DNA of 64,000 nt. Origin: Drechmeria coniospora. Its lineage: Eukaryota; Ascomycota; Sordariomycetes; Hypocreales; Ophiocordycipitaceae. The notes below the pieces were generated by a model. It had not been told where the DNA came from and did not search any database. It was given only the letters and a program-made list of their open reading frames with translations. Of the stretch, positions 1-64,000 are shown piece by piece. Within the stretch, counting starts at the first letter, position 1, and the number at the start of each line of letters is the position of its first letter. The DNA is taken from the NCBI RefSeq assembly GCF_001625195.1, contig NC_054390.1:124001-188000 (forward strand). Reading direction: 5' to 3'. The translations under genes and the position numbers were made by a program.

Positions 1-83
1 TTGATCGCCTGCGTTGTCGAGACTGAAGCGATTCGGGGCCCAGCCCATGCCCGACGGAGTTTACGATTGGTCAAGTCAACCGC

Positions 84-548
84 ATGAAGAGCCATTGGAC
101 GACGTTCCGAGCCGGGAAGCAGGGTAGTGTCGACGGTGCTCGAGCCCCTGATGGCGTTGCAAGTGGCCCCAAAGGCAAACCCCGTCCGAATGATGGCCAT
201 CCTTCGGGCGGCATGCCCGGTCTTGACGGCAACCGTCCCGCTGGTGGGAGCCCCCCTCCTCCCGGTGAATCTCCAAAAGGTTGCCTGTGTCCATGCAGCT
301 GTCCCACCATGCCCGGCTTCGATCCTCCCCCCTACGTCCCCGGCGCGGCCGGAATCCCAGGACTTGCCGCTGGGTTTCCGGGCAGTTTTGATGCGAGCTC
401 GGGTGTGAATGGCCTCGATGGGGCACGCGGCCTTGCCGGCGGCCTTGGGCCCGGACAAATCTTGGCTCAAACACCTTCGTTTGATCCAAGCAGCCCAATC
501 TCCGGCGGACCAGGTCCAGCTCCCCGGGACGAAGCATTGCCGGCGTGA
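84..548 (+). CDS. Collagen-like Gly/Pro-rich ORF at window edge (hypothetical)
   Basis: This is an open frame of 154 residues, very rich in Gly and Pro, in a GC-rich stretch. The middle and C-terminal parts contain imperfect Gly-X-Y periodicity (for example GIPGL, GFPGS, GLDGARGLAGG) and a small Cys cluster (CLCPCSC near residue 75). That pattern resembles the collagen-like region of some fungal secreted proteins, but the periodicity is broken in several places. No signal peptide is visible. An in-frame stop lies at about position 22-24, so this may be a downstream exon of a gene that begins outside the window, or a decayed copy. The opposite strand is also open here, but shows no periodicity, so I prefer the plus strand. 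Function unknown. Confidence 0.3.
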   Translation: MKSHWTTFRAGKQGSVDGARAPDGVASGPKGKPRPNDGHPSGGMPGLDGNRPAGGSPPPPGESPKGCLCPCSCPTMPGFDPPPYVPGAAGIPGLAAGFPGSFDASSGVNGLDGARGLAGGLGPGQILAQTPSFDPSSPISGGPGPAPRDEALPA

Positions 549-621
549 GGATGCCTTTACAATGTCGGCGAGGGTCCATTGATGGAACGGGCGCGTCGAG
601 CACGAGTGTGGCGGTTTTCTA

Positions 622-689
622 TCTGTACCGACAAAACAGTAGCAGGATTCTACTGTCTGTACCGACAGAGCAGTAGCAGGATTCTACTG
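622..689. repeat. 34-bp direct repeat, two copies
   Basis: Two adjacent 34-bp units (622-655 and 656-689) begin TCTGTACCGACA and end GGATTCTACTG. They differ at only two or three bases near the middle (AAAACAG versus GAGCAG). No gene is attached to them. Confidence 0.85.
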
Positions 690-2400
690 AACGGTTGCAC
701 ATCGTATCAATTCGTTTCATAGTAACCAATTCGGATATTGATGCTTGGATGTGCTGACAGCGTTGAAACATTGACCGTGTATTCGTGGTCAAGTCATGGA
801 GCGTCCGTGAGTCGGTCTACAACGAATAGGGGAAATTCTTTTGCCGCCTCTGTCACATTGTACCAGCACGTCACGCTTGAATGACGCCCTAGAAATGGCT
901 TGTGACGGAATCGACGGCTCTCAAGGTGCGTCGTGGTGGTAATTCCGTACCTTGAGCAGGTACTCGAGTAAACCGTGATGCCACATGGAGCAACTCCCAG
1001 GCAATGATATTTACAGTTCGCGAAGTGTGCTGCGGCTAGCCATGAAACCTATTTTTATCATCATGACTTGCTTACAGCGCGTGTTGGCCGTGATCGCAAG
1101 TCATCACTGTTTCTAGGTACTGGCATCTGGCAACTGACTCGGCGTTTGTGGGAGGTAAATGTAGTCCGCCGCACACGCATATACAACATCGTACGGACAG
1201 TGTCCAACACGGCCCAGCCAAAGAAAGCCATCCTTGGCCAGGCACGGTGCGGACTGATCGCTTCTTCAAAAGCCGGGTGAGGCTGTGATCCTTTGATCAA
1301 CCGAGTGGGAAGCCAAAGAGAAGCCAGGAGCAGAGTATAACAGGCCAGACCCCAAAGCACACATGATTTTTTCCGTGCCTCGTCTGATGGCATGTTTTGT
1401 CCTGAATGTATCCTCTGATTACTATGATTGATCGCACGAGGACGAGGGAATGTGTCAAGGGAAAGCGATGATAACTCTCCAATTACGCTGTGACATGACA
1501 TCCGCGCAGACATGATACTTGAATGTCGGTGTACAATTCAGGTCTTGCGAATAACGCCAAAGGTGTCCCTGGCGTCCAAAGCATACTTACTGCGGGCTCC
1601 GTATTATTCCTGAAGCTGTCGAGACCCGGGCTGTTGAGACCCGAGATGTAGGGCTTAGGATTGCCAGAGTGCTGAAATAGAGTAATACCATTGCTGGAGA
1701 TTATACGGGTATTGCCGTTGATGCTGTCCAACAAGACTCGGTGGCCAAAAGATCCGCTTAAATAAGCGCAAATGCGTACACGGTTGCTTGATTCACTGCC
1801 ATAGCTGACCCCCCGCCGTGGAAATCCTATTGATATGCCCTAGTTGCTTGGTGCGACATAGGCGCCACGATGTTAGCGGCGGAACGTTGTGGGAGACGAC
1901 AATACCAACTAGGGTCGTACCATTATGGGCTCTCGATAATGATTCATGCAGGTAAATGCATACACAATTTACTCAGTTCTACGTAGAGGCTATTATTAGA
2001 TCACCTACTTCATCTACCCTAACGTTGGTATTTTGTGCATGAATAGGGGCGTGAATCTGCGCAAGATCGTTCGTCGTCATGTTGCTGCAGATTTCTATAC
2101 AACCATTGGACAGGGGCTATTAATAGTTCCATCCGATGAGAGGCTGTAGTAATGTCCTACCTGCACCGTGGGTTCATGAGCCAACTCGATTCCTTTACAT
2201 GTATATATATATATCATATATGTAGCATATATATATATATTCATGCTACGTCCATACTACAGTACATTGCAAGGGAACCCAGAAACTAGCATAGGACGAC
2301 GGCAAACATCAACAGGCCAGGAGCACATTATTTATGCCATATCGATACAAACATATACATTACAACTACACCCCCGTTGCCATTATTCACATTGTCCACC
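690..2400. other. Intergenic region without a recognisable gene
   Basis: A minus-strand frame at 1061-1513 (150 codons) has one hydrophobic stretch near its middle, and a second minus frame lies at 1483-1734. Neither has a recognisable domain or a convincing start, and short frames also lie on the plus strand, so I do not call genes. An alternating TA tract occupies about 2201-2241, some 160 bp before the start codon of the next gene. Confidence 0.5.
2201..2241. repeat. TA microsatellite
   Basis: Two blocks of alternating TA (about 2202-2220 and 2226-2241) are separated by a short TGTAGCA interruption. It is a simple repeat with cruciform or melting potential, located in the 5' flank of the pyroglutamyl-peptidase-like gene. 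Confidence 0.85.
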
Positions 2401-3311
2401 ATGCGTTTCTCCGTCATCGTGGCTCCTGGACTCTTCGCCGTAAGCACTTCAGCCAGTCCAACCACCAAGGGCTTTAGCGCTTCCCGGCAAGCACACAAGT
2501 CGAACGAGCTGACAGTTCTTGTGACCGGCTTTGATGTACGTCGAATCCTTTGCTCAATTCGGGTTCTTCTGCTGACGTGACCTAGGGCTTGCCAAACAAT
2601 ACCGTCATCAACCCTTCCTGGGAGGTTGCAAAAAGCCTCCCCTCCCAGCTGCCCGTCGGCATCAACAGCTCGATCCCACGGGTCAAAATCCTTGTTCCCT
2701 CGGATGCGATTCCCGTGAGTTACGAGGCCGTAGACAACTTCGTGCCGACAATTTGGGACCCAAGCAAGGGGCCCGAGGTCGATATTGCTGTTCACCTGGG
2801 CATGTGGGCACCCAGGACGACGTATCGGCTCGAGAAAAATGCCGTTCGCAGCGGGTACAAACTTAGGGATGCGAATTGCAAATGTGTCAGCTCAGCCAAC
2901 GGAGCCAATTCGAACAGCAATTGCGACTGGATGGAAGTGGGCAACGATTCTTGCCCTGATGGTCAATATCGGCAAGGCAATGCATGGAACCACGGCCAAC
3001 AACCACCAGCCGAGCTCCAGACGGATTTAGACCTCGAGGATATATACCAGCGATTTTACGAAAGCGGTGAAACCGACAACCAATGGCCTGGTATAGACTT
3101 CAAGATCACTAGTTACAACAAAGAAATTTTTCTTTGCCAATACCTATACTACTCTAGCATGGCCTTCTTGCGCGGACAAAACAGACCAGGAAAGGTCGTC
3201 TTCCTTCATGTACCGTCCCTTACAACACCAGAAGCGATCCAAACGAGCAAGGATGTAACGATGAATCTTATTCGATCGATTGTTGAATCGGAAATGCAAA
3301 GGGGAATGTAG
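2401..3311 (+). CDS. Secreted pyroglutamyl-peptidase I-like protein (peptidase C15 fold), one intron
   Basis: I predict two exons, 2401-2535 and 2586-3311, joined over a 50-nt intron that begins GTACGT, has a CTGAC branch-like site and ends CCTAG. The product is about 286 residues. The N-terminus (MRFSVIVAPGLFAVSTSAS) looks like a signal peptide. The body follows family C15: the VLVTGFD start strand spans the splice junction and is followed by NPSWEVAKSLP, then VDIAVHLGMW, then the region holding the catalytic Glu (TTYRLEKNAV). The Cys/His part follows with the candidate nucleophile in IFLCQYLYYSSM and the His in VVFLHVPS. Family members remove N-terminal pyroglutamate and are normally cytosolic, so a secreted form is unusual. 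An insertion with extra cysteines (CKCVSS, NCDW, DSCPDG) fits an extracellular protein. A solo LTR is inserted at the stop codon and leaves the reading frame intact. Activity is inferred, not shown. Confidence 0.82.
2536..2585 (+). other. Intron of the pyroglutamyl-peptidase-like gene
   Basis: The sequence runs from GTACGTCG to GACCTAG, is 50 nt long and carries CTGAC about 10 nt before the acceptor. Splicing joins VLVTGFD to GLPNNTVINPSWE, which restores the conserved first strand and loop of the C15 family. Without splicing the two halves are in different frames. Confidence 0.85.
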
Positions 3312-3312
3312 C

Positions 3313-3491
3313 TGTGTGTATAAGTATATTGACCAAGGCAAATTGGTCCGTAGGCAGTGTGACCAAGACTATTACGAAGAAGAGGGGATAAGTTGGTCGC
3401 GTTACTGCAACCTCCTTTTCCTCCCTTTGTGCCAATTTGATTCATTGAAAGAGATCTCTTGTTACCAGTTTCCCCCAGAACCGAACCAACA
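3313..3491 (+). mobile_element. Solo copia-type LTR at a gene's stop codon, 5-bp target duplication
   Basis: This LTR of about 179 bp starts TGTGTGTATAAG and ends CCGAACCAACA. It is flanked on both sides by GTAGC (3308-3312 and 3492-3496), a perfect 5-bp target-site duplication. The left copy contains the TAG stop codon of the upstream gene, so the insertion hit the codon but kept it. The outer half differs from the 180-bp LTRs of the full element at 33.6-39.9 kb, so it belongs to a diverged subfamily. No internal region remains. Confidence 0.92.
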
Positions 3492-3732
3492 GTAGCCCAT
3501 TTTTTGGCCATGACCAAACAATGGCAATGGAAATCATTGTGCCGTCAATCAGGAGTGCCATTGTATTGGTTCGGCTTGTATATACGCGCGGAACGTGGTA
3601 AGAAACTGCGGGTGAGCAATAGGATAGCCACGGATATCACAAAGGCCTGCGGTTTCACCATGAGGAATAAGAATGGTACGTGAGTAGATGATAGCACTGG
3701 ATAATACATGGCGAAAACTCCGCTTTACGCTT

Positions 3733-5250
3733 CTAAAATAGAGGATAATGGCTGGAAAAGTCCTTGACGCGGCCTAGCATGACCTGGATGACACGGTATA
3801 TTGCGCCGGCCGATCCCCCAGATAGCTTATGTCCAGCCAGCCGGATGCTGTAGAATGGTAACCCGCGCTCTTGGCTCCAGGAGCCTAAATTTCCGTAGGC
3901 GCCAGTGTCGGCACCGTGTTGAGGGACGAAGAAGGGAGTGGAGGGAAACCTCTGGAAGCCCTTGTCGCCACCCCAAGTCATGTTCTGCAGCGCGAAGAGA
4001 GTGCCGTTCGTGGGCAGGACGAGGTCGAGATCACCGGACCCAACGATGACGTTCTTTGTCTTGTGCACGACGTTGGCGAGCGTGCCGTCGAGAGTAGGAT
4101 AGCTGCTTCGGTCGCGGCCGACGAAGACCTTGGGCGCGCATCCAGTCCAGTTGGCGTCTGGAGGGGCGTTGATGGCCTTCTTTACATCTTCGCGTTGAAA
4201 GTACGCTGGACCGCCCGAGGCCTTGTCTGCACCCGCACCGACGAGCTGGTTGTATGGGGTGGGACATTGATGGATGATGTTGTAGTCGTCGAAACACGGG
4301 TTCGCCGCGTACATGGCTCCGACGAGGATGTCCCGCGTCGACTTGTTGGGGGAGGGAGGTTGGGGCCACTCCTCTTTGGGAGGCGGAAAGGTAAAATACT
4401 TCTTCATGTAGCTGGTGAATCCCAACTCTTCCGCACGCTGCCGGCCCTTTTCCAACGTGGGCTCGTCGAGCCCTAGAACATTGGACCAGTACTCGGAAAA
4501 TGGAAGAGCAGGCATCTCTATCTGCAAAGCGTTGTTGCCGATGCTGGGGTTGTTGATGGCGACGCCTTTGACGTTGAAGTATTTACTGTCATTCGATTCA
4601 AGAAAGCTGTTGGCGATGTGTGGCACGAACGTACCGCCGTACGACTCGCTGGCAAAGTACATCTTGCTGTCGTGAAGTTGGAAGATATCGACAAAGTTCT
4701 TCCAGAAGCCCTTGAACTGCTCGGCCAGCTCTTCCTGGTTGGTGATGCTGGGCTCGCCCTGGCTGAAGCCGGTGCCAACGGGCTGGTCGATCCAGACGAA
4801 ATTCGTGAGTCGGTTTAAGGAGTACGGATTCTTCACCGGTGCCAAGGCGCCGGGAGGCCACAGGAAAGGCCCGTTTGCGGATAAGAGGGACTTCAAGCCG
4901 GAACAGCCCGGCCCACCACCCAGACAGACGCCGACTTCGTCCCTGGCCTCGGGCGCGGCCGATGGGAAGAACCAGAAAAACAGCTTGCGCGTCTCGCCCG
5001 CTCGGTCAGAGATGGGCAGCACGCCGGCATAAGATTCGCCAATGTCAAAATTCACCTCCGGAATCTCCTTTCCATTGACGGCGAACGCCTTGGAGTTGTC
5101 ATTCAGGAATCGCGACGAAGGATTGGCCGCAGCTTGCCTCACTGCAAAGGTCTTCCTTGGCCCGGAGGAATGGTATCCAGGAAAGTTATCGGCCGAAATA
5201 AGCAGAGGCGCAATAGCAACCGCCAATGCGATCGACTTCAAGACATACAT
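3733..5250 (-). CDS. Secreted serine carboxypeptidase (peptidase family S10)
   Basis: A single-exon gene of 505 residues, the normal length for fungal S10 enzymes, which release C-terminal residues from peptides in an acidic environment. The N-terminus (MYVLKSIALAVAIAPLLISA) is a signal peptide, so the product is secreted or vacuolar. Family motifs appear in order: the oxyanion-site GGGPGCSGL (about 111-119), WIDQPVGTGFS (about 153-163), the nucleophile motif SESYGG with Ser203, the Asp region GSGDLDL (Asp409) and the His region LAGHKLSG (His474). The His motif departs from the usual GAGHMVP form, so substrate preference may differ. Several N-X-S/T sites are present. On the minus strand, a TATA-like AATATAAATA lies about 200 bp upstream (5451-5460). 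It is not obviously co-transcribed with its neighbours. Confidence 0.93.
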   Translation of the reverse strand: MYVLKSIALAVAIAPLLISADNFPGYHSSGPRKTFAVRQAAANPSSRFLNDNSKAFAVNGKEIPEVNFDIGESYAGVLPISDRAGETRKLFFWFFPSAAPEARDEVGVCLGGGPGCSGLKSLLSANGPFLWPPGALAPVKNPYSLNRLTNFVWIDQPVGTGFSQGEPSITNQEELAEQFKGFWKNFVDIFQLHDSKMYFASESYGGTFVPHIANSFLESNDSKYFNVKGVAINNPSIGNNALQIEMPALPFSEYWSNVLGLDEPTLEKGRQRAEELGFTSYMKKYFTFPPPKEEWPQPPSPNKSTRDILVGAMYAANPCFDDYNIIHQCPTPYNQLVGAGADKASGGPAYFQREDVKKAINAPPDANWTGCAPKVFVGRDRSSYPTLDGTLANVVHKTKNVIVGSGDLDLVLPTNGTLFALQNMTWGGDKGFQRFPSTPFFVPQHGADTGAYGNLGSWSQERGLPFYSIRLAGHKLSGGSAGAIYRVIQVMLGRVKDFSSHYPLF

Positions 5251-6505
5251 TCCGGAAATGAATTACGGAGAGATGCTGGAGAAAGTGCTGGGACAAGGCC
5301 GGAGTGGCGAAGTAGAACTGATACGCCGTCTGGCAGAGGACAACGAAAGTGCTCGTATTCTCTCGTCAGGCAGTCGCAGCAAATGAAGCAAATCACGGAC
5401 GTGAGTACATCAACACATATCAGGGCCAACGCCGTTAAGCATCTCGCCCGTATTTATATTTCGCATAGCGGTTGCCGTTCTGCAACATCATACGCCTCAA
5501 GCTGCAATGCAAGCTCTACCTCGAGTGTCACCGCCAATATGCTAAGCCTGACCGGCCTAAGAAACATGACTATACTATGACGAAGCCTCCGTACCTTGAT
5601 AATCCCGTCGCCACACTAAAGGTTGGAACAACTCAATACGAAGCTTACCCATTCATTGGCCTCGGTTAGAATATATGGGATAGATTAAGCCTGACCAATA
5701 TACAGAGTACATGTGCAGCAATGGACAGCAGACTGTTGTAGCACCGGACAGGCTTGTCCAAAAACGTCCAAGTCAGTAATAAATGTAAGACACCGATTAA
5801 CCAACTATAACCTCGTCGTAAACTCCAGTAGGCTGCAAGCCCCGCCGCTAATTTAGGTAATTTCCAGCGCTTTCGTCTATCCAACGCTGAAGTTTGGGTA
5901 TTTGTGCTCCCATCCGAAGGAGGTTTGCATGAATAATTTTGTACTCGATCAATGTTTGGCTTGCGAGATATTGTAGATTACTCCCTCAAAGGTCAAGTGC
6001 CCATTGAAAAGCTCATATTAGTCCCACAAAGTCATGACGCAGTGAGACAAGCCAGATGTGGCATACCTTGGCACCTCCGTATCACAGTTGGTAAATTAAT
6101 GGGACGTTACTGTGTCAGGGGGGAGGCAGTCGACGAGTTACGGCAGCGATATTCGCCGTCCCAATTTGCAGCCACGACGTCAGCAAAATGCCAGTCCGAG
6201 TACAATCCCACAGCAGATGCTACTATCATCCACGAGGTAATATCGGCCACGCAGCTTGCTACTGCCTGTATTTACGGAGCCGACGTTCGTGACGCTCGGC
6301 TGTCGATTTGGCTTCTTTCTTTATGTCCCATCTGAACCAGTTTCGTCGGTTTTCTCCTTGAAATTAACTGCATTCTTGGTAGGATTAGGAACTATGGTTC
6401 CCTAAGTAAATCCGCCCCGATGCCCAAGCATCAGCGCAGTTCTTTCCAACAAAAGAGCTTGAATACCAACAGTCCAAGAAACGAATGGAGTTTGGGCGGG
6501 GCCGG
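5251..6505. other. Intergenic region, no confident gene
   Basis: The longest frame is plus 5952-6335 (127 codons, starting MFGLRDIVDY). It lacks a signal peptide, a recognisable family motif or flanking splice signals that would extend it. I treat it as unproven. The rest is mixed-composition DNA with no repeat I could detect. Confidence 0.45.
5451..5460 (-). promoter_or_regulatory. TATA-like element upstream of the carboxypeptidase
   Basis: The minus strand reads AATATAAATA about 200 bp upstream of the S10 carboxypeptidase start codon. It is the best TATA-like match in that flank. Its use is not demonstrated. Confidence 0.35.
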
Positions 6506-7057
6506 CTATGTAAGTGTTGGAATTATAGCATCCTTGCATTTTTCTTTTGAGAACTCCGTTTGTACCTTGGTCAGGATTTCAAGAATTGGCGTGTATTGCT
6601 GTGCAGCAGTGGGCAACCTATTCACTGGCCACAATCTCTGAGCAAGATCGAAAAATTCGTGCAAGTGGACGTAAATTTCTTTGAGGTAGCGCTCGAAATC
6701 ACGACAAGCAGCAGCTTCGGATATATCCTGCCTTTTTTCAATAAGGGCTTTGGAAATCAAGGTAGTCATATCCTCGGTTTCCTTGAAAATTTCCGAAAGG
6801 TTCTTGGCGTTTGCTGTGGTTAGGTTTCCCGTAGTTAAAAGCTTGTCATAGCATGCGTCAGCAACTCCAATAATCTGTTGTGAGAGCTTTGCAGTATCGT
6901 TGCTCCCGAGTTCGTATCCTTTTATGTGCTTGTAGAAGTAATCCATGGAGAGCGGGAGCAGCCTTGCATCATCTTCAATAGCCGTGGAATGGTCCGCAGG
7001 ATATGAAGGAGCAGCGAAGGCGAGAGCAGCGAAGAAAAGAACCGCAATGAACTTCAT
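6506..7057 (-). CDS. HsbA-like / galactomannoprotein-type secreted surface protein
   Basis: I place the start at 7057 and not at the upstream in-frame Met (7126), because MKFIAVLFFAALAFAAPSYP is a clear signal peptide with an AP cleavage region. The upstream extension is not signal-like. The mature protein (about 165 residues of 183) appears mostly helical. It has a pattern seen in the HsbA/Mp1 family: an N-terminal helix pair, a central ADACYDKLLTTGNLTTANA segment, then a long amphipathic C-terminal part with paired cysteines (AAACRDFERYL and EKCKDAI). HsbA proteins coat hydrophobic surfaces and help recruit lytic enzymes in Aspergillus; Mp1-type relatives bind lipids. Which of these applies is unknown. 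A TATA box lies about 90 bp upstream. Two N-glycosylation sites are visible (NDT, NLT). Confidence 0.72.
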   Translation of the reverse strand: MKFIAVLFFAALAFAAPSYPADHSTAIEDDARLLPLSMDYFYKHIKGYELGSNDTAKLSQQIIGVADACYDKLLTTGNLTTANAKNLSEIFKETEDMTTLISKALIEKRQDISEAAACRDFERYLKEIYVHLHEFFDLAQRLWPVNRLPTAAQQYTPILEILTKVQTEFSKEKCKDAIIPTLT

Positions 7058-7140
7058 TTGAAGCAGTAGCGAAGAAAGAGGGAGGATGTAGTACTTGGAC
7101 GTGTGGATGGCATTCCCGCAAAACATTGGAATCTCAGACG

Positions 7141-7150
7141 GATTTTATAG
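7141..7150 (-). promoter_or_regulatory. TATA box of the HsbA-like gene
   Basis: The minus strand reads CTATAAAATC about 85-95 bp upstream of the preferred start codon at 7057. It is a good TATA match at plausible spacing, and supports that start over the upstream Met at 7126. Confidence 0.55.
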
Positions 7151-8027
7151 ATTTCTTGCCACGAGTACACGGGCTAGACTATCCAGTAGCCTGCGAAATC
7201 GTAGTACTGAATTGTAAAATGCGCTCCAAGTTCAGTACTCTGAACAGCTCATTACTGTACATACAAAATTTGTAGCACTTGCAACTAAAAGTACTTACAT
7301 GTACAAATACATTACGGTACACTTACATATACTTGAATACTTGTAGGTACTTACAGATTGAAAACGTACCTTAAGTACGCCGACGCCTTGACCTGAACTT
7401 CAGCAGGTGTACAGCCACGGATGCAACCCGTAATGTATTATTAAGTACAAGCTACCAAGTCGTCTATACCTACTTGTACTTACGTGCACATGTACTTACT
7501 CCGTAAGAATAGCAGTGTTTCCTTTTACGTATGGATTAGGTAAGAGAATACAACATGTTACTCTTTGCAAGCGAGAAGGTATATCTGGATTGGCATTTCG
7601 ACCCAAAAGACCCCATTTATAATGTTAAGTGCAAAGCCTGGTAAATATAGTAGTTGTACAAGTATAAGTAAACACTGGGGCTGCTGTTAGTTCCTGGCTG
7701 ACGTGTTATGACTATCCGGGCCGCTGCGACTACCTCAGATATCATTTCTCTCCAGGCCGTTGTGCCTTAGGACCGCCATGACTACCAAAGCATTTGGAAT
7801 AAGCTGAGGTATCGGGAATTGTTGTACGGAGCTGTGGTTTTACTCATTCATCCATACAGTAAATACTCTGTACATGTGGGTACTTTTGTGTTTTGCACAG
7901 AAAGAAAATAGTAGCATATGAAAATCTAGGAGTGCACCTACTTACCTGAACGGAGTACTGTAGTTGTAGTTGTACAGTACCATAATACTCCGAATATGTA
8001 CTGTAATCCATTACTTAGGTGTGCTTA
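7151..8027. other. Intergenic, rich in GTAC/TACGGAGTA-type palindromes
   Basis: No gene is visible. Between about 7200 and 7500, GTACTT, TGTACA and related palindromic hexamers recur many times. A CGGAGTACTGTA element lies near 7950. Confidence 0.5.
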
Positions 8028-8218
8028 TGTTGGTTCGGTTCTGGGGGAAACTGGTAACAAGAGATCTCTTTTAATGGATTCAAATTGGTACGAAAGGAGG
8101 GAAAAGAGGCTGCACCCATGCGGCCACTTTTAGCCTCTCCGTAATCGTGCGCCATACGATTACGTGATCCTCGTCTACAATTGGTCACTATATAATAATT
8201 GCTTACACACAACACACA
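8028..8218 (-). mobile_element. Solo copia-type LTR, slightly degenerate
   Basis: The plus strand begins TGTTGGTTCGGTTCTGGGGG and ends CAACACACA, about 191 bp, matching the 180-bp LTRs of the copia element with a small insertion near the end (TATAATAATTGCTTACA). Flanks GCTTA (8023-8027) and ACTTA (8219-8223) match at 4 of 5 bases, compatible with an old target duplication. It has the same orientation as the full element. Confidence 0.85.
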
Positions 8219-10397
8219 ACTTAAGTACTTGAATGTACATAATTACACGTACTCCGTACGGAGTACCGTATGTAAGCTTACAGCAGTACATTAAAGTACT
8301 AGTTGTACTCCGTAGGTGCTTTTAAATCTCGGTGGAGTAAAATGCGAATAGTAGAAATTATGTCTAAGTACAAGTAATTACTTATCATGAATAATGGAGT
8401 ACGCTGAGGGGCAATTGTTGAGACACCATGGGATGAGGGTGGCGGGTTTGTATGGGATGGGAAATTGCTTTTCGAAATAGTTACCTAATTCTACTGAAAA
8501 GTGTGCCTTTAATAATATACGTATGGAGCACTGTTGAAATAATTGCCCTGTAATATCAGGTACGCAGTACAATAAATCTTGACATGATTTGTGTTCTCAT
8601 TGCTCTCCACAAGACCCTACTGGTCATCGTTGTTTCATGATGTATCATAAAGTATATTACTGTGGTCAGCGTCCTTCTTTGGACACAGCTTTCAGAACTA
8701 TACATTCCTCCTAATTATTCCTCTCGCCCTTGGGATCCCAATAGGGGGAAATACTGACAGATCGATGCCCAAAACAACAATAGTATACCATTGTCCTGAA
8801 GGATACACGATTGTAAGTACTACGGGGAGACTTACAAAATCGAAATGGCAACAGCGTTGCGGATGAAAGAGTCCAATTTATAAATGTACCGATTTAATGA
8901 GGTAGGTTGTTATGGAACGATTTATTGACACGTTTGTTGAACTAGATGCTAAGTCGATCCTCTTTAGGGATTTCATTCTCAAAGGTGGACGCCAGATTGA
9001 ACAGTCCGGCAGCCGGTTTCAAGGCTAGGAAAAAGCAGCATTTTGAGTATAGTAACAGAAAAAAAGTAAAAAGACAACTAGGCTATTGCCCCAGACAAGA
9101 AATTGCAGAGAGTGCGATAAAGGTATATTAAGAGGGAAGTAAACAGGCACGAAAGAGGAGTGAGGATGGGTGATTTTGTATTGTGAACGAAAGCGATGTC
9201 TGGTGCGATGGTTCATTTTGCGAGATGGAATGAAAACGACTGCAAAGCGAACTCCCTCGAGGGAGTATCTACTAGGAACCCTACAAGTAAGCTCTGGAGG
9301 AGACGGGAGTTAGGGTGGGTGCAATAAATGCAAACAAATAATGACAATGGCTTTCGGGCTGCAATTAGCAAATGGCAGTTGAACAGACCCAGACCGATGA
9401 GAAAACGTAACTCTACGCAAGCCTGATGCAAGTATTCCGTATAGTGAAAAGCATTTGTAGCATTCCTGACTACTCGTAAAATATATACACAAGCGTACAT
9501 CACTTCTACCAAGTACAGTACGGAGCACGCCATACAGAGAACCAAGAAACTGATAAGTACACCTATAGCGTTGATATTACTCCGTGTTTCTAATTGCACT
9601 GCATTGTTTTGCACTTGCCAATAAATAAACCTATGCTGTATATGCACTTGTAGTCTTAAGCATACCCAGTGGCCGCGGGGAGGCAGTTCCGGATCGTATT
9701 GCCCAAAGTGCTGCTATTGAAGATACTCGGGCAATACCCAAGTGGAAGTGATAAGTCGGGTCCGAACTGTTGTACTGGGTTACTTGTGCTTACAAAGTAC
9801 ATGCCCCTGCAAATCCTACGAGTCGCTTTTTACCAACGCAAATGCTCTACAAGCAACAGGATCAACGTCATCGGTCAACGTTTCCACCTACACGGTCAAC
9901 ACTATCCGACCCGACTTTCCAAACTTTTGCACCATTTTGTCAGCAGCTGCGATTATCCTGCAGTAAAGTATGAGGCGAAATGCGGCAGGGAAACCGATGC
10001 ATCGTGCGGTACTGCCGTGGCAAAACATGTCTTGCATTCGCTCCCCGATCATACAGTTACTGCACATGCACTCTGTGCTTAAGGTCCGGCAACTTCATTT
10101 TAGGAGCACCAAGGATCCCCCCCCCCCCTTTTTTTTTAGAAAGGTCAGTGCAGGCAGCGCAGACAGTGGAGGCAATTGCATCCTGTAGCGGGCTGAATAA
10201 CTTGTATCCTGCAGAGTAACTAAAACCCCTAACGTTGCGGCCACCTAAATAGCTAAATAGTACTTCTAGTTGTAGACATTATTTCCAAACTATTGAGCAG
10301 TAGAATGGAGCTTTTAAAAGTAATTGAAGTAAGCTAATAGTAATAGCAAGTTGCAGGTGCATTTAGGGTTAGTAACAAATGTTTAAAACAGGCCAGA
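8219..10397. other. Intergenic region, no confident gene
   Basis: TACTCCGTACGGAGTA-type palindromes lie just after the LTR (about 8247-8262). Several short frames lie at 9213-9647 (minus) and 9669-10082 and 9742-9966 (plus). None shows a domain, and they overlap one another. The plus strand near 9780-9960 has Cys-containing, Thr/Ser-rich coding potential (CPCKSYESL; SSVNVSTYTVNT) that might be a decayed secreted-protein exon, but I cannot place it. A run of C followed by a run of T sits at about 10119-10137. Confidence 0.4.
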
Positions 10398-11428
10398 TGG
10401 TTCGGTTCTGGGGGAAACTGGTAACAAGAGATCTCATTCAATGATTCAACTTGGTACGAAGGAAGGAAAGGGAGGTTGCGCTGACGCGTCCCACTTATCC
10501 TCCAGTTGGTCGCAAGGTTGCGCGACCCACAAGAAACTTTGCGCCTCTTGTGGGCCTGCTCGGACTAATCCTAATCCGAATCCTCATGTAAATAATCGCA
10601 TGATTGGTGTGACATCTTATCTTGCTGTGGTAATTAAAATCTAGTTATCTAAATCCAAGTATCTGATACGTCAAAACGAACGGATACCTTCGAAATTAAC
10701 CCTTTTAGTCGCGGTACTGCCAACTGGATCTCTGGTCGAAAACGGGTAGTAGTATCGTGATCCTCTTCTAGCCTTGCCAATCTACGCTGTTCTTTTCACA
10801 CGGCACTGATTCAGTGTTGGTTCGGGTCTGGGGGAAACTGGTAACAAGAGATCTCGTTCAATGATTCAACTTGGGTACGAAGGGAGGAAAGGGAGGTTTC
10901 GATGACGCGTCCTACTTATCCTCCAGTTGGTCGCAAGGTTGCGCGACCCACAAGAAGCAATGCGCCTCTTGTGGGTCTGCTGGGACTAATCCTAATCCGA
11001 ATCCTCATATAAATAATCGCATGATTGGTGTAACATATCTTGCTGTGGTAATTAAAATCTAGTTATCTAAATCCAAGTATCTGATACGTCAAAACGAACG
11101 GATACCTTCGAAATTGATCCTTTTAGTCGCGGTATTGCCAACTGGATCTCTGGTCGGAAACGGGTAGTAGTATCGTGATCCTCTTCTAGCCTTGCCAATC
11201 TACGCTGTTCTTTTCACACAGCACTGATTCAGTGTTGGTTCGGTTCTGGGGGAAACTGATAACAAGAGATATCATTCAATGATTCAATTTGGTTCGAAGG
11301 GAGGAAAAAGAGGTTGCAGTGACGCGACCTACTTATCCCCTACGTAATTCCGCGGGATGTGATTACGCAATCCTAGTCTAGGTCATTACGCCTACGCAGT
11401 GGCATAGCTTGGTCAATATATACTCACA
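10398..11428 (-). mobile_element. TRIM-like tandem LTR array (LTR-leader-LTR-leader-LTR)
   Basis: Three LTRs alternate with two internal segments of about 200 bp. LTR1 is about 10398-10614, LTR2 10815-11035 (221 bp; TGTTGG to GGTGTAACA) and LTR3 11233-11428. The internal segments 10615-10814 and 11036-11232 are near copies of each other. Their right ends (GGGTAGTAGTATCGTGATCC followed by the GCACTGATTCAG end) match the 5' leader of the copia element at about 39600-39745, so the presumed primer-binding side is shared. There is no coding sequence. Terminal-repeat retrotransposons in miniature have this size and commonly form such tandem arrays. LTR3 is of a different LTR subtype than LTR1 and LTR2 in its second half. 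No target duplication was found around the whole array. Confidence 0.8.
10815..11035 (-). repeat. Middle LTR of the TRIM-like array
   Basis: Complete 221-bp LTR with TGTTG at one end and TAACA at the other. Its first about 60 bp equal the copia LTR. The second part contains a hairpin-forming CTTGTGGGTC/GACCCACAAG region that is absent from the 180-bp LTRs. Confidence 0.8.
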
Positions 11429-11829
11429 CTTCTGGTATTTTTTAGTCCTATCGCTTGCATGCTCTTGCATTTGGTACTTAGTATTTCTATCTGTGAGGGC
11501 GGCTGCGCTAACAAACCCTGGGTAAGGACCCAATTGCGTAGGTACCTTTCTTGATCCGTAGAGAGCCACTGCGATATTTCTCTTGTATGTTTAATTGGAA
11601 GGCTGCGTAATCGGCGTTGGAGCGTTTGACGCGGAACTCGATACTGACGGGCAGCTTGTAGCTGCAGTAACCCGTTGTAATAGCATAAAGAGCTATCTGG
11701 ACTGTTTATTCGGTATAGGTAGGTAGCTTAGGCATAGGGGATACTGTAGGTATATTTTTAATCGATTATAGTTAAACTGTCCGAAAAACTGCGGTTGCGA
11801 TGCATTAGGTTGATATGTATGAAGGAGCC
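11429..11829. other. Spacer without a recognisable feature
   Basis: AT-rich spacer. No repeat or coding signal was recognised. Confidence 0.5.
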
Positions 11830-11930
11830 AAATGGGGTGCCCGTCTTAGGGAGTGCCCGTCTTGGGGAGGGGGGCGGGGGGGCGCCGTCTTGGGGGGGTG
11901 TCCTTGGGGGGGCGCTGACTTATAGGGTTA
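11830..11930 (+). other. G-run tract (potential G-quadruplex)
   Basis: The tract contains many runs of four to seven consecutive G (for example GGGGAGGGGGGCGGGGGGG) within about 90 bp, built from a degenerate GTGCCCGTCTTNGGGAG motif. It sits in otherwise AT-rich DNA, directly before the minisatellite. A quadruplex on the plus strand is possible. Confidence 0.7.
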
Positions 11931-11940
11931 GCTGATCAGG

Positions 11941-12600
11941 AAAGGATTTAATATTATATGATCGTACATATAGAATAAGGTTGGATAGCCTACATTCCAG
12001 CAATTAGTTAGAAGTATATACAGAGGATACGAGGAATTTAAAATCTTATATGATAGTGCGTATAAAATAAAGTTGGATAGCCTACATTCCAGCAATTAGT
12101 TAGAAGTATATACAGGGGATACGAGGAATTTAAAATCTTATATGATAGTGCGTATAAAATAAGGTTGGATAGCCTACATTCCAGCAATTAGTTTGAAGTA
12201 TATACAGGGGCCACGAAGGATTTAAAAATCTTATATGGTCTTACGTGTAGAATAAGATTCGATAGCCTACATTCCAGCAATTAGTTAGTAGTATATACAG
12301 GGAATACGAGGAATTTAAAAATCTTATATGATCGTACGTACAAAATAAGGTTGGATAGCCTATATTCTAGCAATTAGTTTGAAGTATATACAGGGGATAC
12401 GAAGGATTTATAAATCTTATATGGTCTTACGTGTAGAATAAGATTCGATAGCTTGCATTCCAGCAATTGGTTAGAAGTATATACAGGGGCCACGAAGGAT
12501 TTAAAAATCCTATATGGTCTATATGGTCTTACGTATAGAATAAGATTTGATAGCCTACATTCCAGCAATTAGTTAGAAGCATATACAGTGGATACGATTT
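11941..12600. repeat. Minisatellite, seven copies of a unit of about 92 bp
   Basis: The recurring core AGCCTACATTCCAGCAATTA occurs near 11988, 12079, 12170, 12262, 12357 (as CTATATTCTAG), 12450 (as CTTGCATTCCAG) and 12553. Each core is followed by a GAAGTATATACAG stretch and an AT-rich GGATTTAAAATCTTATATG segment. Spacing is 90-103 bp. A single degenerate unit of the same family occurs at about 43878-43932, near the 3' end of giant gene 2. Confidence 0.88.
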
Positions 12601-12690
12601 CTATCAATTTTAACAAGATAACGATTCAAACCAGTCTTATCTATGCTCTAGAAAGTAAATATCCCCCCCCCCCAGTTTTCTGGTTCTTGG

Positions 12691-13320
12691 ATGACCTCGC
12701 ACCACGAACTTACAAAAATGGGAGATGGTACAAGTGCTATTCCTCCCGAGGATTGTAAACATCCGTATACAACAAGTGCAATACTTAGTACAACGACTCG
12801 TCGGCTACCAGATACAGTGATAAATATCTACAATCACAGTGACAGGTTACAGACTGTCAACTATTACTCCACCCACTAGTAGCTTGTACGCATCCATTTG
12901 CGATAAGCGTAATTTTAACCAGCCACATCTCACGGCCAACTTCCGGATACTACTATTACATTAACAGTACTAGGCAGAACAATAGTAAAGCTTTACTCCT
13001 TACTAACTAGTTATATATACTTGGTTATTTAGTTTCAAATATACATCGAAAGAGGATATTCAGTAGGGGAACTTTAATTCAACTAGTAAAATACACTAAG
13101 AGCCATTAGAGAAAACTCTCCAGCCCCTGCTACTAAGCATACGAATACAGAGTACATAGTATTTCGAGGTCAACTTGAGGAAACTACTATTCTATTAACA
13201 GTACTAGGTAGAACAATAGTAAAACTTTTTCTCTTGCTAACTGGTCATTTATACTTTGTTATATGGTTTTGAAGCTACTTCCAAATATGATGTAAGGTAT
13301 GGAACTTTAATTCTAACCCT
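12691..13320 (+). pseudogene. Fossil of a third adhesin-stalk gene (DCTHPCTTS repeat family)
   Basis: A frame at 12691-12879 reads GTSAIPPEDCKHPYTTSAI, a degenerate version of the GTSTIxPPxDCTHPCTTSV unit of the giant gene downstream. After a frame change the DNA still matches that unit: TGTACGCATCCAT at about 12888-12900, AAGCGTAATT shortly after, then a CCGGATACTACTATTAC stretch near 12945 equivalent to PDTAIT. A second copy of the last segment (AACAGTACTAGGTAGAACAA) lies at about 13196-13215. Stops and frameshifts are frequent. This is a dead paralogue or dead 3' part, about 0.7-1.3 kb upstream of giant gene 1. Confidence 0.72.
12943..13312. repeat. Diverged direct duplication within the fossil stalk gene
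   Basis: About 130 bp starting ACTACTATT at 12950 recurs at about 13183. Both copies contain AACAGTACTAGGNAGAACAA, a CTNCTTNCTAACT stretch and a GGAACTTTAATTC block. The two copies have diverged mainly by substitutions. Confidence 0.65.
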
Positions 13321-13720
13321 AGGTCCAAATGACCAGTCACAAAGGAGCACAAGGTTTTCTATTGTTCTAAATAGTGATTTTAATATAATAATACAATTCG
13401 GAAGTTTGGCTTGCGTTATAATTACAAAAATAATTTTTTTGTACTCCAAGAGTAAGGCTCATTGTACTACTGCTTCTAGTTAATAATTTTATACCCAGTG
13501 GAGCTTTTCGTTGTCGTACTTATATTTCCATGCGTTCCATTATTATATTTAACCTTTATCGCATCGAACACGTCATCTTAGCTATTACAGATAGTTTGTT
13601 TTAGAACCTTAAAGATACTAGATAGCAATAAGTTAACGATTTAAACCAAAGAGTCTGCTCGTATACACTACAAATCAAGGCAGTTTAAAGTACAAGCAGT
13701 ATGATATTATAAGTATCATA

Positions 13721-13728
13721 TATATAAA
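13721..13728 (+). promoter_or_regulatory. TATA box candidate of giant gene 1
   Basis: TATATAAA lies about 280 bp upstream of the proposed start codon at 14009, in an AT-rich flank. It is a good sequence match, but other TA-rich words occur nearby. Confidence 0.35.
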
Positions 13729-14008
13729 CCACGTACTAATATTCCGGGCAGCCCAACAAGTAGAGTATTAACCGCTTGGCCTATATATTTGGCGACATAG
13801 TACACCTCCTTCAACAATCTCATCTAGTTCTAATACTACACTCTCAACTCCCCATACAATCAAGTCAACACAGAATAAACCTATTTGGTTCTAAAGAACA
13901 TACTATTGACTAACAGACTACTTTAATACCTTTAAGCAAACTTTACTAACCATATTAACAGCATATACATTCTAATAGAGATATTAAGTTGCATTCTTAT
14001 ACTTTAAG

Positions 14009-17000
14009 ATGTTCTACCCTTTGCGATTACTAGCATTAACTCCTTACTTTTATACTACTGGCTCTAGTATTAGCCTTGCTAGTAGTACTTGTAATGCTAT
14101 TGTTGAAATCTTACCAATTCAGTATATCTGTGCCAGAAGTACTTTGCAAAATGCAATCACTCAGTAAGATATTGCTAGCTTCAATTCCTTGCAGCAAGAA
14201 GTAAAGATAATAACTAGACCCATCAGAACGTACACAAGTTGTATTATACAGCCTCCTGAAGATTACTTTACAACAACAATTGCCTGGACAGGAACGGTTA
14301 CAAAAACAAAAACCATTCCAGGTGACGGTACAAACCCGGGAATGATTATAGTTCACACTCCTACTGCATATCAAACAACAACGGAGGAGTGGACCGAAAT
14401 ATTTACTAAAACGAAGAATATTCCTACTGAGTACATTATAACAACTCGGGGATGGACCAGGTCGTTTACAGAAACAAAAACCATTCCTGCTACTGGAACA
14501 ACACCTGGTATAATAGTTATCCTAACCCCCTTTGAGTATAGTAGTAGTACTAGTACAGTAATTCAGATACCAACAGGTTACGTTACTACATCCAGCGGTT
14601 GGACTGATAAAATTTTAACGACTAGGACAATACTATTAAGTAGTACTAATCAAGGTACAATCATAGTAGAAACACCTACAGCATATGTTTCTACAACTAT
14701 TCCGGGAACCATAGCCGTACTAGCAACAATTACCATTCCAGCATCTGGTACTAATCCAGGTACAATAATAGTCCAGACTCCAATTGCATCTTGGAGTAGT
14801 AGTATTACCACAGTAACAACCTTAGGCCCAATCCCAGGAACGTCAACTGTTCCACCACTTGTCGGGTGTACATTAAACTGTATAACTACATTAGTAGTCA
14901 CGGTTACTGAAGACAGAAAAACATCAAGAACAGGTCCCGATGGCGGTGCAACCACCGAATCAACCTATGGACCGACGGCTGGCACAAGTACAAGACTGCC
15001 ACCGGCAGGATGCGTTGGCGATTGTCCTACGAAGGTGATAGTTACCGTAGGCACGACAAAAACAATTACTGAATCCACCTATGGACCAACGGCAGGGACC
15101 AGTACAATTCCACCATCATCTGGGTGTATCGGCAACTGCCCCACAAGGATTATTGTAACTATAGGTACCAGTAGCCTTATTATTGAATCCACTACAGGAC
15201 CGACACCGGGGACTAGTACTATTTTACCTTTCGCTGGATGTATTGGAAACTGCCCTACCAGAATTATTGTTACCATAGGTCCTACTGGCGGTACAACTAC
15301 CGAATCCACATACGGACCAACGGCCGGGACAAGTACAGTACTACCATCTACCGGATGCATTGGCAACTGTCCTACGAGGGTAATAGTTACCGTTGGTACT
15401 ACAGATGCAATTACAGAATCCACATATGGACCAACGGCCGGCACAAGTACAGTACTACCTTCTGCCGGATGCATTGGCAACTGTCCTACGAGGGTAATAG
15501 TTACCGTTGGTACTACAGATGCAATTACAGAATCCACATATGGACCAACGGCCGGAACCAGTACAATTCCACCATTTTCTGGGTGTATTGGCAATTGTCT
15601 TACAAGGGTTATTGTAACCGTCGGTACTAGTGGCCTTATTATTGAATCCACTTACGGACCGACAGCTGGCACAAGTACGATACCGCCTTCAGCTGGATGT
15701 ATAGGTAATTGTCCTACAAGGGTTATCATAACTGTCGGTACTACTGGTATTATCACAGAATCCACAACGGGACCCACACCTGGAACCAGTACTGTTTTAC
15801 CGTCCTCTAGATGTATTGGAAATTGCCCTACCAAAATTGTTGTTACCGTAGGTCCTACTGGCGGTGCAACTACCGAATCAACTTATGGACCGACGGCCGG
15901 TACTAGTACAATTTCACCATCTTCGGGATGTATCGGCAACTGCCCTACGAGAGTAATAGTTACCGTTGGTACTACAAATGCAATTACAGAATCCACATAT
16001 GGACCAACGGCCGGGACCAGTACAATTCCACCATTTTCTGGTTGTATCAGCAACTGCCCTACAAGGATTATTGTAACCGTCGGTACCAGTGGCCTTATTA
16101 TTGAATCCACTTACGGACCGAAAGCTGGCACAAGTACGATTCCACCTCCACCTGAATGTACAGGTAATTGTCCTACAAGGGTTATCGTAACTGTCGGTAC
16201 TACTGGTATTCTGACAGAATCCACAACGGGACCCACACCGGGAACCAGTACCGTTTTACCTTCCGCTGGATGTGTTGGAAACTGCCCTACCAGAATTATT
16301 ATTACCGTAGGTCCTACTGGCAGTATAACAACCGAATCAACATATGGACCGACGGCCGGAACCAGTACAATTCCACCTTATGCCGGATGCATTGGCAACT
16401 GTCCTACGAGGGTTATAGTTACCGTCGGTACTACAGATGCGATTACAGAATCCACATATGGACCAACGGCCGGGACCAGTACAATTCCACCATTGCCCTG
16501 GTGTATCGGCAACTGCCCTACAAGGATTATTGTAACCGTCGGTACCAGTGGCCTTATTATTGAATCCACGTACGGACCGAAAGATGGCACAAGTACGATA
16601 CCGCCTTCAGCTGGATGTATAGGTAATTGTCCTACAAGGGTTATCATTACTGTCGGTACTACTGGTATTCTGACAGAATCCACAACGGGACCTACACCGG
16701 GAACCAGTACCGTTTTACCTTCCGCTGGATGTATTGGAAACTGCCCTACCAGAATTATTATTACCGTAGGTCCTACTGGCAGTATAACAACCGAATCAAC
16801 ATATGGACCTACGGCCGGAACCAGTACAATTCCACCTTATGCCGGATGCATTGGCAACTGTCCTACGAGGGTTATAGTTACCGTCGGTACTACAGATGCG
16901 ATTACAGAATCCACATATGGACCAACGGCCGGGACCAGTACAATTCCACCATTGCCCGGGTGTATCGGCAACTGCCCTACAAGGATTATTGTAACCGTTG

Positions 17001-20000
17001 GTACTAGTGGCCTTATTCTTGAATCCACGTATGGACCGACTGCTGGCACAAGTACGGTACCACCTTCAGCTGGATGTACAGGCAACTGTCCCACAAGGCT
17101 CATTATAACCATCAGCACAACAGGTGTTATCACAGATTCTACTACGGGACGCACACCGGGAACCAGCACTGTTTTACCTTCCTCTGGATGTATTGGAAAC
17201 TGTCCTACGAGGGTAATAGTTACCCTAGGTCCTTCTGGCGGTATAATTACCGAATCCACATACGGACCAACTGCCGGGATCAGTACAGTGCTAGCTTCTG
17301 CCGGATGCATTGGCTACTGTCCTACGAGGGTAATCGTTACCGTTAGTACCACAAATGTAATTACAGAATCGAGATATGGACCAACGGCTGGGACAAGTAC
17401 GATTCCACCATCTTCTGGATGTGTCGGCAACTGCCCTACAAGCATTATCATAATCGTCGGTACTAGTGGCATTATTCTTGATACTACGTATGGACCAACG
17501 GCAGGTACAAGTACGATACCGCCTTCATCTGGATGTACAGGTAACTGTCCTACAAGGGTTATCGTAACTGTCGGTACTACTGGTATTCAGACAGAATCCA
17601 CAACGGGACCCACACCGGGAACTAGTACTGTTTTACCTTCCTCTGGATGTACTGGAAACTGCCCTACCAGAATTATTGTTACCGTAGGTCCTACGGGCGG
17701 TATTACAACCGAATCAATATACGGACCAACGGCCGGGACCAGTACAGTACCACCATCTTCTGGATGTGTCGGTAACTGCCCTACAAGGATTATTGTAACT
17801 GTAGGTACTGGTGGTCTCGTTCTTGAAACTACGTATGGACCGACTGCTGGCACAAGTACGGTATCGCCTTCAGCTGGATGTACAGGTAACTGTCCCACAA
17901 GGCTTATTATAACTATCAGCACAACAGATTTTATTACAGAATCTACTACGGGACCGATACCGGGAACTAGTACTATTTCACCATCCGCTGGATGTATTGG
18001 TAACTGCCCTACAAGAATTATTGTTACCGTTGGTCCTTCCGGTGGTATAACGACTGAATCGACCTATGGCCCGACGGCTGGGACTAGGACAATACTGCCT
18101 TCTTTAGAATGTATTGGCTATTGTCCTACGATGGTAATAATTTCCGTTAGAACTACAGATGCAATTACAGAATCCACATATGGACCATCAGCTGGGACTA
18201 GTACAATTCCACCATCTTCTGGATGTGTCGGCAACTGCCCTACAAGGATTATTGTAACCGTAGGTACTAGTGGTCTCATTCTTGAAACTACGTATGGACC
18301 GACTGCCGGCACAAGTACGGTACCACCTTCATCTGAATGTACAGGCAACTGTCCTACAAGGATTATTGTAACTATTAGTACAACAGGTGTTATTACAGAA
18401 TCTACTGCGGGACCAATACCGGGAACCAGTACGATTTCACCTTCCGCTGGATGTATTGGTAACTGCCCTACGAGAATTATTGTTACCATTGGTCCTTCTG
18501 GTGGTGTAACTACTGAGTCAACCTATGGACCGACGGCTGGGACTAGTACAATACTGCCTTCTGTAGGATGCATTGGCTATTGTCCTACTAGGGTACTAGT
18601 TACCGTCAGTACAACAGATGCGATTACACAATCCACTTATGGACCATCAGCCGGGACTAGTACAATTCCACCATCTTCTGGATGTGCCGGTAACTGCCCT
18701 ACAAGAATTATTGTAACCGTCGGTACTAGTGGCCTTGTCTTTGAATCCACTTACGGACCGACACATGGCACAAGTACGATACCGCCTTCACCTGGATGTA
18801 TAGGCAATTGTCCTACAAGAGTAATCGTAACTATCGGTACTACTGGTATTCTGACAGAATCTACTATGGGACCCACACCGGGAACCAGTACTATTTCACC
18901 ATCCGCTGGATGCATTGGCAACTGCCCTACAAGTATTATTATTACCGTAGGTCCTTCTGGTGGTATATCTACTCAATCAACCTATGGACCGACGGCTGGG
19001 ACTAGTACAATACTGCCTTCTATAGGATGCATTGGCTATTGTCCTACTATGGTATTAGTTACTGTTGGTACAACAGATGCGATTACAGAGTCCACGTATG
19101 GACCATTAGCCGGGACTAGTACAATTCCACCATCTTCTGGATGTGTCGGCAACTGCCCTACAAGGATTATTATAACTGTAGGTACTAGTGGCCTCATACT
19201 TGAAACTTCATATGGACCGACTGCTGGTACAAGTACTGTACCACCTTCAGCTGGATGTACAGGCAACTGTCCTACAAGGATTATTGTAACTATTAGCACA
19301 ACAGGTGTTATTACAGAATCTACTACGGGACCGATACCGGGAACCAGTATTATTTCACCTTCCGCTGGATGTATTGGTAACTGCCCTACAAGGATTATTG
19401 TTACCGTTGGTCCTTCTGGTGGTATTACTACTGAGTTTACCTATGGACCGACGGCTGGGACTAGTACAATACTGCCTTCTGTAGGATGCATTGGCTATTG
19501 TCCTACTACGGTACTAGTCACCGTCAGTACAACAGATGTAATTACAGAATCCACTTATGGACCATCAGCCGGGACTAGTACAATTCCACCATCTTCTGGA
19601 TGTGTCGGTAACTGCCCTACAAGGATTATTGTAACCGTAGGTACTAGTGGCGTTATTCTTGAAACTACGTATGGACCGACTGCTGGCACAAGTACGGTAC
19701 CGCCTTCAGCTGGATGTACAGGCAACTGTCCCACAAGGCTCATTATAACCATCAGGACAACAGGTGTTATTACAGAATCCACTACGGGACCCACACCGGG
19801 AACCAGCACTATTCTAGCATCCGCTGGATGTATTGGTAACTGCCCTACAAGGATTATTGTTACCGTTGGTCCTTCTGGTGGTGTAACTACTGAGTTAACC
19901 TATGGACCGACAGCTGGGACTAGTACAATACTGCCTTCTGTAGGATGCATTGGCTATTGTCCTACTAGGGTACTAGTCACTGTCAGTACAACAGATGCAA

Positions 20001-23000
20001 TTACAGAATCCACATATGGACCATCAGCCGGGACTAGTACAATTCCACCATCTTCTGGATGTGTCGGTAACTGCCCTACAAGAATTATTGTAACTGTAGG
20101 TACTAGTGGTCTCATACTTGAAACTTCGTATGGACCGACTGCTGGTACAAGTACTGTATCACCTTTATCTGGATGTACAGGCAACTGCCCTACAAGGATC
20201 ATTGTAACTATTAGTACAACAGGTTTTATTACAGAATCTACTATGGGACCGATACCGGGAACCAGTACTATTTCACCGTCCGCTGGATGTATTGGTAACT
20301 GCCCTACGAGAATTATTGTTACCGTTGGTCCTTCCAGTGGTATAACTACTGAAATAACCTACGGTCCTATAGCTGGGACTAGTACAATACTGCCTTCTAT
20401 AGGATGCATTGGCTATTGTCCTACTCTGGTACTAGTCACTGTCAGTACAACAGATGCGATTACAGAATCCACATATGGACCATCAGCCGGGACTAGTACA
20501 ATTCCACCATCTTCTGGATGTGCCGGCAACTGCCCTACAAGGATTATTGTAACCGTAGGTACTAGTGGCGTTATTCTTGAAACTACGTATGGACCGACTG
20601 CTGGCACAAGTACGATACCGCCTTCAGCTGGATGTACAGGCAACTGTCCCACAAGGCTCATTATAACTATCAGCACAACAGGTGTTATTACAGAATCTAC
20701 TACGGGACCCACACCGGGAACCAGTACTATTTTAGCATCCGCTGGATGTATTGGTAACTGCCCTACAAGGATTATTGTTACCGTCGGTCCTTCTGGTGGT
20801 GTAACTACTGAGTTAACCTCTGGACCGACAGCTGGGACTAGTACAATACTGCCTTCTGTAGGATGTATTGGCTATTGTCCTACTAGGGTACTAGTCACCG
20901 TCAGTACAACAGATGCGATTACAGAATCCACTTATGGACCATCAGCCGGGACTAGTACAATTCCACCATCTTCTGGATGTACCGGCAACTGCCCTACAAG
21001 GATTATTGTAACCGTAGGTACTAGTGGCGTTATTCTTGAAACTACGTATGGACCGACTGCTGGTACAAGTACGGTACCACCTTTCGCTGGATGTACAGGC
21101 AACTGTCCTACAAGGATTATTATAACTATTAGCACAACAGGTGTTATTACAGAATCTACTACCGGACCGATACCGGGAACTAGTACGATTTCACCTTCCG
21201 CTGGATGTATTGGTAACTGCCCTACGAGAATTATTGTTACCGTTGGTCCTTCCGGTGGTATAACTACTGAGTTAACCTATGGTCCTATAGCTGGGACTAG
21301 TACAATACTGCCTTCTGTAGGATGCATTGGCTATTGTCCTACTACGGTACTAGTTACCGTCAGTACAACAGATGCAATTACAGAATCCACATATGGACCA
21401 TCAGCCGGGACTAGTACAATTCCACCATCTTCTGGATGTACCGGCAACTGCCCTACAAGGATTATTGTAACCGTAGGTACCAGTGGCATTATTCTTGAAA
21501 CTACATATGGACCGACTGCTGGCACAAGTACGGTACCGCCTTCATCTGGATGTATAGGCAATTGTCCCACAAGGCTCATTATAACCATCAGCACAACAGG
21601 TGTTATTACAGAATCTACTACGGGATCAACACCGGGAACTAGTACTATTTTACCATCCGCTGGATGTATTGGTAACTGCCCTACGAGAATTATTGTTACT
21701 GTTGGTCCTTCTGGTGATATAACTACGGAGTCAACCTATGGACCGACAGCTGGGACTAGTACAATACTGCCTTCTGTAGGATGCATTGGCTATTGTCCTA
21801 CTAGGGTACTAGTCACTGTCAGTACAACAGATGCGATTACAGAATCCACTTATGGACCATCAGCCGGGACTAGTACAATTCCACCATCTTCTGGATGTGC
21901 CGGCAACTGCCCTACAAGGATTATTGTAACCGTAGGTACCAGTGGCATTATTCTTGAAACTACGTATGGACCGACTGCTGGCACAAGTACAGTACCGCCT
22001 TCAGCTGGATGTACAGGCAACTGTCCCACAAGGCTCATTATAACCATCAGCACAACAGGTGTTATTACAGAATCTACTACGGGACCCACACCGGGAACCA
22101 GTACTATTTCACCTTCCGCTGGATGTATTGGTAACTGCCCTACGAGAATTATTGTTACCGTTGGTCCTTCTGGTGGTGTAACTACTGAGTTAACCTATGG
22201 ACCGACTGCTGGGACTAGTACAATACTGCCTTCTGTAGGATGCATTGGCTATTGTCCTACTACGGTACTAGTTACCGTCAGTACAACAGATGCGATTACA
22301 GAATCCACTTACGGACCATCAGCCGGGACTAGTACAATTCCACCATCTTCTGGATGTGTCGGTAACTGCCCTACAAGGATTATTGTAACCGTAGGTACTA
22401 GTGGCGTTATTCTTGAAACTACGTATGGACCGACTGCTGGTACAAGTACGGTACCGCCTTCAGCTGGATGTACAGGCAACTGTCCCACAAGGCTCATTAT
22501 AACCATCAGCACAACAGGTGTTATTACAGAATCTACTACGGGACCCACACCGGGAACCAGTACTATTTCACCTTCCGCTGGATGTATTGGTAACTGCCCT
22601 ACGAGAATTATTGTTACCGTTGGTCCTTCTGGTGGTAGAACTACTGAGTTAACCTATGGACCGACTGCTGGGACTAGTACAATACTGCCTTCTGTAGGAT
22701 GCATTGGCTATTGTCCTACTACGGTACTAGTTACCGTCAGTACAACAGATGCGATTACAGAATCCACTTACGGACCATCAGCCGGGACTAGTACAATTCC
22801 ACCATCTTCTGGATGTGTCGGTAACTGCCCTACAAGGATTATTGTAACCGTAGGTACTAGTGGCGTTATTCTTGAAACTACGTATGGACCGACTGCTGGT
22901 ACAAGTACGGTACCGCCTTCAGCTGGATGTACAGGCAACTGTCCCACAAGGCTCATTATAACCATCAGGACAACAGGTGTTATTACAGAATCCACTACGG

Positions 23001-26000
23001 GACCCACACCGGGGACCAGTACTGTTATACCTTCCTCTGAATGTATTGGTAACTGCCCTACGAGAATTATTGTTACCGTTGGTCCTTCTGCGGGTATAAC
23101 TACAGTTAAGACTACTAGTACTATAACTGGTATAGTACCCGGCACGATGACTATGTCTCCACCGATTAATTGCAACCCATGCACAATAACCATTTTTGAA
23201 ACTGTAACTTCAAACCAGGGTCTGGATGTAGTAGTAACTATATTTACAACAGGGATAATACCAGGAACTGCAACTATCTTGCCTTCTGTAGATTGCACGC
23301 ATCCATGTACTACAACAATAATTATTACGCAGCCTCCTGATATAGCTTTAACTACTACAGTTGCAGGAACGATTCCTGGCACCTCTACTATCTTGCCTCC
23401 TGTTGGTTGCACGCACCCATGCACTACGAGTGTTGTTATAACTGTAACCTCACTACAACCACCGGATACTGCTGTAACAACTACATTTACGACTGGCACC
23501 ATACCGGGAACGTCAATAATTTTACCCCCTACAGATTGCACGCATCCCTGTACTACGAGTATTATTATTACACAGCCTCCTGATATAGCCGTAACAACTA
23601 CCACTACAGGGACAGTGCCTGGCACGTCTACTGTAATACCCCCAGTTGATTGCACGCACCCGTGCACGACAACTGTAATTATAACAATAACTTCTAACCA
23701 GCCTCCTGATACAGCTATAACAACAACGATTACGACTGGCACTGTACCAGGAACCTCAACAATTTTGCCTCCTACCGATTGCACGCACCCGTGCACTACA
23801 AGAATTATTATAACCATACCTCCCGACACAATCGTAACAAAAACGGTACCTGGAACATTGCCTGTAACGTCGACTATCCAGCCACCGCCCGACTGCACTC
23901 ATCCATGTACGACGAGCGTTATCGTTATTACGACGCCGAGCCAGGCCCCGGATACGGCCGAAACAACGACGGTTCCCGGTACTATCGCTACTACAAGCAC
24001 TATTACGCCGCCGCCCGACTGCACCCATCCATGTACGACGAGCGTTATTGTTATTACGACGCCGAGCCAGGCCCCGGATACGGCCGAAACAACGACGGTT
24101 CCCGGTACTATCGCTACTACAAGCACTATTACGCCGCCGCCCGACTGCACCCATCCATGTACGACAAGCGTTATTGTAGTTACGACGCCCAACCAGCCCC
24201 CGGACACGGCCGTAACGACGACGGTCCCTGGTACTATCGCTACTACAAGCACTATTACGCCGCCGCCCGACTGCACCCATCCGTGTACGACAAGCGTTAT
24301 TGTAGTTACGACGCCCAACCAGCCCCCGGACACGGCCGTAACGACGACGGTCCCCGGTACTATCGCTACTACAAGCACTATTACGCCGCCGCCCGACTGC
24401 ACCCATCCGTGCACTACGAGCGTCGTCGTCTTTACGACCCCGATCCAGCCTCTAGACACGGCCATAACGACGACGGTTACCGGTTCGGTGCCCGGTACGA
24501 CTACTGTTACGCCTCCAGCCGACTGCACACACCCTTGCACTACGAGCATTATTATTACACAGCCTCCTGATATTGCCGTGACAACTACTACTACAGGGAC
24601 AGTGCCTGGCACGTCTACTGTAATACCCCCAGTTGATTGCACGCACCCGTGCACGACAACTGTAATTATAACAATAACTTCTAACCAGCCTCCTGATACA
24701 GCTATAACAACAACGATTACGACTGGCACTTTACCAGGAACCTTAACAATTTTGCCTCCTACCGATTGCACGCATCCGTGCACTACAAGAATTATTATAA
24801 CCATACCTCCCGACACAATCGTAACAACAACAGTGCCTGGAACATTGCCTGTAACGTCGACTATCCCGCCACCGCCCGACTGCACTCATCCATGTACGAC
24901 GAGCGTTATTGTTATTACGACGCCGAGCCAGGCCCCGGATACGGCCGAAACAACGACGGTTCCCGGTACTATCGCTACTACAAGCACTATTACGCCGCCG
25001 CCCGACTGCACCCACCCGTGTACGACGAGCGTCATCGTCGTTACGACGCCCAACGAGCCCCCGGACACGGCCGTAACTACTACGGTTTCCGGTTCGGTGC
25101 CCGGTACGACTACTATTTCGCCGCCAGCCGACTGTATACACCCATGCACTACAAGTGTTATTATTACGCAACCTAATGATGTTGCTATAACTGTAACTAC
25201 ATTTGGCACAGTTCCAGGCACCACAACTGTCACACCACTCCCTGATTGTACGCACCCGTGCACTACAAGCGTTATTATTACCGCTTCTCCTCTACCACTA
25301 AACTGTTCTGTATCGGGATTTCTCGCTCAGCAGGCTGGTAGTGCTATGGAATTATATGGTGTGGACCTAATAACTGGTGAAGCAAGTCTCATTAATGGGA
25401 ATATGGATACTGCACCATGGGCAGGCGTTAATGCTATTGGATATAATGTTATGGATAACTATATTTACGGGGCGACCTATACTTCATCGCTTGGACCGGG
25501 CAACTTAATCCGTATCGGAGCTGGAGGTGAAACTCTGGTATTGCCAATATCGATGCCATTCTTTACAACTTGCGGCGACGTCGCTCCCGATGGCCAGTTT
25601 TATATTTTAGGCGCCGAAGGCACTGGTAGTACTCCTGCATGGGCCCAGATTGACCTGTCCGACTCAAGTTCTCCTAGTTATGGCAACGTAGTTGCTAGAG
25701 GAAATACCCGTATTACCCAAGCAGTTAGGGACTGGGCCTATGTCCCTGGAGCAGGAAATTTCTTATGGACTTATGCGGATACGGGAGCCTCGCCAAATGT
25801 CGTAGGCTTATTCCGTTGGGATTTGACGACTCATGCCTTTACTGGCGTTCGAAATTTATTCACAATTAGCTATACCTCCCATATTGGAGCGGTTTATGCA
25901 TCGGCGGACGGATATCTCTACGGCAGCGATAATGTTTCTGGCAGAATTTATAGGGTTAACGTTACGAGTTCACAACCTTATCAGCTCGTTTCATCTGGTC

Positions 26001-26887
26001 CCCGAAGCGGAGGGAATGATGGTGCAAGATGCGTAAATGCGCTTGATCCAATCTCGACCACTACAGCTATTACACAACCTACTGATACCGCTTCTCCTCT
26101 ACCACTAAACTGTTCTGTATCGGGATTTCTCGCTCAGCAGGCTGGTAGTGCTATGGAATTATATGGTGTGGACCTACTAACTGGTGAAGCAAGTCTCATT
26201 AATGGGAATATGGATACTGCACCATGGGCAGGTGTTAATGCTATTGGATATAATGTTATGGATAACTATATTTACGGGGCGACCTATACTTCATCGCTTG
26301 GACGGGGCAACTTGATCCGCATCGGAGCTGGAGGTAACACTTTGGTATTGCCAATACCGATCCCTTTCTTTACAACTTGCGGCGATGTTGCTCCCGATGG
26401 CCAGTTTTATATTTTAGGCGCCGAAGGCACTGGTAGTACTCCTGCATGGGCCCAGATTGACTTGTCCGACTCAAGTTCTCCTAGTTATGGCAATGTAGTT
26501 GATAGCGGAAACACCCGCATTACCCAAGCAGTTAGGGACTGGGCCTATGTCCCTGGAGCAGGAAATTTCTTATGGACTTATGCGGATACGGGAGCCTCGC
26601 CAAATGTCGTAGGCTTATTCCGTTGGGATTTGACGACTCATGCCTTTACTGGCGTTCGGAATTTATTTACAATTAGCTATACCTCCCATATTGGAGCGGT
26701 TTATGCATCGGCGGATGGTTATCTCTACGGCAGCGATAATGTTTCTGGCAGAATTTATAGGGTTAACGTTACGGGTTCAGAACCTTTTGAGCTCGTTTCA
26801 ACTGGTCCCCAAAGCGGAGGGAATGATGGTGCAAGATGCGTAAATGCGCTTGCTCCAATCTCAAGCGGCAGTAGTACAGCCACTTGA
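14009..26887 (+). CDS. Giant modular secreted adhesin 1: CX3C stalk with two DUF6923-like propeller heads
   Basis: I propose exon 1 at 14009-14121 and exon 2 at 14179-26887, about 4273 residues. The large open frame alone has no ATG near its start and is closed upstream by TAA at 14165. Exon 1 supplies a Met and a hydrophobic leader (MFYPLRLLALTPYFYTT). Order of parts: a Thr/Ile-rich N-region with WTG/WTE/WTD repeats up to about residue 265; about 70 units of 38 residues with consensus ESTYGPTAGTSTIPP then a CIGNCPTRIIVTVG core; about 18 units with DCTHPCTTS; and two near-identical C-terminal domains of about 255 residues, starting NCSVSGFLAQQAGS, with a DUF6923/propeller-like pattern (GVDLITGEASL, YIYGATY, DGQFYILG, YLYGSDN). 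No C-terminal GPI signal is seen. I infer an extracellular stalk with binding heads. Polyadenylation-like AATAAA occurs at 26939. Confidence 0.85.
14122..14178 (+). other. Predicted intron 1 of giant gene 1
   Basis: The sequence starts GTATAT, ends TTGCTAG and is 57 nt. It removes the in-frame TAA at 14165-14167 and keeps phase with the long frame. Other GT/AG pairs around it either give too short an intron (31 nt with the CAG at 14194) or break the frame. The branch site is weak, so the exact boundaries are provisional. Confidence 0.5.
14865..23100 (+). repeat. Coding 459-bp higher-order repeat (four CX3C units of 38-39 codons)
   Basis: Units come in a fixed order of four: GCIGYCPT, then GCVGNCPT, then GCTGNCPT, then GCIGNCPT, with distinct linkers (STTDAIT, GTSGVIL, STTGVIT, GPSGGIT). 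The four units make 153 codons, or 459 bp. The last blocks (about 21850, 22309 and 22768) are exactly 459 bp apart and almost identical. Earlier blocks near 15-17 kb are more diverged. About 17-18 higher-order copies fit in the interval. Confidence 0.92.
23130..25280 (+). repeat. Coding DCTHPCTTS repeat array with GC-rich islands
   Basis: About 18 units of 28-43 codons carry DCTHPCTTSVI plus a PPDTAVTTTVPGT linker. Units in about 23866-24545 and 24862-25135 use GC-rich codons (GACTGCACCCATCC, ACGCCGCCGCCC). The flanking units encode the same peptides with AT-rich codons. A block at 23565-23930 recurs 987 bp later at 24552-24917. Confidence 0.9.
25288..26860 (+). repeat. Tandem duplication of the C-terminal domain (807-bp period)
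   Basis: Two copies of a domain-coding segment start at 25288 and 26095, both with CCTCTACCACTAAACTGTTC. They differ at a small number of bases over roughly 750 bp, and the second copy ends the gene. The near identity points to a recent duplication or to gene conversion. Confidence 0.92.
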
Positions 26888-28974
26888 CAAAGTAACGATT
26901 TACTATAAGTAGTAGTACTAAAAATATTATATGTGTGAAATAAAAAAAAATATTATTATAATTAAAAAAAGTATTATTTCACTCTTCCAAATAATATTAT
27001 TACTATTGTTATAGTTATTGTAATTAGTAGAAGCTGTAAGGGGTTGCACCCCGTATGTTCACTTGGGCGCTGCACGGCTCGCAGCGATGAAGGCGGCGCC
27101 CCACATGAGCAAGGGAGCATCATAACGTGCGAAGGCCGCTAAGTCACGTGCGCTGGCGCGCACAAAGGTAGAACGCCGATGGCAATTATACATTAGTGGA
27201 GGAGGCATGGAACGTTGAATATTTATCACAAATACGTGCGGCACCTGGTCCCACAGTGCCGCCCCGTAAAAGAAGCAAGGATATTATATTGTAGGGCTCT
27301 TATAAGGTATTAGGCATAGCTACCTCTTCTTAGAGGCTGATCGTTAAGGGAGCGACCGTGGGACGATCGCTATCCGTCCATATTACTAGTGGGTGCCCAA
27401 AGGAGGAAATAGCAACTTGGTTACAAATAGCGTCGAACCGCCTTTTTAGCAGTACATAGATTGGTGGTATGTCGCCTTGATGCTAAAAGCCGCCCCTTGT
27501 TGGTAACGAAGTTGACGTTTTAGATTCAAGAGTATTACACAGCTGCTGCTTCGGAAATGGGATTAGGTTAACCTATTTAGCAAACTTGTCTAATATGTAC
27601 AGTACCGATACATAGCCAACAAAATCGGAGCGACTTTGGCTAGACTGGGCGTAATGTCGATATTGTTAATTCAGGCTGCCGTTGTCAGCTACAACGATTA
27701 AGACAGATATTATATCGTTATCCTTGCAATAAAACTACAACTTAAGTACATACTGTATCGTTTCGCTACTGGAGGGATGCAGTAGCCTCCTTAATGCTTA
27801 GGGTTAACCCTAGGGATTATTGGAGCTTTTATAACAGCTGTGTTGATGGGTCTCCTAGGACCACTAATACACTATGAGTAATGCTTTTGTACATGTGACT
27901 GTTTGGACTGCTGCGAGGCGACGATGTGGTCACAAATTGTCTTCAGGGCGCCCTTGTCCTACCCTCGCGTCTTGCTAACTAGCCACCAAAGGCCTGATCG
28001 ATTGTGGCGAGGCCTGGAGCGGTACTGTAAATGTTAGTGCATATATTCCTCGCAACCCACTAGTCGCTGCCAACGAAGGTCCACTTTAGTGGCCAAACTA
28101 CAAGCTTGCCCGCTATGTCGACCATATTGTTGTTGAACCTCTGGATCATAGTATTACGGATCATAGTATTACGATACTTCTAAATGGCAGGTGTGCGATA
28201 CTGCCTGAAAGACCATCAAATCGTCGACAAGGCGGCGATTGTGGCGATGATTGCAAGAGATATAAATGGAACTGTTTCAGGAAACTTTGTGCATCGTGAC
28301 AAAATCGAAACTCACAGTCCGTCATCAGTGTTACCATGTTGCGGCGGCAATGGGCAGCATGGGTGGGCTGATCACTACGGCTCTGTAGTCATAACCAACC
28401 GGGCACACAGCAGCTCTTGGAATTGCAGCAGCCCTGGCAGTCACAACAACCCCAGCAGGTACGGCAGCAGCCCTGAAGTAACTGCGGCCCGGGAAGTCGC
28501 AGTGGCCCTGGCCCTACCGTTTGACAATCTATAGACTATCTACTGATGGAGAGGCCCTTGTGAATTCCGAGAGTTAGTACTGGGATAGCAAAATCGACAA
28601 TATTCACGTGTGTTGGCATCATGAAATGGACCAACCGTGTTTGCGGGTATGGGCCTTTAATTATGTACAGTATGTACTCCGCAGCTTGTGCGGGGTTGGT
28701 TGAGTCACACTCAGCTGCCCGCTGCTATAAAATGCGCAGATGTTGTATTATACTGAGTATGACACAGTACACGATCACGGTCCCGCTTTTGCAAAACACC
28801 TGCCCAATGTCCCATGTAAGTGGACGACGCTGGACGACGTTGTTAGCAAAGATGAAGCAGATCGTTGTAAACAAGGGTAACGAAGGGGCTATAGAACGGT
28901 CTATGGATACACAATCTCACTTCTCTCCGTCCCCTTCTTAGCACCACATAGCTAAGCAAATCCCACTTAGCCAT
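26888..28974. other. 3' flank of giant gene 1 and spacer, no confident gene
   Basis: An extremely AT-rich stretch (26900-27030) with AATAAA at 26939 is a likely 3' UTR and polyadenylation zone. A minus frame at 27059-27244 and a plus frame at 28184-28534 have no recognisable domain. A 15-bp direct repeat (GGATCATAGTATTAC twice) lies at 28143-28172. Confidence 0.5.
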
Positions 28975-29966
28975 TTGTGCCCAACACCCATCGAGCGCCA
29001 TAAGTCCGCTCACCTCTACGCTGCATCTATCGCCTGTGTCTCCCTACACGACCCCATCCACTATAGCATCCAACACTCCCAAACCCTTCACCGTCTAGCG
29101 CTGCTGCAGCACTGGAACATCCCCTCTGACTCCAATGTACTAGAACTGGGATGTAGGCAGGGGGATTGTACGACTGTCCTTGCCTCTGCTGTGGGCGAGC
29201 AGGGGGTGGTGGTGGCAGTCGTCCGGCAGAATTGGATTATGGTGCCTCCTTCCGCTTTCCTGCCGGCGAGAGAGTAACTCAGCCAAATAATGGCTTCTCC
29301 AGGTGCACCGTATATCCTCGGTCAAGCGCAGCGGTATATCTCTCAGAACCCTCTGGGTAGACAGATTCCATGGGTCCAACAAGCCCCTCCAGACTACCTA
29401 TCCTCCCTCCCTTCCCCCTCTTCCACCACCCCCTTCCCGCCTGCAAACGAAAGTAGGACCTTTGAATCGACCGTGCTCACCCACTTCTTATGGTACTTCA
29501 GCTCCCTTCTCTCTTCTTTTCAACCTTCCGCGCCCTCGGGCAGCACAGTCAGCGTGTCCTCCTTGCTGAGTGGTCATTAGTGGCGACGCACCCCTCTGCC
29601 CAGCCTCACGTACTAGCTACCCTCACCCAGGCAGTATTACAGAGCCATAAGGCCAAGATCAGGGTCTCGAACGTCCTCATCGTGCTGGGGCTATAGCAGC
29701 TTACCGAGCTGGACCTGGCTGCTGGGTGGCAGCTGGAGCGTGAGACCCGCGTACAAGGTGGCGATGGGTTGTTAGACGGGCAATGGGATGTGTCCACTTG
29801 TCTTTCTCCCTCTTTTGAAACGGATGTAAAGGAGCTGGTGATTAATGAGAAGGAATGGGCAGTCATTCTTGCGTTGCGGGATGCGTGTGAGGCGAGCGTG
29901 GAAGGTGTGCAGGGGGGTCGGAGAAGTGTTAGGGCTATGGATATTTGGGCTGCCAATTTTGTTTAA
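28975..29966 (+). pseudogene. SAM-dependent methyltransferase pseudogene
   Basis: Consecutive pieces in alternating frames reconstruct one class I methyltransferase-like protein. The first frame carries a motif I-like VLELGCRQGD (the usual second Gly is Arg) after QTLHRLALLQHWN. The next pieces carry AELDYGASF, then LGQAQRYISQNPLG with FESTVLTHFLWYFSS, then FRALGQHSQRVLLAEWSLVA. An in-frame TAG at 29694-29696 separates that last piece from LTELDLAAGWQLERETR and the C-terminus (RSVRAMDIWAANFV). At least three frameshifts and one nonsense codon are present, so it is not functional as read. It is GC-richer than its surroundings. Related fungal proteins are often annotated only as methyltransferase-domain proteins, so the substrate is unknown. 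Confidence 0.8.
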
Positions 29967-31134
29967 TCGGGCGAGTTTATCGTGTTGCACCCTCTTCATG
30001 GCCAATCTCTGACTCTGCCGTGCTTGTACAACTTGACGTACAAACAATACCATTCGTACTCAAGCGCGGAGGGTTCACGCGTATAGTAATGCTATGTTCA
30101 TTCCGCTCATTCTGCCTTTTCTTCACCCCAGCAAACAAGGCGGCTGCTTACCAGTGCCGTTACCCAGCCTCTAGGGATTTAGAGGCGCTCGCCCATAGGC
30201 TAGTAACTATAGTAGAAGCTGCTTTGTATAGTGGCGGCACTCGTACTACGTCATGTGGTTAATCATCGAGCAGACCTAGAGACCAGCACTGGGGAGTCGG
30301 CATAGAGTAGCAATGGCCCTCGGTTGGTCAGTTCACGTCCCTCATTTGATATGTAGCTAATACTATGGACTGAAGCATGTCCTCAATGTGCAACGCCAAG
30401 TCAACCAACCCCTGAAATGACCTAGCTACTGGCGCTCGGGTACTATGAATTCGTCCACTAACAAAACTCTGATAGCGCATGCATCCTGAAAGTGCATTCA
30501 TAACCCAAATACCTGAGCTTATCTCCGCTCTCAAATCAAGAAATCGAGGTCCTCGTTTTAGAACGAAGAACAGCAGTAAGTTTTTGATAGTATGGAACCT
30601 ATCAAATTAGCTAGACGTAGAGAAAGTGTAGGCTAATCCCATTAATCGCATCACCATAAGGATTTCAACCAGTGTTACCTCCTATGTTCCAGAAAGTGGG
30701 CATCTTATTGTAAGACAGCAGCGACCGTTGTTCAGAATGATGGACCTTCCAATACTCACAACTCTTGTTCTGGAATGGATTTGTAAGGTCCGAATGGATT
30801 TGTTCAAAGTCGAGACCAGCCGTGCAAAGGAATATTTAACTGTTCTCAGGTTATCCTCGGGACCATTAGGGTGCCGATATGCCTTAGCGGCAGAAGAGCG
30901 GCAGGGTGGCCTATCGATGCTGTCCCAGCTACCGAGCTACTCATAGCTCCGCAAGATAAAAGGTTGTTATAAGGAACTTTGCAAAAAAAATAGCGTTTTA
31001 TATAATCTTACATGTTATAGAATTTATTGCTAGCTGTACTAGAAAACTACCTTGACATATTCATTACCCGACTTGGCTGAATATTGCAGCCCTTAAGAGT
31101 ACGGCAAATAATGTACATGGCAGAGGTTCCTTCC
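29967..31134. other. Spacer with short gene remnants, none identifiable
   Basis: A minus frame at 30328-30534 (starting MRAEISSGIWVMNA) and a plus frame at 30728-30946 look protein-like but match nothing I recognise and have no flanking exons. They may be pieces of dead genes. Confidence 0.4.
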
Positions 31135-31314
31135 TGTGTGTTACATGTATATAGTGGCCAATAGTAGACTAGGATCACGTGATCGTGTGGGGCACGATTA
31201 TAGAGAGGATAAAAGTGGCCGCTTAGGGGCAGCCTCTTTTCCCTCCTTTCGTACCAAATTGAATCTATTGAAAGAGATCTCTTGTTACCAGTTTCCCCCA
31301 GAACCGAACCAACA
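31135..31314 (+). mobile_element. Solo copia LTR with perfect target duplication
   Basis: A 180-bp LTR from TGTGTGTTACATG to CCGAACCAACA. CTTCC flanks it on both sides (31130-31134 and 31315-31319). It is close in sequence to the LTRs of the full-length element, and in the opposite orientation. Confidence 0.93.
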
Positions 31315-32093
31315 CTTCCTGTTATGTATTGATCCAATTTGTGTCATGACTACAAGATGTATATCGTACCTAATGCCTGGTTGAAATGTTAATATTAACT
31401 CACATAAGACATTACAAGCAAAGAAGCCAATTAATTAGGTAGCACCACCACTTACACAATAATATATCATTCATGGAACATTACAATCTATGGTCAATCC
31501 TCATTGCTTCACTCCGCAATTACCTCCACCACAGATCTCCTGCAATGAAATTAGTACGATGCAAATGAAAGCGTATATTTTAGTAGTACTACGGCTCGGC
31601 GTCACCTTCTTACTTCTCGATAACTCTGGATCTCTTGGGAAAGGCAATTCCATAGCTCACTCTCAATGCAACTTTTGACGCCATTTCTCATATGGTAGTG
31701 CAGCCGAAATTCTGGAACAATAAAAAAGGTATCGAAAGCCGCGGCGTGGCAACCGGCCAGTCGTGAAAATGCTTGACCATAATTATAAATGCATGCACCA
31801 ATTCGACCACGTACCAATCACGGTCTTAATCAGTAGCTGTCCGTCTAGAGTTGAAGCCCTGGCTGCTGCTTGGTCCATCATGTTAAATGGACACATCATA
31901 ATACGACTAGCTTTGCTTCCCTGCTGGCGCAATTAGATGGTGGCTTCTTTCTTTTGCATGATAGAACAAGTTGATGATTATGCCACAAGAAAGGGGAGAA
32001 TTCGAGACGAAGCGTGCATAAGGCCCATTTGGTAGGTGTCATTATTCTTAGTTCCTCCCTTCAGACTGCAACCAGCTGCTGGCAACACGACGG
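31315..32093. other. Spacer downstream of the subtilase fragment, nothing recognised
   Basis: Only short overlapping frames are present. No repeat or regulatory signal was recognised. Confidence 0.5.
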
Positions 32094-33652
32094 CTACTGA
32101 TAGTGAATAGAGAACGGTAGTGTTTCTTTAACATCCCAATCAGTCTGCTTGGTAGCATTGCCAAATATCCGTAATGCGCAGATGACAATCTTATACTTTC
32201 CTGCAGGCGCATACTCTCCAGTGTCGAGCCTACCGCCCCACTGCCAGTTGTTATACAATCCAGGACTCAAATACTTCTTGGGGAAGCCAAAAGGCTGACC
32301 GATTGTCTTGAATCCCCAGTGTTCCACGGTCAGGTTCTTGGGCTGGCTCACCATAGGCACAATATAAGCCGATACAAGGGGCGTCCCAAGGGTTGGCTTC
32401 ATAGCTATTGAAGGTAGTACCGCCGGCGTATTGTTCTTGCCGCCTGATGCCGGGAGTACAAAGAATTCGTTCGCTTGAATTTCAGCACGGGACGTACCAT
32501 TGGCACGTGCGATCCAAGCATTCTCGGGCCTCAGAACCGTGGCATTACGAAGTGAGCCGGTAATACCTTGGTAAGATATGGATATTGAAGTATCATCCGT
32601 ACTGTTGATAATAATCCAGCCAGACCAGTAGGGTAGGCGCTTGGTGTCGAGACCCAAAGGGGGGCTTGCTCGTACTTCGAAGGAAGATGAATCGCTGGGG
32701 TTCAAGGTAATAGAGTCTTGGTTGAAAGCTATACTTGCTGTAGCCCGTATCCTGGTAAGTTCGTTTGGGAACTGAGCAATACTAGCACTCTCATTTAGGG
32801 CGTATACAGTAATTGCTGGTATATAAGAAATCGTATATGTGATCGCCTTGTGACCAATATTACGAATTGATACCTTAACTGATGATAAAAAGTTATCTGT
32901 GTCATTAAACGATATTGCAGAAGGTTCCAGAATCGCTGTTGCAAAGGCTGCATCGTAGGCTTGAACGAGTCCACCCCCTTGCTGTGCTACTGGGGCATAG
33001 TAGTCGTAGAACCTTCGGCCATCGTGAAATAGCTGAGGTTTTGCAGTAGAGGATAGCAAGCTGTTAATTATTTTTCGATCCAATGTACCACGAGCCTCGG
33101 CGATGAGCGCAATGATACCCGCTACCATCGGCGTGGACATTGACGTTCCAGATAGTATTGAATAACCGCCCAAGGCCATAGGGTACGTAGAGATAATATC
33201 ACCACCAGGGCCTCCGACTTGGGGCTTAACCTCCATATCCCAAGTTGGACCCCAAGTAGAGAATAGGCTAACAGCACCGCCAGTAGCATTATTTGGTCGA
33301 GAGATTAGATGATAATCCGACGAATTGGAGCTAGGCATCATTAGAGTAACCTTCTTACCGTGCGTTACCGCTTCGGTCCAATGTACTCCAATATCTGAAT
33401 GTACCATACCAAAGGCAAGGATGCGATCATCAAAATATGTATCTACTTTCGCATTTACCGATGCTGGATCAGGGTATACCATGAAATACCTACCCCCCTT
33501 GGCCACAGCACTCCGCATTTGATGTGATAAAGGGCAGTGCTTGGTCGAATACATTATTAAGACAATCCTGTAGCTTAGGTCGGGAGTAGTATCAGGCAGC
33601 GTATCGCATGCACTACCATTCACGGAAGTATTGATCCCCAGAGGATATATAT
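32094..33652 (-). pseudogene. 3' part of an interrupted S8 subtilase (PA and Ser regions)
   Basis: An open frame continues from the retrotransposon edge (33652) to the stop at 32094, about 519 codons. It starts with IYPLGINTSVNGSACDTLP, which corresponds to the protease-associated (PA) insert region of secreted fungal subtilases. It carries the nucleophile motif GTSMSTPMVAG and ends with a beta-rich C-terminal region. The catalytic Asp lies in the other piece at 39.9-40.6 kb, and the HGTH segment with the catalytic His was found in neither. The first codon read as Met by an ORF finder is GTG, so this is not an independent gene start. The intact frame suggests recent interruption or residual constraint. 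Confidence 0.88.
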
Positions 33653-33832
33653 TGTTGGTTCGGTTCTGGGGGAAACTGGTAACAAGAGATCTCTTTCAAT
33701 GGATTCAATTTGGTACGAAAGGAGGGAAAAGAGGCTGCCCCTAAGCGGCTACTTTTATCCTCTCTGTGATCGTGCCCCACACGATCACGTGATCCTAGTC
33801 TACTATTGGCCACTATATACATACAACACACA
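33653..33832 (-). repeat. 3' LTR of the copia element
   Basis: 180 bp, TGTTGGTTCGG to CAACACACA on the plus strand. It lies about 40 bp beyond the pol stop codon. A purine-rich stretch on the minus strand (GGGAGTAGAAGGAGCAGG) lies about 40-65 bp before it, farther than a typical polypurine tract. Confidence 0.93.
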
Positions 33833-33874
33833 CAGGCAGCTCTTTAAAAAGTGCTTAAATCCTACCTGCTCCTT

Positions 33875-36800
33875 CTACTCCCTATCGACCCAACCTTCGA
33901 TACGTATATCTATCTGATTCGTAGATACTAGTCGTTCCAGTACCTTATTAGGCTGGACCTTTGTCATTGCGTCGGCTGGGTTATCGCTACCGTTAATCCA
34001 ACGGATTTCAGATATCTCCCGTCGCTCGTAGCTCTGTCGTATTGCCATAATGTCAATCATTAACCTCTTCTCGGTTGTTGATCCTAGTTTAACTAGGCAT
34101 TCGTAGAGCGAATACGAGTCCGTACACATAATAAGAGGGATAGTCGGTATCTGTAGTCGGCTAGCAATAGTATTGACTGTTTGGGTTAATACATAGCCCA
34201 TATCCAACGCCGATACTGTACCGTATATCTCGGAAGCAAGTACACTCCTAGTAACTCGTTTACACTTGGTAGATGACCAATGTATAATGTTACCCTGTAT
34301 TTTGAACTGCTCATCTGTGTGTTCCGTTTCGTTGGCCAATACAATAATATAGCCAATCTGGGAGGTTAAGTCTTGGTTATTGGCAAATAATCTATCCGCA
34401 AATATAAACATCTTCAGGTCCGTTATGGCTAATGGTAGAAATCGTAGTCCACGGTCCTTATGGTCTAATTGCCATTGTATGCGTTTGTTAAGTGCAATAA
34501 TATCGCTATCGGTAGGTAATTGTGCCTGTGCTGCTACCGAATAGTCCGTTGCTGCCTCTGGTTGACAAATTGAGGCTAGGTAGGCTCCACGTGCCCGTTG
34601 TTGGATATATTGCTGGTTGCGGTCGGGATTATCTTCATCGACTAGTTGAAGGATATTTGCCTGACCTTTCTGGCGTGTATTGATAGTGCCGTTTTCAATA
34701 CTAATCTGCAGACTATTAAAATCCTTAACGGATCCATCTGTTAGTATTGTCTTCGGCTTTGCAGTAATATTGTGTTTCTGTAGACTGTGGTCTTCTCTTT
34801 CCATAAATGCATTATTACCCAGTTGTATTGTATCATCAGTCTGCATGCCTATAATACCAATAGCTGTATTATCGGGACGTGATACCATTAGGCATGGGTC
34901 GTAGCTGCTTTGATCCATTTCTAGCTGTTCCCTATGGTGGTTCTGGTACGTAAGGAACCAATGTGCTCCGGCCTCTGGGATCCCGTATAATGGTCGCATA
35001 ACGCGGAATATAGTACCCTCTGGGTACCTATTTTTAATTTCCCGAGGTGGTCTAGCTAGTATTTCGCGGTATAATGGTGTAGCTGATTGGGTATATGCCT
35101 GCGTAATGTCCCGTAGTGCTAGTTGGAATTTGTAATGTTGCTGTAGCATTGGGGCAATAGCCAATACCAGGCGCTGGCTACAGCGGAGGATAGTCGGAGA
35201 CTGTGTTAAAATAAACCGTTTTTCGTAGTCACTATGGCCTTGTACCACTAGTCGGGATTTCTCAAACGGAATATCAGTAGCCTTATCCTTTATTTCCCGT
35301 ACTAGTCGCAGGCCAAAGATTCGGGTCTTGTGTACCGTAGGGTCGAATTGGATAGGTATAATAATACTACGGCCAATAAGGCTATCGATTTTAGTAGCAT
35401 CAGATAATTCAAACGGTTCGCCGGCAGTAGTAATCTTTCCCTGTGCACGTAACTGTAGGGATAATTCCCTGTCCTTGTGTTCTTTCTGCGATAGGAACGT
35501 ATTATGCATATCCAGTATCTGTATAGTAGCAAATAGCTGTGCAAAATCCTCGTTATAGGATGTTTGCTGCCGCGTAGTCCGTAGAGGGTAACGACGTATT
35601 GTAGGTACTGTAACTGGTGTACCTAGTGTATTTGGCTTATAGTGTATAGTACCAGTTGCAGTACTTAGTGTATCTGGATTACGTTGTATAGTAGGTGCTG
35701 TATCTAGGTTGCGTTGAGTAGTCGTTACGGCAACTGGTGTATCTGCGTTACGGCGGGTAGTAGTTGCGGCAACTGGTGTATCGGTTGCCTCTACCGTACT
35801 AGAGTCTTCGTAATACGGTTTAACGCAACTATTCCGGAAGGTCGATATCTTAGTACCGATATCCACACGAATATTAGCGTTATCAACACCCATTACTTTA
35901 TAAGGTCCGGTCCATCCCGCTCGTTCTGATCCTTTAGCCGTACGGTATACTAGAACGTTACTACCAATCGGTAGTAATAATGGTAGTACTGCAGTAGTAT
36001 CGGGACCGTTACGGGCCCGTAGTGTACTATTTACCTTTGTCTTAGCATACATAGCCCGCAGTTCCCGCATTGCATCATCTAAAGCCTTTGCGCGTTTTAC
36101 CGTTCCTGCTGAAGGTGGTGAATCCATATGCAGTCTTGGTAAAGCACCAAAAACAAGGAGTGTTGGCACTAGCCCATTAGGTCCTGCCGTATTATTTACA
36201 GCCTTTACAGCCATTTGTAATACGGCCTCCTTTGTAGCCAATTCTCCTAGTTCTTTACCTATAATTTGGTAGGCCCGGCGTAGTAGTCGGTGGTACCGTT
36301 CAATTTTACCAACTGACCAATGTGCCTCTGTCGGTACTTGGTGGTATATGATTCCCATTAATCGTGCTTCTGCCCGGAATGCAGATGCAGTAAAATTAGT
36401 ACCCGCATCTGTAGTTAGTATATCAGGAGGTCCTAAGTATGTATCAATCCAGCATTCTCGTAACTTCTCCCAGGTAGCCTGTGGAGTTATATCGGGTAGA
36501 AATCTTGCAGCTTGAAATGCTGTTGCGGCATCTACTACATGAAGGGTTTTATTGCTATCCAGGTCCATAACATCTACGATAATGTTATAGTTAAATTCCA
36601 TATCGTCCTTTAACGTAAATTTAAATCTAGTAGGTGCGTTCCCCTTGATTTGGCAATAGTGGCAGAATTTGTTCATTAGTGCAATCCGGTCATATTCGAT
36701 ATCGTTACCGGAGCGTTGCAGTAAATTGTATAATTTATTAACTGATGGGTGCCCAAATCGTCGGTGTATTTGGCGTATTTGTACATCTGTTAAATAGATA

Positions 36801-37318
36801 GCTGCGTTTTCTTCCGGTCTTAGTGAAAACCATGGGTGTCCCCATTTCCTAGTTACTGGTATCGTAATCTTGCCGGTCTTGGTGTATTTAACGATTTTAT
36901 TCTTCTGTGAATTAAAGTATGCCCCTAGTCGGTCTAGGTCTCGTAGGCATAGTAGGAATGGTGTTTTGGTTCGCATAATATGGAATGTTATTACACCAAT
37001 TGGTGTTTTGACTTCCACAGTACCAATAGATTTAATTGGTTCTGCATCTCCAAATTGTACAGTTACTTCCCCTGCACGTGTTTGGTTAAGTTGTAATGTA
37101 GTTTCTCGTTGCAGTGCCCGAAATTGGTTATACCCTCCAGTTGAGTGTTCCGCTGCTCCTGTATCTGGAAGAATGCCTTGGAATTGGTGGTCTGAATACC
37201 TGTCGATAAGGAAGTGTTGTACCTGGACTACTGTATCTGTAGTCTTAGGAGGAGGTACCCCTGATCGGTGTACTGTATAATTGCTGTATCTTCGGGTGTT
37301 ACAGTACCTGTAGTGCAT
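33875..37318 (-). CDS. Copia pol polyprotein (protease, integrase, RT, RNase H)
   Basis: An uninterrupted frame of 1147 codons. Early in the frame ILPDTGAAEHSTGG is the aspartic protease site. An integrase zinc region (RRFGHPS and CHYC) is followed by integrase core residues in VDVMDLDSN, TDAGTNF and HWSVGKIERYHRL. Reverse transcriptase motifs include ALRDITQAYTQS, LYGIPEAGAHWF and the active-site MQTDDT in place of the usual YVDD. The C-terminal RNase H has MCTDSYSLYE and GSDNPADAMTK. The frame overlaps gag by 91 nt in the -1 frame, so translation needs a -1 shift unless a base is missing. No in-frame ATG is required for a polyprotein, so the listed start is nominal. Confidence 0.92.
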   Translation of the reverse strand: MHYRYCNTRRYSNYTVHRSGVPPPKTTDTVVQVQHFLIDRYSDHQFQGILPDTGAAEHSTGGYNQFRALQRETTLQLNQTRAGEVTVQFGDAEPIKSIGTVEVKTPIGVITFHIMRTKTPFLLCLRDLDRLGAYFNSQKNKIVKYTKTGKITIPVTRKWGHPWFSLRPEENAAIYLTDVQIRQIHRRFGHPSVNKLYNLLQRSGNDIEYDRIALMNKFCHYCQIKGNAPTRFKFTLKDDMEFNYNIIVDVMDLDSNKTLHVVDAATAFQAARFLPDITPQATWEKLRECWIDTYLGPPDILTTDAGTNFTASAFRAEARLMGIIYHQVPTEAHWSVGKIERYHRLLRRAYQIIGKELGELATKEAVLQMAVKAVNNTAGPNGLVPTLLVFGALPRLHMDSPPSAGTVKRAKALDDAMRELRAMYAKTKVNSTLRARNGPDTTAVLPLLLPIGSNVLVYRTAKGSERAGWTGPYKVMGVDNANIRVDIGTKISTFRNSCVKPYYEDSSTVEATDTPVAATTTRRNADTPVAVTTTQRNLDTAPTIQRNPDTLSTATGTIHYKPNTLGTPVTVPTIRRYPLRTTRQQTSYNEDFAQLFATIQILDMHNTFLSQKEHKDRELSLQLRAQGKITTAGEPFELSDATKIDSLIGRSIIIPIQFDPTVHKTRIFGLRLVREIKDKATDIPFEKSRLVVQGHSDYEKRFILTQSPTILRCSQRLVLAIAPMLQQHYKFQLALRDITQAYTQSATPLYREILARPPREIKNRYPEGTIFRVMRPLYGIPEAGAHWFLTYQNHHREQLEMDQSSYDPCLMVSRPDNTAIGIIGMQTDDTIQLGNNAFMEREDHSLQKHNITAKPKTILTDGSVKDFNSLQISIENGTINTRQKGQANILQLVDEDNPDRNQQYIQQRARGAYLASICQPEAATDYSVAAQAQLPTDSDIIALNKRIQWQLDHKDRGLRFLPLAITDLKMFIFADRLFANNQDLTSQIGYIIVLANETEHTDEQFKIQGNIIHWSSTKCKRVTRSVLASEIYGTVSALDMGYVLTQTVNTIASRLQIPTIPLIMCTDSYSLYECLVKLGSTTEKRLMIDIMAIRQSYERREISEIRWINGSDNPADAMTKVQPNKVLERLVSTNQIDIRIEGWVDRE

Positions 37319-39234
37319 TCGTCACTATCGTCATTATCTGGTCCACCTTCGTATTCCGTAAGATATAATGCAAACTGTTGTGTATTATTGCCTGAGAATT
37401 TACGTTCCTGTTTCCATCGACTAATTGCGTGTTGTTGTTCCTCTAATGTATGGTTCCGCATCCAGCACCCAGTCTTGTTGCAGATATAACACTTTTTCTT
37501 CCACTTGTGTGGTGGCCTATTTAGTGTGCCTTGGTAGGTGCCCTGATTGGTGCCTTTGTAGGTGCCTCGGTTGCTGCCTTGGTAGGTGCCTTGGTCGGTG
37601 CCTTGGTCGGTGCCTTGGTAGGTGCCTTGGTAGGTGCCTTGCTTGCTACCTTGGTAGGTGCCTTGCTTGCTACCTTGGTAGGTGCCTTGCCTATTACCCT
37701 GGTTACGGTAGTTGTTATTATTATTATATCTCCGATTAATAAAATAGGTCTCTGTATGTTTTTCGTTATATGCATGTATTGATGTACGTAAATCGGCGTA
37801 TAATGCCCTGAATGTTGTTGTAGGTCTTGTAAAAGTCTGTTCCAATTCCGGTACATTCCTACATGCCCGAATTACTGCAGCAATTAATATATCGTCTCCC
37901 ATAAATCCGGGACCTAATGCTCGCTGGCATAGTTGTATTCTGTCCGTTAGTTCCCGTAAGATATCCTGTAAGTCCTTGCCTGTACTTGCTTCTTGGTTTC
38001 TGATTGCTGTAAATGTAATTGTTGACCATTCGTGGAAATATGCCTGTTTAGTAATATTTGACTCAAATTCCTGCTTAACTGCATCGTACATTTGCCCGAA
38101 AGTCCACTTTGATCGCACATGCCTTTGGACCCATCTCTGTGCCTTGCCTGTAAATACCTTTTTAAAAACTGCATAATACTGGTTTGGCTGTATTCCCGCC
38201 TCTTCACATACTTCCTGAAACTGTTCAACTGTATCGTCCAAAATATAATATAGTTCTCCCGAATACATATATTCTGGTTTCCACGCCTTTGAAAATTCCC
38301 GGCAATTCTTAGCATTAACTAGTGCATTCCCTCCTCGATATATCTGTAGTACTTGTGGTACTAAGTCTGTATTTTCTGTAGTTATAGTATTTGCTGGAAT
38401 TGTATTTTGTTGAATTATTGGATTTATTGGAATTGTAGTTTCTGCTATATTTGTTGGAATTGTAGTTTCTGCTGTATTTATTGGAATCGTAGTTTCTGCT
38501 GTTCGGAATCGGTACGATGTATCGTATTGTATTTTCTCGGTCGGTCGTACAGTATCGTACTGTATATTATCGGTCGGTTGTATGGTATCGTATTGTGTAT
38601 TATCGGTCGGTAGTACGGTCGATTGTCTTATTGTATCCCTTGAATCGGGAGTTTGTGGTACTGTACTGTTATCTGAGTTACTTACTGTATTACGACTTGG
38701 GTTATTAACAATAATAGTCGATAGATCTTGGTTATTGCTGTTATTAATTGTTTTATTAATAACGTTCCTAAAGAATGGTGAGCAATCTATAAGACAGCTC
38801 TCTAGATCTTTAGTATTCCATTCCAATAATTCTGTACTGTTAATTACCTGTACTAGCTGACGTGATATACCTGCGCGCATTGTGCCTGTATATATACCGT
38901 TATAGCGTAAGGCATTTCGGAGTAGTTTTCTTACCGTAGCATGGAGGCGTTCAAACATATCTATAGTCCAGTCCTTGAAATCTGTCTGGAAATCGATATA
39001 TGCTGCTTCTGTTGATAGTTTCTTGTTCCGTCGGTAACTTGCAATAGCTCGAATAGCATAGGTATTTAAAAATGGTACTGATGCATCCTTGTTAGGGATT
39101 AAGTCAATATCGATATATTCGGCCTTTAGCAGCTTTGCAATTGTCTGATCGCAATCTGCACCCTCCAAAACGTATGCCATTGTTCTTTCCTGGTCTTCTG
39201 GTGTTGACCGTTGGTAGTCACTTGATGCGTCCAT
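37228..39234 (-). CDS. Copia gag-like protein with zinc knuckle
   Basis: 668 codons from ATG at 39234. The middle has a retrotransposon capsid-like region (FSKAWKPEYMYSGELYYILD, GKAQRWVQRHV, FGQMYDAVKQEF). It is followed by a low-complexity segment of GTYQG/GSKQG/GTDQG repeats and a knuckle CYICNKTGCWMRNH with CX2CX4CX4H spacing, a variant order of the common CCHC seen in fungal copia elements. The frame ends TPEDTAIIQYTDQG plus nine residues, where pol continues in another frame. Confidence 0.88.
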   Translation of the reverse strand: MDASSDYQRSTPEDQERTMAYVLEGADCDQTIAKLLKAEYIDIDLIPNKDASVPFLNTYAIRAIASYRRNKKLSTEAAYIDFQTDFKDWTIDMFERLHATVRKLLRNALRYNGIYTGTMRAGISRQLVQVINSTELLEWNTKDLESCLIDCSPFFRNVINKTINNSNNQDLSTIIVNNPSRNTVSNSDNSTVPQTPDSRDTIRQSTVLPTDNTQYDTIQPTDNIQYDTVRPTEKIQYDTSYRFRTAETTIPINTAETTIPTNIAETTIPINPIIQQNTIPANTITTENTDLVPQVLQIYRGGNALVNAKNCREFSKAWKPEYMYSGELYYILDDTVEQFQEVCEEAGIQPNQYYAVFKKVFTGKAQRWVQRHVRSKWTFGQMYDAVKQEFESNITKQAYFHEWSTITFTAIRNQEASTGKDLQDILRELTDRIQLCQRALGPGFMGDDILIAAVIRACRNVPELEQTFTRPTTTFRALYADLRTSIHAYNEKHTETYFINRRYNNNNNYRNQGNRQGTYQGSKQGTYQGSKQGTYQGTYQGTDQGTDQGTYQGSNRGTYKGTNQGTYQGTLNRPPHKWKKKCYICNKTGCWMRNHTLEEQQHAISRWKQERKFSGNNTQQFALYLTEYEGGPDNDDSDECTTGTVTPEDTAIIQYTDQGYLLLRLQIQ
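37535..37695 (-). repeat. 12-bp coding minisatellite inside gag
   Basis: About a dozen copies of a GTAGGTGCCTTG-type unit (plus strand) encode the GTYQ/GSKQ/GTDQ tetrapeptides just before the zinc knuckle. It is a likely site of length variation between copies of the element. Confidence 0.85.
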
Positions 39235-39745
39235 TGTAATTATTGTATTTATTGTTTTTATTATATGTATTTGTTTCTAATTGTTTTTCTGTATTGTGGT
39301 TTTATTCTGACTTGTTGTACTGGTACTGTAGGAAGTGGGGAAGTGGGTTACGTGTCCTTGTTGGAAGCGTACACTTATTGCGGGTTGTGCAGTATGACGT
39401 ATTTCGGTGCGGGGTAATCGGAGGCAATGACGTACGGTCGTACTGGGATTGTTGGTTGTTGTGTGATATGACACTCCTAGAAATCTAGTAAATAGGTCTC
39501 TAGGCACAAGGTAAATATATCTAATGGCCTGAGGTGTAGACGAAAAGATAGTCTTTATCTTGTTGTAGCAATCAAACTCTAGGTATCAGGCCCGTCTGCT
39601 GAATTTACGAACGGATACCCGGTGAATCTGACCCTTTTAGTCGCGTACTGCTACCAGGCTTCTATGGTAGGAAACGGGTAGTAGTATCGTGATCCTCTTC
39701 AAGCCTTGCCAATCTGCGCTGTTCTTTACACACAGCACTGATTAG
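39235..39745 (-). promoter_or_regulatory. 5' leader of the copia element with presumed primer-binding site
   Basis: The segment between the 5' LTR and gag. The 140 bp next to the LTR (about 39600-39745) recur in the TRIM-like array at 10.7 and 11.1 kb. The minus strand directly after the LTR reads CTAATCAGTGCTGTGTG, the expected position of a tRNA primer-binding site. Which tRNA pairs there I cannot say. Confidence 0.65.
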
Positions 39746-39925
39746 TGTTGGTTCGGTTCTGGGGGAAACTGGTAACAAGAGATCTCTTTCAATGGATTCA
39801 ATTTGGTACGAAAGGAGGGAAAAGAGGCTGCCCCTGAGCGGCCACTTTTATCCTCTCTGTGATCGTGCCCCACACGATCACGTGATCCTAGTCTACTATT
39901 GGCCACTATATACATACAACATACA
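39746..39925 (-). repeat. 5' LTR of the copia element
   Basis: 180 bp, the partner of 33653-33832, ending CAACATACA. It abuts codon GGT of the subtilase exon at 39926. Confidence 0.93.
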
Positions 39926-40616
39926 ACCGATAAGGTCGGCACCAAAAGATACAAGACAGCCCTTGCCAAAGCAGCCACCAAGGTCTGGGTGGGTGAAATC
40001 GACCTAGGCAAGGTTAATACAGGCGCAAGGAGGACTATTTCATATTGCTTACACCATCATCGATAATCGCAATCTTGTAGCCCTTCCCAGTATACCCTTT
40101 TGCCCGAAGCATATCTATCTGGGTCATAACATGGGGGGGGGGGAAGTATCAACCGTCTGGTTAGTAAGGGTATGCTTATGCTTCCGCATAAACTTCCCAG
40201 ATGGTTTCATGTCAGTCAAATCGGTCCTCGACTTGGGCGGGTGCAGCTGGAGCTGGCGGACGGGGAAATATTTAATGACGGAATCATATAGCTTCGCAAT
40301 GTAAGCGGCAGTTTCGTATGCATTTCCTACGTCGTTAAACTGGACAGAAAAGCCCTTGAAATGCTTATATTTGTAGACGAATCGCAAAACTCCCACGTTC
40401 TTGGCGTACGACAGCAAGGGGGCAAACTGCTGGAGTGGCCAAGACCGATATCAGCTTCTAACTGGGATTAACCCGAATTATCTGAACGCAGCTTACTTTA
40501 TTGCCCTCTACCTCAAAGACAAACGCATTAGGAATTGTCGGATCAGCGGCGGCCACTGCGCCAAGCGTCGTTAAGGCAGTGGCAGCAAGCCATGCGAGGA
40601 TTGATAAGTGAATCAT
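39926..40616 (-). pseudogene. 5' part of the interrupted S8 subtilase (signal, propeptide, Asp region)
   Basis: Exon 1 (40616-40497) encodes MIHLSILAWLAATALTTLGA, a signal peptide, then AFVFEVEGNK. After a 70-nt intron (40496-40427; GTAAGC to CAGCAG) comes the inhibitor I9-type propeptide (FAPLLSYAKNVGVLRFVYK; FKGFSVQF; YFPVRQLQL). A run of 11 C (plus-strand G, 40133-40143) breaks the frame by one base. Beyond it the frame resumes as VMTQIDMLRAKGYTGKGYKI with IAIIDDG, the catalytic Asp motif. A 49-nt intron (40052-40004) leads to VDFTHPDLGGCFGKGC, ending at LIG against the LTR. The next portion, roughly 170 residues with the HGTH motif in relatives, is missing. Confidence 0.86.
40004..40052 (-). 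other. Intron 2 of the interrupted subtilase
   Basis: 49 nt, GTAAGC to CCTAG. Splicing joins IIDDG to VDFTHPDLGG in phase 0, recreating the conserved D-x-G-V-D-x-T-H-P block of the S8 family. Confidence 0.85.
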
Positions 40617-41100
40617 CGCCGACGTGATTTCCTCGTTCCCGTATCGGCTAGATGCTATTGCGATGAAATAAATAAATTGGTAGATACAGAACTATAATAA
40701 CTCGGGGAGAAATTACAAATACACTGCATTGACTTGCAAGAAATTATTTTATAACAATATTCACGACTGTTTAAATATGCATAAAGGTAGTGTGTACACC
40801 TTCGTACAAACTATCTATAAACAACCTTAAGTGGGCCGGCTACCTGTATAGCTGAAAAGCAAGCATGGCAGTGCGCAAAATACATGAGCTGGGCAAATCT
40901 ATTTTAAGACTTAGGTAAATGACTCGGAACAGATTGCTATCAGGAGGAGAGATAAGTGAATTGTTGCCTATGTAATTTCCTCGCTCTTGTAACGGCTAGA
41001 TGCTCTTGAGATCAAATGAAGAAGTTGATAGATACTGCACGGTCATGGCTCGGTAAGCAAAAGAATGCATACTGCAACGACTTGCTGGAAATTATGCAAA
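40606..41100. repeat. Diverged direct duplication of the subtilase 5' flank
   Basis: About 145 bp at 40602-40750 (GATAAGTGAATCATCGCC, then CGGCTAGATGCTATTG, then GACTTGCAAGAAATTAT) recur at about 40950-41095 (GATAAGTGAATTGTTGCC, CGGCTAGATGCTCTTG, GACTTGCTGGAAATTAT). The first copy includes the subtilase start codon. Many differences are C/T or G/A. Confidence 0.75.
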
Positions 41101-41932
41101 CATGCACATACTGTACATGAAGTCTGGGAGATAACTAGGATGCTATAAGAATGGACCCCTATTGGTTGTAAGCAAAAGGTTTAGAACATGGGAGGGTATG
41201 TTTATGGGCCTACTACGCCACCCTAATCCAACCGTGTCATGACCAAGTTCCGCACAAGCGACGTAAAGTACTTTTTGTCTCAGCAAAATTATTAGTGCAA
41301 CAAGGTACCTACCATCCATCAACTGTGCCGATAATAGCCGCACCACATGTACAAGTAGCTGTTACGTGTAAGTATATAGGTAATACGGACATGTATATGC
41401 ATTATATATGTGCCTATTACGTTAAGACAATACCGATAGGATAGGTGAGTGTGCTAAATGCTATAATTAGAGTACAAGTGCAAGAACTGTAAGTACTTGT
41501 ACGGAGTACAACTACGCCAAATGTACTCAGTACATATACGAAGTATGTCGCGCCGACGCGTCAACAGGCCTGTAACGGGGTTAAAGTCCGGGTAGTTAGT
41601 TACGTAGCGGTGTCCACATCTGCGCCTATTTAAGCAGGCCCAGAGGACACCTTGTGGTTGGCAACACCATCATCAAGAAGAACACCAATAGATTGATTCT
41701 GACCCATCTCACGATCATTGATTCGTTGTAGCCCTAGTCAGAGCGGACCCCCTTTTCTCTCTGTTGCATTAAAGTACTTACGGAGTACAGCACAAGAACA
41801 TTTACTGTAAAGGTACAGTACTCCGTACAGTACAGTCAGGATGGATGCGGCACTTATGTATTATTAATGCATTACCGCATTGGGATTGCACCCAATTTCA
41901 GTCGCGGCCCTGGCGGAGAGAATTAGGGGCAA
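41101..41932. other. Spacer with GTAC/TACGGAGTAC palindrome clusters
   Basis: No gene. TACGGAGTAC or ACTCCGTACAGTA-type words occur near 41495-41540, 41778 and 41817-41830. Confidence 0.5.
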
Positions 41933-42056
41933 CGTTGGTTCGGTTCTGGGGGAAACTGGTAACAGGAGATCTCTTTCATTGATTCAATTTGGTACGAAGG
42001 GAGGAAAAGGAGGTTGCAGTAACGCGACCTACCTATCCCCTCTGTAATCGCACGGG
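41933..42056 (-). mobile_element. LTR interrupted by a MULE (left part)
   Basis: Starts CGTTGGTTCGGTTCTGGGGG and follows the LTR3-type subfamily (GCAGTAACGCGACCTACC) up to the MULE terminal repeat at about 42057. A short LTR tail (TTAATATATACACACA) appears on the far side of the MULE at about 43279-43294. Confidence 0.75.
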
Positions 42057-42269
42057 GGATCCAATAGGCGCACGGGTACCCGTGCATCTAAGTAACATTA
42101 TAATAATATTATGTAAGCATCATTTACTACTTACTTAACGCGTCGCGCGTACAATAAAACGCATTACTTATACAATATTATTATTACCTTTACAGAGTAC
42201 AATAACTATACAATAAAATATAAATACATACATTCGATAATTATTTATCTGAATAAAACGCCTGCTGCT

Positions 42270-43069
42270 CCTTAACATCTTTCTTGCAAACCCTCTAAAG
42301 CTCGCCCATTCCTCGTCTACTTGGAAAGGGTTGTACAATAATCTCCTCAGCTACCTGGGCATCAAGACGATTATTCTCAGAATCTTCCCAATCCAAATAC
42401 GCCATCATCTCTTCTTTGGTCCATTTTCTTGAGCCTGTTAGAGTCGTACAATGCTTTGTCATATACTTCCAGTCAAGGCACCAATTATATGCAGCTTTAT
42501 TTTGTCGTAGTGTGTTACACTAATCATACGATTAGATGCATAAGGGCTCGGAATAGGTTTAGTCCGAGCAGACAAGGGAACAAAGCTTCTTGTCAGAGGC
42601 CACTGTGTCCAAGCAGGAAGAACACTGTGTCTAAGCAGGCCTACAGTGAGGAAGACGCTCATTAGAAAAAGACCACTATGGCCGGAATCTCTTTTGTAGA
42701 TATTTTTCGATATACTGGATGAGCAGATTGGTGTATGCTTGGCTTGTGGTTATAGATAGCAAATTGGCTATAGGGTCGATATCGTAAAGACCAGGATATC
42801 TTATCAAGGCTTTGTTTTGCCAAAACTGAAAATTGGCAGGAAGTACTTCGTGTACTAGTCTTTCGCTGTCGTTCTTGTTCTCGAAAGGTATTCGGAGAGC
42901 AACGGCTGCAATTATAAGCAAATATAACGGAAATCCTTCCAGATTTCTCTTTTGTTGACCTTCCTGCTATAAATGCATAGCCTCGCGGTGCTGCCCATAT
43001 ATTAATTGCCTTAATTAAGGCATTTCGAGAGTTATAGCTACCTTCAGGAGGGAGACAGTCGTCTGGAAA
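42270..43069 (-). pseudogene. Broken MULE (Hop-type) transposase, N- and C-terminal remnants
   Basis: Minus strand from 43069: FPDDCLPPEGSYNSRNALIK, INIWAAPRGYAFIAGRSTK, then YNCSRCSP and QFSVLAKQSLDKISWSLRYR. This is the FAR1-like zinc domain that opens fungal MULE transposases, read in one frame to a stop near 42661. At about 42425-42285 a second piece reads RKWTKEEMMAYLDWEDSENN followed by AQVAEEI and RRGMGEL, which I associate with the C-terminal extension of the same proteins. The DDE core is missing, so it cannot transpose by itself. Family naming rests on remembered motifs. Confidence 0.7.
42513..42612 (+). repeat. TRIM-type LTR fragment nested in the MULE
   Basis: TGTTACACTAATCATACGAT and AGTCCGAGCAG with CTTCTTGT correspond in inverse orientation to the second half of the 221-bp LTR at 10815-11035. 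It is truncated after about 100 bp. A 17-bp direct repeat (CACTGTGTCCAAGCAGG) follows it. Confidence 0.65.
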
Positions 43070-43122
43070 TCAATTAGGTACTGTAGTTGACTGCATTGTA
43101 TATATACTTTGGTGTATTGAGT

Positions 43123-43167
43123 TGTAAGGTTATTTATTGTAAGATTATTTATTGTAAGGTTATTTAT
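43123..43167. repeat. Three tandem 15-bp units beside the MULE terminal repeat
   Basis: TGTAAGGTTATTTAT occurs three times in tandem (the middle copy has GATT), directly inside the right terminal repeat. Subterminal repeats of this sort are common in DNA transposons. Confidence 0.85.
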
Positions 43168-43521
43168 TGTAATGCATTTTATTATTGTATACGCGACGCG
43201 TTAAGTAGTAAACAGGCTTACATAATATGATTGTAATCTTAGGTGCACGGGTACCCGTGTGGCTATTGGATCCCATGAGTTAATATATACACACAATTCC
43301 TATTATCGGTCAGTAATCCAGAATAACAACCAAAAGTCAGAGGATGTTTCTAGGATAGGCAGCCGATGTCCAAGGGAATAAGGAAACGGTCTCTACCAGT
43401 GCAACTTGAATAATTATGCATATCCTACCTTGGCCCGACCTGAAATTAGGGGGAACAAGGACGATACAATCAACCAAGATATAATCCATACATTGTTATC
43501 TCCAATCCTTTCGACAGTTCC

Positions 43522-43701
43522 TGTGTGTTGTATGTATATAGTGGCCAATAGTAGACTAGGATCACGTAATCGTGTGGGGCACGATTACAGAGAGGATAAA
43601 AGTGGCCGCTCAGGGGCAGCCTCTTTTCTCTCCTTTCGTACCAAATTGAATCCATTAGAAGAGATCTCTTGTTACCAGTTTCCCCCAGAACCGAACCAAC
43701 A
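43522..43701 (+). mobile_element. Solo copia LTR with perfect target duplication
   Basis: 180 bp, TGTGTGTTGTATG to CCGAACCAACA. GTTCC flanks both sides (43517-43521 and 43702-43706). Very close to the LTRs of the full element. Confidence 0.94.
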
Positions 43702-44010
43702 GTTCCAGAGTAGTATTACTGTTTCCATTAACTGCACTATTTATTGCTAAAACTTGTGACAGGAAGAAACAGGAGACAACTACCTTGGTGATATTGCAGC
43801 CGTATTAGAGCCACCAATATTACAGGCCCAACCGATCGGAGAGAATTTGAATCACCTTGGATGATTTTACCTATAGTAAAAGGTTGGATAACCTACGTAC
43901 TAACACTAGCTAGAAGTATTTACAGGGGATAGAACTCCCAACTACTTTAGCAACACTAGGATAGATGCCAGTCTTTTTGAATACTGATGGTATTTTCATA
44001 TGTTTAATTG
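43702..44010. other. Spacer with one degenerate minisatellite unit
   Basis: At about 43878-43932, AAGGTTGGATAACCTACGTA followed by TAGAAGTATTTACAGGGGAT matches the seven-copy minisatellite upstream of giant gene 1. Nothing else was recognised. Confidence 0.6.
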
Positions 44011-44206
44011 TGTTGGCTCGGTTCTGGGGGAAACTGATAGCAAGAGATACCATTTATTGATTCAATTTGGTACGAAGAGAGGAAAAAGGAGGTTGTGCAG
44101 TTGCGTCCTACTCATCCTCTTCGTAATGGCAAGGTTGCGATTTCGTAATCCTAGTCTAGGTTACTTTGCCCACGCATTCATTTGCCCTGTTCAATATATA
44201 CACACA
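44011..44206 (-). mobile_element. Solo LTR of the LTR3 subfamily
   Basis: TGTTGGCTCGGTTCTGGGGG to AATATATACACACA, about 196 bp, most like the third LTR of the array at 11233-11428 (shared CGTAATCCTAGTCTAGG region). No target duplication was found. It lies less than 300 bp from the 3' end of giant gene 2. Confidence 0.8.
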
Positions 44207-44489
44207 AAAAATCATTTTATTTACCGAACTTCTGACAATTATACTTAGGCATAGCCCAAGACCATAACAATCGCGCCTATTAACAGTTTCTCTCTATGTT
44301 TCAGTATTTACGTTATAGCGAAGCAAATTAGTGCATGAAATACTACTATAGGGCAAGATAACATAATAGGAAATTTGTATTATTCAAGCTATGTAATGAG
44401 CCATAGTATAGAGACTTCCCAATAAATTTTGCACAAGCATTCATATCTAACGGTACAATAGTATAATATTATACACTTCGCATACTGCA

Positions 44490-47203
44490 TCAACCACAAA
44501 GGAGCGGATAAGCGCGACCGGAAAAATCATCAGGGGAAGAGGAACTAGGTTCAATAACAGGTTGGCCTGGTAGTGAAACGGTAAAATAGTTGTAATACGG
44601 TCCGGCTACAACCTGGCCGTAAACATATCGGAAGGGGTAGGCAAAGCCGGCCGCCAAGTACTTGGAAATACATCTCTTCGGGTTCGTAAGGTAATTTTCC
44701 ATGAGTGGTATCGAAGCCGGATTAACAACACCTGTATCACAATCGAACGCGTTTCCATCGCCAAGGAAAAGAAAAGCCCCATTATCAACAAGTATACAGA
44801 AAGTATATACTCCAGTCGTTGGTGGTACATAGTAGCCTTGATCAACAAATGAAAAGTTATCTGTAGTTACTGGGACGTTGAATAATGCAACCGATCCGAA
44901 TGAGATTCTGTTAGTAAGTGATTGTGCTATTGGAGATAGGCTAAGATAACTGTTTGGACCGCGTCCAGTGGCAGAGCCGAGACCAGAAACACTATTTTCA
45001 TTTGGATAGTAGTATATATTAAATCCAGATGGTGAGCTGGGTGCACAAGAGGGTTGCAAGGTAGCAAGAACACATGCCCCCGTAGGAAATTCCGTAACGA
45101 TCACACTAGTAGTACAGGGGTGAGTGCAGCCTGTTGCTGGTGTAACTGTTCGGGTACCGACTATACTTCCAGGGACTGTTGTTGTAACTATCTTATCTGG
45201 AACACAGAGGAGCGGATATGCGCGGCCAGTAAAATCATCAGGCGAAGAGTCACTAGGGTTAATAACAGGTTGGCCTGGTAGTGAAACGGTAAAATAGTTA
45301 TAATACGGTCCGGCTACAACCTGGCCGTAAACGTAGCGGAAGGGGTAGGCAAAACCGGCCGCTAAGTACTTGGTAATACATTTCGTCGGCTCAGGGTAGA
45401 AATGTTGCATAAGTGGTATGGAGGCCGGATTGATAACACCTGTATCACAATCGAACGCGTTCCCGTCGCCAAGGAAAAAATAAGCCCCGTTATCAACAAG
45501 TGCACAGAATGTATATATTCCAGTCGTTGGTGGTACATAGTAGCCTTGATCAACAAATGAAAAGTTATCTGTATTTACTGGGACGCTGAATAATGCAACT
45601 GATCCAAACGAGATCCTGTTAGTAAGCCGTTCAGCTATTGGAGTTTGGTTAAGATAGCTGTTTGGACCGCGTCCAGATACAGAACCGAGGCCAGCAACAC
45701 TATTTTCATTTGGATAGTAGTATGACTTAAATCCAGATGGTGAGCTAGGCGCACAAGAGGGTTGCAAGGTAGCGAGAACACATGCCCCCGTAGGAAATTC
45801 CGTAACGATCACACTAGTAGTACAGGGGTGAGTGCAGCCTGTTGCTGGTGTAACTGTTTGAGTACCGACTATGCTTCCAGGTACTGTAGTTGTAACTATT
45901 TTATCCGGTATACAGAGGAGGGGATAAGCGCGACCAGTAAAATCATCAGGCGAAGAGTCACTAGGGTTAATAACAGGTTGGCCTGGTAGTGAAACGGTAA
46001 AATAGTTGTAATACGGTCCGGCTAAAATCTGGCCGTAAACGTAGCGGAAGGGGTAGGCAAAACCGGCCGCTAAGTACTTGGTAATACATTTCGTCGGCTC
46101 AGGATAGAAATGTTGCATAAGTGGTGTGGAGGCCGGATTGATAACACCTGTATCACAATCGAACGCGTTCCCATCGCCAAGGAAAAAATAAGCCCCGTTA
46201 TCAACAAGTGCACAGAATGTATATATTCCAGTCGTTGGTGGTACATAGTAGCCTTGATCAACAAATGAAAAGTTATCTGTATTTACTGGGACGCTGAATA
46301 ATGCAACTGATCCGAATGAGATCCTGTTAGTAAGCCGTTCAGCTATTGGAGTTTGGTTAAGATAGCTGTTTGGACCGCGTCCAGATACAGAACCGAGGCC
46401 AGCAACACTATTTTCATTTGGATAGTAGTATGACTTAAATCCAGATGGTGAGCTAGGTGCACAAGAGGGTTGCAAGGTAGCGAGCACACACGCCCCCGTA
46501 GGAAATTCCGTAACAATAATACTAGTAGTACAGGGGTGAGTGCAGCCTGTTGTTGGTGTAACTGTTTGAGTGCCGACTATGCTTCCGGGTACTGTTGATG
46601 TAACTATCTTATCTGGAATACAGAGGAGGGGATAAGCGCGACCAGTAAAATCATCAGGCGAAGAGCTACTAGGTTCAATAACAGGTTGGCCTGGTAGCGA
46701 AATGGTAAAGTAGTTGTAATACGGTCCGCCAAAATTACCGAAAACGTAGCGAAAGGGGTAAGCAAAGCCGGCCTCCAAGTTCTTGGAAATACATTTCCGC
46801 GTTTGCGGGAGGTAATATTCAATGAGTGGTATTGAAGCCGGATCGGTAAAACCGGTATTACAGTCGAAGGCGTTCCCATCTCCAAGGAAAAAGAAAGCCC
46901 CGTTATCAGCAGCCACACAGAACGTATATATTCCAGTCGTTGGTGGTACATAGTAGCCTTGATCAACAAATGAAAAGTTATCTGTGGTTACTGGGACGTT
47001 AAATACCGGAATCGGTCCGAACGATATGCTATTAGTGAGCCGTTCTGCTATTGGAGTTTGGTTAAGATAGCTGTTTGGACCGCGTCCCGTTACAGAACCG
47101 AGGGCAGAAGCACTATTTTCATTTGGATAGTAGTATGACTTAAATCCAGATGGTGAGATAGGTGCACATGATGGTTGTAGTGTGGCTAGTATACACGCTC
47201 CTG
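44490..47203 (-). repeat. Four tandem GLEYA-domain modules (about 708-bp period)
   Basis: Modules start near 47200, 46500, 45795 and 45087, each preceded by a GCTHPCTTS linker and PTGAC. The last three are exactly 708 bp apart, and the first differs by three bases in spacing. Modules 2 and 3 are almost identical. Modules 1 and 4 differ more, and keep the same cysteine positions as far as I can align them. Confidence 0.93.
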
Positions 47204-50200
47204 TCGGAACAGAAACTGTAGTGACGATAACACTGGTAGTGCAAGGATGAGTGCAGTTGGGTGGCGGCGTAATAGTACTTGTTCCAAGAGATGTCCCTTC
47301 TACAGTTATTGTTGTTGCTTTATCAGCAACAGTAGTTATAATAATTCTTGTAGTGCACGGATGAGTGCAGTCTGTCGATGGCGTAATTGTACTCGTACCA
47401 ACACGAGTTCCACTTACAGTTGTCGTTACTACTGTATCAGGAACCGTTGTTACGATGATTCTTGTAGTACAGGGGTGAGTGCAGTCTGTCTGCGGCGTAA
47501 TTGTACTAGTACCAATACGAGTCCCACTTACAGTTGTCGTTACTACTGTATCAGGAACTGTTGTTACGACAATACTTGTAGTACAAGGATGAGTACAGTC
47601 GGTAGGCGGCGTGATCGTCCTTGTACCAGGAAGTAATCCGGACACTGTTATAGTTATAGCTGTATCAGGTGGTTGACTAGTTGTTACAGTAACAATAACG
47701 ATTGTTGTACAAGGATGGGTGCAATCAGGTAGTGGCGAAATCGTCGCTGTGCCAGGGGCCGAACCAGAAACTGTAGTTGTTATAACCGTGCCTATAGCAG
47801 TCGTTATAATAATTCTGGTAGGGCAGAATCCAGTGCACCCTGGAGAGGGTATAACAGTACTGGTCCCAGCAGTTAGACCAAAGGTAGTTTCAGTTATAAG
47901 GCCTCCAGTAGGAGCTACAGTTATAATAATCTGTGTATAGCAGTTTACTATGCATCCAGATGTTGGTGGAATAGTACTCGTCCCAGCAGTTGGACCAAAC
48001 GTAGTAATAGTGCTAAAGCCGCCTGTCTCTGTAACAATAATTCTAGTAGGGCAGAATCCAGTACACCCAGAAGAGGGCAAAATAGTACTGGTCCCAGGGG
48101 TTGGACCAAATACAGTGATAGTAATAACACCTCCGCTAGGTGCAACAGTTATAACAATCTGTGTAACACAATTTACTGTACATCCTGATATTGGTAGAAT
48201 AGTAGTGGTCCCAGCAGTTGGGCCAAAAGTTGTAATAGTACTAAAGCCACCAGTAGCAGTAACAATAATCCGAGTGGGACAGAATCCGGTACATCCAAGA
48301 GATGGCAAAATAGTACTGGTCCCATCAGTTGGACCAAAGGTAGTTTCAGTAATAACGCCTCCACTTGGTCCTACAGTTACAATAATCTGTGTAAAGCAGC
48401 TTACTGTGCATCCTGATGTTGGTGGAATAGTACTCGTCCCAGCGGTTGGGCCGAACGTTGTAACAGTACTCAAACCGCCTGTAGCGGTAACAACGATCCT
48501 AGTAGGACAGAATCCGGTGCATCCGATCGAAGGTAAAATTGTACTAATGCCAGTAGTTGGACCAAAGGTAGTTTCGGTAATAACACCTCCGGTAGGTTCT
48601 ACCGTTATAATAATTTGTGTATAGCAGTTTTCTGTACATCCTGATATTGGTGGAATGGTACTCGTCCCAGCAGTTGGGCCATATGTCGTAGCTGTGCTGA
48701 AGCCGCCTGCAGCAGTAACAACGATCCTAGTTGGACAGAATCCGGTGCATCCAATTGAGGGAAGGATTGTACTAATCCCAGTAGTTGGACCAAAAGTAGT
48801 TTCAGTAATAATACCTCCACTAGGGGCTATAGTTACAATAATCTGTGTAAAGCAGTTTACTATACATCCTGATGTTGGTGGAATAGTGCTCGTCCCAGCA
48901 GTTGGGCCAAACGTTGTAACAGTACTGAAGCCGCCTGTAGCGGTAACAACGATCCTGGTAGGACAGAATCCGGTGCATCCAATCGAGGGTAGAATTGTAC
49001 TGATTCCAGTAGTTGGACCAAAGGTAGTTTCGGTAATAACACCTCCAGTAGGTGCTACAGTTACAATAATCTGCGTAAAGCAGTTTACTGTACATCCTGA
49101 TGTTGGTGAAATGGTACTTGTCCCCGCAGTTGGACCAAACGTTGTAGTAGTACTAAAGCCTCCAGTAGCTGTAATAATAATTCTAGTAGGACAGAATCCG
49201 GTGCACCCAGACGAGGGTAAAATAGTACTAGTCCCAACAGTTGGACCAAATGTAGTGTCAGTAATAACACCTCCGCTGGGTGCTATAGTTACAATAATCT
49301 GCGTAAAACAGTTTACTATACATCCTGATGTTGGTGGAATAGTACTCGTCCCAGCAGTTGGACCAAATGTTGTAATAGTACTAAGGAATCCTGTAGCTGT
49401 AACAATAATTCGAGTAGGGCAAAATCCAGTACAACCAGAAGTCGGCAAAATAGTACTAGTCCCAGCAGTTGGGCCAAATGTAGTTTCAGTTATAATACCC
49501 CCAGTAGGTGATACAGTTATAATAATTTGTGTAAAGCAGTTTACTGTACATCCCGATGTAGGGGAAATAGTACTCGTCCCAGCGGTTGGGCCAAATGTTG
49601 TAACAGTACTAAAGCCACCTGTAGCCGTTACAATAATTCTAGTAGGGCAGAATCCGGTGCATCCGATCGAGGGTAGAATTGTACTAATGCCGGTAGTTGG
49701 ACCAAAAGTAGTTTCAGTAATAACACCACCAGTCGGTGCTACAGTTACTACAATTTGTGTAAGGCAGTTTACTGTGCATCCTGATGTTGGTGGAATGGTG
49801 CTCGTCCCTGCAGTTGGGCCAAACGTTGTAATAGTAGTAAATCTACCGGTAGCTGTAACAATGATCCTAGTAGGACAGAATCCGGTGCAACTAGGGGAGG
49901 GCAAAAGTGTACTGGTCCCAGCTGTCGGGCCCAATGTAGTTTCAGTAATGATACCTCCACTAGGTGCTATAGTTAGGACAATCTGTGTATAGCAGTTAAC
50001 TGTGCATCCCGATGTTGGTGGAATAGTACTTGTCCCAGCAGTTGGGCCAAACGTAGTAATAGTACTAAAGCCACCTGTAGCTGTAACAACGATTCTAGTA
50101 GGGCAGAATCCAGTACATCCAAGAGAAGGCAAAATAGTACTTGTCCCAGCTGTAGGACCAAAGGTAGTTTCAGTGATAACACCACCAGTAGGTGCTACAG

Positions 50201-53200
50201 TTACAATAATCTGCGTAAAGCAATTTACTGTACATCCTGATGTTGGTGGAATAGTACTTGTCCCTGCAGTTGGACCAAAGGTAGTAATAGTACTAAAGCC
50301 TCCAGTAGCTGTAATAATAATTCTAGTAGGGCAGAATCCGGTGCACCCAGACGAGGGTAAAATAGTACTAGTCCCAACAGTTGGACCAAATGTAGTGTCC
50401 GTAATAACACCTCCGCTAGGTGCTATAGTTACAACAATCTGCGTAAAACAGTTTACTATACATCCTGATGTTGGTGGAATAGTACTCGTCCCAGGGGTTG
50501 GGCCAAACGTTGTAACAGTACTAAAACCGCCGGTAGCGGTAATAACGATCCTAGTAGGACAGAATCCGGTACATCCGATCGAGGGTAGAATTGTACTAAT
50601 ACCAGTAGTTGGACCAAAGGTAGTTTCAGTAATAACGCCTCCAGTAGGTGCTACAGTTACAACAATTTGTGTAAAGCAATTTACTGCACATCCTGATGTT
50701 GGTGGAATAGTACTTGTCCCAGCAGTAGGTCCAAACGTTGATACAGTACTAAATCCGCCTGTAGCGGTAACAACGATTCTAGTAGGACAGAATCCGGTGC
50801 ATCCGATCGAGGGTATAATTGTACTGATTCCAGTAGTTGGACCAAAGGTAGTTTCGGTAATAACACCCCCAGTAGGTGCTACAGTTATAACAATCTTCGT
50901 AAAGCAGTTTACTATGCATCCTGATGTTGGTGGAATAGTGCTTGTCCCAGCAGTAGGACCAAACGTTGTAATTGTACTAAATCCGCCTGTAGCAGTGAAA
51001 ACGATTCTGGTGGGACAGAATCCCGTGCAACCGATTGATGGTAAGATTGTACTAATGCCAGTAGCTGGACCAAAGGTAGTTTCGGTGATAATACCTCCAG
51101 TAGGTGCTACAGTTACAACGATCTGTGTAAAGCAGTTTACTGTGCATCCTGATGTTGGTGGAATAGTACTAGTTCCAGCAGTTGGGCCAAATGTCGTTAC
51201 CGTACTAAATCCACCAGTAGCAGTAACAATAATCCTAGTGGGACAGAATCCAGTACATCCAGAAGATGGCAAAATAGTACTCGTCCCATCAGTTGGACCA
51301 AAGGTAGTTTCAGTAATAATACCCCCAGTAGGTGCTACAGTTATAACGATTTGTGTATAGCAGTTTACTGTGCATCCTGATGTTGGTGGAATAGTGCTAG
51401 TCCCGGCGGTTGGACCAAAAGTTGTAACTGTACTAAAGCCGCCTGTAGCAGTGACAACAACCCTAGTAGGACAAAATCCAGTGCATCCAAGAGGTGGTAA
51501 AATAGTACTAGTTCCAACAGTTGGACCGAAGGTAGTTTCAGTTAGAATACCTCCAGTAGGTGCTACAGTTACAATAATTTGCGTATAGCAGTTCGCCGTG
51601 CATCCTGATGTTGGTGGAATAGTGCTCGTCCCAGCAGTTGGACCGAATGTAGTTTCAGTTATAACACCTCCACTAGGTTCTATAGTTACAACAATTTGTG
51701 TAATGCAGTTTATTGTACATCCTGATGTTGGCGGAATTGTGCTGGTCCCTGCGATTGGACCGAACGTTGTTATAGTGCTAATGCCACCGGTAGCAGTAAC
51801 AACGACCCTAGTGGGGCAAAATCCGGTGCAACCGATGGAGGGCAAAATAGTACTAGTCCCAGCTGTTGGACCAAAGGTAGTCTCAGTTATCAAACCTCCA
51901 CTAGGTGCTACAGTTACGACAATCTGCGTAAAACAATTTACTATGCATCCTGATAATGGTGGAATAGTGCTCGTGCCAGCAGTTGGGCCAAAGGTTGTAA
52001 CTGTACTAAATCCGCCTGTAGCGGTAACAACGATTCTAGTTGGACAGAATCCGGTGCATCCAACAGATGGCAAAATAGTACTGGTCCCAGCAGTTGGACC
52101 GAAGGTAGTTTCGGTAATGAAACCCCCGGTAGGTGCCACAGTTACAACAATCTGTGTAATGCAGTTTACTATGCATCCTGATGTTGGTGGAATAGTGCTC
52201 GTTCCAGCAGTTGGGCCAAATGTTGTAATAGTGCTAAAGCCGCCTGTAGCGGTAACAATAATTCTAGTGGGGCAGAATCCGGTGCACCCAGTGGATGGCA
52301 AAATAGTACTGGTCCCAGGAATTGGGCCAAAGGTAGTTTCAGTCATAATACCTCCTGTAGGTGCTACAGTTACAATAATTCGTGTAAAGCAGTCTACTGT
52401 GCATCCTGATGTTGGTGGAATAGTACTGGTGCCAGCAGTTGGCCCAAACGTTGTAATAGTGCTAAAGCCACCGGTAGCTGTAATGACAATTCTAGTAGGG
52501 CAGAATCCGGTGCATCCAATCGAGGGTAGAATTGTACTGATACCAGCAGTTGGACCGAAGGTTGTTTCAGTAATTAAACCTCCAGTAGGTGCTACAGTCA
52601 CAACAATCTTTGTAAAGCAGTTTACTGCACATCCTAATGTTGGTGGAATAGTGCTCGTCCCAGCAGTTGGACCAAACGTTGTAATGGTGCTAAAGCCGCC
52701 TGTAGCTGTAACGACAATTCTAGTGGGGCAGAATCCGGTGCACCCAGCAGAGGGTAAAATAGTACTGGTCCCAGGAATTGGGCCAAAGGTAGTTTCAGTT
52801 ATAATTCCTCCTGTAGGCGCTATAGTTACAACAACTCGCGTAAAGCAATTTACTGTGCACCCTGATGTTGGTGGAATAGTGCTCGTGCCAGCAGTTGGGC
52901 CAAACGTTGTGATCGTACTAAAACCACCTGTAGCTGTAACAACGATTCTAGTAGGACAGAATCCAGTGCACCCAGTGGACGGAAAAATAGTACTGGTCCC
53001 TGCGATTGGGCCAAAGGTAGTTTCAGTTACAATTCCTCCTGTAGGGGCTACAGTTACAACAATCCGTGTAAAGCAGTTTACTATGCATCCTGATGTTGGT
53101 GGAATAGTGCTCGTCCCAGCGGTTGGTCCAAAAGTCGTAACTGTACTATACCCTCCTGTAGCAGTGACTAAGATAATCGTAGGGCAGAATTCGGTGCACC

Positions 53201-56200
53201 CTGCAGAGGGCAAAATAGTACTGGTCCCAGGTGTTGGACCGAATGTTGTAACAGTACTAAAGCCGCCTGTAGCGGTAACAACAATCCTAGTAGGACAAAA
53301 TCCAGTGCATCCGATGGCGGGCAAAATAGTACTAGTCCCGGCAGTTGGACCAAACGTAGTTTCAGTAATAACACCTCCAGTAGGTTCTACAGTTACAATA
53401 ATCTGTGTATAGCAGTTTACTGTGCATCCTGATAATGGTGGAACGGTGCTCGTCCCAGCAATGGGGCCAAACGTTGTAATAGTGCTAAAGCCGCCTGTAG
53501 CTGTAACAACGATTCTAGTAGGGCAGAATCCAGTACAATCAGAAGAGGGAAAAATAGTATTAGTACCAGGAGTCGGACCAAAGGTAGTTTCAGTAATAAC
53601 ACCTCCAGTAGGTGCTACTGTAACAACAATCTGTGTATAGCAGTTTACTGTGCATCCTGGTGTTGGTGGGATGGTGCTCGTGCCTGCAGTAGGGCCGAGC
53701 GTTGTTACAGTGCTAAATCCACCTGTAGCGGTAACAACAATCCTAGTGGGACAGAATCCGGTGCATCCGATTGAGGGTATCATGGTACTAATGCCAGTAG
53801 TTGGACCAAAGGTAGTTTCAGTAATAATACCTCCAGTAGGTGCTACGGTTACAACAATCTGTGTAAAGCAGTTTACTGTACATCCTGATGTTGGTGGAAT
53901 AGTACTCGTTCCAGCAGTTGGGCCAAATGTTGTAATAGTGCTATAGCCGCCTGAAGCTGTAATAATAACTCTAGTAGGGCAGAATCCAGTACAACCAGAA
54001 GAGGGCAAAATAGTACTGGTACCAGGCATTGGGCCAAAGGTAGTTTCAGTCATAATACCCCCTGTAGGTGCTACAGTTATAATAATTTGTGTAAAGCAGT
54101 TTACTGTGCATCCTGATGTTGGTGGAATAGTACTGGTGCCAGCAGTTGGCCCAAACGTTGTAATAGTGCTAAAGCCACCTGTAGCTGTAACGACAATTCT
54201 AGTAGGGCAAAATCCTGTGCATCCAATTGAGGGTAGAATTGTACTAATTCCAGCAGTTGGACCGAATGTAGTTTCCGTAATAAAGCCTCCAGTAGGTGCT
54301 ACAGTTACAACAATTAGTGTAAAGCAGTTTACTGCACATCCTGATGTTGGTGGAATAGTACTCGTCCCAGCCGTTGGGCCAAAGGTGGTTTCAGTAATAT
54401 AGCCTCCAGTAGGGGCTATAGTTACAACAATCTTGGTATAGCAATTTACCGTGCATCCTGATGTTGGTGGAACAGTGCTCGTCCCCGCAATTGGTCCAAA
54501 CGTAGTGACAGTGCTAAAGCCGCCTGTTGCTGTAATAACTATCCTAGTAGGGCAGAATCCCGTACACCCAGATGAAGGTAAAATAGTACTGGTACCAGCA
54601 GTAGGACCAAAAGTAGTTTCAGTCGTAACACCCCCACTGGGTGCTACAGTTATGATAATTTGTGTAATGCAGTTTATCGTACAACCGGACGACGGCTGAA
54701 TAGTACTGGTACCAGCTATAGATCCTGTCGTGTATTGCGTAACAATACCAGTTGAGGCAATTGTTATAATTATTGTTGTTGGGCAATTTTCATTTCTTGG
54801 TACAAGCCCGTCCCGGCGCATTAATGCTTTATCGGGACATTCTGAATTTGTCGGCAATATTGTACTTGTTCCAGCAGTTGGTACAAATGTAGAAATTGTA
54901 ACAATGCCTCCTGTTGTCGGGATAGTAACTATAACAGTCATCGGACAGTTCCCAATGCACCCTGCAGACGGCAAAATTGTACTTGTTCCTTTTGTTAGTC
55001 CCACTGTAGATCTTGTAACAATATCTGTAGTGGCCTCGGTAATAATAACTTTTGTATAGCAGTTAAAAGAACATCCGGATTGTGGTGTTATCGTGCTGGT
55101 ACCGGCAGTAGGTCCGAAAGTCGTTACAGTACTAAAACCACCTGTAATAGTAACAATTATTTGTGTATAGCAGTTTGATATACATTGAGGTAACGGAGCA
55201 ATCGTGCTTGTACCAGGGGTCGGACCATAAGTTGTAATTGTACTAATATGCTGGGCAGATGTACCTACCGTAATAATAATTATTGTTGGACAGTTACCCA
55301 CACAATCAGATGAAGGCAAAATAGTACTGGTTCCGGCTGTAGGTCCTACTGTAGATTGTGTAATAGCGTCTGTAGTACCTACTGTAACTATGATCTTTGT
55401 AGGACAATACCCAACGCATCCTGCTGATGGTAATATTGTACTTGTTCCAGCCGTAGGTCCATAGGTAGATTCAGTAGTTATACCGCCAGTAGGTCCTACG
55501 GTAACAATAATCCTAGTTGGGCAGTTTCCAGTACATCCCGGAGAAGGTAAGATAGTACTAGTTCCCGGTATTGGTCCTGTAGTAGACTCTGTAATAATGC
55601 CTGTAGTACCAACAGTTATAACAATCCTCGTAGGACAGTTACCTATACATCCAGATGAAGGCGGTATCGTACTTGTACCTGCAGTTGGTCCATAGGTGGA
55701 TTCTGTAATCGCATCTGTCGTACCGACAGTAACTATTACCTTCGTAGGACAATAGCCAATGCATCCTGCCGAGGGTAATCTTGTACTCGTTCCAGCCGTC
55801 GGTCCATACGTTGATTCAGTAATAATACCGCCAGTAGGACCTACGGTAACAATAATTCTAGTTGGACAGTTTCCAGTACAATCGGCTGGAGGCAAGATAG
55901 TACTGGTTCCAGGGGTTGGTCCTGTAGTAGACTCTATTACAACGCCTGTAGTTCCGGCAGTTATAACAATCCTTGTAGGACAGTTACCGATACATCCAGC
56001 CGAAGGCGGTATTGTACTTGTACCGGCTGTCGGTCCGTAGGTAGATACAATAATAATGTTGCTAGTACCTACTGTTACAATAACTCTTGTAGGGCAGTTG
56101 CCAAAACACCCAGGCAGTGGTGGAATTGTGCTAGTCCCAGCCGTCGGTCCATAGGTAGATTCCGTAATAGCATCTGTCGTACCTACGGTAACTATTACTT

Positions 56201-59200
56201 TTGTAGGACAATAGCCAACGCATCCTGCCGAAGGTAATCTTGTACTTGTTCCAGCCGTCGGTCCATAGGTTGATTCCGTAATTGTACCGCCGGTAGGACC
56301 TACAGTAACAATAATTTTAGTTGGACAATTTCCAGTACACCCAGCAGATGGCAAGATAGTACTGGTTCCCGGTATTGGTCCTGTCGTAGATTCTGTTACA
56401 ACACCTGTAGTTCCGATAGTTATTACAATCCTTGTAGGACAGTTGCCGAGACATCCGGCCGAAGGTGGTATAGTACTTGTACCAGCTGTCGGTCCGTAGG
56501 TAGATTCAATAACAAGGTTGCTAGTACCAACTGTTACAATAATTCTTGTAGGGCAGTTACCGCTACACCCAGGTAGTGGTGGAACTGTACTAGTCCCGGC
56601 CGTTGGTCCATAGGTGGATTCCGTAATTGCATCTGTCGTACCTACGGTAACTATTACCTTCGTAGGACAATAGCCAACGCATCCTGCTGAGGGTAGTCTT
56701 GTACTCGTTCCAGCCGTCGGTCCATACGTTGATTCCGTAATTGTTCCGCTAGTCGGACCTACAGTAACAATAATCCTAGTTGGGCAGTTTCCAGTACACC
56801 CGGCAGAAGGCAAGATAGTACTCGTTCCCGGTGTTGGTCCTGTTGTGGACTCTGTTACGATACCTGTAGTACCGACAGTTATGACAATCCTCGTAGGACA
56901 GTTACCTATGCATCCAGACGAAGGTGGTATCGTACTTGTACCAGCTGTCGGTCCATAGGTAGATTCCGTAACCCTATCTGTCGTACCAACAGTAACTATT
57001 ACCTTCGTAGGACAAAAGCCAACGCATCCTGGAGAGGGAAATCTTGTACTCGTTCCAGCTGTCGGTCCATAGGTTGATTCAGTAGTTACACCGTCAGTAG
57101 GACCTACAGTAACAATAATCCTAGTTGGGCAGTTTCCAGTACACCCAGCAGAAGGCAAGATGGTACTAGTTCCCGGTATTGGTCCGGTAGTAGACTCTGT
57201 AATAACGCCTGTAGTTCCGACAGTTATAATAATCCTTGTAGGACAGTTACCGATACATCCAGCCGAAGGCGGTATTGTACTTGTGCCAGCTGTCGGTCCG
57301 TAGGTAGATTCAATAACAAGGTTGCTAGTACCAACTGTTACAATAATTCTTGTAGGGCAGTTACCGCTACACCCAGGAAGTGGTGGAATTGTACTTGTCC
57401 CGGCTGTTGGACCGTAGGTGGATTCTGAAATTACATCTGTTGTACCCACAGTAATTATTATCTTCGTAGGACAATAGCCAACGCATCCTAGAGAGGGAAA
57501 TCTTGTACTGGTTCCAGCTGTCGGTCCATAGGTTGATTCAGTAGTTACACCGCCAGTAGGACCTATAGTAACAATAACCCTAGTTGGGCAGTTTCCAGTA
57601 CACCCAGCAGAAGGCAAGATGGTACTAGTTCCCGGTATTGGTCCTGTAGTGGACTCTGTTATGATACCTGTAGTACCGACAGTTATAATAACCCTTGTAG
57701 GACAGTTGCCTACACATCCAGCCGAAGGCGGTATTGTACTTGTACCGGCTGTCGGTCCGTAGGTAGATTCAAGAACAAGGTTGCTAGTACCTACTGTGAC
57801 AATAATTCTTGTAGGGCAGTTACCGATACACCCAGGTAGTGGTGGAACTGTACTAGTCCCGGCCGTTGGTCCATAGGTGGATTCCGTAATTGCATCTGTC
57901 GTACCTACGGTAACTATTACCTTCGTAGGACAATAGCCAACACATCCTACCGATGGTGGTCTTGTACTCGTTCCAGCTGTCGGTCCATACGTTGATTCGG
58001 TAATAATACCGCCAGTAGGACCTACGGTAACAATAATCCTAGTTGGGCAGTTTCCAGTACAATTGGCTGAAGGCAAGATAGTACTGGTTCCCGGTGTTGG
58101 TCCTGTAGTAGACTCTACTACAATACCTGTAGTTTCGATAGTTATAACAATTCTTGTGGGACAGTTACCGATACATCCAGCCGAAGGCGGTATAGTACTT
58201 GTACCGGCTGTCGGTCCATACGTAGATTCAATAACAAGGTTGGTAGGACCTACTGTTACAATAATCTTTGTAGGGCAGTTGCCGATACATCCGGCCGAAG
58301 GCGGTATTGTACTTGTGCCAGCTGTCGGGCCGTAGGTGGATTGAATAACAAGGTTACTAGTACCCATTGTTACAATAATCCTTGTAGGGCAGTTACCAAT
58401 ACATCCGGAAGATGGTACAATTGTACTGGTTCCGGCTATTGGCCCGTATGTAGTTTCAGTTATAGCATCTGTGGTACCTACAGTTATAATAATCCTTGTT
58501 GGACAGCTGCCTACACATTCACCTGAAGGTATTATTGTACTTGTGCCCGCTACCGGTCCATGTGTAGTCTCAGTTGTATATCCTCCTGTAGCGGTTGCAA
58601 TGATTCTTATTCTGCAGTTTACTGTACATCCAGGAGGTGGCATTATCGTAGTTATCCCCGGTATAGGGCCAAAAGTCGTCTCGACTATAACCGTTACAAT
58701 TACTCTTGTACGGCATCTGCCTGTACATCCGGGTCGAGGTAATATTGTACTTGTTCCAGCTACAGGTCCACTTGTAACTTGGGTTAGGATATAGGGAGTT
58801 ACAGTTATAATAATAGTAGTAGGACAATTTATACATTCAGGTGGTGGAAGAATCGAACTAGTGCCAGGCGTTGGACCAAATGTCGTTTTGGTAGTATATC
58901 CACCTGTTAGCGACGCTACTGATGTTGGCTCGACAATAACAACTGTTCCCGTTTTAAATGTTCCCTTTGGTGCTTCTGTAAAAGTCGACCCCAGTAATCC
59001 CGTTCCCTTGCTCGTAATGGTAGTATACGGGCCTGTAAATGTTGATCTCGGTTCTACAATAACTACTGTTCCTGTCTTGTCTGTACTAGAAGGTGGTAGT
59101 GAAAGTGTAATAGTATTCGTACCGGTTCCAACTGCAGTAACTGTTGTATATGGTCCTGTAAATGTTTCCTCTATTGTACTTGGCTGTATTACAATAATCG

Positions 59201-59541
59201 TTCCGGTTCTCCCTGTTCCCGTTGGATTTAAAGATATTGTAGATTTAACAGTACCTGTACCAATGCCTGTAATTGTAGTGAATGGTCCTGTAAAGGTACT
59301 CGAACCCATATATGACGTATAAGTTCTAATATTCTCTTAGTATTAGAATTCTATAAGGACGGATATCTATCCTAAGCGCATCATACCGAATACTATGGCT
59401 TTCTTTCGTTGCACTGGAGCATACTATTTCAAAGGGCTGAAATTCAACAAGTACTGTCCCTTTAACATCGTGTGCCGCTCCGTAATCAAAATTTGCATAT
59501 AATAGGAGGACGGTGAATCTTGCTAAGTTTATAATATTCAT
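44490..59541 (-). CDS. Giant modular secreted adhesin 2: CX3C stalk with four GLEYA heads
   Basis: I propose exon 1 at 59541-59387 and exon 2 at 59325-44490, about 4996 residues. The start is MNIINLARFTVLLLYA, a moderately hydrophobic leader. Splicing gives SIRTYTSYMGSST, matching PIRTYTSC in giant gene 1. Order of parts: three N-terminal units (GPYTTVT plus TGTVVIVEP); stalk units with CX3C, first in the four-unit pattern of gene 1 (about 58.5-55.3 kb), then about 30 two-unit repeats (TSGCTVNCFTQIVVTVAP and SGCTGFCPTRIVVTATGG, 228 bp); a few DCTHPCTTS units; then four GLEYA domains (YYYPNENS, DNFSFVDQGYYVPPTTGIY, FFLGDGNAFDC, AGFAYPFRY). GLEYA domains are lectin-like ligand-binding heads of fungal adhesins. 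No GPI signal follows the last domain (ends YPLLCG). Confidence 0.87.
47820..54720 (-). repeat. Coding 228-bp dyad repeat of the stalk
   Basis: Alternating 38-codon units with CTVNCFTQ and CTGFCPTR cores repeat about 30 times with a period near 228 bp. Adjacent dyads are highly similar, while the whole array is mildly diverged. Confidence 0.92.
55260..58500 (-). repeat. Coding 459-bp four-unit repeat, same order as in giant gene 1
   Basis: Units follow the order GCVGYCPTK, then GCSGNCPTR or GCIGNCPTR with GTSNLVIE, then GCIGNCPTRI with GTTGVVTE, then GCTGNCPTR with GPTGGTITE. That is 153 codons, about seven copies. Order and linkers correspond to the array of giant gene 1. Confidence 0.88.
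59326..59386 (-). other. Predicted intron of giant gene 2
   Basis: 61 nt, GTATGA to ATATTAG, with CTAAT about 18 nt before the acceptor. It removes the stop at 59339-59337 that closes the long frame, keeps phase (51 codons plus 2 nt in exon 1) and yields the IRTYTS junction shared with giant gene 1. Confidence 0.75.
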
Positions 59542-60076
59542 AATGCGCTCTAAAGAGGAGTTATAATAATAGAGGCTCTTGGGTAGTATATTGAATAAGT
59601 CAGGTTGAAAAGAGAATAAATACAATTCAAACCAAATACCTACTAGCAATATGGTAGATACTATAAATGATTATATTGAACAAGGTCGTTACGTAGTATT
59701 TCGTAAAGTGTCGTAAGGTAAGATCCTCTCTAAGGGTATTTCTTAATAGATGTTATCCTTATATATATTCTGTATATCTACTTCCCCAGCCTACTACTTG
59801 CTTATACGATCTATCTGCATTATAGATAGCACTGCTTAGTATACTATCAAATGTAACTAGTCTTTACACACAGGGATCTTTTACTACAGATTGTACTATT
59901 GGATTAGGTTTATCTCGTACGATATGATACATGCCTGTACGTTTAAAAGGTGTTTAGATTTAGAGTTAGGATAATACCCACTGGCTAATGCCCTACAGAA
60001 TCTTGAATCCGGGATGAATAGTCCTATACGGTAAATTTTATTGTCTACAAGTGAGTAGAGTTGGTCTGCCGACACT
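59542..60076. other. 5' flank of giant gene 2
   Basis: AT-rich. No TATA box stands out above background. No gene. Confidence 0.5.
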
Positions 60077-60575
60077 AGTTATTTCCATTATCTATCCGCA
60101 AACCTTACCTTACCGGTAGGCGAGCAATTCGGCTCAAAATCAGACTTCTGATAGTTGTTTCTATTACCTAACCGCAAGCCTTTCGAGTAGGCGAGCAAAT
60201 CAGGTCACAATCAGACCACTTCCCTATCGTCTAAGAAGGCGTAGTTATAATAGCAGTTGTTTCCATTTCCTACACTCAATTCTTGCCAGTAGGCGAGCAA
60301 ATCAGTTCATAATCATACCACTTCCCTCATTTTCTAGGAAGGGCGTAGCTATAGTAGCAGTTGATTCCGCCACAACTTAAAAACCTTGTAGGCGAGCAAT
60401 TCAGCTAAAAATCAGCCCACATACCTCATCGTCTGAATAGGGCATAGTTGGAGCAGCAGTTGTTTCTATCACATCCTCGCAAACCTTATTTATAGGCTCA
60501 GCTCAAAATCAGACCACGTAACTCAACGTCCAAATAGGGCATAGTTAGAATAGCAGTTGTTTCTTGCGAGTTACC
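60077..60575. repeat. Minisatellite upstream of giant gene 2, about five units of 75-100 bp
   Basis: The core GTAGGCGAGCAA recurs near 60117, 60191, 60289 and 60389, and as TAGGCTCAGC near 60492. It alternates with AGCAGTTGTTTC and an ATCAGACCACTTCC-type block. The sequence is unrelated to the minisatellite upstream of gene 1, but unit length and position are similar. Confidence 0.82.
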
Positions 60576-63500
60576 TCAGTGCATTTTCTCCTTACCTGCA
60601 TTTTTCACAATGAATATCCATTGCAATACAAATTAAAATAAGAGAGGAGCAGCATTTTGTGATGTACTTGTTCCTATTTACGTATGTATTGTTCGCCTTT
60701 AAGAATGGAATATTCTTGCATTGGCCGGTTGCTTTTACCTCTCATGCAACAACTCATAATGTGCACGTACATTTTGCGTGCAATTCTAATCTTGACGCGG
60801 TGTACTCCGTACTTGGTCTCAATTATTTTCGGAAAAAAGCGACCGATTGTGGAGAAAATGAATACTTAATGGACCCTACCCGACTTGAAGGTGGATAGGT
60901 GGATGCCCAATTTGATATAAACTTGTACGAGCTAAGAATATACTTTGTGCACTATATGCCAAGTGGCTAACCTTGCACTACCCGCACTTACACCATACGG
61001 TATAATTAAGGTTATTGGCAATGTAGAAAACACGCCAAATCAGTCACTTGTAGCGCCGGCAAGGTCTAATTCCTCCTACAAACGGCAACATTGTTACCAA
61101 TGCGGCTCAGCTAGGAGTACGGTACGTATCTCCACACAGGCCAGCATAACAAAGTTACAGTTAGTAGCGTGCAGAATTGTAAGCAATATAGGATGATGTT
61201 GTACCTCGGACATTTGGGAACGAGAGTTGTATGTGTTAAAATACCAGTAGTATACTAGTAAATCCACCCAATTATGATACCATCCTGTATGTGCTGCCAC
61301 TTAGCGACAGTACTGCCTGCAGCTCCCAGCGGCAGTACTGCAGCCAATACACTACTATTGTATGAGTACTTGCATTCTGGTGAAGTGTAGGTAGCTAGTC
61401 GAGAAATGGTGCCTAGGCGGGGATTAAGGACAGCTGGAGGCTCACAGGAACATGACCTCGAAAAACACCAAGAGACTGTATGCGAACAATCTGGCGATAG
61501 TCCCTGTGTATGTGTAATGTGTCAAGCGGGTCCGTGATCCGGCTGCTGCCATAGTTATGAGCCCGGTATGCCTCTACGCCACATTGCTACCAGGATGGGC
61601 AGAAAGATGCATGTCCCCAACCAATACAACTGGCCTCCTCCAACAAGATGTCCTAATCGACTCTCCAGCCGTAACTTAACGACGACTTGTTAAGTCCAGG
61701 CCGATATCTGGACTGGTAAATCTGGAGCCTCTAGATAGCAAAGGTATTTTTCTATTGAGGAACAAGAAGCAGCCGTGTATTGTCTATGTTATGGCTGAAA
61801 CCATATGCTGTCCCTGTTATGCATGAAACTATGCCCGCCTTAGTAACAACAAAATCGGATAGGAATCGGAGATAGCATCAGCTTTAACATGGGGGCAGAT
61901 CCTGGGCAATATAGCATAAGTGGACCAACAATCTTACTATAATCAATCCAACTCCTCCACTTCGTCTTCCATCACCAACACACTACACCCGAGTCAACAA
62001 CTAGTATTGAAAATTATTATCATCGTCATATTAGCTCATACTACTAGCAAGACTTGCGAGGTATCCTTGTTAACCCTCCATACTGGGCAAGATGGTTTGA
62101 GGCATTCATGAGGAAGGCGTCGCTGCAATTTATCCGGGACGCTAGTGGCCCTAATAGCAACAAATCGTCATTCCCTCCGACGGAAATGATATGCCAAGAC
62201 GAATCGGATGGTGTCAATACCCTTGCAGCAGGAGAGGCGGCCGAGGACTAAGTTAAGAGACTCCCGATGCTATCATCTCGACCAATCGAGCTCATCGAAG
62301 GTAAGCAAGAACAACAGCACCAATGCGAATGACCAGAACACACACAACGTTGTGTTGAAAGACCAACTGTACCGGGCAGCAGGCGTTTACCGAATTGACG
62401 ACCTAAACTTGAGAAAGAAACAGTGAAGAAGCTGAAAGGGGCCAGCGAGCCATTGGGGATCCTCTTGATCAAGCAACGACTGGATAAATTGCCTACTAGA
62501 AGTAGTGGACCCGTAATAACTGCTGTAAGGTAGTGCAAGCAGCTGGTAGGACCAACCCGATTGACTGGTATTGGCAACGGGAATCAGCGGTTTTCCGTAC
62601 GGTCGAATGGTCGATCCAAGCCGTCGAAGATTTTGGGATCAATTACTTGCTCGCCGCAATGGTAAGCCTCTATTGTAATGAGACCAAGATTTAGCGAATC
62701 ATGATTGCAGAATCAGGTAATTGACGACTCTCGAGTATCGAGGGGAACTTTTCCTCGCGGACCGTGAAGCGGGATAGAGCCCAAGTACACGATCGAACGC
62801 AGTGCCCGTGCCTTGACCGAAGTGTACATAATTGTTTCCTGCAGACAACATACCGCAAGATCCTAACAGCCTTTCCCATACTCGTCCTAGCTATTGTTAC
62901 GTTTACCTACGGTAACGACAGCGACCTCTACTATCTATCCTCCTACCCAGCGAGAACCCCCCTTGCAGCGCTAGGTACGGCGTTAGAGCGTCTACCTTGA
63001 GTTGCCTCACTCTACAACAAGGGAGCCAACCGGAGGAGCAGGACGAGGACGAGGAATCACTCGGCAATACCTCTGTTGCTTTATAGGAACGTTCTCTTGC
63101 AATCTCTGGCCAGAGGCACATTGGACCGTAGCTCGCTATTGAATCGGCAATACTTGCTTGAGAGAATAACACCTCGATGGCCAAATTCATCGCTACGCAA
63201 GGTAGTACAAAAGGTAGGATCCATGACCGACCCTTATCATGAGCATTGCCATGCAGCTATGGGTCTTTCGCCATTCACCCGTTGGGCGCCGCCACATTCC
63301 GGCACAACATTCTAGGGTGCGCATTTTACAAGAGCTGGATTGAGCGAGCCGATTGCGGCTACTTATCCACTCTCGCACAACGATGAGACTTTCTCCTAAC
63401 GATAGTGTTTCCGCTTACAAAGCTACGGCTGCTGCCCTGCCCTGCCTGTTCTTACCTCGCAATGCCTTTTGCCTCCTGCTGCCTCGTCCAGCGAGCTCGT

Positions 63501-64000
63501 AAAGGACAAGCCGCAACGGAAGCCAATGCAGGCCAGGGTTTAAGTCTAGTTGTCCAAGGCGGCTAGGCTGATGCGTAGCCGGCCGGGATGCGCATCCTGC
63601 TGCAGAACAAGGTTCGATGCAACTACCGCAAGGGTTCATGCGTCCGTAGCCCCACGTCAACTCGCCCCTTTTGGACGTCAACTCGGTCCCTCTACACTAT
63701 ATCGTCAACGCTGCTTTGCACAGCCCAAGTGCCGAGGGAGAGCATCCCAAGGATACAAACAGAGCCGACGCCGATAGAGCCGCCCGTAGAGCCGGCCTTG
63801 GTTGGAGCGGTGCTGCTAGCATTCGTTCCTCGCCCAAGCCCCCCCCCCCCCCCTGTTGTGCCCTCGCATCGTGCCTCCGCATCGTAGCAGTAGATCTCGG
63901 GCGTCTTGCACCTCAGTAAGACATACGATGCATGCCCGGGTAGCTGGTCGGGAAATAGTATTCCGGGTAGCTGGTCCGGACATAGTATCTAAGCATATTT
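60576..64000. other. Distal region, no confident gene
   Basis: Short overlapping frames occur on both strands (for example 60659-60898, 62054-62251, 62764-63000 and minus 62903-63190), none with a domain or consistent exon structure. Composition becomes GC-richer after about 62 kb, and pieces near 62400-62700 look like decayed coding DNA (LKGASEPLGILLIKQRLDK; VEWSIQAVEDFGINYLLAAM). They may be a dead gene or retroelement that I cannot identify. A C homopolymer lies at 63839-63853. Confidence 0.4.
63936..63989. repeat. 27-bp direct repeat, two copies
   Basis: CCGGGTAGCTGGTCGGGAAA continues to ATAGTATT and is followed at once by a second copy with CCGGACATAGTATC. Only a few differences. It may continue beyond the window. 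Confidence 0.8.

What the first reader, a model, noticed from the sequence alone, without database searches (positions are those of the whole stretch)
14009..59541. Convergent pair of giant secreted adhesins with one stalk and different heads
Two proteins of about 4,270 and 5,000 residues face each other. Both use the same four-unit, 153-residue stalk repeat in the same order, and the same IRTYTS sequence after the first intron. One carries two DUF6923-like domains and the other four GLEYA domains. This suggests a modular adhesin family in which heads are exchanged on a common stalk. The pairing in one locus and the combination of heads are, to my knowledge, not a described system.
Basis: partly seen in the sequence, partly recalled or inferred. 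Interest (0 to 1): 0.85.

Follow-up and report, generated by a model that had tools for sequence, protein, structure and literature searches.

The report
Giant fungal adhesin family, swapped heads
Two neighbouring genes of a worm-killing fungus encode enormous, probably secreted and sticky proteins, and they turn out to be two members of a large, poorly catalogued family, clustered near the chromosome ends, in which different head domains sit on similar repeated stalks.

Summary
Both giant genes look real. A (14009-26887, +) gives about 4,271 residues with two DUF6923 domains; B (59541-44490, -) about 4,996 with four GLEYA domains. Each has a 155-nt first exon, a phase-2 intron and one giant exon under purifying selection. 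"The same stalk" holds only partly: A uses the 153-residue repeat throughout, B in about its first 30%; the rest of B's stalk is a different 76-residue repeat. The convergent pair is not special. The genome fits Drechmeria coniospora, a nematode endoparasite, and holds at least 45 such open frames of 2,000 residues or more, 31 of 45 within 600 kb of a chromosome-contig end, with neighbours convergent, divergent or tandem in similar numbers. Heads are GLEYA, DUF6923 (modelled here as a beta-propeller) or a glycine-rich domain without a Pfam match; one frame carries two kinds. Both exon-1 types occur with all three heads, so the modular reading is supported family-wide. Published work counts nine GLEYA and ten ALS proteins. 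Closest known kind: fission-yeast GPI-less adhesins with C-terminal GLEYA or DIPSY heads. Verdict: a new, extreme variant of a known kind; expression and binding are untested.

The parts
14009..14163 (+). A, exon 1: 155 nt, possible signal peptide (MFYPLRLLALTPYF..)
   Evidence: read; 10 matches in the genome including itself, 8 of 10 upstream of a counted giant frame; hydropathy only moderate (best 11-residue mean 1.24); no SignalP run
14164..14226 (+). A, intron 1 (GTAAGA...AACTAG..CAG), phase 2
   Evidence: my reading; same arrangement in the family gene G, C2:19415-33370; no transcript evidence
14227..26887 (+). A, exon 2: giant frame, stop at 26885-26887
   Evidence: (stop-to-stop frame 14168-26887)
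14941..23105 (+). A, stalk: 153-residue (459-bp) four-unit repeat, units of 38,38,38,39 with CxxxCxT
23258..25290 (+). A, neck: CTHPCTT repeats of 38-43 residues (limits approximate)
25319..26035 (+). A, DUF6923 head, copy 1
26126..26842 (+). A, DUF6923 head, copy 2 (29 of 729 nt differ from copy 1)
59387..59541 (-). B, exon 1: 155 nt, signal-peptide-like start (MNIINLARFTVLLLY..)
   Evidence: read; 33 matches in the genome at E<1 including itself, 23 of 33 at E<=1e-3; best 11-residue hydropathy 1.86; no SignalP run
59326..59386 (-). B, intron 1 (GTATGA...CTAATACTAAG..TTAG), phase 2
   Evidence: my reading; same arrangement in gene D; no transcript evidence
44490..59325 (-). B, exon 2: giant frame, stop at 44490-44492
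   Evidence: (stop-to-stop frame 44490-59336)
55261..58561 (-). B, first part of stalk: 153-residue four-unit repeat as in A
47801..55166 (-). B, second part of stalk: different 76-residue (39+37) two-unit repeat (limits approximate)
   Evidence: (228-bp period)
47210..47801 (-). B, neck: CTHPCTT repeats
46701..46964 (-). B, GLEYA head copy 1
   Evidence: related to Epa6/Epa1 (PDB 4coy, E 2.1e-10)
45993..46259 (-). B, GLEYA head copy 2
45285..45551 (-). B, GLEYA head copy 3 (pS 0.074, pN 0.007 to copy 2)
44577..44843 (-). B, GLEYA head copy 4; the frame ends about 30 codons later, no hydrophobic tail

Best explanation
A and B are two ordinary members of a large, mostly chromosome-end family of giant, secreted, GPI-less, wall- or matrix-held adhesins of Drechmeria coniospora. 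Steps with evidence: short first exon, phase-2 intron, one giant exon made of 37-43-residue Cys/Thr/Pro repeats, then one to five C-terminal head domains (GLEYA/PA14 lectin fold, DUF6923 beta-propeller, or glycine-rich). Members combine the same exon-1 types and stalk types with different heads, and stalks are homogenised within each gene. Inferred steps: the protein is secreted, the Cys-rich repeats are held in the cell wall or extracellular layer without a GPI anchor, the C-terminal heads project outwards and bind glycans or proteins of the nematode cuticle or of neighbouring fungal cells, and unequal exchange near telomeres renews stalk length and head combinations.
For: Gene models and domains. 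Purifying selection. Organism: contigs of 12,542,233, 10,204,147 and 9,751,215 bases against three chromosomes of 12.5, 10.2 and 9.8 Mb, and DCS_08298 of D. coniospora as top DUF6923 hit (90% identity over 63% of the query). Family: 45 frames >=2,000 aa, 42 >=2,700 with median 4,055; 31 of 45 within 600 kb of a contig end, where 11% of the sequence lies (entered by hand). Combinatorial heads; two kinds in one frame; five DUF6923 matches in the 5,508-aa frame. Within-gene homogenisation: 413 of 422 units have their nearest relative in the same gene, where 17-57% would be the share of such units. No strongly hydrophobic tail in 6 of 6 C-termini read. Biology: conidia stick to the cuticle by an adhesive bud (PMC4859500, passages); one of nine GLEYA proteins (DCS_00041) is high in conidiogenesis and infection (PMC4792172 section 14).
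Against: No expression, secretion or binding data for A or B. The paper reports that none of ten ALS-type genes was transcribed at a high level, that one of nine GLEYA proteins was, and points to another adhesin, the Mad1 orthologue DCS_00989, so many members may be silent and other proteins may do the sticking. A's N-terminus is only moderately hydrophobic. B's GLEYA copies carry D-N where lectins of this fold have the D-D calcium motif (4 of 4), and Q for the CBL2 asparagine in copies 2-4 (compared by eye with the motif described in PMC6218569, passages), so calcium-lectin activity is doubtful for them. The stalk fold is unknown (model pLDDT 32).
Confidence: 0.65

Rival explanations
1. Silent archive: most members, A and B included, are not expressed and serve as a chromosome-end reserve from which heads and stalk pieces are copied into one or a few expressed loci, as in antigenic-variation families.
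For: Clustering near contig ends, near-identical tandem heads, mixed-head frame, one of nine GLEYA proteins reported as highly expressed, LTR-like repeats near some members.
Against: Stalk units are nearest to units of their own gene in 413 of 422 cases, so recent exchange between the six genes examined (two of them in part) is not visible; frames stay open under purifying selection with their own exon 1.
Confidence: 0.2
2. A and B form a dedicated two-component adhesive system encoded as a convergent pair.
For: They are neighbours, convergent and share a repeat type.
Against: Neighbour orientation is 13 convergent, 14 divergent, 15 tandem of 42; 17.6 kb with a Copia-type element lies between them; a third member lies 10 kb beyond B; exon-1 types differ between A and B.
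Confidence: 0.05
3. The proteins serve fungal cell-cell adhesion or form the spore mucilage rather than binding the host.
For: Closest architecture, the fission-yeast flocculins, acts in cell-cell adhesion (PMC13147542, PMC6023273, passages).
Against: The lifestyle depends on conidial adhesion to nematodes; one GLEYA member rises during infection.
Confidence: 0.25
4. The long frames are a by-product of repeat DNA whose unit happens to lack stops, not genes.
For: Repeat arrays with periods divisible by three stay open easily, and long antisense frames exist.
Against: pN/pS pattern by frame, conserved exon 1 and intron, intact head domains at the ends.
Confidence: 0.04

Closest known systems
Fission-yeast GPI-less adhesins (Linder and Gustafsson 2008, cited there; Map4, Mam3, Pfl family), seen in passages of PMC6023273 and PMC13147542
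   Same: Secretion signal, Ser/Thr-rich tandem repeats, no GPI signal, ligand-binding domain (GLEYA or DIPSY) at the C-terminus; different heads on repeats
   Different: Map4 and Mam3 are listed with 948 and 1,082 residues; here about 4,000-5,000, with DUF6923 or glycine-rich heads, Cys-rich 38-residue units, tandem heads and at least 45 frames
Epa/Flo PA14-type adhesins (Candida glabrata, Saccharomyces)
   Same: GLEYA/PA14 head related in sequence to Epa1/Epa6; chromosome-end expansion; repeat stalk
   Different: Head is C-terminal, no hydrophobic GPI-type tail found, D-D calcium motif replaced by D-N in B
D. coniospora GLEYA and ALS families of Zhang et al. 2016 (PMC4792172, section 14)
   Different: Nine GLEYA and ten ALS proteins counted there; here GLEYA lies in 41 distinct open frames, 23 of them >=2,000 aa
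Candida ALS adhesins
   Same: PF05792-type repeats occur in the neighbouring member G and in other frames
   Different: No PF05792 match in A or B; no ALS N-terminal domain found there

Membership tests
GPI-less repeat adhesins with C-terminal head (fission-yeast type) | N-terminal secretion signal | tested here: inconclusive
   Simple hydropathy only: best 11-residue mean in the first 30 residues 1.24 (A), 1.86 (B), 2.06 (D), 2.31 (G)
GPI-less repeat adhesins with C-terminal head (fission-yeast type) | Ser/Thr-rich tandem repeats | tested here: met
   S+T 31.9% in A and 30.5% in B, 89 and 101 CxxxCxT sites
GPI-less repeat adhesins with C-terminal head (fission-yeast type) | C-terminal GLEYA or DIPSY domain, protein B | tested here: met
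   Four GLEYA
GPI-less repeat adhesins with C-terminal head (fission-yeast type) | C-terminal GLEYA or DIPSY domain, protein A | tested here: not met
   DUF6923 instead
GPI-less repeat adhesins with C-terminal head (fission-yeast type) | No GPI-addition signal | tested here: met
   A and B: best 15-residue hydropathy in the last 40 residues 0.73 and 0.57; range over 6 members 0.07-1.63, highest in G (no GPI predictor run)
GPI-less repeat adhesins with C-terminal head (fission-yeast type) | Non-covalent wall association, adhesion function | not testable with these tools
   Needs extraction and adhesion assays
Epa/Flo PA14 GPI adhesins | PA14/GLEYA fold | tested here: met
   B: PF10528, PF07691; Epa6 4coy E 2.1e-10; by sequence, no model made
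Epa/Flo PA14 GPI adhesins | Head at the N-terminus and GPI anchor at the C-terminus | tested here: not met
   Heads are C-terminal; no hydrophobic tail in B
Epa/Flo PA14 GPI adhesins | D-D (DcisD) motif for calcium | tested here: not met
   D-N in 4 of 4 B copies; also D-N in L007 and L008, D-A in D; D-D in L001, L003/L004 (overlapping pieces of one gene), L005, L006 and L002 (weaker pairing)
Candida ALS family | ALS repeats PF05792 and ALS N-terminal domain | tested here: not met
   Neither in A or B (E up to 1)
DUF6923 (PF21959) | Profile match above curated cut-off | tested here: met
   A: 142.6 bits against 27

The most novel reading that the evidence does not exclude
A parasite of worms keeps a chromosome-end toolkit of at least 45 giant adhesin frames in which heads (PA14 lectin, five-bladed propeller, glycine-rich) are recombined on exchangeable stalks, and changes which heads its spores show, so that host-surface recognition evolves, or switches, by domain shuffling between chromosome ends. 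It would be a fungus-against-nematode counterpart of the surface-protein variation families of animal pathogens.
Probability: 0.25. Interest if true: 0.85.

Novelty: new variant of a known kind. Interest (0 to 1): 0.6.

Why it matters
D. coniospora is a much-used natural pathogen of C. elegans. In the papers I saw, several proteins are proposed for spore adhesion (a GLEYA protein, a Mad1 orthologue, HsbA-like and CFEM proteins), none shown to be responsible. An under-counted family of giant, mosaic candidate adhesins near the chromosome ends gives genes and domains to test. It may also account for part of the published species-specific terminal repeats. The DUF6923 model gives a structural identity, a beta-propeller, to a domain of unknown function.

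Tried and rejected
Convergent pair as a system: rejected on orientation counts. One shared stalk in A and B: rejected, B is composite. An 11,522-residue frame at C2:5.19 Mb looked like a record but runs through a stretch of N; other frame lengths outside the fetched DNA may be inflated in the same way, and that frame is still one of the 45. Stalk structure: AlphaFold model without information (pLDDT 32). RIP indices of A and B fall in the RIP-like range, but Thr/Val-rich codons would distort them, so I draw nothing from them. Relatives of B's GLEYA head: none (candidates of about 2,721-8,659 aa; about 118-374 aa); intermediate lengths were not searched. Of the 64 DUF6923 proteins only DCS_08298 shows the CTHPC neck, but that search saw only proteins up to 1.75 times the query. 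The glycine-rich head has no Pfam match. Small contigs were left out of the census; C7 matches part of C3:7.34 Mb score for score. The 1,980-aa frame next to the 2,089-aa frame at C2:478-490 kb was left out by the length limit; the two may be one gene. Four counted frames have an unknown head; some DUF6923 matches (frames of 2,788, 3,512 and 4,380 aa) are near the cut-off. In some searches only the best 150 candidates were scored, so counts are lower bounds and uncounted members may lie between the neighbours. No telomere repeat was seen in C2:1-258000, so 'chromosome end' means contig end. Structural rivals of the propeller: only the 50 rows shown in each were read.

Full report
1. Where the window lies. 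It is C2:124001-188000 of a 32.83-Mb, 28-contig assembly. Its three large contigs measure 12,542,233, 10,204,147 and 9,751,215 bases, matching the 12.5, 10.2 and 9.8 Mb chromosomes published for Drechmeria coniospora ARSEF 6962 (PMC4792172, passages); the Swe1 and Swe3 strains have 8.5, 11.6 and 11.6 Mb (PMC7500977, passages). The closest DUF6923 protein in the database is DCS_08298 of D. coniospora, 90% identical over 63% of the query. I take the organism as settled.

2. The two genes. Stop-to-stop frames of 4,239 codons (14168-26887, +) and 4,948 codons (44490-59336, -) are the longest in the window. Upstream of each lies an ATG-started exon of 155 nt, a GT..AG intron of about 60 nt with a branch-point-like sequence, and then the giant exon (splice sites are my reading). 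The spliced proteins have about 4,271 and 4,996 residues. Two further members on the same chromosome arm, G (C2:19415-33370, -, 4,651 codons) and D (C2:193390-206193, -, 4,267 codons), show the same arrangement; A resembles G and B resembles D in exon 1.

3. Anatomy. A: 153-residue repeat (38+38+38+39) through the stalk, then a CTHPCTT neck, then two DUF6923 domains. B: the 153-residue repeat only up to about residue 1,340, then a 76-residue repeat (39+37) to about 3,845, a short CTHPCTT neck, and four GLEYA domains with a neck unit between each. Some heads are recent tandem copies: 29 of 729 nt differ between the two DUF6923 copies, and pS is 0.074 between GLEYA copies 2 and 3, 0.19 and 0.23 to copy 4. 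No strongly hydrophobic C-terminal tail was seen in 6 of 6 members (best 15-residue mean 0.07-1.63, highest in G).

4. Are they genes? Within unit classes pN/pS is 0.19-0.37 in the coding frame. In other frames it is 0.88 or more, except for one antisense frame, where it is 0.26-0.46, weaker than the coding frame in each of the five classes compared. The exon-1 search with A gave 10 matches, with B 33 at E<1, each including the query gene; 23 of the 33 are at E<=1e-3. Of these 43 exons 30 lie where the 5' end of a counted giant frame is expected, within a margin of 1.5-2.5 kb; 13 are not matched to a counted frame. No transcript was available.

5. The family. GLEYA has 64 matches in 41 distinct open frames, 23 of them >=2,000 aa. 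DUF6923 has 37 matches. The glycine-rich head of G has 12 matches. Stalk queries gave 1,885 and 1,813 first-look candidates and the neck query 2,079, of which only 150 each were scored. Put together there are at least 45 frames >=2,000 aa on the three large contigs: 22 GLEYA, 9 DUF6923, 9 glycine-rich, 1 with both GLEYA and DUF6923, 4 with unknown head. 31 of 45 lie within 600 kb of a contig end, where 11% of the sequence lies (the binomial p of 8e-20 treats members as independent, which clustered duplicates are not). The published account gives nine GLEYA and ten ALS proteins and about 0.5 Mb of species-specific repeats at each chromosome end. My inference, not tested, is that these genes make up part of those repeats. 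One frame, at C2:5.19 Mb, runs through N, so lengths outside fetched DNA are provisional.

6. Modularity. A-type exon 1 precedes 6 GLEYA, 1 DUF6923 and 1 glycine-rich frame (8 of 10 matched). B-type precedes 11 GLEYA, 4 glycine-rich, 2 DUF6923, 1 mixed and 4 unknown (22 of 33 matched; 5 of the 22 are weak, E 0.02-0.43). The frame ending near C3:603.7 kb has GLEYA followed by a neck and DUF6923. So heads and 5' parts have been recombined in the past. It need not be recent: 413 of 422 stalk units from six genes, two of them in part, are nearest to a unit of the same gene, against a share of such units of 17-57%, i.e. stalks are homogenised gene by gene.

7. Is the pair special? No. Adjacent counted members are convergent 13, divergent 14, tandem 15 times; within 100 kb 6, 6 and 9. 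Between A and B lie a Copia-type element (RVT_2, E 2.4e-8) and a subtilase fragment.

9. Mechanism. Most likely the proteins are secreted and held in the wall or adhesive layer by their long Cys-rich repeats, with C-terminal heads exposed, as described for fission-yeast Map4 (PMC6023273, passages), and take part in sticking conidia to nematodes or fungal cells to each other. Architecture is shown; secretion, retention, exposure and binding are inferred. Against it, the paper reports high transcription for one of nine GLEYA and none of ten ALS genes, and other candidate adhesins.

10. Novelty. The general plan is known from fission yeast, and the D. coniospora expansion was noted in 2016. New to my searches: the size and count of the family, DUF6923 propellers and glycine-rich heads on the same stalks, mixed heads in one protein, the 5'-part by head combinations, and the placement near chromosome ends. 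Searches of the held papers: Drechmeria with subtelomer (3 papers, one seen in passages, two in the listing only), GLEYA or DUF6923 (all 29 listed, no occurrence of DUF6923), and wider term sets of which only the head of the list was seen (30 of 211; 30 of 2,951; 12 of 27; 20 of 28,489; 12 of 333). None of the titles or passages seen describes it; subscription papers and supplements were not covered.

Noticed in passing
window 33657-39786 and 3451, 8032, 10399-11273, 31274, 41937, 43661: A 37-nt sequence occurs 10 times (3 of the 10 with 1-2 mismatches; expected 0). Copies at 33657 and 39750, same orientation, flank the Copia-type frames 33875-39276 (RVT_2 in one of them), so they look like LTRs and the others like solo LTRs. 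In the genome 41 matches were listed (40 of 161 candidates scored); some lie about 1 kb from family frames (C3:9573615, C3:9653334, C1:12123205).
   Followed up: partly
window 32094-33695 (-): Subtilase fragment with Fn3-like domain; the frame at C2:52924-55095 ends in a similar sequence.
   Followed up: no
window 3736-5262 (-) and 2586-3308 (+): Serine carboxypeptidase (E 1.7e-56) and a weak pyroglutamyl-peptidase match (E 1.2e-5).
   Followed up: no
window 11950-12606: 93-bp tandem repeat, about 7 copies, about 1.4 kb upstream of gene A's start codon.
   Followed up: no
C2:5142600-5148816 (outside window): Two divergent family frames (2302 and 2101 aa) with identical match scores lie about 4 kb apart: an inverted duplication or an assembly artefact.
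   Followed up: no
C3:9736718-9738430 (outside window): A 1,390-aa frame has DUF6923 and then GLEYA matches, the reverse order of the mixed frame at C3:600-604 kb.
   Followed up: no
window 14-60 kb against C2:50-120 kb: The adhesin genes of C2:1-258 kb sit in stretches of 41-49% GC (10-kb bins), while C2:50-120 kb has 59-63%.
   Followed up: no
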